Shown: positions 1 through 64,000 of the stretch, in pieces
How the letters are laid out: each line of letters begins with the position of its first letter
Position numbering within the stretch: position 1 is the stretch's first letter
Assembly: GCF_964355755.1 (NCBI RefSeq)
Contig: NC_092676.1
Location: 22,860,288-22,924,287 of the forward strand
DNA from: Antedon mediterranea
Lineage: Eukaryota; Echinodermata; Crinoidea; Comatulida; Antedonidae
DNA: 64,000 nt
Reading direction: 5' to 3'
Made by a program: the position numbers and the translations under genes
The notes under the pieces: generated by a model
The model's database searches: none
Seen by the model: the letters and a program-made list of their open reading frames with translations, nothing else
What the model was told of the DNA's origin: nothing

Positions 1-60
1 TTCATTCAGTAGAGAAAGTTTAACACCGTCGTACTAGCTACTAGTGGTCAGGCAGGCAAT

Positions 61-2135
61 ATGGATCTACTATTCTTTGTCCTTTTGTCATCTTTTATCC
101 ATGGTACATATGGCTTCGCTGCTGGCGCTGGTTCGGGCTCGTGTGAATCGTTGGTACCAAAGCATAGTGATATTGAATCGCAGCCGCCAGCTGCGTCTCC
201 CTGGACAGTAACTTCTTCTGCAACATCTTATACATCTGGACAGACGATTGACGGTTAGTTACCATTAGTTATAAAATACATTTTATTGATTGGGAACCAG
301 AAATAGGAGTGTCCCAGAATAATCGTTAAATAATCATTTCTAATGTTGGAAGTCAGCCCTTGGCAAAGGCATGTAATCTCAGATTGTATATTATATCTTT
401 GCAAATTTGCATTGGAATTACACTTAGTATAGCCGTTCTAACCACATTTCTATAACATTGTTGGCTATGCAAAACGTAATAATTTATGAACCAATGTTTA
501 ATGATCAGAAACAAATTATCAGTAAGATCATGGATATGAATATTTTATCCATGGTAAGATAGTCCTAAATACAGATTTGAAACAGATGATAGAGGGCGTA
601 ACTTACGCATAATGACGTTTAAAGATTTCTTCCGCCATGTAAACGTTGTTTGAATTGGCTATAATCTTGTTTATGTGGACCTATCTATTATTCAACGACT
701 GATTCGAGAAAAATGTAGTTTGTAAATGGTAAGTATCATGAATAAACGAGCTATAAAAGAGCTTATTGTTTTACTGGTGTAGGCCTATTTTGAAGTATGT
801 TTTTCGATATTAACCGGCTCAGCTATGTTCAACGCCACTAGCAACTACTCGTGTGCATCCTATTGATGATCGCCGAACAGGTGAACAAACAATACTAAAA
901 ACAATATAGCCATTGTGAGCATTTCTTGCAATACTGTACCTGCAACAATTTGGTTCATTGGAGAAAGGGTGAGGTAGCTCATTAAATATACCGTAACTAC
1001 AAAATAGAAAGTATAGTACAGTACAGTATCAACAACTGTATCAATATAACAATGATAAATATAATATTGAACAGAATACCACTCATATATCTCTATAAAG
1101 ATATATTTTGCTCAAAACATTACAATACAGATGAAAATATCTGTTATATAGGTTAAATAACATGTTCACTTTTTGTTGAAGCAATGATCTAACTTATAAA
1201 AAAAGATAAAATAATGTTGTTTTTTTTTCTATAAAATAAAAAAGTCAATAACAATTATGTGGCTTTAAAATGGGCTATTCAATAATATATTTTTCAGGGG
1301 ACAATACATGTTTAAACACGTGTGGAATATAATATTCATAGGTACAATAATTTTCATGTTTATCTTCCACGTGTAATAAATAATAAAAATATGTTCATAT
1401 TGATTTGAATGTTTATACACACCTAAGCATAGGCCTACTTAGTATAAACTTTTCTATTTATTTTTAAACAGTAACCATTCAAGCCTCAGGAAGTCAGCAG
1501 TATATTGGTATTCTTCTTCAGGCTCGTCCAGCTGGATCTAATGTCCCAGTTGGAACATGGGTAACGAATGTGGCAGATACAAAGCTAAAGCAATGTACGA
1601 ATGCAGACGACAGTGTAACTCATTCAAGCGATAGTTTAAAACCTGTGACGACAACATTTACCTGGATACCGCCCTCGTCCAATGTTGGATCTATAGCGTT
1701 TCAGTGAGTCTATGTTTTCTACCAAGCAATACAAATTGCAAAGTAGTATTACTAGAAAAAAATGTTTGCAAAGCATTTGGCGAGCATATTACTTAATTAT
1801 TTTATAATTGTGTTTTTGTACGATAACGTCCACAATTTCAAAGTTATCGTCATTAATATTTCGCACACAGTAAAATTGATATATTCGTATACAAGTTAAA
1901 ATGTCTTGATGAATCTCGATTTGTTATATTTTTTTTATTTAAGTTAAAATACCTCGATTTATTATATTTTATTTATATATTTTGATATATATTATTATTA
2001 TAGTATTATACAAAATTATTAGTCGTATGTTAGGCTAAATTTAATATTGTATATATTTTTACAGTGCAACGTTTGTAGCAGCCTATGCAACATTTTGGGC
2101 AGATGTGACAAGTGTTTATATCAGTTATTCAACAA
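61..2135 (+). CDS. Gene A: secreted Reeler-domain protein, three exons, 3' end unresolved
   Basis: Three exons read as one frame: 61-253, 1472-1703 and 2065-2135, giving 165 codons plus one base. Residues 1 to about 18 (MDLLFFVLLSSF...) are a hydrophobic signal peptide. The rest is a Reeler domain: an early Cys (GSCESL), the block QQYIGILLQAR, VGTW, a second Cys (KQCTN), FTWIPPS and the terminal ATFVAAYATFWADVTS. Reeler domains occur in reelin, spondins, ferric-chelate reductase-like proteins and insect defence proteins; the exact role here is unknown. Donors are GTTAGT, GTGAGT and GTAAGA; acceptors are AACAG and TACAG. Phases are 1, 2, 1, identical to the Reeler exons of gene D, and the middle exon is 232 nt in both. 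Exon 3 ends in phase 1, so it could splice to the EGF exons from 10764 (Reeler-EGF, as in D), or the gene may end in a short unseen exon. If intron 3 is retained, a stop follows within about 90 nt. Confidence 0.78.
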
Positions 2136-5100
2136 GTAAGACTTTATATCTAATATTTTACAAAAACTATAACCACAAAAACAACAGAAACTTAAACAGA
2201 TACACCACTTCCTGTAGTCTATGATTTAATTGGTAATTCGACGTAGTATATTAGTAAAATGACAAACATTTTGGCGCACGTGGCATGTCATACACTTCAG
2301 CTTGAATTGAGTTTCGAAAATATCGCCCGCGGGTGGCGCTATGTAAACTGAAACAAACTAGAGACTACACATTGTGTGGGTGTCACATAATTCATATCAT
2401 TTTCTGCTAACCACAACCCATAATATTTTTATTTACATTATAAATACTGTAACAGAACAGAATAGAGCATGGTCGTGCGTGAATAATATTACATACAAAT
2501 TCGAAAATATAATAGTTTTACGTCATACGCAAGCAGTACCTGTCTCCAATGTGTAGATAATTCCCTTTTTGTTGAAAGGTATTTTCGCCGAACCACCTTT
2601 TGTATGTACAGTATGTATAGTCAAATGGCGTGTTTCAACAAAGACATGGCATGATATAGTCTAATGTCAAAGAGTTGAACTATGCCCTTTTGTTGTTAGA
2701 GTTTGAGGAACTACGTTTTAAAACATGTTTATCTCACAATATTAGTAGCTTACTTTTATTTTTCAAAATTGCCAAGTAGGCCTATCTTTCGAGAGAGAGA
2801 AGCGGAAAGGTTGTTAGGAATATCACTTATACCTTTCCCACATAACTCCACTTTCTCTCCCCTGGGATTTGTTTCCCCACTCCCAACCCACCATCTTAAT
2901 TTTTTAGTTTTTTCAGTTACGACATTCATTGATCGCTCACGCCTATAATTTTATTTTATTTATTCATTCAAATTTATCAAATAAAAAGAGATATAAAGGG
3001 CAAGGAAAGACCAAATAGGTCAAAAACACTATGCTATTTGGTTAAGCCAAAACAGATAAAAACATTAAATTAGATAGATAAAAGATAAGAATGAAACGCC
3101 CTCATTCATTACCTATGTTGAGTATTACTACAGACGACTAAAACATGTGTATTGTTTTCTTTTTTATTAGAAAAAAACCCACCCTGATTTCAATAGGGAG
3201 GCTTAGTATATTTGTATTTTATTTAGGCTTGTTTGAACAGTTCCCAAAGTAGTATCTAATTGGTATATAGGTGAAAAGTTCAACTTTGTTGAGTCTGACA
3301 TTTGAATATGAATATTTCGCTTTCAAATTTTTCAGTTTTAATATAAAAAATAAGTAGTCAAAAACGTCACCGGAAAAGCCTTTCTAACATTTAATAGTCT
3401 AACTTCTAAGTTTACTTCTAGTCTATGTTTTCACTTCTTTTATAAAACATATACTTATAATTTATGTATATAATTATATAATTGTCTGTGTATAGTGAGT
3501 TCTGTAGTTTTAGTAAGTTTTTAAAGTTTGTTTATGAACAGGACTATATGTAAAACAGGTGATATGTTTTTATCCCGTATAAATATTAAATAAAAAAAAT
3601 ACAGTTAAATTGTATAAGGTCTGTATATAGGCCTACAAAATCAAGCCATGTGGACCTTTAAAATACCAAATCAATTATTTGTTTTACTAACGTTTGTACA
3701 ATTAATAGCTACGAACCTTTAAAAACCAAATTAATCAAAACAAGGGTTTTCAATCAAATGTTTTATTAATTTATAAATCTTGTTAAAGAGACTTACGAAA
3801 CTTGTAAAAGTTAAACAGTTTTAAGGAGTTTTGAGGTGGGTACTATATTTCTTGCTATCTAAAATGGGATCTTTGCTTATGGTGTCATCTGTCAACCCTT
3901 GGGCTATACAAATGTCTGACTTTCTGGAAAGTCTGTTTCTGTGAATGTAATTTTAATATTATATTATCAATGGATTTGTGACCTTGTTGGACGTAAGCCT
4001 TTCTGGTTTTGCAGTGGTCTTACTGATACGAGACGGCACGTGTCAGTTGGCGGATTATTTAACCTAGGACTTTGAACTTCTAAATACTACTGCTATAATA
4101 CACCACATAAAGCCTATAGTTAAATTGGCACTCCTTAAATTCCACATATACAAGCGGCTTTGTGCAACCTAAATTCTTCAACGGAATTACTTGATTCAGT
4201 GAGTTCACACAACCTCGCACAGTACTCCTTTTGTTGCTGCTTGGACCGCTGTTTAGTTTCGTTAACTTATTTTACTTCCATTACATTATCCTGTAAGATA
4301 TAATTATATTTGAAAATGTGTAGCATTATTATCAAGAAATTAGCCTAAATTATTAAGCAATATACACATTTTTTAAATGAGGTTTCGCATAGAAACATGG
4401 CATTACTGTATAAACTACTTCAGACAGAATAGTATATAAAAACATAGTTTTAGGAGTTTTAGGAATATGAATGGTAAAATCACCGATTTTCAATAGCATG
4501 AAATTTGATTCCACCTACATTCCTCTAAACTAAGACAGCTTTAATGTGATTTTAGTTCATATAATAGTATTTAAAGTTCCTGGAAATATTAAAGTGTAAT
4601 TATTGCCAAATTCCTAAGTTTGTTTTGATCAGTGAAGTATTCAACATATGAATAGTGCTCAAGTTATGGATTAAGAAACAGCTTAGAGGTAGCCAGTATT
4701 AGTTACATAGGAACACTTGGTGTCCTTTTACTGTACGCACTGCTGTCTTGTAGGAGGAGCGCGTAGGAGGCCTACTAGTGTCCGGGTTCAAATCAGATCC
4801 AGAAATGTGAACGGTATTCAGGGCTATTTTGATTATGCATGACTGCTTCCTAGCAACTGAGTTGATATAGGGAAAAATGAATGCCATATTTGTGTTTAGA
4901 CATAATGATATACCAGTAATTTTCGAAAAATGAGTTAAACAATTATAAACCAGTTGGTATACTTTACGTATTTACGCCTTGTAAATCTTGCCTTGCTTAA
5001 TATATGAATGTTTGTAGCTTATACCGAAACAACATCATAAAAAAAGGAATAACAAACTTTTAATAAGTATAGTAAGTTAGTTTAGTCCTCTTTAATCAAT

Positions 5101-6523
5101 GTTGTGAAGTGGAATAAAAGGTTTAAATAGGAGATCAAGCCTGTATAATAATGTTATTACGACAAAAATGGAATCATAATACAAATCATATCCAGAGGTA
5201 TTCTGAAATGTAGGTCAATTTAGTATGTCAGAGAAAGAAAAAAACATATTTTAGTAAAATGTAAATGGTTGTTTTCAATTAAGCTTTACACACTCAGGCT
5301 GCAAAAAGTCAAGAAATGAAAAGATAACTAAAAGATAATAGAATTGAATTGATCAGGGCGATCAGGGCAAAATAGGTCCACTTGGCAAAATCCAGAAAAT
5401 CGACAGAGGGCGCACTATTTAAGATTGTGGCCCATATTGAAAATACAGATAACTCGAGCTGTTGTGACGTAATAAATATATATTTTCTTGAATATTATGG
5501 TATATACCTATTAACATAAAAACGAAACATATGTATAAAAGATATGGAAAAAAAAAAACCAAAAAACAAAAACAAAAACGAAACGCAAAATACGCACGCT
5601 ATACTGTAGAATGTATTTGCGGGTTATTTTATCCGAGAGTTTCGAGGAAATATTCTAGGGAATGCCAACAATGTTTTAAAACCAATCACAGATTTTTTGT
5701 TATTAAACGCAAATTCAAAACTTATTCAATTCAAAATTTACACATAAAACAGCAATAATAATTGAGTGATCGTTCGTGCAGCGGTTTGTGTGAGAATTCA
5801 ACGCAAAATAAAAATGAATGCTAATGTTTATGGTTGATTGAATGCGCAATATAATTGTTCATTACTGTACCCAATACCTTAAAATACCGTCTATTCATCT
5901 ACTACAAAACATTTTAAACCCCTCAAGGGGTTTACATAATAGGAGACGTCTCAACGAGAACTAGCTATTCAGTCAATTTGTTTAGTGTATTATTTACCCA
6001 GGAAGGTAACCCAATTGTATAGAAAAGTTTGATGTTGAAATATAATGCGTTGAAAACTTAGTTTTGTGTCAAATATATTTCATTGTTCGTGACAGTGTAC
6101 TTATTTTACTTTAAAAAGTAGACACACTGTAATAATATATAGTATATAACGAAGGAACGAAGTTTTTGCTGCAAAAAAAAAAACCAAAAACCGTAGAATT
6201 ACTTTTTGGTGTAAAGATGTTGATCATTTAGATTTAGAACATTCATTTTAATTTATCATAATTAAAAGAATGATGTACGTTTAAAGAAGTTATTGTTTGG
6301 ATATATAAAAATATTTCTACGATTAATTTTTACTTCAATGTTTGATTACAATGTTAGATTTCCTGAAAACATGAATGATATCATAAAATACTGATGAAAG
6401 AACATCTTATTCTGGTAAACATGTTTGAATAATAGTAACATTTAAGTAACCTAAAAACAATATAAAGTAACTGTTTTTCCTCTGTAGGCTAGGATTTAAG
6501 CCGCTTGTATAGTTGTCATAATG

Positions 6524-6770
6524 TTAAAGATATATTATCCACTTGAAAATATATTTGTTCTAAAATGTTTTTATTGCATATGCCATTTTAATGTCACATA
6601 ATAGTTAACCACTTCCACCAAAAAAAATTATTTACCTTAAAAAAACTGTAATTTAATGCAAAAATAGTCAAATTGGCTGCCAGCCAGCCAAAAATTACAA
6701 AATAATCTGTTCAAAGTCTGATCTAATTAACCTTCACTTTTCATGTTTTTGGGAAACAATACAACTTTAA
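6524..6770 (+). mobile_element. MITE-like repeat, TTAAAGATRTATT family, copy 1
   Basis: This starts TTAAAGATATATTATCC and ends near GGGAAACAATACAACTTTAA. It shares internal blocks with 10973-11304, including GCCATTTTAATGT, CAAATTGGCTGCCAG and TTTTTCATGTTTTTGGG. The ends are diverged inverted repeats of each other. There is no ORF, so this is a non-autonomous element. Confidence 0.6.
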
Positions 6771-7397
6771 CAGTTAAATGTTATTTTAAATCTAAACTAA
6801 AATGTAAACTATCGGTGTTTTTGAAAAGGTTTAGGTTGTATGAATATAATAACAAAACAATGACCACAGACACTTTACAGTAAGTTATCCCATGGTTCCT
6901 TATTTGTGGTTTAACTTGGATTATTGGCAAAGTTCATAGTTTAATTAAAGACTACGGGTCCTTTTAAAACGTCACCTTAACCCCATAATCCACATTATAC
7001 TGAAAGAATAGAAAACATTGACACATATATTTAGTTGTTATTAACCTATCTGTCTTAAGGTCATTGGTTCAATTCTGCCTCTGATCATACGACATACCAT
7101 AATTCAGATAGTTTAGTTTGTTTCTGGTGCATTCACGCTACATACGAAGCGCTGTTGGGGACATACCAATACAAACTGTTGTTTTGTCAGAAAGAAATGT
7201 TCCAAACTGTGCCCACAGTGATGCTCACTGTTTTGCGTACAAAAACGATACATTCCCCAGTTTCAATAGTTTCATATTTGAGTATTACCGTACCTCTTTC
7301 AAGATTATGTATTTTTTAAACCATATTTAATGAGGGTAATCATTATGGACCCCCAGAAGACAAACATATACACAAGATGCTCAAAGATAAACAAAGT

Positions 7398-7517
7398 CTT
7401 ATTACAAGTCTTTTGGGAGTGGAGTTATGATTTTGTCCTTAGAAAAAAAACCCTGACATGTGACGGAACTTGAACCCAGGGGTGGCAGCCAAGCATCATA
7501 ACCACCACAACTCCACT
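7398..7517 (-). mobile_element. tRNA-derived SINE-like copy, minus strand
   Basis: The reverse complement reads GTGGAGTTGTGGTGGTTATG...GGGTTCAAGTTCC, with A-box-like and B-box-like (GGTTCAAGTCC-type) polymerase III promoter words at tRNA-like spacing. A poly-T and an AACTCCACTCCCAAAAGACT tail follow. It matches the plus-strand copy at 18693-18841, which supports a dispersed SINE family. Confidence 0.6.
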
Positions 7518-8027
7518 GATATCCAAACTTTTATCTTTATTTCCATTAGAATTCATTGTGTGTTTATATAAATACTTTACTATCATAATTCGCTTCATGT
7601 TTTTACCTTCTTTACACAGACTTTCCCAATAACCGTTATTAACGAAATTAAATGGTGTATACCAGTCAATTTATCCGGCGTGAAATTGAGACTTAATTAT
7701 TTCTAAAAGATTTATATTAACCAATTGAAGCACGTGTAATTTTAATCAGCAATTACGCAAATAGAGATTGTTATCGATGTGATTTTGCTTTTTAGGATAA
7801 GCATTGCATTTTTTTTTTGGTATATTTTTGTTTCTGATGCTTCGACTCCGACCTCGATACACGGTTTCTTCAGGCTTTAACAAGAACATGTGTACTGTAA
7901 CGAAGATAATATAAATACCAATATATAATGTATATTATATAAATTGAGTGAATGATGTCACACCTACATACAAAATTGTACCAACAATAACATTGATTGA
8001 TTGATGCATCTGTAAAAAATATACGAG

Positions 8028-8280
8028 AAACCTAATACGCTATGAGAAACACGATAAGGGATGCATAATGATGTGATACGTAATACAATAGGAGAAACGT
8101 AATAAGAAACGTAATACAATATGGGATACATAATACAATATAAGAAACGTAATACAATATGAGAAACGTAATTAAAAGAATCGAAATAATTTCAAGCGTA
8201 ATGTAATAATGAGAAACGTATTCACTGAGATAAGTAATGTTGTAGAACGAATAAAATATGAGAAACGTTAAAATGTATAT
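8028..8280. repeat. Degenerate ~20-bp tandem repeat, GAAACGTAATACAATATGA-like
   Basis: At least eight imperfect units with core GAGAAACGTAATACAATA run through this stretch, with internal length variation. No reading frame is maintained. Confidence 0.75.
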
Positions 8281-9149
8281 TGGATATTATTTTGACATAG
8301 TGTAGCCTACGTACTTACATGTTTCACAAACTGCTATTAAGTAGTACCGTACATAATCTATTGAAATTGAAATTTTCTATCAACAATACAGTTTGTATTT
8401 CTGTTGTTAAACAACCCCAATGCAATTGTGGCTAAGTTCGAAGGTAAATTCTCACTACCAACATACTCATTCTTAAATCATTAAAAACGCAAGTATTATT
8501 TATATTCATTTATTTTGGCCAGGTAAACCAAATACAAGGTTGTACAATGTAAAACCAAGATTATACTAATCAAGAAATGAAACGTACGTAGGCCTATTTG
8601 TCTCTAATCATACAGTTATGTACTTAGTATGTGAACTACGCCTGAGAGATCCGTAGCAACTTCGTACAACACTATTGAAAAAATATAGTTACATACGGCT
8701 GCATTTCATTTATTTTCTAGATTACCGGTATTATATTAAATTTTAGATAAATATACCGGATACCACTAAGCTAATTCTTAACCCATAATATTTGAGTACC
8801 ATTATGTACAGTTTCTGTAGACTCGAGCGAGATTAAGTCTATTGTTAGGGTCGCCTTCTTTATAGTTTAAATGGGTTGAATAGCGTTACCAGGCTTAATG
8901 ATTGGCTATCAGCGATTTACATAATAATCAATGATCAAGAAAATACACTCACCGTGTTAAGTAAACAATAGAATAGCAACAATGGGTAAAATGCAACCCT
9001 CAATACATCTAAAACCTTGAACAAACTATACATACGCACCTAAAAAAGTCAATAACAATTCTAAACTGAGGAAAATCAGACACAAGGTGTAGAACTGCTG
9101 AAGGTGTGACAATCAGAAGAGACTGGATCAGATCAAACAAACTTAAATC

Positions 9150-12100
9150 ATGTCGTCTGGATTGTTCTTGCTTGTCATTGCTTCCACGTTGGGGTTAGTG
9201 GCAGGACAGTGTAAGTTGAAAAAACAATGTTTAGTTTGACGTATGATAGAGAGAATATTGCAAAATATATCGTCTATCGACTATAAGGCTTTGTTCACAC
9301 GCAGCTCAACGCAAACGACGTATCGACGCAAAGTGCCGTATTGCGTAAACAAGTTGTAGGCCTTAACCCGCCGACGATGCAACAGTCGCTACGGGAAATC
9401 AATACAGCTTGATTTCATGCAACAACATATGCAACAACATATGCAAACGCACAAGGGCAACATAGTCAACAACGAACGTTGACGTAACCAAACAGGTTTG
9501 ATTTCACGCAGGTTGGGGTTGGATGGAGGAGGGGGGAGGGGGCGGAGATAGGGGCGGGCATTGTTATTTGAAGGGCATTTTCTTACGTTGCGTCGCACGT
9601 TGCGTCGCTTACGTTGCGTTGCGTCGAGTACAGAATTAATACTCATTACTCATAGAAGACTTCCAGATTTACTGTGAGGCAATCAGGGTTTATGGTTCAT
9701 GTCCTGTTAGTAAAAAGGTGAACGAAAGGTTCTTAAATTTTAATCAAAATAGTATAGTAAGTATAGGTAGTACGTTCTCGACTACCTTCACTTTTGTAGA
9801 AATACAACAATGTCTATGAAACCAATAGTTGCACTGATTATGTTTTAAAAACATAGCATAAAACTAACTCTAAATAACGAGAAGCAAGCCATGATTCAAC
9901 GTTTCGATCTTTACTTATCTTTATTCCTGATGATGATCAAACAAAGGTCGAAACGTTGAATCATGGCTTGCCTCTCGTTTTTTTGGAGTCAGTTTTATTC
10001 AATGTCTATGATGTTCTTGTTACCTTTTTGATGTTCCATTCATTTATATGACTTGTGTGCAATAGGGTGACAGTATTGTACAGTCTAATGAAATTCAGCT
10101 TTTACATTTTTTTCTCGATGATTAAATATGTTTTTGATGTTTGTTATAGCTTTTAATATTTTATTCATTATATATTTTATAAATGTAAATATTGTAACAA
10201 TTCAGCTTTCTGCCACTACAATTTTGTTTTAATAAATATACCTAGAAGAATAATAAATTAAGTTTACGTTCACACTGAGTTTGGATTCCGATCTGGTAGT
10301 CAGATAAGCGATCATAAAATACTGTATGGATGTAGTGTTTGAGATTAGAATCGTTCGATTTCGTACAATACCTACATGTGTGATCGGGAAACCCAGTAGC
10401 CCAGAATGTCCCTTTGACAATGGACAACTGAACCAAATCCGGACTTAGTTTGAACGTAGCTTAACTGATCATCCGGATTAATGTTTGTACTTGATTCTAC
10501 CTATTATCTTATTTTCTCGTTTCGCAAAGATAATTAATAAACCAACTTTTCAGGGAAATAATTTGTTTATACCACGGAAGAGTGAAATTCGTCTTAACAG
10601 AATCTGATTTAGAATTTAGAGTTTTTGTCTGTGTTTATGGCCAACGGATACAAAAATAATTAATAATTCATAATTTCTGCATCGCCTACCAATGGAGACG
10701 CGTTCCGTGGTTTCTAGTTAGCATTAACAGTATTTTTACATTTCTGTGTCATTTTTCTAACAGCATATTGTGGCACAAATGCCAATCCCTGCCAAAATAA
10801 CGGACAATGTGTCGACACTGGAAATTGGTACATGTGTATGTGTCCTGAAGGGTTTATGGGAGATATGTGTGAAACAGGTAAGTTGTTATTTTAATATATT
10901 TTTGTAGGCCTGTATCAGGAAGTTTCTTTATAACAAACATTAAATGGGGCGCTGTGCTAAATCACATTAGTCTTAAAGATGTATTATCCCGCTTGCTGAA
11001 AAAATAGTTCTGAACAACATTTTTGTTGAATAGCCTATGCCATTTTAATGTAACATAACAAAAAAAATTGGATGAAAAAAATGTATTTACCTGAGCAAAA
11101 TGTAATTTAAAGCAAAAAATTGTAAAATTGGCTGCCAGATTTAATTTAACCATTTATTATGTTATTTTATAAGTGAAAACATTATTTGTTTTCCTTTTTT
11201 TTCTACGGAAGTGATTAACTTTATTAAAACTACACAATAACCTATTCAAAGTCTGATTTAATTAATCTTCATTTTTCATGTTTTTGGGGACAATACATCT
11301 TTAAAGTTATATTTGATAAATATATAATTATTATTATATATATTATATTGTTTGTTTATCAACTTTTTAGTGGAGATTTTCATCTATGTCAGTTGTTTTA
11401 AAACAACAGAAAAAAAAAATAAAGCACAAGCAGTTCTTGCGAACAAACTCATGTGCAATTACTTTATACGGACATTGTGATATCAATCAATCAAATAAAT
11501 CAAAATAAATATAATATAGCTAAACGTATATTGTTGATGCCTTTGACAATTAGCATGTGTATTTTGTAGGTGGTACAACAACACCATGCGACTCTTCTCC
11601 TTGTTTTAATGGTGGTACATGCAACAACGTTGGTACAACATCATGGATGTGTACATGTCCATCAACGTATACTGGTAGTCAGTGCCAGACATCTGTAGGT
11701 TAGTAATTATTCTATTATCGCTTGTATATTTGGAAACTGATAAAACCTGTACCTGAATGTGCCTTGCGTAACTTGCAAAAATGTTTTTACCGGACAACTA
11801 GAGGAAGGCTTTGTGGAGTCGTTAATGTATCTTCTCCAGTAGGGTATACGACTCATCTATGTTTTTGTTGCAAAAAACTACTCGCTTATTAATAGAGCAA
11901 TACATAAAAGGTGTCGATTATACCGTAGCTGTAGCAGTTGGAAACCAGGCAATATGAATGTAAACGACACGGTTCAACGTATGACAACACATCTCACTAA
12001 TTATAGACATTTGTAAAGAATTTGTTATTATAGTCTGATTATTCTTTTCTGGAAAGAGAAATCACGAAACGTAACTAGAGTCGGTAGGGAGAAAACGCGT

Positions 12101-15100
12101 TGTTTTCTTGTTTCACAACACAATCAATAACCGACATGTATATCCTTACAGGAACAACAGTGCAGTGTACATCAACTACTTGCCAATATGGAGGAACTTG
12201 CATGTTGTCTGGAAACTATTACACGTGTGCTTGTCCTCTCGGAACCAGTGGTGACAACTGCCAAACGTGTATGTATAATTGTGTAGCAAATACCTAGATT
12301 TTTGTATGTATGGTTATAATAATGAAGATAGTATGAGTTGTAATTATTCTTTAATATAGTTAAATATAATTTGAATTATTACTATAACTACCTTTGAAAT
12401 GTATTAGCAGTTGGGTGGACATAGGAATGTATTAGAAAGGTTGCCTTAAAGCTCACAGGCATGAATGTTAAATATAATAATATTTGATTAATTGTACATA
12501 AATCAAATATGCATAACATAAAACATATATTTCTCTTAAAATGATAAAATATAAAATTTTGCAAAATTCATAGATTAAAAAAAATGTCTCTCTATTCATA
12601 TCATTTGTGTACAAAATAATATGGTTTTTAATATCATGTGTTGATCATGTGTAATTTGATCCATCCCTACTGAAAAGAATGTGCTTATTTTCAAGTAGAT
12701 CGTGTAACACAAATAAATTCCTAAATTTATGAAACATAGTGGAAACTATAGATCGATAAATATTGGAATATATGATAAATAGAAATGTTTTGTCCCCACC
12801 TGACCTTTACAACTCTTAACAGATACCAAAGCACAAGAAATCTTTTACTAGACAACACAATGTAGTTCTGAGTATGAAAATAAAAATGCATAAAAAGTGT
12901 TAAAAAAATGAAAACTACGAGCCTTTAACTTAAAAAAGATAAACTTACAAATAGTAAATGTTTAAATAAGGGAGGTTTCGATAAAGTTAGTAAAACATTT
13001 TTTTCTTTATGATACTTAACATGACATATAAAACACTGGTTTCATACAAATCAAATTATTTTAATTGTAATTGTTTTGACAAGGATGTGAAGGGGAAATC
13101 TAGATTAATTATATAACGGTATGTTTATATGCTCACATTTGTTGTATCTTATAATTATACAGAGCTTGTCTTCCTCAGCGAGAGGCTGACGAACCTACGC
13201 AGTTTCGAACAACTTATTTCAATAACAAACGTACCTTCTAATTATTAATTGAGCATTTTGGTCTCTTTTTAGTGACATCAACTGGGTGTTCAGGGAATCA
13301 GTGTGGTTTCTTCGGAACCTGCCAAACACTTAACCTTGGAGGATACACGTGTGTCTGCTCAAATGGATACACTGGTGACACCTGTAATGAGGCCCCACGT
13401 AAGCAAGACTCCGTTTATTCAGTATTGCCACAATGTTATAGGAATATGTACATACATATACTGTAGTTTAGTTTATTATTATATTTTTGTTCTGTTCAGT
13501 AGGCCAGACTATATTTACACAAAATGTTTACTACTGATTATTAAACAAAAATAATTGATGTAATTAATCATTTTAATATATCTGAAGAAAGAACAATGAT
13601 TGATTAAAAAATGTCAAGCGGCGTTTTTAGTAAGAAATATTTCTTGTTTAATGTATATAATCAGAGAGAGTGAAATTACTACGTGATTTCATTCCTCCAT
13701 CACGTGATATAATTAATGCTATTTTCCTTTTTAATACTGAGACTAGCAATGAATTCAATCAATGTGATTTTCGTTTACTGATCTCCTTTACCCTCAGCAT
13801 CGTACTGTAGTTTTGGGACATGTCAACAGAATGGAGTTTGCTCTTTGTCCGGTAATTACTTTGAATGCGATTGCCCTACAGGATACGCTGGAACAACTTG
13901 TGAACTAAGTAAGATACTTGCTGTTGTTAATATTTATTTTAAATTAATTACATTTCGTTTCATAGATTGTACTTTGTAGAATTTTGTTCTCGCGCATTAA
14001 CGATCTGTTGATACAATAATGAATTTTTATGAGAGCAATTTGGAGAAAGATGAAATGTTTTCACCTCATGCAATTAGTATTTTCCCCATTCCACGAATGT
14101 AAAACTTCCATTATTCGTTTAATTATGTCAAAATTCGAACAACACATTCTTAGCTAGGCTATAAGTTTAGAAAAGCAGATTAGCGATACAATCCATATCA
14201 ATCCATCCAGTCTATTATACTATGTGACCCATCGTCAAATCAAAGACCAGAATCTATTTTGGTGTGTTATGATGGGGTTTGTTGATGTGCATCTGCATTG
14301 TGCTTTTGGATAGTTTTTAGATATTGAATGGGTTATTTAAAACGCATACCTATTTTGTTTTTTTTTGGATTGAACTGTCCCTTGTTATTTGTATACGTCC
14401 TAGTTTTGTCACTCTAGTGAGAACCAAATTCTTTTTGGGAAGTACAGTACGGTATACATAAAATACAATAATAAAGTCCTAAAAAATGCTATTTTAACTA
14501 TGAAATAAAGTACACAATGTAAATAAAAAAGTGGACTCATTCAACACTTTTACATAAATGAACATTTATTCATGGAACATACCTTACTAGGCCCCTAACT
14601 GTTTGGTTCTTTTTCCACTTGGAGGATGTACATTTAAGATTTATGTTACGCAGAGCACAGATGACATTTTGGCTGTAAAAAATATTTTTTAATACGATTT
14701 TTTACAGGTGCAAATCCATGTGATGAGTCACCGTGTGTCAATGGAGGTCAGTGTAATTTCGTCACTTCTACATCATACTCTTGTTCCTGTCCAAATGGAT
14801 TCGCTGGAAGCACGTGTTTGGAAGGTAAGAAATTAAACCATTACTACATTATATCACTAAAATAAATTCGTTTATATTATGCAAGTTTTGCCTTTAAGTT
14901 ACAAATAGGCCTATAGGTCTATAGTCTAGGTTATAGAGACAAATTCACCCTCATTTTCGAAAACAGAACATTTGAATACATACAAAAGCGCCCATTTTGT
15001 GAAAAGTCTGCAGTATCTATAATAATAGACCGTATTTAAACACAATTTGTGATCGGTTTTACAATTCTTTAAAATGCTATTTTGATCAATATTGTTTGAA

Positions 15101-15474
15101 TAAATATTATATGAATTTACTCTTGACATGATTTTCCTGTTACTCAAACTTGGTGACAAAAACAAGATACTTTTACAGCGCCATCAGCAGGCGTTTTTAT
15201 TTCCCGCTAGTGTAGGCATGGAACGCCATTTATGCCAACATGTTTTTTGTTTTTTTGTGTCTACGATTAATAAGCTGAATTACCGTCCAGGGCCTTGGTT
15301 AGACTAACACTTGCGTCACCACGGTCATACACAAAGCATTCTGAATTCTTAATTTATAATGTAACTTTTCTTCTTTCAGCATCAAGCTCATATTGTCAAG
15401 TTTTCAATCCATGCAGTACTAGCGGTAGTTTCTTGACGTGCACTCTTTCTGGTAACTGGTACACTTGTGTCTAA
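9150..15474 (+). CDS. Gene B: secreted EGF-array protein, 8 exons, 289 aa
   Basis: Exons: 9150-9210, 10764-10877, 11570-11698, 12152-12268, 13273-13398, 13798-13908, 14708-14824 and 15380-15474 (stop TAA at 15472). Exon 1 encodes a 20-residue signal peptide (MSSGLFLLVIAS...VAGQ) and ends in phase 1. The next six exons each encode one six-cysteine EGF domain and are class 1-1, in lengths of 111-129 nt. Typical words are NPCQNNGQC, SPCFNGGTC and CVCSNGYTGDTC. The last exon breaks off after the fourth cysteine (NWYTCV-stop). No transmembrane or anchor segment is seen, so the product should be a small secreted, disulphide-rich protein; its partner is unknown. The neighbour downstream, gene C, has the same plan. 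The 9150 exon could instead be an alternative first exon of a Reeler-EGF gene that begins at 61. Confidence 0.85.
9283..9641. mobile_element. CGCAACGCAA / TTGCGTTGCG inverted-repeat element in gene B intron 1
   Basis: The left flank is rich in CAACGCAAACGACG words and the right flank in ACGTTGCGTCGCTTACG, roughly inverted relative to each other. It belongs to the family seen at 15916, 17846, 31749 and 42606. The centre contains CAACAACATATG direct repeats and a G-rich tract. Confidence 0.5.
9859..9997. repeat. Inverted repeat with ~53-bp arms
   Basis: Arm 9859-9911 and arm 9945-9997 are near-perfect reverse complements with core AAGCCATGATTCAACGTTTC. They are separated by about 33 bp. The structure resembles a small foldback/MITE in gene B intron 1. 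Confidence 0.8.
10973..11304 (+). mobile_element. MITE-like repeat, TTAAAGATRTATT family, copy 2
   Basis: The termini are TTAAAGATGTATTATCC and GGGGACAATACATCTTTAA, an inverted pair of about 17 bp. It shares internal sequence with 6524-6770 and, inverted, with 61745-61945. It lies in gene B intron 2 and encodes nothing obvious. Confidence 0.75.
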
Positions 15475-15494
15475 TCAGTGTAACGTTTGTGGAG
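15380..15494 (+). CDS. Gene B terminal exon: EGF cut by an in-frame TAA, donor retained
   Basis: From the acceptor TTTCAG the frame gives SSYCQVFNPC...FLTC...NWYTCV, then TAA at 15472-15474. A strong donor GTAAGT begins at 15495. The acceptor-to-donor interval is 115 nt, one base more than a multiple of three, while every other EGF exon of the cluster is a multiple of three. Past the stop, the +1 frame reads SNQCNVCG and ends in phase 1, supplying the missing cysteines five and six. This looks like an EGF exon frameshifted by one base, with the truncation now serving as the C-terminus. Confidence 0.75.
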
Positions 15495-15578
15495 GTAAGT
15501 TTGTTTACTCAAAATCGTCACTGATTAGCTCCAATCAGTGCACTATGAATTTAAAGATTCGATTCAATTTGTATTTAA

Positions 15579-15584
15579 AATAAA
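15579..15584 (+). terminator. Candidate poly(A) signal AATAAA, gene B
   Basis: This is the first AATAAA after the gene B stop, about 105 nt downstream. It applies only if the donor at 15495 is not used. AT-rich DNA makes chance matches common. Confidence 0.3.
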
Positions 15585-15915
15585 TTTATTTCTTAAAATG
15601 AAAACATATAAAAAATTAAACTATACTGTACAATTTCTATGAAAATATCATGCATTTTAAAAAGTATAATTTGGTAATTAAAACAGAATGAAGATTGAAA
15701 AAAGAGGAAACAGTTGGATCATTTAAAAATTAATATTTGTTACGCTTTTCATAGTTATTAAATCATTATTGATTATAAATATATATTTTTATTTTCTAGA
15801 CTCGTCAATTAATTCGGATTGATACAGTAATACTTACGGTGGTTATATTAAACAATTTATTATACATTTAGTAGAATTCTAATAGTTTGAAGTGATACAG
15901 TGTAATTAATATTCT

Positions 15916-16033
15916 TAGGATTGTTTCACACGAGAGACTCAACGCAAGGATGTAGAGTTGACCAAGCGACATTTGAATAACCCATCGCTTGTGATTGGTT
16001 ACATCCTTATGTTGCGTCTCCAGAACGATCCAA
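15916..16033. mobile_element. CGCAAGGATGTA-type inverted-repeat element
   Basis: The left arm GAGACTCAACGCAAGGATGTA pairs with the right arm TACATCCTTATGTTGCGTCTC. The centre carries ATCGCTTGTGATTGGT, also found in the copies at 17.9 and 31.8 kb. Confidence 0.65.
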
Positions 16034-16920
16034 GTATTAGAAACGTATAGCATCACATAACAGTGTTTACTTTTAATATTACATTTTATGATAAATATAA
16101 TGTTTATAGTATTTTTGTATTTCTCTATAATGGTGAGTTCGTAAAATAAGTAAAGACAAATAGTTAATAATGGTAATTTCCAGCAGAACTTTACATGTAC
16201 AACCCAAATACCTGTTTACAAGGTTTCTCCGAATGCCTAGCGTGTTATACTCGAGAATCAGCTTTTATGTAAAGCATCCAACAGCAAAATGTACGTAGCT
16301 GGTTGTAGGCCTCCTGGCCTAGTGTAAATGTACAATGAAGAGCCGTCTCGGTTGATTGGTCAGATCAGTCACGTTTTGTACAGACGCGAATATAGAGTCC
16401 GCTTTAAACTAGTTCTAACTAGTTGTAACTATTTTCAACCAGTACGGAAGCATTACATTATCTTGTTAGAGTCACCATCTGAACACCATTATCATTAAAA
16501 TTAGTTAACATTTAACTTATATTTTGTATACGTATCGATAACAAATGTCGTTTTTTAAATAAAGGAAATTATAACATTAAGAAAATGTGTAATTAACATC
16601 ATTGTTCTCTTTTCATAGTGTTTAATATACATTACAAAACTAACAATATTCCTACAATAAGGAAGGATTAAACTAATGAAATTAAATCACATTTCCAATT
16701 ACAAATATTTGTAGAAATATGAAAATATTCTAAGCGGTAAATATTGAGGAGCATAAGTGACCATTTAAAAATTTAAATCATTTTACTGAAGTTACTATAT
16801 TATTTGGTTTACTCTTTCTGTGTATACAATATTTAGCAAGCTTGTTTTGAGGTAATCGTACCCACACACATAACATTGAAAATCATACGTTATTGCATTA
16901 AAACATATACAGTATTTGGT

Positions 16921-17833
16921 ATTATATAACACCTAAATAAATTCCTGTCATTTGATTGGACGATTGTGGGTCACATGGCGTGCAATAGTACGCACTATTA
17001 AACGATCGTTTAATAGTACTTTTTGAAACATTTCTGTGTACGAAAAAAAAAACGTCTCGCGGATGAAAAAAAATCTAGTACACAAATTATCCTATGATAT
17101 GGCTCTGTACTGTGAAATACAAAAGCGCCACCTGTCGTCTGGTCTCAGTTTCATTTGTAAACACCACCGCGAGATATGCAACAGCATGCAGATATTTGTG
17201 TACGATTTGGACATTATGTACTAATTTCATTCAAAAAGGCATTTAAATTAGCTTTAGATCGTTTTTAGGATTTTGATTAATTAATGGGGACATCCCTACA
17301 AGACGTGGAATTGTTGGAAAAACCATAATTAGCTTAGATAAGTTCCAATTGTCTGTCGAAGTTTTGCCTTTCAGCCAAGCTAGGTCTAGCCTCTCTAGGC
17401 CATGTTAGTATTAGGCTAGGCCTAGCCTAGGCGTTTTAGCCTTGCTAGGCCTAGGATTGTTTGGTCGTTTGTTGACATAATTAACACAAAAGTAGGTGTG
17501 TTTACGAAATCCATATAAATATAACATTTAATATAAAATTATTAAAAACCAAATGTATTGTTACTGTTTTTAATCAATGTGTGTGAATGAAATGTAGTAA
17601 GCTTTGGCTAGGGCTACCTTTTATTTGATTCAAATAACTAGAATTTATTTAGATGTTATATAAAACAAATAATGAATGTTTTGTATTCGTGTAATGGTAC
17701 AAATAATGGCACTTGGTGAATGATGAAAGGTTATATCAACTCGGCGTTGCCTCGTTGATATAACATTTCATCATTCACCTCGTGCCATTATTTGTACCAT
17801 TACACTCATAAACATTCATTATTTGTATAATAT
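16921..17833. mobile_element. Long-hairpin non-autonomous DNA element, full copy
   Basis: The left end ATTATATAACACCTAAATAA matches copies at 54256 and 59448. The right part contains a large inverted repeat: 17655-17740 pairs with 17754-17833, with arms of about 80 bp and a loop of about 13 bp. Outermost bases are ATTATAYAA-type at both ends. The 59.4-kb copy lacks most of the middle, as expected of internally deleted derivatives. No transposase is seen. Confidence 0.7.
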
Positions 17834-17845
17834 GATAATTCCTAA

Positions 17846-18286
17846 ACATTGGTTCCCACTGGGACGTAACGCAAGGACGTAGATACAACGCAAGCCAGTT
17901 TACCATTGACGAGTAATCCATCGCTTGTGATTGGTCAATAAAGCGTGGTTTCCACTAGCGACGCAACGCAAGGACGTAACGCAACGCAAGTGAATTGACC
18001 AATCACAAGCGATGGCTTATTCGCTTGTGATTGGTCAATTCGCTTGCGTTGCGTTTACGTCCTTGCGTTACGTTCTAGTGGGAACCACGCTTTACTTAGG
18101 TTGCGCTTACATTCTTGCGTTGCGTTTTAGTGGAATTCTAGAATCTAAGCGTGGTCACAATAAGACGCAACGCAAGCGAGACCAATCACAAGCAACAGCT
18201 TGGATGATTTATCGTATAGTGATTGTTCAGTATACTTGCAGCACGCTTATGTCCTTGCATTGCGTCCTAGTGAGAACCAAGCTTTA
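17846..18286. mobile_element. Nested CGCAAGGACGTA inverted-repeat modules
   Basis: Several alternating copies of GACGTAACGCAAGGACGTA and its complement flank blocks of ATCGCTTGTGATTGGTCAAT. The outer ends TTCCCACTGGGACG and CTAGTGGGAACC form an inverted pair. This is best read as two or three insertions of one MITE family into each other. Open frames across it are by-products of the repeats. Confidence 0.7.
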
Positions 18287-18467
18287 AGTTTAATGATGAC
18301 AAAACACATACTAGAAAAAAAGTATCTAGGATTGCGTGTATTGAAGATATTTTGTTTAACAAGTTTTCAATATTGCAGTTTAGACTGACAAGTCCAAGCA
18401 ACAAAGGAATGAATACTGAACGTTAGCATCGTTAATTAGGCGTAAAAAAAAGGAATTCTTCAGTTAC

Positions 18468-18633
18468 CGTCTTGTCTACTTTATAAATTGCAAACTCGGC
18501 ACACACGGCCAAACCCTTGTTTATTTTCATCACTGCATACCATGGATCCAGCCAACCCAGCAAACAATTAAAACGTTCTTCGAATTTCGGAAATGTTGTT
18601 ATTATTTCAGTCTTGGGTACGGTAACAGTGGTT
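18468..18633 (-). CDS. Candidate minus-strand exon of an unidentified gene
   Basis: On the minus strand, a 166-nt open stretch lies between an acceptor-like CACCTTAG and a donor-like ACGGTAACT. It reads TTVTVPKTEIITTF..., then FNCLLGWLDPWYAVM, then AVCAEFAIYKVDKT, with mixed-hydrophobicity, non-repetitive composition unlike the AT-rich junk nearby. I do not recognise a family and see no partner exon. It could be an exon of a gene lying mostly elsewhere, or a fragment of a decayed gene or transposon. Confidence 0.3.
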
Positions 18634-18692
18634 CTAAGGTGCATTTAGCTTTTTGAACAGAACATTATCTATATAGAAACAGTAACATTAAT

Positions 18693-18841
18693 CTGGAGTT
18701 GTGGCTTGGTGGTTATGATGCTTAGCTACCAATCCAAGGGTCCGGGGTTAAGTCCTGTCATATGCCAGGATTTTTTGTCATGACAATTTGGAACTCCAGT
18801 CCCAAAGACTTGTTTGTCATGTTAACGAGATTTAAGAAGAA
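18693..18841 (+). mobile_element. tRNA-derived SINE-like copy, plus strand
   Basis: The head is CTGGAGTTGTGGCTTGGTGG and the downstream B-box-like word is GGGTTAAGTCCTGTC. The tail includes AACTCCAGTCCCAAAGACTT. It aligns along its length with the reverse complement of 7398-7517. Confidence 0.6.
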
Positions 18842-18925
18842 TAGTGATTGAATTTACTTGTGGTTATCCTTAGCAATTTGCCTAAAATGATAATAAAATA
18901 AAATATTTAAAAAAATGGGGTGTTC

Positions 18926-19222
18926 ATGCGAAAGAGATCATGCAGTCAGTGCTTCAGTGTATTAGCTATTATAGTATCCTTTTCTCTAGTTATTGGTTCT
19001 TGTAACAAACTAGAAGCTATCCACGCCACAGAGGGTACCCCAACTCCGGGGCAGTTACAGATACAGATTAACAATATTACAACCAGTACAATTGCAGTAT
19101 CTGTATACCCCATTATTTGTATTAAGCACACAAGTGGAGAATTTACACACAGTTTTAGCCACCATATTGGATCCAAGGTGGCGGATAATTTTATGTACTT
19201 TCTAATAAGTCTAATACAGTAG
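18926..19222 (+). CDS. Possible small secreted ORF, unidentified
   Basis: An unspliced ATG-initiated frame of 98 codons starts MRKRSCSQCFSVLAIIVSFS, a signal-peptide-like segment, followed by a polar stretch with NITTST. There is no domain I recognise. The opposite strand is open over nearly the same interval, and a near-palindrome around TTGGATCCAA lies inside, so it may be repeat-derived. Low confidence. Confidence 0.2.
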   Translation: MRKRSCSQCFSVLAIIVSFSLVIGSCNKLEAIHATEGTPTPGQLQIQINNITTSTIAVSVYPIICIKHTSGEFTHSFSHHIGSKVADNFMYFLISLIQ

Positions 19223-20284
19223 AGTGAATTGAAATGATTGAACAAACGACGCGGGTTTGGAACCTAGCCCATCCCAGCAGGTGATCACTTTGAACTTTGA
19301 ATTTACCAGACGATAATGATAGCTTAAATCGTTAGTTTAACTTTTTGATCTCCTGTCTTTTATTGTTCAACCAATTTTACGCTTTACGCACACATGTTTA
19401 GATTCACGATTGTGAGCAGCTGCAGTAACTCATGTAGTTTTGTATAAAGCCGGTGGTAGATGTAATCTACCGTGTAAACCCAACCTGTCTTTAGAAACGT
19501 ACTCATGTTTCTAGAATTAAATGTTGTGGGTAGACGGGGAATGCAACCGGATGTAACCAGTCCTCTGTTGTTTTCTGTCGGGACAGTCTAACCACTCTTC
19601 ACTGATCTAACATTTCAAAGTAAGAAACCCTCGGTAAATTTTAACTACATCGGTGAAACAATTTGTAATATTCTTCAAATCATTCGATTTATTTAATGTC
19701 ATCACATCAATTAGATTTTATACAAATTAAGCCAATCCAATAGTAACTAGGCCTACATGAGATGACGGTGAAAAATGATATGAATATTTTATTGCATACG
19801 TATTTGTAGCGTAGAAAAGGAAGTTAGGTATATATATTAAATTATTGGCTCTATTGGACACATCCAAACATTTAAACAATGATTGAAACTAATGATTTTG
19901 TTGCTCATAATTCAGTTTTTTTAAATATCGAGGCAAATAATGTTTGCATTTTGTTTAAATGTCCAATACATAAGATAAAATAACTGGTTTGATAAAATAA
20001 GTGTTTCTTAAATTGTCCCCACTAAAGCTCTGGTCTGATCTGCCTAATCAAATCTCAAAGAATTTACCATACAAAATAGTAATTCCTGTTATACGTTAAT
20101 AAGCAAAATGAAAACGAAAGGTGGGCTCCTAATTAAAAGTAAGCAACGTCTGAATATCTAATACCTAACTGATACCAATTATAAAACACACCTGACTGAC
20201 TTAGATGCATCAAATGTCAATTCAACGACAGATTACCGAGACCTTTTGTGTTTCATAGTATCTGGGCTAGAAAAGTTTTCTGTT

Positions 20285-20290
20285 TATAAA
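20285..20290 (+). promoter_or_regulatory. Candidate TATA box, gene C
   Basis: TTTATAAA lies about 100 nt upstream of the gene C start codon, a workable distance for a short 5' UTR. Position is the only support. Confidence 0.3.
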
Positions 20291-20386
20291 CACAACAATT
20301 AGGGAATCATTGACATACCGTATACACCTGTGAAGCGACAAGTAAGTGAAGACATTCCGGATTCAGTCTTGGCTTCTACCATCAAC

Positions 20387-23300
20387 ATGTTCTTGCAACC
20401 ACTGTTTGGTGTCATTTTGTTGTCCATTATTACAAATGTTAATGGCCAGGCTGGTAAGTTATAGCTTTTATTGTTTTTGATTGTAACAATGGAATCAAAT
20501 TTCTTAATGATATGGACAAAATCATGTATTAGGAAGCGTTGTTGAGCAACTTTTGTATAATCTCAAAACAATTAAAGTAAACTTAATGCTACTTTTACGG
20601 AGTTTTCTACTCATTAATAAAATTAATTAATTGCTGTAAAATCATTTTTTTTTCAATTAGTAATGCCGTTACGTCGAATTATAGTTGAGCTTTGAGGGTA
20701 ATATGCTCAGCTATCGATCCAAATGTCTATTCAAAATAAGATTTTGATTCTGACATTAAATGCAACCCCAACGATTCGCTAAATAAAGATCTTGTGTATG
20801 TTTGTTCTGTGAAGGAATATTGTTTTCACCTGTGTGCTGAATTGTTTGATGAGATTTTTTGTTCATTTTCTAATTCGTTCGTTTAATTATTTACTTTCTT
20901 AAAGTTTATATTAATATTGTCCAAAATATTATTATTGGCCTTGAATTTTGTTATGCAAAGTATATTTTTAATGAAAAATGTGATAATCCTGGTAAAATAT
21001 TTTAGTTACCATGCTTTAACCTTCTTTTTAAAGATATAAAATTAATGATAATGTAATTGGTCTTTTGGTAGTGGTATAGTCTAAACAATATAATTTCAAT
21101 TTTTTCAGTTTAACAAGTTATTAAAGTAGCCTATCCACTATTTAACAATTGTCTATGCATGCTTTAAAACGGGACTCTACAGCTCACTATGTCGGTCGGT
21201 TGGTCGGTAAACAGTAACTCAAATTTGAGCACGCTACTGCAGCCTTGTATATGGCCTTGTTTTTAGTCGCGTGGAAGCGACTCTATAGTTCACTATGTCG
21301 GTCGGTCGGTCGGTCGGTCGGTCTGTCGGTCTGTCGGTCCGGTATCACTATGCGTTTTATCGCTTTCTGACCTTATCTTGATATCAGTTTAATCTAGCTA
21401 AGTCAATTTTTCACAGTATATTCCTTATGGCCAGGAATCGATGTGGTTATGTTTTCACGGTGCGCAATAAAAAATTACGCGGTCTACGCACGATTTAACG
21501 AAATCACGTTTGTAATCATATCTTCACAACCATGAATCACAATTAAATAAAATTTGGTACTCATAAATTTCAGGGCATAAATCATCATATGGCAATACAA
21601 TTACGTGCGTAGCGCATGTAACGCATGCGTACGCGCGCTTAAAATTTTCTTAATTTATTTTCGACGAAATAAGAGTACGTTTCAGGCAATTTTAAGCGTT
21701 TACAAAATTGCCATGAGTGCGCAGATTTTTGTGCGCGCACTGCGCGTTAAATGTTGTTGCGCACTCTTTTTGCCTTATTTCTGTTTTCTTGACTTACTTT
21801 TCAACTCGAAATTACGTTATACGAGCACGTCAAAAGTGACAGGCTACGCACGTGTAAATTAAAAAAATATAACTGTTTTTAAACATTTCAACATTTTTAA
21901 ACATGTTCAGTAATTTCGGTCAGTTGGTAGGTTGGTCGGTCGGTCGGTAAACACTAAGCACATGACTGCAGCCATCTATATGGCCTTGTTTTTTTAGGTT
22001 CCTAGTTCGTATAAACGATACAATGAGTGTCACTTTTGAGGTTTTCTTTTGTTGATTTAAATACAAGTTTCATTATTTATTAGTATAATTATAATCTTTT
22101 AGATTCTTCTATTATAAACTAACTCAATATTATATTTATACACAAGGGAGTGTCAAAGTGCTGTGGTACTTAACATTCCAGCGTTTTGGCTCCATGTTAT
22201 GACTTCAGCAAAACCTAGTAAAAAAAATCAGCTATTTTCTATAGGCGATATTTCGTGCGAATCAAAATAATTTTTAGTATGCACCATTTTTGCATAGCTG
22301 TAATGTCATTCTTTTCGCGTGTCAGTCAAGTTGTTCTTGACAAGTAGAAATTGTTATTTTCTCAAAAGTCGAACAGAATTTCTTGCAGAAATGGTTTCGG
22401 CAAATGGAAAATATGACTATACATGCTCCAAATGCAGTTGGAAACAGGCTCGATTGAAACACTTTTCGCAAAAATGGCTTTAATTTTAGTGAATTCGCTG
22501 TTATTCAATTATTTGCTGTGAACCCTTGTTAGGTTTCAAATTTACTATTTGTTATTGAAACTTGATAAGATATTCTTTTATATAATTATATAATGAAGAA
22601 TAAGATACAGAGTTAAATAACACTTAACAAACGAACGAGACTTTATGATTTGTTATTGAAGCAGCAAATCTTATGAATGTTGATATTTGATATCATCATA
22701 CCTTTTATGGTTGAACTAATAATGAAGGGATATGAATTATATATAATTATTATTGTTATGTAACTTCTAAACAAATTAATAAAACTAACGAAAGCATTCT
22801 GTAATTTAATCTTCATGACGGTTCTTTTAAATTTTTAAATAAAAAATAAAACCATAAAAATGGTGCGATAATAATATAGATAATCCCTGTTTTGGGACAC
22901 CCTAATAAGGATAAGTTTTCCACTTCCAATTAATATTATTTATTTTGTACAACACATAAACAGAAGAAAGCCCTCAAATATGTCACCCTAACGCTAACAG
23001 AGGTTCTAATAAATAATATATAGTATATAGGATTTAATTTTTCTTAAAAAGCAGACAAGTGAATAAGAAAAGCAATTAAAGTATAAGTCTTAAAAGCCGA
23101 ATAATCAGATGATACGCTTTGCGTAATCTCTTCCAAAAGTAAGTTTCTATATAAACATTTTCGGTATTTGACATATTTCACGTATTTAAATGATGCAATA
23201 TCTATTGAAGAAGAGTAAAGTAGAACAAATGGCTTTCCAATAAATAGTATCTCACCGACCTAGAATTGTATTGGTTAGAGATACAATAGAAATACAAACG

Positions 23301-26300
23301 ATTATCTAAGGTTATAGGCAAATAGTAAAGTATCCAAAGAAAGAAAACAGTATTTTTTATTGATCTCTAGAAATTCATTTTCTCTAACTGATACAAAGCA
23401 GACAAATCTTTACAAATAATTAATTAATATGAATATACAATATTTTTTTTGAACGTTTTATATCAATACAAAATATTAAAAAAAAAATGAAAAAATATTG
23501 GGCAGCCACAAGTCCATGCATTTTCCTTATTGGCATCATTGGAAAGCTCTGGAATATACGAGGTGATTGTTTTTTTCTTAATTAGTATGGAAATTGATAC
23601 ATTGTAAAAATAGAGGAAGCCATTTTCTATGCTCGATGGTTTATGCTTTGTCAATAGATGTTTATTACTGTAGAAAATATATAAAAAAAGAGGATGGGTC
23701 AATCAATAGAGTTTTGTGACAGATATGCTTCCCATTATATATCATATTCCACATAGATAATTGAGATTCCAGAAGATATTGTCTAGGTAAAATGTCCATT
23801 GGAGCGCATGAGACGATTCACTCTTATGAATACAAATTATTCGTGGTTGTGAAGAATATAACAATGATGACTCTGGTATTGAGGACGAGTATACATATTT
23901 TTATTTTCAGTGGTCGGTATCGATATAGGCGTCCCGCTATCAAGTTCAACAAATTATGTTCAAATTATCCCTCTCCTCTGAAAAAGTTTTTAACTTGAAC
24001 AAATATTAATAAACAAAAAGATAATGAATGCTTCTATATTGTAAATAGTCAATTGAGTTTAAACGACGTGGGTTTTATAATGATGATAAAAAAAGTAAAA
24101 ACACTCTATTTAGGCGCACATTTTCCACTAGTTAAGCATGATTTTCATTTAAATTATTAGCCCGAATCAAAAGCTATTGTGCAAATCGAATAACAACAGA
24201 CACGCGATTGAAAAGAAAATTGCTTATTTAATCAAATAAATAGTCATTTTTAGGATTGTTTTTTCTGCGAAAATAGTAGGTTCGAATTAATGTATTCACC
24301 AATTCACCAATGTTCAACTGTATTCTAAGAAACAATAAGAGAATTGTGCATAAATGATCACAATGTTTTCTCATTCACGACGTAGACATAATTGCAAGAA
24401 CAAGTGGCATTTTCAAAAAAGTTGCTGTTTCGTATAAGGTTTTCACACGCTTTAAATACATAAAATAAAATGTCGGCTTCTTTTGTTTACAATACCCAAC
24501 TCCTTAATTATTAGTGACGTCATCGCTGTTCATCATCTCTCTATATTCATAACTAATTTCATAAATATAACTCTTCCTTTCAGCTTGTGGTGTAACAGAT
24601 GGAATTTGTCAGAATGGTGGTACGTGTATGAGCTCTGGCAATGCGTTTAAATGCGCATGTCCATCAGCGTACACAGGAAATTCCTGTACACAAAGTAAGT
24701 TTGGCCTGTGCCCTCGATGTTTCTTTTTTTTTGCGAGAAACAAAATGGTATGAAAACGAAATACATTATAACGTATTCTTGTTCGTTATTGATCATGCAA
24801 AATCTCAAAACCGTATTACGTTAACATTCAAACTCAATCACTATCCTAATGCACTATGTTGTATAGAACGAATCAAAAATAATAAACATTTGTATTTACA
24901 GGTGTGAATGTTCCATGTATTCAGAATTCAATTACTTGTAGTGGGAACGGACAATGTGTTAACTTTGGAATATCATATTATTGCGTGTGTAATGCTGGTT
25001 ACATCGGGTACAATTGCGAGGCATCGACCAGTGCAAGCATTATTGCTGATGGAAATGGTAGGAAGAAGATAATAGTTCTATTTGTATTTTTATTAAAGAA
25101 AAAGCATACACAAAGAAGCATAACGCTCACTAGTTGCATCGTTAAATTATTGTCAGAATTCACAATTTTCCAATCAGCAACACGATTAGATATTAATTGT
25201 ATTTTTAAGTGTTTTAGTTTGTTAAGTTGTCGTGATACTAACTAGATATATGTATTGCACGCCATGTGTGCCAATTATACACATTTTAAGTCTAAATGTC
25301 ATTTACAACCTACGCTATCATCAGCATTTATTTATTATAGTTTCTTGAATGTTCAATATTGATTAAAATAAATTCCCTTGAACAATTTACAATACAAAAT
25401 GTAAAACAACTAACATGTTATGATGTTAGAGTAAAGTTGTTTTTTTTAAATTGCAAACAACGTTTACAGATTAATATGTTTTTTCAAATGTCATCTTTTA
25501 TTATAATTTCTGATACAGACGCGTGTGGTCTTTCTCCTGGACTTTGTTCGAATGGTGGAACGTGTATCAATTCTGGAAACGCGTACAAGTGTAAATGCCC
25601 CGATAATTTCGTTGGCAATTGCGATATAGGTAAGTATGAATTCCTGACATGTGTATATCCAACACTCTTTACTGTGCACCAATTGTAACATCTTCTATCT
25701 GCACGTATAGCAATGAGTACGTGCAGAGCAACCTGTAATCTCTCTATTCCATGACGAGACGCAAGACGGTAATCGCTTCATACCGAATCAACGAAACAAC
25801 TAAGTATTCAATTGTTCTAATTATACCTTACAGACGATCCAGATGCACCTTGCGCATCGAATCCTTGTCTTAATGGAGGAACATGCATGAACGTCTTGAC
25901 ATCATTCACCTGTACCTGTTCCAGCTCATTTACTGGTTTATTGTGTGAAACTTCAGTACTTGGTGAGATAATTATCTTGAATTTATGCTTTATATTATTT
26001 ACTCTGAAAAATTAATTTATATCATCCTTTTCTTTAAATAATTATTTTATTGTAATTTCTGATACAGATAATTGCGGTTTGAATCCTGGAATCTGTTTGA
26101 ATGGAGGAACATGTATAAACTCCGGAAACGCTAACAAATGCAAATGTCCTGATAACTATATTGGAACTATTTGTGAAACAGGTATGAATACAATGATCTC
26201 ACAAGTTACAAGTTTAAAATGCCACTAACACTCGAAAACGACTCTACGTGCTGTACAGTTAGACATTGTAAACACGTTATTACTTTTCCAAGTAGTATAT

Positions 26301-29300
26301 AAAATAGTTTGGTCACCTCACGAATTTATAGCTTATTACATTAAATTCTGACTTTCTTGTATCTTCCATATCAGATATTTATTTATTTCTTCACCAACAA
26401 CGGAACGTGTATTGTTTACTATCATATTTTCAACTGAATCATGTCGTAATTATTACACAACATGTAATAATAGTTTTCATAGTCAAAGATTTAAGAGAAT
26501 TTTAGTGATGTATAACATCAAAAAACTATACAGTTTAGTTGATGTATCATTGCACTTATTGTTATGGTTTTGTTTCAGAGACAAGTGATAATCCTTGCTC
26601 AAGTAGCCCTTGTCAAAATGGCGGAACGTGCAGAAATATCGGTGCAATCAATAATTTGATATACGCGTGCACCTGCCCAATGTTTTACCATGGAGATAAC
26701 TGTCAAGATTTCACACAATCCGGTAAATAAAATTCTCATTAGGTTTAAGCTGAAGTAGAATATACTCTTGTTAATCTGGCATAATTGTATGCTCTCAACG
26801 TTATACTTTCTCATGACTAGCGTACATTACGGTACCTGAAGTTAGCCCATAGGCTTTAAGTGGGGTTTGATACAGTTGGATGCCATGTGTAGAGCCTATA
26901 TTCCGTAACGTAGAACTGTTAATACCAAACAGTAGTCTGGGATTCCTTGGTTTTAGTGATCTTTAACGTATTTGTTATACCCCATACAACAACGTTTTTG
27001 GAAATCTGAAACGTACTATATATATAAACTTTATTTAGACACGAGACTGATGTGCACTACAACTAGTTCAATCAATATTGATTGTTTTTACACAAGTTCG
27101 TGATATTACAAAAAAAACAACACCATATAAATACGACAAAAACGATAGAAAAAAATTGAAATTGAAAAGAAACAAAATATACAGCAGAATTCCTTTCATC
27201 TGACACCTCTATTTAGGGTACACCATACCGGTACTTCCCGCGTAAACGGAAACCCTTATCGAAGTGTATAATGTATGGGGATTCTACTGTAGTACATAAT
27301 AAATCTTTATGTTTTCAATTCAATTCAATTCAATTCAATCAATTCAACTTTTATTTCAGACAAACTGTCCATATGAAACATATAAATACAATAAAAAATA
27401 ATACAAAGCATTATGTGACAACCGTCATGGAGAGAGGACTAATAATTATTTGTTGACATATAGTGCCTCTTAAAATAATAGTGATAAAACACACATTTTC
27501 TTGCCATGTAACATAGTTTTATTTCTACGTAATGTAGTTTTGAAAGTTTTTTTGTATCTCGTAATTCAAAACATAGTTTTTCTAGTAAGTAAAATCATAA
27601 TTTTTTTTATATTTTATCTTAAGATATGTGTGGTTTATCAGTCGGTTTATGTTCAAATAGTGGAACATGTGTTAATTCTGGAAATTCATACAAATGCGAA
27701 TGTCTGGGAACCTTTGTTGGAACCACCTGTATAGATGGTAAGTAACTTTTCCGATTTATAATCTAAAAACACTCAAGAAAAGTATGTATACATTTAATGT
27801 TGCTACTAAATGGTATTAACTAAAACTCTCTGCTGATAACATTATTATTTACTTACTTCTGAATCACATATTCTGCAAAGTGTTGCGTCCCATATGCAAT
27901 TGGCACAGAAGGTCCAAAAATTAAAAAAAACGACAAACAAAATGGCATAATTCTTTAAAAAGAAAATTATGTATACCGAAAGATTTTAAAATTCCATTTC
28001 TAGTCACGCGGTTTAAACATTTTGGGCACATTTTTAACATGGGGCATAATAGTATGATAGTACATTAATTTTATATTGTCCTATTAATAGTTTCACCTAC
28101 TGCACCGTGCTCATCAAACCCATGCCAAAACGGAGGTGTATGTGTGAACGTGATGTCAGATTCAACAACCGAATCATTCAGGTGTGATTGTGTTGGTACA
28201 TTCACTGGTGTTCAATGTGAAACGTCTACTCTTGGTAAGTTTCGATTTACGATATCAATATCAATATGATTGGTTCTTTTTTAAAATTATTTTTCTTTCT
28301 TTTATTTAAAATGTTATGAACTTAAAATATTCATTATATAACGCCAAAATGCGACGTAAGATAGATAACTATCGTGAACTCATGGTCGTCATTGAAGCAT
28401 AAACATTTGAAAATTAAGATGAACTTAAGAGTTTACAAACGAAGTAGAAAATGCACAATCTAGATTGTTAATAAATCTGTACTGCACAGAAAGTCAAAAT
28501 TACCATTCCAGTCATGTGATTGAACAGCCCTTTACCGCACACACATTCTGTATAACAGGCTGTTGTTACTGTATTTTTAGATTATTGTGGAAGTAATCCA
28601 TTTTTGTGCAATGGACTTGGCACCTGTGTCAACAGTGGTAACTACTACAAATGTCTTTGTAATGCAGATGTGATGGGAGATGATTGCGAGTCTCTAAGTA
28701 AGTGGCCTACAAATGCAAACTAGGCCAAATAAATAAAGCTAAAGCTAGAGACCAGACAACGATAATATTGGGGTAAATTAGACGGGGAGAGATTTGTAAT
28801 TGTACTGTCTGAGGTGATCTGGAAACTAATATAACTAAAAAATACATTTTAATAATTAAAATTGTAGATATAAAAACTATTAACATTTCTTTACGAGCGC
28901 CACCAGTAGCATTTTGTTATTCCTTACGAGCGCCACCAGGAGTGGCATTTTGTTATTCCTTACGAGCGCCACCAGGAGTGGCATTTTGTTATTCTTTACA
29001 AGCGCCACCATTAGCCATCTGTTATTCTTTACGAGCGCCACCAGTAGCCTTTTGTTATACCTTACGAGCGCCACCAGCAGTAGGATTTTGTTATTCTTTA
29101 CGAGTGCCACCATTAGCCATCTGTTATTCCTTACGAGCGCCACCAGTAGTATGATTTTGTTATTCTTTACGAGCGCCACCAGTAGTCTTTTAATTGTTAT
29201 TCATTACGAGCGCCACCAGTAGCTACTGCATTTGTTGTTCATTACGAGCGCCACAATGTGTTTCTTATTTTTTAAAATATTATTATAGGTATGAAACGCC

Positions 29301-31650
29301 ATAAATTCCAAAAATGTTTTTCTTTTTGTAGGATTATTAACCTCGACATTAATACATTACAAGTCTTCCGTGTTTTAATTAACCTTCTTTATAATTTGAA
29401 AATTAACATAAAACAAATAGGACACTCTCAATATCTGAAACTAAACATGTTTACTATAATAATATGAGTAAGTTTCTAAAGATCGTTAGTTGTTTATTAG
29501 GTAAATAAAGACAACACAGTCGCTTTAAATATTAATGAATAAAAATTCATAAAGATTATTATTTCCTTTAAAAGCTGACAATACTCCATGTTCGTCGAGC
29601 CCATGTCAAAACCAAGGAGTCTGTATGAATGTGGGTACAACATTTTTTACATGTTCATGCGTCAATGGATATTCTGGAAGTTTTTGTGAACAATCCCCAG
29701 GAGTTACAGGTATAGTACAAAACCTGATACTTTGCTTATAATGTGTCTACGTCGATTGTATCCAGTGGAAAATGTTACTTTAAATACCGTTTGTCTAATT
29801 AAGTAATCTAAGTAAAAAATCCCAAACGTGACAATTATGGAAGGTAGAAAGTTAATTTCACATTGACGAAAACATCTTTAAGAATCAGTTTAGGTGCATC
29901 CTAAAGAGTACTAAGAAACAGGAAAATAAAAAGATCTCTGAACACTGTTTTCAAGAACCAAATAATGCAAATTATTGTAACTATTTATATTCACTAAAAT
30001 TCACCTAAATTATCTACCCTTCTACACGACACCGCGATTGGTTTTGACCAATCACAAACATTGATTTAAATTATTAACAGTACATAAGTTAATTTGATCG
30101 TTTATAGATTATTGCGGATCAAACCCTGGTGTGTGTACCACTATAGGCCTAGGAGAATGCGTTAATAGTGGAACATATTGTAAATGTTGTGATTCAAGCG
30201 GACTCAACTGTATTGCATGTGGTGTTAGTGGTAAGTATACGCCTACTAAGCTTACGAGTTGCCTAACCTTCATAACACCTATGATAGGCCTACAACAACT
30301 ATTATATAAGCTTACTAGATTGTTGTATTGAATATAGCTGTGCCTATTTTAAATGTTTTTATTTTAAATTTCCATATTTGTTAACTCGGGAAAATATATC
30401 TGTATCGGAAAAACCGTATATTAATAATTATTATTATGTATTTTCTAAAAATAAAACGTATGAATATTTTAGATTGTTGGTGCTCTGGTTGGAGTTTTGA
30501 GTTTATTCTTTTTTTTGTGATTGAAAACCATATTACATTTTTGTCAGTAACAGTTGAACTACTAAAGCAAACTAATGTTCTTATTGTTTATTTTGATTTA
30601 TTATTTTATGTTTACAAGCGTTAGTCAGTTCACCGTGTTCACCATCTCCGTGTTTGGCTGGTGGAACGTGTACCGTAAGCAATGCAAACTTTGTATGTAC
30701 GTGTCCAACAGGGACCTCAGGTAACAGATGCCAGTTAAGATTGCGAAGTGGTACGTGAGTTTAAAAATACTATTATTTGATAAATCCGGGTTTTAAATAC
30801 GTCCGATGTTCCGATATGTAAAAACATTTTTTAAATGGTGCTACATAACTATTTTGTTATGTAAAGTAAAGAAATTAATTTTTATTTCTTAACATTTTAG
30901 ATAGTTTAAAAAGACCCCACAAATATTTATAGAATTTATTCTTTAATTTTATCTTTCATTAAATTTGTGTTAATAAATATAAGTAACATTTTTTTTGTCA
31001 TTTAAGGTCCATTAGATTGCCCGGTGCTTGGATGTCCGACCGGAGGATCATGTATCAATTTCGGAACATACAGCGAATGTTACTGTACAAACAACATCCC
31101 TTGTCATGAGCGTAGGTTTAAATTCCGATACGATGTTTAATATCTAATATTCAAGTCTCTAATGGATATCCGATGAAATAGCGTATTACTTATTGGGGAT
31201 ATTCATTAGTCTTGGTGCTAGACAGTGACTTTTTTTTTTAAATGCACACATTATAACGGCGTACGGTACGTGAGCTATAATCGCGTCGCCGTCATTTAGT
31301 TAACGTTATACATTTTACATAACGTTTTACATTTAAATATAAAACATACAGAAATATGTACCGTATCATTTCAATTTCCTCGCTCTGTTTCGGCTGTTTA
31401 CTGTGGAATAATAGTAGGATACAAGAATGTTTTCTTGTGAAAGCAATGATGCGTTAGATTACTGATTACTACAGTACGTAGACAAACGTAACACGTACGA
31501 ATGAGCGAATAATATGCAAATGTATTTTTGTAAGCTCTGACGTATTTTAAATATTTACTGCACATAGATTTGGAGCCGTGTTCAAACAATCCTTGTGGTT
31601 TTGGTCAGACATGTATCTATGAAGGCGGTTCCAACTACAGCTGTGTGTAA
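20387..31650 (+). CDS. Gene C: secreted EGF-array protein, 15 exons, 594 aa
   Basis: Exons: 20387-20453, 24584-24694, 24902-25057, 25519-25629, 25834-25962, 26068-26181, 26579-26722, 27624-27737, 28091-28234, 28581-28697, 29575-29709, 30108-30230, 30619-30750, 31007-31111 and 31568-31650 (TAA at 31648). Exon 1 encodes a signal peptide ([13 protein letters not shown]...NGQ), ending in phase 1. Thirteen class 1-1 exons follow, one EGF each. Exons 4-13 alternate two kinds: short exons starting D-x-C-G with NSGN before C4, and longer exons starting ...PCSSxPC with NVG/NVM. Exon 12 has eight cysteines and exon 14 a very short C5-C6 loop. The last exon stops after its fourth cysteine (NYSCV-stop). 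The product should be secreted; its function is not determinable. There is no Reeler domain, unlike A and D. Confidence 0.87.
20454..24583. other. Gene C intron 1
   Basis: This 4.1-kb intron holds the GTCGG-microsatellite element (21172-21992) and otherwise AT-rich unique-looking DNA. I find no additional EGF-like exon in it. Intron 1 of gene D is similarly long (about 4.0 kb). Confidence 0.6.
21172..21992. mobile_element. Dispersed GTCGG-microsatellite element, copy 1
   Basis: A short partial unit (21172-21260) precedes a fuller one that starts TTTTAGTCGCGTGGAAGCGA at about 21261. Next comes a (GTCGG)n/(GTCTG)n tract, then CCGGTATCACTATGCG and about 550 bp nearly identical to 43420-44003. 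The AGTCGC...GCGACT head is an imperfect hairpin. The 3' part ends TATGGCCTTGTT. The open frame at 21605-21862 lies inside the repeat and is not a gene. Confidence 0.8.
27315..27347. repeat. (AATTC)n microsatellite
   Basis: Five consecutive AATTC units and an imperfect sixth lie in gene C intron 7. Confidence 0.85.
28891..29255. repeat. Minisatellite, ~35-bp unit, 11 copies
   Basis: The unit contains TTACGAGCGCCACCAGTAG followed by a variable piece and TTTGTTATTC. Units vary from about 30 to 38 bp and carry AGTAG/AGGAGTG/ATTAG variants. It lies in gene C intron 10. Stop-free units create open frames on both strands. Confidence 0.9.
30108..30230 (+). CDS. Gene C exon 12: EGF exon with eight cysteines
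   Basis: Class 1-1 exon with the D-Y-C-G head of its sister exons. It then reads [20 protein letters not shown] and IAC: an extra adjacent Cys pair and an extra Cys near the end. The glycine-aromatic signature between C5 and C6 is lost. Splice sites are intact (TATAG acceptor, GTAAGT donor), so the exon appears expressed but its fold has diverged. Confidence 0.8.
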
Positions 31651-31671
31651 CTCGAATGACTGATGTGTCAT
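31568..31671 (+). CDS. Gene C terminal exon: truncated EGF, donor just past the stop
   Basis: The frame gives [16 protein letters not shown] and GGSNYSCV, then TAA at 31648-31650. A consensus donor GTAAGT begins at 31672, so the exon-like interval is 104 nt, not a multiple of three. The position and wording of the stop (aromatic-x-Cys-Val-stop) match gene B. The frames beyond the stop do not restore a clean EGF. Confidence 0.75.
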
Positions 31672-31748
31672 GTAAGTAGACATTTATGTGTAAAACGTTT
31701 TATTTTGTTTATCCTTTTCATTCACATGTTATTTACTCGGTAAAGTTC

Positions 31749-31868
31749 ATAATAGAGACATAACAACAAGTGATTTGACCAATCAAAGGCGATGGATTAT
31801 TCGAACGGTCACTTGTCATTTGTTAACTCGCCTTCGTTGAGTTACGTCTCTAGTAGGAACAAAGCTTA
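31749..31868. mobile_element. CGCAAGG-family inverted-repeat copy
   Basis: GAGACATAACAACAAGTGA on the left pairs loosely with GAGTTACGTCTC on the right. The AAGGCGATGGATTATTCGAA core corresponds to the centre of the copies at 15.9 and 17.9 kb. Confidence 0.55.
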
Positions 31869-31874
31869 AATAAA
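31869..31874 (+). terminator. Candidate poly(A) signal AATAAA, gene C
   Basis: First AATAAA after the gene C stop, 219 nt downstream and at the edge of an inverted-repeat element. Valid only if the 31672 donor is not used. Confidence 0.3.
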
Positions 31875-34354
31875 AACATGGACATACGCTTTTCTTATTG
31901 CTCACATACGTTACAATGTATGCATTATTTAGCTTACATATTTTTAAACTAAATTGTTATTTTTACATTTGTGAAAAAAAACAACAGGTGATCTGACGTC
32001 ATTGAAAGTCTTTGCAAAAGATGATACAACGTCAAATGAGGGCGCTAAACATGCACGAAATCAGGCCATTCAACCATTAATCGTTTAACAGTAAAGAAAA
32101 GTTAGTTTGTAACACAATACAGCAATAGTCTGTTTGAACTTCTGAACTTTATAACGTTGTTCGGTTGATGAATTTTTGTTTATAAGCAATATTAAAAGAC
32201 TAAGTCTTGAGTATTTTTATAGTCAACTTTTAATCCAAGTAGGTATTTAACAAAGAGGTAGTACTATTGATTAAAATACTTTATATATAATATAATAGCA
32301 AAATAAAATATTATTAAGGATTTTGACGAGTTCGTTTTTTTCTACACCTTACACAAAATCCTGTTTGATCAAACTTTTGTAAACGTAATAGAACTATAGC
32401 CAAACTTTAACGAAACATATTTTTGTATTAGTATGTTTCGATCCTGATAATAGCCTGTATTTTAATAAATATAATATCTTAACGTAGTATCTGGAATCAC
32501 ATAATATACTTGCAATTATAATATTATTATTAAGGTGGGTGGTGTAGAGCGTAACTATATTAAATTATATATGTATTATACACTTGTAAATGGGTTTACA
32601 TTTTTATCGATTACTGTAAATCAGTTCTATGCATTTATAGCTGAAATAAATAACTAGAAGTATATAAAGCGGTGACCTTTAAATGTCTTAAAGAATTATT
32701 ATTTACATTGTGGCTTTTACATCATATTACTTGCACATTTTATCAAACACTGGTAACAACCTCCAAAAGTTTCCAGACTCGAGCGTTTTGAAACAAACAA
32801 CAACTTCAACAATATAAATAATCAACTCTAGAGTATAACGGAACTGTAATTCTTGGATGTCATTTTAAAATCTTTTTTTTTCAAAACATAATTGTTAACA
32901 TATTTCTAATCTCGCAATGTACTTTGCTATTGATGTTAATATAATAAATTGTTATTCTAGCAATGTTCTTTCCTATAGGTGGATTGGATACATGTTTGTT
33001 AATCTTGAATCATAAATAAAACTACACTTTTTAGTAACAGCGACACTAATCGTAAGGCTCACTATCACTGCGGCCATTGGATTTAGACAGAGCGAGGAAT
33101 AGGCTTGAACCCGACTATGAAATACTTCTAATAAAATAGCTAGTTTGCCCGATGGAATATTATTCGAAATGATTACAATAAAAATCATTTAAAAATTTTT
33201 CACGCTTTGCGATAATTATAAATAAAGGCAATATAGTATTCATATTTTGTATACTTTTCCTGTGACAAAACAAGAATGAAACCAAACAGTATACATTAAC
33301 AATTACGTTTTTAAATATGTTATATTAAAAAAAATAAATAAAGAAGGCGTAATTGGTAATTCAAGAAATATGATTCATATACTATATTATTTTTTCGGAA
33401 TGTACTGTGAATGGCGTTAGTTTAAACTATCTAGTTATGTCCGTTTAAGTAATACGTCATTCATAAATTACACACGCATAACGGAGTGTAACTAGCGCCA
33501 TCACAATACAACCACGGAAATGATGGTGGTACACCTACAAAGTATACTTAAATAAAAGTAATATCGTAACCCATAAATGCCTAAATTCCCCTACAAGCAT
33601 AGCCCCTGGTGATTTCATTTCATCTATGAATACATTTAATTTGAACTCTGTGATGCATAGCTCTTTTTTTTCAAAGCAACACAAACCGTCTAAATCTGCC
33701 GACAATGATCTAGTATACATATATAAATAAAATATTATTTAGGGTGGTATACTTCGAACGCTTTTATTTTCTTAGACCTCATATGGATATACGCATAATT
33801 ACACCTCTCTAGTCTACCTTTGTTATTATCTAATATATTGAAATAGTGAATTTATTACCAGGGTTCAGAGTCAGAGAATATCTATTGTACCATACTCAAT
33901 GAAAATATCTAGAGCATACCGTATAAAATAATCTCAACTTCAGGCACAAATTTCAGGGTCAGTCAATCTTTTTTAAGCCAGTAATCTGGTGCAATTAGGC
34001 CAATATATTACGATTCTCCCCGTACATTTAAAATAAGAATAAAAACAATGTTACAGACTTTTTAAACATAAGTAGGTTCCGATTTATTTTTATTTCCTCA
34101 GAGTTGTCTTGTGTTATTTTAATGATTATGGTTATTTAAAAAAAAATTAAAATCTGTATCTTCGATTGATAGAAATATTAAACGATTTTTCTTTCTCAGA
34201 AATGATATACGTTCTAGTTTAAGTTTTATTTATTTTAAAAGGCCAAAACTCGATAAGCGAAAGCTTTTTTTTTTGGTCTTTTGTCGTTAGTTTTGATTTT
34301 ATGTATGTGAAAAAGAACAAACAAGAAAGAAAGACAATAAAGATTATTACATAC

Positions 34355-34491
34355 TCCCCATCCTTCCAGCCAGCATGCTCCCCGCCAGGGCGATAACTTG
34401 AAATTTGTTTCAGACATTTACCGACGTAGTAACGAGTACTCTGTCGCTTGGCCAATGATTTCGCACAGTTTAATTTTGGGACAAACTTGAC
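34355..34491 (-). CDS. Candidate minus-strand exon, unidentified
   Basis: On the minus strand an acceptor-like TTATTCAG is followed by a 137-nt open stretch and a donor-like GTATGT. It reads VKFVPKLNCAKSLAKRQ, then YYVGKCLKQISSYRPGGEHA and GWKDG. It is more GC-rich and compositionally mixed than its surroundings. No family is recognised and no neighbouring exon found. It may be an exon of an overlapping gene, a relic, or chance. Confidence 0.25.
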
Positions 34492-35084
34492 CTGAATAAT
34501 GCCCGCCAATTGTTAGAGTTATTTTTGTTTTACAATGTAATTATCCTAAAGGGAGGCGCTACAATGTCAATAATTTCCCACAGTAATTAGTATAATCTGC
34601 TGAATTGAAGGCGGAGCATATTTACGAGAAAAAAAAACAAAACTTTAGGACTAGCATTATCTTTATCAAAATTGTGTATCTTGTGATACCATTTGTTTTC
34701 CCTACTCAGATCGAAGAAGATGCCTTCTAACAAGTACTAGTTCATAGTAAACAGAAATAAATTAATTGATATTGACAAAAATGCTCCTAATTGTCAATCG
34801 CCTTATCGATTTGCACGGCACTAACACACACAGACATTAATAATCTAGCGATTTTACGCTGTTTTGAGTAATTTGTGTGCACGGATGACTGCTTTATTTT
34901 TCAAAAATCATCTCAATATCAACTATCTTTTTTTAGTATAATTATCAACATCATTTTATTGATGTTCACTAGACACCGCAGCCGTCATACGTTTTGCATT
35001 ATTATTTAATACAAAAAACACATCTCAAAATAATGCTATAAAATTAATAAGACAGAAATCCACAAGTTCTGTTAAATACAAATT

Positions 35085-35412
35085 GGATTTTACTTAAGTA
35101 GAATTGGAATTACACTTGAGTAAAATGCCTTCTAATAAAGTAAACTTGATTATCGTACACATACTTGGTCGAATTGAGATGCGTCTTAAGTAGATTTTAT
35201 TTTACTTAAGTAGGATGCATTTTGCTTAATTAAATGAATTTTGCCGCCAGTAGATAGAATATATTTTACTTAAGTATGAGTATTTTATATGGGTAGTATG
35301 TACTTTACATAAGGAGTCTTAACGTACTTTACTGAGGTAGGATGTATTTCTATTAAATTGAATGTATTTACTTAAACAGAATATATTTTACTTTAATAGA
35401 ATGATACATTTC
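35085..35412. repeat. Degenerate TTTTACTTAAGTAGRAT repeats
   Basis: Eight or more imperfect copies of a roughly 20-40-bp unit containing TTTACTTAAGTA and GAAT/GGATGTATTT, in one orientation. Confidence 0.65.
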
Positions 35413-36792
35413 TTAAAGAGGAACATATTTTTACTCTAGATTATTGATTTAGGTCATAAAATAACTTGCCATATTGCTAAACTCAAACAAGTGACGATTA
35501 CTATCGTCACTCCCTCCACAAGATCTGCATACGTTCAAATTCAATTTAACAGTTACATAGCTTTTAAAATCATTTTATTGTATTTGATAATAATTATTAC
35601 TTAATTGTTGAACAATTTTATAAACTTTTTTGTAAAGTATAGAATTAAAAACCACTGGAGCTTTTTTAATTCAATAAAAGGTATTTTACAATCATTAAAT
35701 AATGTTTGTACCTGGTACACAGGCACCTTTTCCGTGCATTTTTAAAATTCTACTTCTCAAAACTGAACAATAGATCTGTTCACGTTGGAATTGGCTCTCA
35801 AAGAATACAGCTTAGCCAAACGTCCCCCGGCCATGACCTATAATATCAATGGAATGTCACTGTTAAGAAACAAGTAAAGGATAGCGTTTTGTTTTGTTGA
35901 AATCTAACTTATATTGTATAAAAAGGTACTATTATAATAATAGGCAAGTGACTTTACTTGTTTTTATATTGCAACTATGCACTTTTCATCTCTGTTACAC
36001 AATGATCTGACTTATACAAACCACACTTGTACCAAGAGCGTTCGTTGCTGTTAAAATTCAGAACGTCACAAGACATTTTTAGCATGTAATAATGAATCCA
36101 TTCATATTTTTTGCCTTTTTATAGGTGTACAAATAAACAATATTTGATATTTTAAATCAATACTATTTTAGATAGACAACAGCCTTCTAGACACATCAAT
36201 TGTCTCTCAAACAACAGAAAGTTACGATGCTGATGTCGAATAGGAATTCATTAACAAAATATGCATTCTAATTTTGGGAAAACAAAAAATAATACAGAAA
36301 TAATAGCCTTGTATTATTTTAGTGAACACGGTAATGCTTGCTATAATAGTAAAACTTAGCACAGTCGACTCGAGTCGCTATAAAACCACGGAGAAATAAG
36401 TTCCTTGGGTAAATTTGTTGTTGTATTAGGCCTACTAAAACTGGTTATTATTCAGTCCTTATATTGTCTAAAGGTTAATAATAAACACTAGTAAAGCTAA
36501 TTCGCGGTACACCAAGTGTTTGAAAGAAGATTGGTATAGAATGTCTTTAGATCGGTAGTTATAGGCCTTGTTGTTTGGTCGAAGAATTAGACCAGGAAAG
36601 TCTGTTTTCAATAAATAAAAACGCTCTGTGTTTTGTGAAACAAAATGCGGTTACTGTCGCCTGCCTACTCGATGTATAGCAAGAGTAGTGGATTGTGCGG
36701 CACGTTTGTCCATTTTAAGAACGTATTCGTTCACACAATTGAAATAGTTATCAATAAAACACAATAGATGCACAGTCATTGGGAAGTACCCA

Positions 36793-36798
36793 TATAAA
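36793..36798 (+). promoter_or_regulatory. Candidate TATA box, gene D
   Basis: CATATAAACC lies 174 nt before the first gene D start codon (219 nt before the third). Support is positional only. Confidence 0.25.
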
Positions 36799-36966
36799 CC
36801 ACTAGCGAACCGGGTACTATTTGGATATCACTCGATACGGTTGACTTGGTATGACTACTCAGGCTATTCACTTGTTAATGAAGGTACTTTACCAATATCA
36901 GCTAAATAGTGGCCTACGAAGCTGAACTAATTCATTCAATACTACACACTACCCCAGAGCTGTCTG

Positions 36967-39900
36967 ATGACAACAAAACACACCCAATTATTGACAATGT
37001 CACAGGATAATATGCTTTTCAAGTTGGCCGTATGGTTGTCTCTTATATGTTTGGCATCTGGCACCTCCAATGGTGCTCTTGTAGGAGCTTGTGTAGATTT
37101 AACACCGCAACACGGGGTTATCCCGCAAACATCAACGAGTCCATGGAATGTTTTAGCTAGTTCAACAACGTATACACCTGGACAAGAAATGACAGGTAAG
37201 TCAAAATATCAATCATTACATTGTCTGTAGGTCTACATCAAGCAATAACCACGATTTCAAGTGTATGTTAGAGTTTAGTTAATGTTAACATTAATGTAAA
37301 TGTTTCTTAAAATATATAGTAGGCCGACATTTCTCAGTGTTATACTTCATTTATTTACCTTAATCGGTATTGGTATCATAATTTTTCGTCACATTTCTAT
37401 ACAGTATATGTATTGATTATGTTTTTATTCTACAAATATTGTGGATTAGTTTTCAACTTCTTCGTAACAAATGATTACAATGTAATCTGAATTCTTATTG
37501 CAGTAAAAATTTAATTACTAACAAAATCGATACTATTTTAATAGTTTGATATTTTATCATACAAATTATATTATGAAATTAAAAACATGATCTTAAATGT
37601 TCCAACAATGTAATATGTAGCTAAATGTCAAATGGAGGCGCTCTTCCATTTGTGAAATATTATGCTTGACATTACATATTTGTGAAAGGTTTACATGGTG
37701 AAGAAACAGCACTGTAGTACCAAGGATTTTATCGATAATTAAAATTGTTCAACATAATAGGGTACTACTGTATATATTACCATATGATTACAATAAGGCA
37801 GTATGCAGATATCTTAGCTACTAATAATATTGAATATTAAACGTGCATAGTATTTGTGATTTTACGTAGTAAGGTTTTGGTACAATATTGAATCGTAAAG
37901 AAAGTAGTTATTGAGAATTTAGGTTTTTCTTTTTACATTTAGTACCTACATGTATAACATGGTGTACCGCAAACTTGCTAGTGGTTTGTATTATTTATGA
38001 ACATCAAATAATGGTATATATTATCAGAAATCAAATATTTCGACAATTAAATTTGTGTTAATTATTTGTATCTACTGGTACTGTACCACACAATCTAAAA
38101 GCAATACCCATCATAAATTCATTTATAACAAAATACAAACAAACTTAAAGCCTTGGCTTAATGCGTCACACAATTATATTTATTAATTTATGTTCTGTAT
38201 TATATATTGTATATTGTAGTGTGTGAAATAATAAACATGAAAACTTGAAAATTTTTTAGAAATTATATAGGCCTAGTCCAATTTAACGATAGCATGACAC
38301 ATATTTGTCACTACAACCAAATCTCGTCATCTAATAGAAACAATTTAGTTATACGCTTAAATAACCCGGTGTATTGAAAACTTAACCACGCTTAGTGTGT
38401 ACTAACAAGGACCTATTCATTTAAAACCCTTTCATTAAAAACACCAAAGGCGTCCTTCTTTTTATATACCCTAAACTAATAATAGCCAACGTACCAGGCT
38501 CGAAGCTACCGTATATCTACTGTCAGAAGTCAGTCAACCAGTAATTATCCCCATTATTTAATATAGTGCACTTTTGACAATTCACATATTTTTGGAAAAT
38601 ACGATTGCTGAAAACAATAATACCAAGATTATAGATTCGTTTTATTCTTCACTTGTTTAGTGCTGATATCGAATTTCAAGTTGAAAATGTATATTATGTA
38701 TGCTAAAAATATAAAACAAAATTAAATATTTAAAAAATCTTATATGTTATAATAATGCATACCGTATAGTTTGGCTTTAATCTTTGTGCTAGTGTGACTT
38801 AACTGACGGAGTACAAACATGCATAGTTTTTCGTAGTAATTAATTGTTTAATTCCTTTTCTAATTTACATAACTAAATTCGGAAATAGAGCCGAAAATGA
38901 TACCAATAATTCTTAACAGTATAAGTTTTTAGCTAAAATCGGCCAGATTAAGTTTTATCAATCGAAGTTTGAATAGAAAGTCTATTTAAGATCCTAGACG
39001 GAAATAATAATATGCCTAATATCAAAGTTTGGATTTTTACTTAGAAAAGGGCAGATTGATAATCTTACCTCTTCTTTGTATCATGGAGAAATAACTTATT
39101 TCTCCATGGTATCATGGAGAAATAAAACTTATTTCTCCATGTTTGTATTAAACATTTATTATTAATTAGTTAGCTGGTAGCAATTGTGAACAAAAAAATT
39201 GGACAAATTAAAAAAGTAGTCCTTACAACTTTGATGAAGAAAAACCTAAAATAACAATAACATACAAGTAAGTTCTCTGTAGGCATAAGGTAGCCCGAAA
39301 TTCAAGGTAAATAAACATAATCATCAAATAAATATTTATAAAAGCAACAATGTCATTTCCGTGAGTCAATTACAATGATGGTACCGTCATCAAATAGTAC
39401 GAGTTTGTGTAAGGTTGTAATCGCTTTAATACTAATCTAAGAGTCACGCCCACTTTTGTCCCTTTTCTTACAACACCAATAATCGATAATGACGTCATTA
39501 TTTGAAGGATGATTCTTACGTTGTTCTGTGAATTTAAATGTTAATACAAGTTACCACCGTACTTTGTTAAAGGTACTTCACAGTACACATTCCTCATTAT
39601 TTACATAAATCACGGTTTTTGTTCGAGCCTATTGTGACTTTGTTTTCTATGGTTTCTTATTCCTACAATAGGATTAAGCAACAATTTCTATGTGTCCCTA
39701 CAAAAGGCTATTTCAGGTCATGTAGATTTTATTCAATCGTGGACCACTGTAGTCACTTTCATTCAAAAAGTTTAACCAGGCAATACCGTACTTAAACTTA
39801 AGTAGTTTAATTAGTAAAACAATAAACGCGGTAAACTTTTCTAAAAACCGGACACCCTTGGGCTAACCCAAGTGTCTCTGCCCGTATTTCACACTAAGGC

Positions 39901-41726
39901 TAAAGGAAAATACTTTACCTGACAGTTAAAAAAAATATCACATCTATGTGACCATTTACAGGAAATCATTAACAAATGTTAGAGAATATAGCAGACCATT
40001 ATTTCAGTATTATTGAATTTGTCACTTATAATAAAAATAAAAACACATTTGGCGCCGTTTTGTGGCCTTTAAACAATAACAAATTATTTTAACATCGTAT
40101 AACCCTAATATTATTAGAATACAATTTCAGTTTCTATCAGCTAAAAGTAGAAGCAAGTCATGGTTTCGGACCATTTTACAGTTACCGCTGTAAATAGTTT
40201 GTCAGTATATGAATGGATGACTGGATAGCAGGAAGACTTCTAGTTGATTGGATCAAAATAGATAATTTAGCCTACTGTACATAATTAATATAAATATACT
40301 AAATATTCAAAATCGAAAAATGAATTGAAAAGTTATTTATGGAGTAGAAAAATGGTGAGGTAATTATGAAAAAACCTAGCTAAAAATAAAGAAACATGAT
40401 AGAACCATAATACCAAAAGGTATTCTGATAACATTTATCACGAACGAATTATTCTCAATAAATACTGGTTTTGTAAATTCAGTAAAATTAACAAAATATA
40501 ATATGATCTATTGCTAAATATGTTATGTAATTGCCTCGTAATTCCACAGTTGTAAGTTATTGTTTTTTCCACTTTCTAGACCTTTGAAGTATACTTTCTT
40601 TCACCGGAAGTAGTGACATGTTTGTGGTTAAACCATTAAGCTTTTTTATGTAATCCCAGCATTGTTATGTCCCATAGACTGAATGAATTAAACATTTTAA
40701 GGTTACAATGGTGGATTTTGTTTGAAGGACATAATTTGTTTATGAAATGATAATGATATACCAATAGAGATCACGTTTTCATTGTTAGTTCTTTATTATT
40801 TGTTTACTTATTATTGTTATGATGGCATGCGTCAAGACTCACGTCTGCACCGTGGATGATATTTGGTCAAGGATTGTGTCAATTCCTATAGGCTCGGAGT
40901 AAAGCGTTGCATTTAGGCCTAAATTTTCTATGCATATTTTTTATCTTGCTTTTCAAGGAATGAAAGCAATTTGTTCTTCCTTTTTCGTTTTTTTCTTTCT
41001 TTTTCTTTCAATTTTTATTCGTTTTCTTTCTTAATTTGTTCTTCCTTTTTATTCATTACTTTTATTTTTCATTATTTTCATGTTGTTATTTTAATTTTTT
41101 TTCGTTTTTTAAAACTTTATTCCTTTTCCTTTTTATTCCTTTTCCTTTTCATCGTTTTCCTTCAAATTCAATTGTATTTATCTTATAATCATTGTATCTT
41201 ATAGTTACCATTCAAGCAACTGGAAGTCAACAATATAAGGGAATACTTCTACAGGCTCGTACTGTGAGTTCTACCACGCCTGTTGGAACATGGACGACGG
41301 ATGTGACAAATACACGACAGATGACTTGTTCAAATACGGCAGACGGTATAACTCACTCGTTTTCTACTGCGAAGCCATTGAATACAAGTTTTACTTGGTT
41401 GCCACCCTCAACAAGCGTTGGAACTATACAATTCCAGTAAGTTGTCAAAATTGTGACTTTATTTTGTTAGGATGTTATACTACACTGTTCGAAACAATTT
41501 CTAGAGGTGTGATGTCATAAGAATAGGTCAATTTGTTTGGCCCCTGTTATTGCTATGCAAGATCTGATTCTGTGCTAATAGCACCAAATGTTGCTTATTA
41601 ATTTTATTGTTATTTCAATTATTATAATAATAATTGATTAATATTAATATGTTTTTAATTACAGTGCAACGTTTGTGGAGAGTTATTCAGTCTACTGGGT
41701 GGATACTACATCAGAAAATGTTACAG
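36967..41726 (+). CDS. Gene D exons 1-3: signal peptide and Reeler domain
   Basis: Three in-frame ATGs lie at 36967, 36997 and 37012. The third immediately precedes the hydrophobic segment [17 protein letters not shown] and gives the most ordinary signal peptide, so 37012 may be the true start. The Reeler domain follows: [47 protein letters not shown] and [11 protein letters not shown]. It closely parallels gene A residue by residue, with identical phases (1, 2, 1) and an identical 232-nt middle exon, showing that A and D are duplicates. Confidence 0.88.
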
Positions 41727-44700
41727 GTATAAGAATCATATTATTACATTATATATCACTATTGTTAATGAAGGGAAATCTATTTTTTGGCTTATTATTA
41801 CAATTTATTATTTAAACTCACCGAAGAATATACCTCCTGTTCAAAACATAGTCTACTCGCAAATCAGGGAAAAGATGATTTTGATTTGTATCATATTCAC
41901 AATCTTAAATACCATATACATGGCATGGTTTGTACTATGAACTTAATTTAACAAATATAATATTGTCGAACATGACTTTATCATTGAATATATTAAGGTA
42001 CAGCATGAATATTATAGATACTAGTTCATTTAAATCATGTTCATTTTGTTTATAAGATTACCTATGTGTTAATGTAATGTGCTTGAATGAAGCGGTTTGT
42101 ATCGGTGGAGCTTGTAATTGCGACGGTACCGGGTACACAGGTTCAACATGCCAGACACGTGAGTACATCACATCAGTATTGTGATAAATACACAATCACA
42201 CAATGACGTATTCAAAACATATCTTTGCTCATCAATCAAATGATTGATGAGAACTGGTATAGCGCCAATATTATTTAAATTGAAATAAACATTAAAAAAA
42301 TACATTCAAAAAATTAATAGATATAAAGATGTAATGAATACAATTCTTATAATACAGAGATCAATGAGTGTGCAAGTAACCCATGTCTTAATGAAGGTGT
42401 GTGCGTAGACGAAACCAACAGATTTACATGCGTCTGTCCATCCGGGTACTCGGGTGACCGATGTGAAAGCCAAAGCAGTAAGTCAACTATAAATATAGAC
42501 TATGGTTACCTGTTTTCATCAGTTGCAAATCGTCTATGTAAAACACATCAGTTAAACAGTGTATTTTCTTAGATTTGTTAATGTTTTGTTGCCTTTAGGC
42601 GGTGTGGTTTGAACACAGTGCAAGGACGTAAGCGCAACTCAATCTTGCGTCCTTACATTGCGTTCTATAGTGGGAACGAAGCTTTAACTCTTGCTTATTT
42701 TTTTACAGATACCAATGTATGCGCGAGTATGCCATGTCTTAACGGAGGTATATGCATAAACGAGACCAATGAATTTACGTGCGTTTGTCCATCTGGATAC
42801 TCAGGCAACCGGTGCGAAAGTGAGTAGATTATTAGATATTATTCTGTGCCTGTGTTTATATATATAAAAATATAGAAATCCTCATCTGTATCGTTTCAAA
42901 TTAATTAATTAAATTTCAGTATATCACCGGCTGGTTTAGAATTAATTATACTGAAATTTAATTAATTGATTTGAAACGATAAAGATGAGGAAATCTGTGA
43001 GAATGAGAAAAAGTCGAATACCTGATAAAACCGTAATTGAAAGAGTTTATACTTAATATTTTGTCCTTTAAAAAAATTATCCATGGTTTTTTCAGTTGAT
43101 ACATGCTCTAGTAATCCATGTCTAAATGGAGGTATATGCACAGCAGATACCAGCGGATTCACGTGTATTTGTCCATCTGGATTCACAGGCAACCAATGTG
43201 AGACAACACAAAGTGAGTGAATACTAATAATATCCTGGATTTATAGCGCCTAATGTTGTGAATCCTCTCTAAGCGCTGAACAGTATTACCCCAGTAATTT
43301 TTAGTCGCGTGGAAGCGACTCTATAGTTCACTATGTCGGTCGGTTGGTCGGTCTGTCTGTCTGTCTGTCTGTCTGTCGGTCTGTCTGTCTGTCGGTCTGT
43401 CTGTCTGTCGGTCTGTCGGTCCAGTATCACTATGCGTTTTATCGCTTTCTGACCTTATCTTGATATCAGTTTAATCTAGCTAGGTCAATTTTTCACAGTA
43501 TATTCCTTATGGCCAGGAATCAATGTGGTTATGTTTTCACGGTGCGCAATAAAAAATTACGCGGTCTACGCACGATTTAACGAAATCACGTTTGTAATCA
43601 TATCTTCACAACCATGAATCACAATTAAATAAAATTTGGTACTCATAAATTTCAGGGCATAAATCATCATATGGCAATACAATTACGTGCGTAGCGCATG
43701 TAACGCATGCGTACGCGCGCTTAAAATTTTCAAAATTTATTTTCGATGAAATAAGAGTACGTTTCAGGCAATTTTAAGCGTTTACAAAATTGCCATGAGT
43801 GCGCATATTTTTGCGCGCGCACTGCGCGTTAAATGTTATTGCGCACTCTTTTTGCCCGATTTCTGTTTTCTTGACTTACTTTTCAACTCGAAATTACGTT
43901 ATACGAGCACGTCAAAAGTGACAGGCTACGCACGTGTAAATTAAAAAAATATAAATGTTTTTAAACATTTCAACATTTTTAAACATGTTCAGTAATTTCG
44001 GTCAGTATAGTTCACTATGTCGGTCTGTCTGTCTGTCGGTCTGTCGGTCTGTCTGTCGGTCTGTCGGTCTGTCTGTCGGTCCGGTATCACTATGCATTGT
44101 AGCACGCGACTTAATGGCTGTTGACCTTGTTTTGGATCAAAGACGTATGGAAATACATTCCCATAATGCATCTAGTAATCAGCGCAAAGTTGTGTCTTGA
44201 TCTTAACGGGTACCCATTTATACACCTGGGTGGAGAGAGACGAACGTAAGTAAAGTGTCTTGCTACGGATACAAGCAATGAATACATGTCTACGGTACCC
44301 GTTTCCATCGATTACAACAACTTCTTTTTTCAAACACTTAATAAATACGCGAGATCAGCAAGATTTATGTGTGCTTTTTCCATCCTGATTCTCGGGCGAT
44401 CCCCGAAGAGAAATAACAGTACTCGTTTTCAATAAATGACAGCCCCTATGTGCACAAATTACACGTAGTGTAGTTTTCCTAGATATTTCAATATTTTTAC
44501 TCATCCCTATTTAGATGTATACTTAATATCAATGATTCGAGCATGCCTTACCGGAAGGTAGGGTACCGGTAGCCTATAATGCTTAAGTGAGACTAGTTTT
44601 CCGTTTTATCTTTATATGTACGTAGAGATCACCCCACGTTTACAGTGTAAAAATATAATTATAGAAACAAATTGTGTAATCATATGTTAAGAAAGAACAA

Positions 44701-47700
44701 ATTAATGATAGATTAAATGGTATTTTTAAATTTCTAGCATCTGCTGGATGTCCAGAAGGTTTTTGTTTGAACGGCGGTGTCTGTGATACTTCTTCAGAAT
44801 CACCTACTTGCACGTGTCCAGTGGCATGGACAGGAAATAGCTGCGAAACAGGTATTTTTAATTACATTATCTTCAACGATACGATACAATCCCGCATGAT
44901 AAAAAAACTCTATAATAATATTCTGTGACGTTTGGTACTGTTACCTCTCATAGAACATCCCCCAGTATAACAACAACGTGACATGGTATTAACAGATTAA
45001 ATATAATGATTTTCATTACTTGTAATTTTGAATACCACAATGAATTAATTGATAGTTATGTTTATTTTTATCTGGTAAAACTAGTTCAGAAACATTATTA
45101 CTTACGAAAACTGGAAAAGACCTTTCTACGTTTTACTTCCCGACAACTCCCAGTCCATTCAGCTGTAAATGAGTACCTGGTTGAAAATACTAGGGAGGAT
45201 AAAGCCGGCGGCGTGGAAATGCCTAGGCTTAGTATAATGAGCTCCTAACAGCTCATTCCCCTACGTTCAGAATGAACACGTCGAAACTCATTACATTATA
45301 TTGAGACTTTGTCAAAAAACATAATCAATTTCTATTTTAGATGTTAATGAGTGCGATAGTGGCCCTTGCCTAAATGGAGCTGCCTGCTTTCATGGCATTG
45401 GACAAAGTGTTTACCAGTGCGTATGCCAATCCGGGTTTTCTGGTACAAACTGTCAAATTGGTGGCCCTGATCAGACAACACCAACAGGTAAGGTATTGTT
45501 TTTGCTCGATTGCTTGCAATGTTCTGATGTATGTAATATCGATGAAAAATGTGAGGTTTCTCCATAAAATTAGTCTCCTTGTTCATAATGTAAATTAAAA
45601 ACTTAATTGATATTTAACAAAGGCAAGTAATAAACCTAACTTTATTCTTAGCTTAATACTTTTATGTTGTTTCTAAAATGTAATTTTCTAAATAAATTCA
45701 TTCTAAGATCCAATTATTATCCTTATAATGTCTTGGCTGTGATGGCACTGGTAGGAATTGTATGTAGAATTATAATCCAAAGTCATTATCTGAAACTTCA
45801 CAGCACTTTTTCTGTCATAAATTCTCACATAAAGTTACTTTACACATTTTAAAATTTTTTTCATATTTCATGGTTATTTAAAAATGTCTGCGACGATATT
45901 TTACTCTCCGCTACCTTTATATAAACACCAATGCAGAAGGGGAAAAACAAGAATATACTAACACATTTTCATTCATTTTACATACAGTACCAACGCCTCA
46001 ACCGACCACATTACAACCGACACCAGATCCGTGTTCTACAACAGTCTGCTTCAATGGTGGACTATGTGTGAACGGGAATTGCATTTGCCCACAGGGCTAC
46101 AGTGGTCAAAATTGCGAAATAGGTAGGACTATGTATAATTTACAGATTCCCCATATCACCTGAAGGTAGAATTCACTTTCAGAAGAGGCTTGTGTATTTT
46201 CAAATTCTAGTACTGTAAATTAACAGTGACGGTGTAACTTAAATATCAATTAGAACAAGTCCAGTCGCCTAAAAAATATATATTTCAGTTAAATTTAGCT
46301 AAATAGATCTGAAGAACACAATGAAATAATGAATAGTGGTTTTGATGTCGTAAGATTATGTTCAGACTTAACATAAGTGTTTAATTCAGGAATTGGGTAT
46401 AGTAGCATGTGCAGTTTATAACTAAAATAAAGTCTATGGATATATGGAACTAGTTGAGTGGAACCACAATTGTTTTAAAAGTAATAGTCTTTCTTTTTTA
46501 GATGAATGTGCCCAGTTAAATTGCCAAAACGGTGGTATGTGTGCGTTTGGCCGATGCGAGTGTCCATCTGGTTTCATTGGAACGTTTTGTGAAATTGGTA
46601 AGCATCAATTTAATTTTTATTTTCAGGCTTTCACTGCTTTAAATCATTTCATGGTTAATGTGGATATATATTTTATTACTGTATGTCGATGGCTGTTGTT
46701 ATTTCTAACCTTTTTTTATATATAAAAGAATACATTTAATAATTGTAGTACCACAAATAAATACAATACATGAATACAATGTCAACTTTTGAAGTAGTTA
46801 ATAATTCTAACATATATTTATTTTGTATTTTTGTAGATATATGTGCAGGTTTGAACTGTGGAAATGGTGCTACATGCCAGGCAGATGAGGAGGACAACTT
46901 TATGTGTGTATGCCCTGCTGGGTACAGTGGATCCGACTGTATGGTCGGTAAGTTATTAGTATGTCTAATACTACTGGTAAAGGTTACAGCAAAAATTGAA
47001 TCGTTTTCACTAAACTTGTTTTTCCACTAGCCGAATCTGTACATTCATTCACACGAATCGAACGTTAATTAACTCTGATTGCTTGCCTTTTGCCTGCATC
47101 CATCGTTGGTGCTTACAGAGAAGTTATCCTCATCTTCCCACTTCCTCTTTCTCTGGGAGGATTTGTTACATTTGCAGACAACAAAATTGATTGGTTGGTT
47201 TATTTTGTTTCTATTTCGGCACCACTATTTGCATCACAAAGAGATGAAAATACAAATGTGATTATACAGCTTTGGATTCGCCTAGTGGAGAAAACATTAT
47301 TCACATCACACTAACCGTTATTATTAGAGGGACGTAAAAAGGTAGAGATATCGCTTTTTTAGTACTCTATTAAATGCATGCTTCCATTTCGGTGACAGTT
47401 TTCCTACTTCGTAACTTTACTATCCTATGCATGCCAAATAGATGAGTGTGATGAGCTTAACTGTGAAAACGGTGCCCTCTGTGTTCAAAATGAGAATGGT
47501 GTTATGGAGTGTGAATGTCCTGCTGGTTATACGGGTGAAACTTGTTCTATGAGTAAGTAAAAGAATCTTTTCAAAGTGATTTATTGGAAGAATTTCAACC
47601 TACTGTAACCCTTTACTGCGCATGTCTGGGCAAAAGCTACTTTTTTTACAATTCTATTCATTTATGCATTTGTGCCTTCATAAATATATTTTAAAAACTG

Positions 47701-50700
47701 CTTTAAAGTTGATGGCATATATACAATTTTAAAATTTGTTGATTATCACAATTTCAAGTTTGTAAAGTAATTATAGACTATAGCTTGCATATCTCTTCAA
47801 TCACCATATTAGGCGCATAGAATGCATTAATTAAATTATTATGGGCACAGCACAGCACTCTCAAAATTTAGCTTATCGTACAATAAATGAGTTTGAAGCA
47901 AAACACAATTTATAAAGATCTACCTTGTGATAGTTTCTGTCAATTTGTTAAAAACTATGACAAGGCAAAAACATGTTAATTTATTGATCAGTCACATTAA
48001 TTGCAAATTTCAACTCAAGTTTCCATTAAATCTTCAATACAATTTAATCCTTAATGCAATCTTTAATTTAATCTTAAATGTAATAGTCAATTCTATATTC
48101 TATTCAAACTTTAATTTGATCTTAAATTCAATCTTTAATTTAATCTTAAATTCAATATTAAATTCAGTCTTTAGGTCAATCTTCAATACAATCTTCAATA
48201 CAATCTTCAATTCGATCTTCAATTCAATCTTAAATTCAATCTTAAATTCAATCTTAAATTCAGTCTTTAGGTCAATCTTAAATTCAATCTAATACAGAAA
48301 TTACTTGAATGTACTTTAAACTGGCTGATAATTAATTTGTTAATTTTTGAATTAAGTTGACGCTTGTTATGGATTTGCGTGCAATGGTGACTGTGCCGTC
48401 GATGTTAATGGTAACCCAGTATGCATCTGTCGACCAGGGTACAGCGGCGGTAACTGTACAACCAGTAAGTTCTGGTTATAATAGTAATCTAAAATGCATA
48501 CTTAAAAAAACAAATTGTAATTAAAACGTTTTTCTAGTGAATTCATTTTGAAGAAAAGATGCAAAAAAACTGTATATTCACCAGAACCAAACCTACACAA
48601 TAATACACCTGCAACAAGAATCACTGCCACTGGGCCACCATCACTTAGCCAAAACGTTACCAACACTAAACCCACCACCACAAGTAACGATAAATAAGAC
48701 CTCACGATTAACTCACCAATAGCACCACTTTTAAACTTATGTATGTATTTTTATGTAACTTTAAATAATGTATCGATTTGAAAATGGTAATGATAATACT
48801 TTCCAGATTATCTTGGTTGGGATGTATTCCTTTTATTCCATATTCTTTTATCTTTACAGTTTTTCACAGATTTTAAAAAATATTCTATTTTCCTTAGGCG
48901 TATGTGATGGAGTTGTTTGTGGAGATGGATTTACATGTGAAATTGACAGCAGCGGAAATGCGTATTGCGATGAAGACGGTAAGAAGATAATCTCAATAAA
49001 TATTTAGATATTTATTTTTGATTTTTACAAAATGTTACAACATTATTTTGTTGCTGATTACAAAAAAATCAAAGATTACCGTAATTCATTTACACACAGC
49101 ATACATTTTATTATTATTATTATTATTAGAGACATGCTTCAATAATACATTTCCTAAATGTATCAACACATTTCTTTGTATCTTTCTGGGATCCTACCTT
49201 CTTCCTCCCCGTCCCCAGATTTATTGTTATTTGTATATGTTATTCCTTATTTATTCCATTATTGTTTCAATCTTAAAAGGAAGTAAATAAATGCTATTTT
49301 GAATTTAATCGAAATTGAATTTGTTCGTCATATTCAAAAAGTGTTGCTTGAGAAAGCCAAATTGGAGGTAATACACTGTGACTAGGACATAACTGTAGTA
49401 AAATAAAACATATTATTATAATTCCATTCGTAGAGGTAGAACCAGAGTGTGATGAATTATCATGTGGACCTGGAGTGTGTGTCAGAGATGCTGTCACTGG
49501 GGTTGCTGCATGCAGTTGCCCTCTAGGATACTTTGGTCCAAGCTGTGAAAGAAGTAAGTTTCGTTTTTTAATCATTCTAATAAAATAACAAAATTACTAT
49601 GAAATAACACAAAAATTACCAAAACTAGGCTTACTTAAATTAATTACTAATACAACATAACCAATTCTTCTTTTATATTTATACATTTCTGTTTATGTTG
49701 TTCTCTTTCTAATATAAACCTAAATTAATAAATTTAATATTTTGTAAAAAATAAGTTGTACAACCATATTGTTTTTATTAAGACGTTAGTTTTTCTAAAA
49801 AAAATTTTCTGAATTTATAAAATGATATTCGTAAGTAACATGCGTGCAAATTTGAGGTTTTGGTAAATATATCTTAATACTAAACGTCGTATGTAAGAGG
49901 CTAATATCTTTGGCGCTTATAACATGCTTCTATTAACGAAACATTAACATTATCAGGTGGTTGTGAGAATTATATTTGCATAAATGGTAACTGTAGCATT
50001 AACAATGACGGCAATGCAGAATGTGTGTGTAAATCTGGCTATAATGGAAGTTACTGTGGGAACAGTGAGTTATAGTTTGCATCTTACATTTTTAGAGAAC
50101 CATAGGCCTACTATGGCACTTAAAACAGTGGTTGACCAGTGGTCAATGGTTATTTTAACATAGTGTGTCGCATAACTCTCGCTACTACGTATACGGTACG
50201 TATGATCTGTAAGGCTTAGGGCCACGATTCACGCTTAACACCTGGGTCTACGTAGCAGAATAAGGGTATGTTTATGAGCTGTTTTTTTGGGAGAAAGGTT
50301 GCCTTACAAATCTCACAAACTAACAAACCATATATAATCAAATTCAATAAATGAATAGAATTACCATAACACAGTTTAACACAAGTATTTATTAACATTT
50401 CTACTACGAGGTAACTTAGCAGCTGTAGTACAGCAGTACTACATCAGTAGAGCTTACTTGGATAAGCATAATATAGCACGTTTTTCTGTAGAATATATAT
50501 TGCTGTACATTGTACAGTAGAATTAATTATATTTCCAATTGAATTGTAGAAAACCAAAACCACCATGCATTTTAATCACTATAATATTTTAATAATAATG
50601 ATATCATCAGGTACCTGTGACAATAAATTCTGCATAAATGGCGACTGTTACGTCGATATGAACGGGAACCCGCAATGTCCATGTCCAGACGGTTACACAG

Positions 50701-53700
50701 GACTTGATTGCCAAACTCGTACGTATAAATGCATCACATCTTTTAAAATAATTCCACTAAGCACTGTGTTTATGAAATCAAACCCATTTACCTATGCATT
50801 ATGCCTCTCCCATAGAGGTAAAATGATTCCAGTGAATCCATTTTAAAAAATACAAATATTATATTGACACAACCTAAATTCAGAAATGACTAATTCTTCC
50901 ATCAATTCTAATTTAATTGACGTTAATTGTGTTACATATCTATACTTATTTTAGCTACTACATGTGCGGATATTACATGCTACAACGGCGGCGTATGTAT
51001 TGCTTCAGAAGATTACGCTAGATGTGATTGCCCAGAAGGATTCACTGGTGACACGTGTCTCGATAGTAAGTAATTTAATTGCAACTAAAGCAACGCTAAT
51101 GACGTCGTCCATCGAGGGTAGAAAACCCGAGAACTAGATGGCATTATAGACGAGTATGTTATAAGAATGTGTCTAAATAATAATAATATTTATTTAATTT
51201 TCTTTTGAAAATGGTCAATTTTTTTGTTTTTCTAAACGTCTAAGAAATACGTAAATAGGTAAGTAAGTAAAATAAATGTTCACTAATGCTTGCATTTCAA
51301 TCTTAGTTGACGTTGATGAAGATAACTGTACAAATATCACTTGTAACAATGGCGGTGAATGTCGTATGGAGACAGATGGTGAAGCTAGGTGTTATTGTAC
51401 AGAGGGTTACACCGGGGAATATTGTGACGATCGTAAGTAATAAAAATCATTAACACTAATATATTTGTTTTAAAAATAAGGTTTTACAGTTTTCATAGTT
51501 TAACTCATTTCTTTCTGTTATTAATTTGACAAACATTCAAATCAACAATTGCAAAAGAAAACAAAATCTTATGATACAGTACCCTACAGCTGTTGAATAA
51601 TTGGCATTTTTGGTTCGTTATTTTTGTTAGCGCCCTCTATATTGATATATGAATGTGGATGAATTTATAATTATTATTGTAATTATAGAATTTAAACTTT
51701 CAGTAGAATAATATTTTGTAAGAAAATTAAATAGAGTTCAGTTTCCGTCATATTTGTTTTGAATTTTAAAAGTTGAAGTGCCCCCTCTATATCGTCACAC
51801 ATTTTGGTTCACGTTAACTGTTGAGCGCCCTCTATATCGACACAAATTCAGTTCAACTTTTTATTGTAATAATAAAGTTTAGAGGTAAAAACCTAATAAA
51901 AAATATGGATACTAACATTATTTCGACTTCAAAATATTTTCAAATTAAAGGAGATATAATTCACAATTAAGAAGACACAGTTTTTTTACAATTTTAATAA
52001 TTTTAATTATGACCGTTTGAAGCTACGATAAAAAATCATAATCCGTGGTATTGGTAGAGCAAAATGAATAATAATAAAACGCCGAATAGTTATCATTGTT
52101 ATTCTCATGTATTCTATTTCAGCTATTGTTGTTGATGCATGTACTGGATACAACTGTAATGCAGGAGTGTGCTCAGTGAATTCATTTGGTGCACCTACAT
52201 GCAGATGTCCAGACGGCTACTATGGAGACAGTTGTGAAGGATGTAAATCAATCAATACATTTTATAAATAGATCAATAAATCAATTTGATATAATAATTA
52301 TAACTGTTTAATATCTGGTATACTGGGTTAAACCATTGTGCTACCTTGTTTAATGTTTTCGCGAAATGAAATTTGACTAGAGATGTATGGTTTTATCAGA
52401 TATAAACAAATCTGGCACAACGCCAATATCTACATTTTACTACAGCCGTATTCGACTGAGCTATTTTGCGCAAGTGTTTGTATATTACCAGTTGAATACG
52501 CTCTTTAATAGATGCCGATGCATGTGTTTCATTTTCTAACTTCCTCTGCAATAGAAGCTACAGTAATGTTTATTGGTGTATATAACATAACATTGCTTTC
52601 TTTATGTTTACAGATATATGTGACCTTATTAGTTGTAACACGGGAACCTGTTTAGTATTAGGACCATCCACAGTAGAATGTATGTGTACAGCTGGTTATA
52701 TTGGAGATAGGTGTGACACATGTAAGTAAACAAAATTCTAAACTACTTGGTATAGAGACCCTCTCATTTGTAATTTCATGACAATTGATTCGGTTTCTTG
52801 GCGTTAGGCAAAAGTTATCGAATGTGTAGACCTAAACGCGAAGAAGATATCAAAGAAAAGAAGTATAAACTTTGATTTTGATTAAATGTATTGTTTATCA
52901 CTGCCTTTGAAAAGTATACCGCATATTACAGAAATGTCCGTTTATATGACTTCGCTTGACATTTGGAGAGGTGACCCACAAAAAAAAAAGTAATATACTT
53001 CATACCTATATTCCGGTTATTTATACCTTGAATGGTTGCCTTAGTGGTTCCACCAGTTCAATAATGCGTTTACACAGATGGTCATAGCTTTCTTTCAATT
53101 CTAATTATAGATGTATGTGGTAATTACAACTGCAATGGAGGCACCTGTACAGCTGATAGCAATAATCTTCCAACTTGTGAATGTCCAGCTGGCTATACTG
53201 GCGACAGTTGTGAATTTAGTAAGTTTAGCCTCCTTTAGTGTTAGTTCATTACTGAGCCTAATTATAATCGTAACTTACAGTAAGTGTCATGTATATAATC
53301 ATAACTTAAATATATTTGGAAACGCTGTCTTTACGAGTCATAACTATAATTAAATTCATGATTACATCATACACCATAGATGATGTGTAAACATTTATTT
53401 TGAAAAAATAGTGACTTCTTCCTTAATCATGACAAATTTAACAAGATGTATTATCTCCTCCTATTCCTTTTAACTCTCTTTATTCAAGTTTAAAGGAGAT
53501 ATACCATTTGATATTTCGTTCCCTAACTCTACCGATCCCAAAAACAAAACGGTAAAGTTTAATAATATTTTTGTTGACAGGTTCCTGTGTCAATGTTAAC
53601 TGCAACGGTGGTACATGTACTCTAACTAGTCAAGGAGAAGCAATATGTTTTTGTCCAGATGGATATTTACCTGAAGATAACTGTCTCTCATGTAAGTTAT

Positions 53701-56700
53701 TCTAATTTATATGTGTTGTAAAATGTATCTTGCATATCGTGTGTACTGTTTTGTAAGAACCTGTATCATTAGTATTTATTAGTCAACATTAAGATGCTCA
53801 TCTCACAAGGTTAAAACTGTTACCGAATCAGTAATATACAAACGCATTAAAGCATTAGATACAATTTCATAATAAATGTATCAATAATCTAAGTCATGTT
53901 TTCTAATCCAGAATTAACAACAACATTATAAATTAAGATTTAGATGGATAAACATGCTATAATAGTATTGTATGTATGTACATAATGAATGTATTTTGAT
54001 TTAATAAAAGCCAACATTTTCAAAAAAATACTTTAAATATACCGAAAGAATTATTGCTTCGTGTATTTTATCCCACATACATCATTTGGAAAATATAATT
54101 TTCTACCAATGTTATAATATCTTTCAGCTGTATGTACAAACTTCAACTGTAATGGAGAACCTTGTTTTTTGGTCAATGGAGAAGCAGAATGCCAGTGTCC
54201 AAACGGATACTCGGGCTTAAACTGTGAAATCAGTATGTATTCTTAAATGATACGTATTATATAACACCTAAATAAATTCCTGTCATTCGAATGGACGATT
54301 AGTAGTACGCACCATTTAAATAGTACTTTTTGTCTCGATTTTCGCGTACCATTTGTGAAAATATAACGTTTTATCATTCACCTCATGCCATTATTTGTAC
54401 CATTCCACGTACCATTCCACTCATAATTTGTATAATATTCACTTACAGTCAACCTTCCCATAAACATTCCTCTTGTTCTGAAAGTTTTAGTCGCGTGGAC
54501 GCGACTCAATAGTTCATTATGTCGGTCGGTCAGTCGGTCTGTCTGTCGGTCCGGTATCACTATGCGTTGTATCGCTTTTCTGTACTTTTTGAACTGTTTT
54601 GATGTACATTACTTTTTGAAAGTTCATTTTTTTCTGAGAGCACGCGATTTATGGCTGTTGGCCTTGTTAATGAAAAGTTTACGAAAGTATTAAATAATAT
54701 ATTATTTTATTTAAATACAACACTACTATTTTATTGTTAGCTTTTCAATTGATGTGTTTTTAACAAAATAATCTTCTAAACAACAACCATTACATACATA
54801 TCAAGTGATACAAGATCAGGAGAAGATTATAAAATAAAATAATTTTTCTAGAGCTATACTGATGACAATCCACTTAACTATTAATGTCTCATAACCACGC
54901 TCCATATTGTACATACCATATCTTTCTACTGTACGTTGTTGGAGATCATTGTATCAAGTATCTTAAAGTGTAGTGTAAGCAAGCCAGTGTATGGAAACAA
55001 AGAATATATATCACAAGAATGAGTATTCCGCGATTTTTGCATGAGAAATTTGTAACAGAGAGCTCTAGTGAGTGATGCCCGCCCTCATAAGGGCGGATGT
55101 ATACATACTAAATAATACTTGATTTAATAGATATTATACATGTCACATTAAATAGAATTATGATAATAGTTTTTGCAATTGTAAACTATTTTATAATACA
55201 TATTTATTAACAAATAGTGTACATTCACTTTTACAGACAATTACTTACTAACATGCTAAGTTAGTTCACAAAAAAGGCCTAACACAGCAACACCAAAAGT
55301 CAACGAATCGTTACTCAGCACGGCCTATTCTTTACCATTGCCCGTGTACTACTCTACGCCCGGTAAATTAAGTATTGTTTTTATGATATAAATTAGTATA
55401 AGATACATGTTATTAATAGGAAAAAATGTTAAATGTCATTAACATTTATTTGTTTTACCAGAAACAAGTTAAATATAGGAATATTATTAAACTATCCTAC
55501 GTGAAAACGCGTAAACACCAACACGCCCGGTCACGCTATCGTAGCGCCCGGTTGATAAAGCAAACTGTTTATACGGCAGTTTTTACTAAATAAATTGCAT
55601 AAAACGAACAATTAAATATCTAAATAGTATTTAACATGATGTTAGCATGTAGTTGATAACATTTTTTATCATGAAAATACTACCGGTGGTCCAGCCTTTG
55701 ATTAGTGAAACCGTCACAAAAAGTTGTATACATCCCAGATACATCCACACTTATGGCGGCGCCCTACCTCATGGACAATATTACTGTTACAGGGAAAATC
55801 GCGGAATACTCATTCTTGTGATATATATTCTTTGATGGAAATACGTATAATGTCTTACAATCTGTTACTACATACAAAATGAGATGAAATATTGAAACAT
55901 ATATCTTAAAATTGCTACAGCATGTACAGTAGATGACACATTTATTTTATTTAAAGCTCCTTGCTCTGGTGTTAATTGTAATGCTGGAACTTGTGGCATA
56001 ATAGAAAACGGAGTCGCAGTGTGTAATTGTAACGCGGGATATTCTGGACAGTATTGCAATATAACTGCAGGTATTCTTATTTCTAATCACATTCAAATTT
56101 AGGTTTTAATGGTTATGATTTAAAAAAATTAAAATCTGACACAATGACTACATAAATTTAAATAAAGACACTTTGTTAACATCGTTTTCCATTTTCCTTT
56201 GATTTTCCAGGTAGCTGTGAAAATGTTAACTGTAATTCAGGTGTTTGCTTTCTTGTAAATGGTTCACCTCTGTGTGAATGCCCACCTGGGTATTCGGGAA
56301 CAAACTGTGAAATTAGTAAGTACGAAATAACTAACGAAATAATACAAGACATTCAGACTGGCTTCTAGAAAACTGTTAGCATAACCTATTTGATAAATGA
56401 ATTAAATAGCTTAATACAATAATAAATAAACTAATCTAACCAACCATTGTCGACCAAGGATATTATCAAATTATACGTACATTTATATGTACCGTTTACC
56501 GTATGTAAATTATTTTCGATAATCTTTCTCGTCTGGAGCCACCCATGGTTTTTTTAAGCGTTTTGAAGTAGTTCTATTTTTGATTCATCATTTATGTTCT
56601 TTCCCACACAGCACCTTGTACAAATTATGCATGCTTCAATGGAGTCTGTTTGATAACCAGTGGTGGTGATGGTTTTTGCAATTGTTTCACTGGATATACT

Positions 56701-59700
56701 GGAGACGACTGCAGTCAAACAACTTGTAAGTTGTAATTACTGTTTTAAGTAAAATCACTTTATGTTTGTCAGTGTAGTGTGGAGTTGCGGTATCCGAGTA
56801 GTTGTTAATATTAATAGTATTACCAAGCATGCGTGTTGTCAACATATGTCACTCACTGTGTACGTATTCATTTTCAGCTCAAATGTTACCGATGCATCTA
56901 TGCCTAATCAAATTTCTAATTTGTTGTTATTAATCTAGCTGACTGCTCAACATTGAACTGTCAAAACGGTGGTATATGCTCAGACTCCACTGGTCAGACT
57001 GTCTGCGTATGTCCGTCTGGGTACACAGGCAGTTTATGTGAAATAGGTACGTAATGTTTCATTACGTGTGTTATTTATTTAATCAAGATGTATTCTTCAC
57101 AAGATAAAATATAAACTTTCATTTAGGAAATGGTAACTTGTTATAAACAAAATTCTCACTTTGTATAAATGTTTACTTTTGTATTATGCTTAAGATGATT
57201 GTATTAACAATGTTGCTCAATGTAGCTCAATGTAGCTCAATGTAGCTCAATGTAGCTCAATGTAGCTCAATGTAGCTCAATGTAGCTCAATGTAGCTCAC
57301 AATGTAGCTCCTGTATTTCATTTAAACCCATAATTCTTATACAAATACATGCTTGCAAATAATGTTTATTAACATTATGTAATTACTTTAGCTGACTGTT
57401 CAGGAATAAACTGTCAGAATGGTGGGGTGTGTAGTTTAGATGTGAACAATCAGGCTATGTGTACATGTCCAACTGGCTATGGCGGAAATCTATGCGAAAT
57501 GGGTATGTAATGTTACTTATACGCATATTAACAGTGATGACATCTTGATATTGATAATGCAAGCAACCAGATGCCTTGATTTGATTTTACAATGAGATGC
57601 TAATGAACGTAAACTAAAACTGACTAAACCAAAATCTTTATGGTTTTAGATCATGTTTTTTATCTATTTTTTACACTTTTTAATCCACAGAAACTGGAAT
57701 TGAGACCTGTCTGACTGTGACTTGTCAAAATGGAGGAACATGTTTTACGTCACAGGCAACGGGTGGTGCCCTCTGCATTTGTAACACTGGTTATAGCGGA
57801 GATCGATGTGAAATAGGTATGTAAATAGGCCTAGTGTTGTAATAATATTAAGCACTAAGAATCTTACAGATATTATTTGGCAAAATGCATGAGATCAACA
57901 GAGTGCAGGCTATTTTGTACTTCTGCTCATATTAAAGATACATTTAACTCGAGATGTTAATAAGCTTTTTTTCGACAATGTTTCTATATCAATAATTATA
58001 GTATGTTTTTACTTACAAAAATACAAAAAAAACAAAATACACAAGAAGTTGAACATTGTGGATAAAGAAACAAACACTGACTTAACATGTAATGCATATT
58101 TTACATTTTGCCAAGTAACAATGTTGTTGATAATTGTCATTTAGAACCGGTTTAAATAATAGTTACATTGTGCCTCCCACCAATACCATAGTCAATTGAC
58201 ATGATATTTCTGTCTAAACAATAATTCATACTCTTGTACTAATACAGTATAACACAATGCTGGACATAAATTGGAAACATTTTCAATCAACATATTTTTG
58301 TTCATTCAAAGGTACATGTAGTTGTCAAAATGGAGGACAGTGTGTACAATCTACAGACGGTACAACTGAATGTAATTGCCCCACTGGCTATTCTGGGGAC
58401 AATTGCGAAATAGTAGGTGAGTGAGATAAACACCTTACATAAATTTCATAATTTAAATTCCAACATGAATTTTTTTTCTCTGTTTTTGTTCTGTTTTTCA
58501 TAATAATTATTAATTTTTTTAAGATGGAGGCATTTGTTTTGGGAATGTGTGTTTTAATGGTGGTGTTTGTACGCCATCCGGTACCTGGTACATGTGCGCA
58601 TGCCCGATGGGATTTTCTGGATTTAATTGTGAAACCCGTGAGTATTTGAAAACTAAGCATTATTTCGTTGATGCATTGCCTATTCATTTCCTGTGCATTA
58701 GCTTTTAAATTAGACTAATTTAAACCGAAGATTAACAATATTAGTTTTATTAACATTGTATTTTTTCAGCTGAAAGTGATCCATGCTTAAGTAACCCATG
58801 CATAAATGGCGGTACGTGCAGCACAGAAAATTCTAACTACGCCTGCACCTGTCCTGCAGAATACTCGGGCACAAATTGTGAAATCTTCTCACCAGGTAAG
58901 ACAATACACCATACTAAAACTATCTTAGAACTTTCAGGTGCTAAAAGGTGTTTAAATTTATTAGAAAATCAGCGTCAGATTTGGATTTTAAAATTAGGAA
59001 ACCTTCAATAGGTAGACCTAATAAACTGTTTTTTTACTTTTGATGTGAAGAGCAAAATGCACTCGAATAACCGATCTTTATATATTTATCGAATTGTGTG
59101 TTGTACGATAACGTCTAATCTTTTAGGTTATTGTCCTGCAATTTGGTATATAGGTTTCAAGAAAATCGAAAATCGTTGAAAAAAATCTGTATCTTCAATA
59201 TAGGTCGAAAAAGTAAATTTTGCGCCCTCCATTGCTTTCTGAATTTTGCAATGTATTAATGTTCAGTTGTTAAATCTTGTATTTTGTTACAGGAACGGGC
59301 CTGTGCAGTACCGCCCCGTGCATGAATGGGGGTGTATGTACACCATCGGGTAACTGGTATCTATGCTCGTGTGCACCAGGGTTCAGTGGGCCTACATGCG
59401 ACTCATCAAGTAAGATGTTACAGTAATAATCAATCACATATTGTACATTATATAACACCTATATAAATTCCTGTCATTTGATTGGACGAATGTGGGTCAC
59501 ATGGCGTGCAATAGTACGCACTATTCAACGATCGTTAAATAGTACTTTTTGAAACATTTTTGTGTACCAAAAAAAAACGTCTAGATGTTATATAAAACAA
59601 ATAATGAATGTTTTGTATTCGTGTAATTTGCCTCGTTGATATAACCTTTCATCATTCACCAAGTGCCATTATTTGTACCATTGCACTCATAAACATTCAT

Positions 59701-61672
59701 TATTTGTATAATATTTAACCTCTTTCTTGCTAAACACTGACTGATGATTAACTATGACTATGGAAATCGGCGTTTGTCTGTTGAGTATTAGCAGCCTTAT
59801 TAAATGTCAATATCCAAAACATTGTTTGATTATTGATAAATTGATATTATTATGTGATTAAGGCAAAAACTGAGGCCTTATTATCAAACTAGTTATGTTT
59901 GAACTTTGTCATCTAAGATTTAAGCAAATAAGCGTAAACATCATTTGATCATTATTTTGAAAACTGAAATAAGTAAGATCTTTGATTTAAAACACAAATT
60001 TAAATTGATTTTATTGATGTTCAAGTCTACTGCATTTTTCATCCGTACCATTAATTACTCGACAATAATCCCAGTGTGTATTGAAAATCGTAACAAACAT
60101 GTGTTTTAACAGGTTCGACTCCTTGTGATCCAAGCCCTTGTCAAAATGGAGGTACATGTTCTATTTCCGGGTCAACGTACGTTTGTGCATGTGCGTTCGG
60201 ATATGAGGGAAATACTTGCGGACAAGGTAAATCTCAAAAAATGGCTCTTGAAATATTGTATTATTTTTTTCATTTGGAATAAGATCACGTACAGGGAACA
60301 TTTAGCTGTGCAAACATACAAACACAAACCAACTTTTTACGATATTCCAGAGCATTCGATGTTATTTATATTTTAATGAAATGTAAACAGTTATAGCATT
60401 TTCTGTCCAAATTGTAGTTAGAGCTGTAACCAGAGTAATGAAACATCGTCATAATTAAAACACTTTATACTACAAATCGTACAAAAATATGCTATGATAA
60501 TCAATATTTAACAGTTTACATTGTCTTTTAATGCATTTAGTATCATCGAATCTATGCTCAAACAACCCCTGCTTATCAGGTGGAATATGTATGCTTTCTG
60601 GCAACTATTATTTCTGTGATTGCCCCAACCCTGAAGTCCAACAAGGTTTCAACTGTGAAGACGGTAAGTTATAATTTCAGAACATCATTTTTGTATTAAG
60701 CAAGCATATCGTGACAGTGTATAGTAAATAAAAATAATGTTAAAACTTCATTTACCGTTTAATGCTTTATTGGAAGTTATTGTACGTTATTGTATTTCTT
60801 TTCTTTCTAGTAAATAAATTTAATCAAATGAAGATTCGCATCGAATCCATGTTTGAAACAAAAGTTGCAGTTCGTATCATGCTCATATTTATTTATCATG
60901 ACGTGCGATGTGATGTCGTTTGGGTTGGATCCATTTTCGTAACACATTTTTTTGTATTTATAGTATCTGGAAACTGTGCGGGTGTGACGTGTTTGTTTGG
61001 TTCATTATGTATGAACGGCGACTGTTCCTGTCCTCAAGCATGCACAGATGAGATAGCAATAGTATGTGGAAGTGATGGCGTTTCATACTCCAACGGTTGT
61101 TTTTTGGACTACGCAAGCTGTACTGGACAAATCACAATCACAATAGTAAATACTGGTGAATGCCAAAATGAAAATGGTAAGGAAAATATCGGAAAATAGA
61201 AGAAATAACATAATAATTAGATGTCAGAACTTCTACTTCGTAACTATAACACAACTTTTATTTAGATGGTAAAATAAATAAAGAAATTAATAAATAAATA
61301 AAAAGTGCTATTTAATTGTGAAAATGAATGATTCTAATGCACGTCCAGCTTTATGTAAAACATTTTCCTCACAGGGCGGCTTTTAAGACTGAATCCTTAA
61401 AAAGTAGTATAAGAAAATACAACAAACAGAAAAACAACCTTGGAAATACGAATAAAATGTTATGGATTTAATATAGCACAAACATCTGAACCATTTAAAA
61501 AATATAATTATTCAATAAAAAAAATGTTTAATTTGACTTTTTTTCAGTAAGTCCATCGTGCTCCAATAATCCATGTCAAAACAATGGCGTGTGCATACCA
61601 TCTGGAAACGCGTATTACTGTGAGTGTCCTTCCTCGTACACGGGGTACAACTGTGAAACACCGGCAGTTTAA
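36967..61672 (+). CDS. Gene D: large secreted Reeler-EGF-Kazal protein, 39 exons, 1571 aa
   Basis: Exons: 36967-37195, 41205-41436, 41665-41726, 42057-42158, 42358-42477, 42709-42819, 43096-43212, 44738-44851, 45341-45487, 45988-46122, 46502-46597, 46837-46947, 47442-47552, 48357-48464, 48898-48978, 49434-49553, 49957-50064, 50611-50718, 50955-51065, 51307-51432, 52123-52242, 52614-52721, 53111-53218, 53581-53691, 54128-54232, 55957-56070, 56211-56315, 56612-56725, 56939-57046, 57392-57502, 57691-57816, 58312-58416, 58524-58637, 58770-58895, 59293-59409, 60113-60226, 60541-60663, 60964-61176, 61548-61672. The frame is continuous across all of them. Order: signal peptide, Reeler (to about residue 174), 34 EGF exons (one with only four Cys), a follistatin-like/Kazal exon, a last EGF, then PAV-stop. 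Exons 4-38 are class 1-1. No membrane anchor is seen. Likely an extracellular matrix, coat or adhesive protein; EGF composition resembles fibropellin/Notch-type arrays, but no avidin-like or transmembrane module is present. Confidence 0.9.
39080..39141. repeat. Two tandem hairpins, ATCATGGAGAAATAA / TTATTTCTCCATG
   Basis: A palindrome of about 29 bp is repeated immediately after two bases as a 31-bp version. Each arm is CATGGAGAAATAA. Either hairpin, or a larger fold between them, could form. Confidence 0.85.
40971..41180. repeat. Pyrimidine-rich low-complexity tract
   Basis: Long runs of TTTCTTTCTTTT, TTCCTTTT and similar, just upstream of the gene D exon 2 acceptor. It acts as an exaggerated polypyrimidine region; the Phe/Ser-rich open frame here is an artefact. 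Confidence 0.8.
42606..42688. mobile_element. Short CGCAAGGACGTA-family hairpin
   Basis: GTGGTTTGAACACAGTGCAA...GGACGTAAGCGCAA pairs with TTGCGTCCTTACATTGCG...GTGGGAACGAAGC. A compact two-arm copy of the family, about 20 bp upstream of the exon 6 acceptor region. Confidence 0.7.
42874..42996. repeat. Inverted repeat with ~50-bp arms in gene D intron 6
   Basis: Arms 42874-42923 and 42947-42996 are nearly exact reverse complements. Their shared words are CCTCATCT, ATCGTTTCAAAT and TTAAATTTCAGTATA. The spacer is about 23 bp. The outward-facing core TTAATTAATTAA makes a stable cruciform or foldback element plausible. Confidence 0.85.
43298..44130. mobile_element. Dispersed GTCGG-microsatellite element, copy 2
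   Basis: It begins TTTTAGTCGCGTGGAAGCGA, continues with a GTCGG/GTCTG tract and CCGGTATCACTATGCG, then about 580 bp nearly identical to copy 1. A second short unit follows from about 44005 (TATAGTTCACTATG, a tetranucleotide tract, CCGGTATCACTATGC), ending GCACGCGACTTAATGGCTG. The head AGTCGCGTG and tail CACGCGACT are inverted. It lies in gene D intron 7. Confidence 0.8.
45988..46122 (+). CDS. Gene D exon 10: Pro/Thr-rich linker plus EGF
   Basis: The exon opens with [15 protein letters not shown] before a standard EGF ([12 protein letters not shown]...[12 protein letters not shown]). The preceding exon also ends in a PDQTTPT stretch. Together they form a short mucin-like, probably O-glycosylated hinge between the N-terminal EGF group and the rest. 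Confidence 0.85.
48029..48291. repeat. Tandem AATTCAATCTTA repeat in gene D intron 13
   Basis: About twenty units of 10-12 bp (AATTCAATCTT, with AATACAATCTTC and AATTTAATCTTA variants). Some of the array shows a longer period through repeated TCAGTCTTTAGG. The long Asn/Leu/Ile open frame across it is a repeat artefact. Confidence 0.9.
48898..48978 (+). CDS. Gene D exon 15: half EGF with four cysteines
   Basis: At 81 nt this is the shortest EGF-type exon. It reads [13 protein letters not shown] and GNAYCDEDG and then meets a GTAAGA donor. C1 to C4 are present; the C5-C6 loop is absent. It is still class 1-1, so the frame is preserved. The sequence after the donor hits a stop and does not supply the missing loop. 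Confidence 0.8.
49110..49129. repeat. (ATT)n microsatellite
   Basis: Six ATT units in gene D intron 15. Confidence 0.8.
51629..51860. repeat. Three spaced GCGCCCTCTATAT repeats
   Basis: AGCGCCCTCTATATTGATA (51629), GCCCCCTCTATATCGTCACA (about 51779) and AGCGCCCTCTATATCGACAC (51824) recur in one orientation with similar flanks. They lie in gene D intron 20. Confidence 0.6.
54256..54437. mobile_element. Long-hairpin family, internally deleted copy
   Basis: It starts ATTATATAACACCTAAATAA, retains GTAGTACGCACCATTTAAAT and TTATCATTCACCTCATGCCA, and ends TTTGTATAAT. It matches the outer parts of 16921-17833. It lies in gene D intron 25, immediately before another element. Confidence 0.65.
54485..54668. 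mobile_element. Dispersed GTCGG-microsatellite element, short copy 3
   Basis: It starts TTTTAGTCGCGTGGACGCGA, followed by a short GTCGG/GTCTG tract and CCGGTATCACTATGCG. It ends GCACGCGATTTATGGCTGTT. The head hairpin AGTCGCG...CGCGACT is nearly perfect here. It lacks the long central block of copies 1 and 2. Confidence 0.75.
54991..55841. mobile_element. 837-bp TIR element with 7-bp target duplication
   Basis: The element occupies 54998-55834. Its ends are CAAAGAATATATATCACAAG and the exact complement CTTGTGATATATATTCTTTG; the perfect pairing extends about 40 bp inward through GAGTATTCCGCGATTTT. It is flanked by ATGGAAA at 54991-54997 and again at 55835-55841, a 7-bp direct repeat. Inside are GCCCGCCCTC/AAGGGCGG and repeated GCCCGGT words. 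No transposase-size frame exists, so it is non-autonomous. The CA...TG ends and 7-8-bp duplication are compatible with hAT-like elements, but this is inference. Confidence 0.88.
57211..57310. repeat. 10-bp tandem repeat TGTAGCTCAA
   Basis: Ten units, eight of them exact or nearly so, with a TGTTGCTCAA first unit and a TGTAGCTCAC variant near the end. Located in gene D intron 29. Confidence 0.95.
59448..59712. mobile_element. Long-hairpin family, deleted copy 3
   Basis: The left part (ATTATATAACACC...ATTTGATTGGACGA...GCAATAGTACGCACTATT) and right part (GATGTTATATAAAACAAATA...CATTCATTATTTGTATAAT) align with 16921-17833. The intervening ~600 bp is absent and one hairpin arm is partly lost. Located in gene D intron 35. 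Confidence 0.75.
60964..61176 (+). CDS. Gene D exon 38: follistatin-like FOLN plus Kazal module
   Basis: This 213-nt class 1-1 exon is the longest downstream of the Reeler. It begins [19 protein letters not shown], the short EGF-like FOLN half, and continues [30 protein letters not shown] and NTGEC, which gives the six Cys and the CGSDGxxY core of a Kazal fold. Kazal domains inhibit serine proteases or serve as structural or growth-factor-binding modules, as in agrin, follistatin and SPARC. The combined FOLN-Kazal form favours the structural/binding reading, but inhibition cannot be excluded. Confidence 0.9.
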
Positions 61673-61675
61673 ATT
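61548..61675 (+). CDS. Gene D terminal EGF exon with a donor 3 nt past the stop
   Basis: A complete EGF ([31 protein letters not shown]) ends in TAA at 61670-61672. GTAAGT follows at 61676, a full-consensus donor in the place where every other EGF exon has one. The exon looks like an ordinary internal EGF exon that acquired a stop near its 3' edge. Confidence 0.88.
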
Positions 61676-61744
61676 GTAAGTATGATTTTACTGCAGCAGA
61701 AAAAAATAACAATTACACTTATTTTAATGTTTTCGGACGATTTA

Positions 61745-61945
61745 TTAAAGATGTATTGTCCCCCAAAAACATGAAAAATGAAGATTAATAAAATCGGACT
61801 TTAAATAAATGCCATTTTGCAGTTTTGATAAAGTTGAATTACATTTTTTCAGGTAAATACTATTTTTCGATCCAGTGTTTGATCAAAGTGAATAACTATT
61901 ATGTGACATTAAAATGGCATATTCCAAAAAAGAGATTGTTTTAAA
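61745..61945 (-). mobile_element. TTAAAGATGTATT-family MITE copy 3, inverted
   Basis: It starts TTAAAGATGTATTGTCCCCC and continues with the reverse complement of the 3' half of 10973-11304 (CATGAAAAATGAAGATTAAT). GTGACATTAAAATGGCATA follows near the other end, which is degraded. Confidence 0.65.
61787..61792 (+). terminator. Candidate poly(A) signal AATAAA, gene D
   Basis: First AATAAA after the gene D stop, 115 nt downstream and inside a MITE copy; another lies at 61804-61809. Relevant only if transcripts read through the donor at 61676. Confidence 0.35.
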
Positions 61946-64000
61946 CCAACCTATGTGACTGATTACTGAACCATAAATTATTTACCTTTACCTCGACCTT
62001 TCTACTACTTTCCCGTCTGGCTAGATTTACTAAACATAAATAATAATTAACTCGGCTATAAGTAAAACTGAATGATAAACGGACTAAAATTATAATTGTA
62101 CAGTAAAAATTATCAACAATAATATTCAAAATTAAATTAATATACATATTTTAAATTTAATTACAAAACAGTAACACTTTTTTTCTTTCATATAATCGGT
62201 TTCATCTAAGATGATGGTGCTCTCTTTCATCTGTTAATCAAACTATTACACCTTGAAGATATGCAAGACTAACATGCAAGATAAAAGTTGTTATTCAGCT
62301 AATTATCAGCTTATTGTTATTGTTTATAACAAATAAAATAAGCATAATTTGGAAATACATTACAGATATCTTTATGCTAGTTTATTATGATAATAATTAG
62401 AATTAAAAGTGGTTATAAATGAAGAACATTTCAAAATAGATAAATTCTATACCATAGGCTTATTTAAATCTGTAAAAAATCTAAGCGCTTTGAATGATTG
62501 TAATTTGTAATTACATGATTTGAACTATTTTCTATACTCATTTTTTATTATTTATACTTCATGATAATTGTATTATAACTTTAGTTTGTAGCTACATTAA
62601 TTATTTATAAATAAAACTATAATATAGTAAGTTTAAAAAAAACGTTGAAAGTTTTAAGCAGTTAACGCTCCTGTAAAAAAAAGACCGAGTACCATACTTT
62701 TGATGTGCAGATTGAGGGCGTACCATTTCTTTAATACTTACTATTTATTGAGGGCGTATTGTAAGTTGCTTACCTTAATTTTCACAAGTGGCTGTTACGA
62801 ATTGGCAGATTTCTTGAAACGAGCAATGTAAATACGAAAACGGTATAGGCATTGATACTTTCTCCTTTAAAACTCCGTAATTGGATTTTATGGAAATTTA
62901 CCAACAGAAAGCCTTCTGTAGGCCTAACCATTGTTGGTTACGGATCGCTGATTTGGGTTGCTTTTGATCATTTCAAGATGTCTACTGACTTGAGTATTAC
63001 GATGATAAATACAATATTAGATTGTTCTTACAAGAAATGTGTCTATTACTCTTAACAGAACATCAAGTATGTATTTTTAGGTAAATATAATAAGATTTTA
63101 ATGATCTTTTTGATACTAAACATGTTAAAGTAAGACAGCCAATATAGGCCTACACAGATGAAAACATAGAGCCCACATAGGCCTAAAACTATGTTCTTCC
63201 AAATAAAGATGTTTTAGATAGTGTAATTAATAATGTATATAGCATGTAATTTTAAATACGTTTTTATGACCGCCACTACTATGTTCAAAGCATATTTTAA
63301 CGATATGCTGCCGGGTTTTTCCAACCATAATAAAGGTATATATTATTTTGAATTATCCAAAACTTTCAACACGCTACACTTTATTGTATATACAATTTAA
63401 AATATGCATAAATCAGTATTAATATATATTCAAACAGTAGTAGTAATAATAGTAAAATAATTGTTTTTTATTGTTTAGGTAAAAACAAACTGAAATGTGT
63501 ATGCTCATGTTTCTGTATCATTATTGACTTTACTGATTCATTACCAATTTTATTTGTAATCATCATTATTTATAACCCTTTTTTACTAATTCCAATAAAT
63601 GAATTGATCTAGTAATTGTCTGTAAAGCTGTTTTTTATTTAATTCTTTACTATATAAGACTGATTGGGACCTACTATTAGGCCTATACATTTAATTAAAT
63701 TAAACTAGTGTTTGTTTCACTTAATTATTCATCAGCTATACTTTCTCAAAACAACACTAAAAAGAGCTACAGTATATCCGGTTTTTGAGTACTGATAATT
63801 CAGGGGTTGAATTAGGTGGCTAGATGACAGAGGGCGTGCTTTTTGATATTTCGGTCCAGATTTTATTAAGCTTTTGTGACGTCATCAATATATTGTGTTT
63901 AAAATACATTATTGTGCAAACACCAAGCACACAAAGCAAGTCACGGAAACTTTTGAAAAGGTACTCTTCCACCAAATGTTGTAGTTTATAGTAGAATCAA

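Follow-up and report, generated by a model that had tools for sequence, protein, structure and literature searches.

The 64-kb window (the whole stretch of Antedon mediterranea DNA that was analysed, 64,000 nucleotides) covers the left-hand portion of a genuine tandem gene cluster that encodes long, predicted secreted multi-EGF proteins, some of which are capped by a Reeler domain. The whole cluster is roughly 134 kb long. The original prediction had confined it to about 62 kb; a tandem family does lie there, but it runs on downstream, beyond the window. Each gene, perhaps excepting gene A, appears to encode an N-terminal head followed by a chain of EGF modules. The head would be a Reeler domain in genes A, D and G, a signal peptide alone in B and C, and a Knickkopf (Knk)-like DM13-DM13-DOMON unit in E and F.

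Gene models

A cysteine-pattern scan of the 64-kb window found 49 EGF motifs on the plus strand and none on the minus strand, as expected from the earlier claim that all EGF exons share one strand. Gene models were built with a GHMM that had a splice prior and allowed any exon phase; its splice and codon models were trained on clear EGF exons. The EGF exons come out as phase 1-1, in agreement with the class first assigned to them, a result that depends in part on the input, since the training exons for the splice model were chosen with phase 1-1 ends. The same GHMM gave phases other than 1-1 for the Reeler and Knk exons. One exon of gene D near 47.4 kb, first drawn as 0-1, has a phase-1 acceptor at 47442. 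After cleaning by hand, the models contain 6 + 13 + 35 EGF exons and a single Kazal exon, and arrays 1 and 2 each end in a half-EGF exon; this reproduces the predicted three arrays of 6, 13 and 35 (56 EGF-type exons). Stops at 15474 (array 1), 31650 (array 2) and 61672 (gene D) confirm that the arrays are stop-terminated.

Signal peptides were assessed by eye and with a simple scan. The four predicted signal-peptide starts are plausible, at 61 (A), most plausibly 9150 (B), 20387 (C) and 36997 (D), but the start of B does not adjoin the EGF exon at 10764. Just before 10764, the hydrophobic frame is the polypyrimidine tract of the acceptor and lacks an ATG, and this candidate was rejected. A strict scan for signal-peptide exons (short exons that start with ATG, encode a hydrophobic core and a cleavage site of small residues, and end in a phase-1 donor) returned 11 matches in 666 kb of strand-sequence, several of which are real gene starts. 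The matches include 9150 (B), 20387 (C), 64002 (E), 74528/74534 (F) and 117654 on the minus strand, inside G. Searches for TATA-like motifs and shared words around the starts gave nothing convincing, and neither tRNAs nor Rfam families were found in the window.

Genes within the window

Reeler head A (61-2135, plus strand) has exons at 61-253, 1472-1703 and 2065-2135, and the first of these encodes the signal peptide MDLLFFVLLSSFIHGTYG and the beginning of the Reeler domain. Pfam places Reeler at aa 28-154 with 100 bits (profile 1-131 of 131). The Reeler head of gene D (36997-41726, plus strand; exons 36997-37195, 41205-41436 and 41665-41726) scores 106.7 bits at aa 32-156, also over profile positions 1-131 of 131. 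Both scores lie above the curated cut-off of 21 bits for PF02014, and these full-length matches verify the predicted Reeler exons of A and D. The three exons have identical phases in the two genes (0-1, 1-2 and 2-1).

Between Reeler A and 9150 we found no recognisable terminal exon belonging to A, in a search that short terminal exons could escape. Candidate first exon B (9150-9210, plus strand), identified by the strict scan, encodes the signal peptide MSSGLFLLVIASTLGLVAGQ and ends in a phase-1 donor (CAGT/GTAAGT). EGF array 1 (10764-15474, plus strand) consists of six EGF exons at 10764-14824, all 1-1, and a last exon at 15380-15474 that encodes half an EGF, ending in NWYTCV-stop. Reeler A may thus be a gene of its own, or it may provide array 1 with an alternative 5' end.

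Gene C begins with a first exon at 20387-20453 (plus strand) that encodes a signal peptide (22 aa) and has a phase-1 donor. Its EGF array 2 (24584-31650, plus strand) comprises 13 EGF exons at 24584-31111 and a half-EGF last exon at 31568-31650, ending in NYSCV-stop. Half EGFs with four cysteines, cut after the fourth, occur at 48898-48978, 15380-15474 and 31568-31650; the latter two are terminal and have the same stop position. An intron of gene C carries, at 28887-29254, a 36-bp minisatellite with more than one open frame (LRAPP...FCYS repeats), which is unlikely to be coding.

In gene D, EGF array 3 (42057-60663, plus strand) has 34 EGF exons, all 1-1, with the half EGF at 48898-48978 among them. 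Downstream lies a follistatin-like exon (60964-61176, plus strand) that encodes a short EGF-like part and the Kazal domain called earlier, which Pfam recovers as Kazal_2 (36.1 bits; cut-off 22.8). By sequence, the closest solved chain to this exon is agrin (5e-50 for the whole chain, 1.8e-7 for the best single stretch). In ovomucoid numbering, P1 of this Kazal domain would be Asp, and a role as trypsin inhibitor is thus unlikely. The last EGF exon (61548-61672, plus strand) ends with the 11 C-terminal aa and the stop; its best matches in F and G are their own last EGFs. Gene D thus totals three Reeler exons, 35 EGF exons and one Kazal exon, and its protein is 1561 aa long in the present model, not 1571 aa as first given. 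Short tandem repeats are present in its introns at 48041-48290 (12 bp), 43334-43421 (16 bp) and 57208-57310 (10 bp).

Downstream genes and flanks

The next 80 kb were read in window coordinates, and three further genes of the cluster were located there, no more than 75 kb beyond the window. Gene E (67.05-73.1 kb, with a signal-peptide exon at 64.0 kb) encodes a Knk-like DM13-DM13-DOMON head (DM13 134 bits in two stretches; DOMON 36.8 bits; Pfam) and one EGF. The EGF exon has a strong phase-1 donor (score 7.1), and the true 3' end of E is uncertain. Gene F (76.2-98.1 kb) has a second head, assigned as Knk-like through its similarity to E, and about 27 EGFs. The models of both E and F end in EGF, with no GPI anchor or membrane segment there (in E, as far as its uncertain 3' end allows). 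Gene G is inverted (133.8 to 102.5 kb, minus strand) and encodes a Reeler domain, nearest to that of D (70% in the central exon), and about 24 EGFs.

At the right border of the cluster, the minus strand of C7 at 138-144 kb (window coordinates) carries part of a gene with PDZ-like sequence, as judged by eye. Upstream, at about -9000 to -1900, two to three tandem genes encode small proteins that are rich in Cys, contain a membrane segment and look Shisa-like on inspection; a Pfam search with one exon of these neighbours gave no match.

Shared tails, repeat turnover and selection

The order of EGF units was compared between genes with a collinearity test in which near-identical repeats were collapsed and unit scores normalised, because a simple unit-score collinearity was swamped by such repeats. 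Among 500 shuffles, the observed chain was reached in 7 for A-G, 8 for D-F and 9 for C-F; agreement was weak for C-G (24/500) and absent for D-G, F-G and C-D. These order tests are modest and carry no correction for the ten pairs; EGF modules are short and prone to convergence. D, F and G have last EGFs that are mutual best matches, and the half-EGF end of the A array best matches that of C. We regard this as sequence evidence of moderate strength that the distal arrays may share a common origin across head types (Reeler, signal peptide only and Knk).

Near-identical EGF exons in F and near-identical blocks in G indicate that array expansion is recent. Seven EGF exons of F are spaced at 241-283 bp and are 84-98% identical. 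In G, two 4263-bp blocks within 119.4-128 kb (C7 minus strand) are 100% identical and a third block is 85.5% identical; the identical pair is possibly a recent duplication or an assembly effect. For A, D and G, the Reeler exons of the mature protein have dN of 0.30-0.43 and dS of 1.35-2.6, with dS near saturation. These values mark old duplicates held by purifying selection. Low Lys + Arg content (1.2-2.2% in the array proteins) was considered as a special trait and discarded: EGF arrays elsewhere in the genome have similar values, and the difference from them is small (457/10000).

Elsewhere in the genome

We found 11 Reeler matches in the genome, and EGF exons lie 3' of the Reeler exons at four of four other sampled loci (three on C3 and one on C1). 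Together with D and G on C7, these make Reeler-EGF a recurrent architecture in this genome. The order in D had first been presented as a combination not recognised as a standard family. For its Reeler-EGF part this is too strong within the genome, but of the genes read only D has a Kazal domain near its C-terminus, and we found no paper describing a Reeler-EGF(n) architecture in the open-access full-text literature. Large single-exon EGF arrays are also present on C1 and C6. Knk-like paralogues at C4:4.76-4.79 Mb and C11:8.50 Mb have no EGF exons in the stretches read, and the C4 copies terminate in hydrophobic, GPI-like tails, whose place EGF takes in E and F.

On C2 the assembly has one Hox cluster, made up of 12 ordered genes; three of these are of the posterior 11/13 type, and one of the three is inverted, gene names here being our reading of the homeodomains. 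Such a Hox set suggests Ambulacraria. Dlx is on the same chromosome, which differs from the hemichordates of PMC11175523. COX1 was not found in the assembly.

Possible functions

The matrix, adhesive or recognition role guessed at in the original prediction is one that we infer. We favour a role in matrix or mucus, with immune recognition as the second candidate. In the favoured reading, to which we give an even chance, the cluster would encode fast-duplicating, rod-like, disulfide-rich secreted proteins of an apical extracellular coat, mucus or secreted matrix, with the head as the binding end. Secretion is predicted because the N-termini are hydrophobic and a simple scan finds no later hydrophobic segment: in A, C, D, F and G, no 19-residue segment after residue 30 has a mean hydropathy above 1.52, and no C-terminus is hydrophobic. 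The cluster has grown by tandem duplication of both genes and phase-1 EGF exons, and symmetrical phase-1 introns would allow unlike heads to be joined to distal EGF tails of one type. The head would bind a ligand (surface or glycan), which the EGF chain, acting as a long and stiff spacer, would cross-link or present. Secreted EGF chains with O-glycosylation-type sites would suit such an extended spacer. It is unlikely, in our view, that unrelated heads (Reeler, Knk-like and signal peptide alone) have been swapped onto a shared EGF tail, partly via alternative first exons, with proteins that differ in their binding ends arising from a single array.

Another arrangement, possible but doubtful, is that A and B form one gene, as do both parts of G, and that a distal EGF array can begin, alternatively, with the Reeler exons or with the internal signal-peptide exon as its 5' end; the heads of E and F might also share an array. 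Such a structure can accommodate either function, matrix or immune. The same order occurs twice, with a Reeler head, an internal signal-peptide exon (9150, and 117654 on the minus strand) and distal EGFs that agree in order. The lack of a recognisable terminal exon after Reeler A and the strong donor on the EGF exon of E point the same way. However, A would need an 8.6-kb intron, short terminal exons are possible, and no promoter motif was found at the starts.

The favoured matrix or mucus role also competes with a less likely but serious alternative, in which the cluster encodes secreted pattern-recognition or antibacterial proteins whose Reeler domain binds microbial surfaces and whose EGF chain aggregates or presents the complex, with pathogen pressure diversifying the cluster. 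In shrimp, crayfish and insects, Reelers with a single domain bind bacteria, inhibit the growth of Vibrio or promote nodulation (PMC12113285), a sponge Reeler gene responds to microbial patterns (PMC6208332), and the cluster is tandem and fast-duplicating. The antibacterial role of the arthropod Reeler-only proteins fits immune recognition at least as well as matrix. Against this, the immune Reelers of PMC12113285 are single-domain proteins without EGF arrays. The Reeler exons here are on average under purifying, not diversifying, selection, and Knk-type heads sit in the same cluster. Knk-type heads are not known to have an immune role. That the proteins are signalling ligands or receptors of the Notch/Delta kind is very improbable: many EGFs in the arrays carry O-fucose, O-glucose and EOGT-type sites, but Pfam finds no DSL, LNR or similar domain in A or D, none of the models has a membrane segment, and calcium-binding-type EGF starts are few and confined to D and G.

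Comparison with known systems

The cluster offers a compact case of exon shuffling in progress, in which phase-1 EGF exons multiply and two unrelated heads have the same type of tail. In one deuterostome locus it unites Knk-like heads, familiar from the cuticle of insects, with Reeler heads, familiar from the immunity of arthropods, and it provides a concrete set of predicted extracellular proteins with which matrix and defence roles can be tested.

Arthropod Reeler proteins bind bacteria and inhibit them (PMC12113285). The Reeler-only defence proteins Noduler, PcReeler and LvReeler have a signal peptide and a Reeler domain and are secreted, as is predicted for the Reeler proteins here, but they have no EGF chain, and A is comparable only if its transcript ends before array 1. 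In Noduler-type proteins the Reeler domain spans nearly the whole protein, whereas D combines it with 35 EGF exons and a Kazal domain. Reelin has a Reeler domain followed by Reelin repeats (BNR-EGF-BNR), whereas A and D match Reeler and EGF-type families only. F-spondin is composed of Reeler, Spondin_N and TSR domains; neither Spondin_N nor TSR was found in A or D, and the solved Reeler of spondin-1 is a weak match (E 0.76).

In insects, Knk proteins act as organisers of the cuticle (PMC4140639). The Knickkopf family (Knk and Skeletor/Knk3) shares with E and F the DM13-DM13-DOMON order and a conserved C-terminal region. Insect Knk has a GPI anchor or membrane segment, with EGF not described (PMC4140639), whereas E and F carry EGF exons instead. 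Agrin and follistatin contain FS/Kazal modules, and the penultimate exon of D is a follistatin-type EGF-Kazal unit with agrin as its best match; unlike agrin, D has a single FS/Kazal unit and showed neither a LamG nor a SEA domain. Fibropellin-type proteins and single-exon EGF arrays are EGF chains too, but here each exon encodes one EGF, the introns are in phase 1, the heads are Reeler or Knk, and no avidin-like tail was seen.
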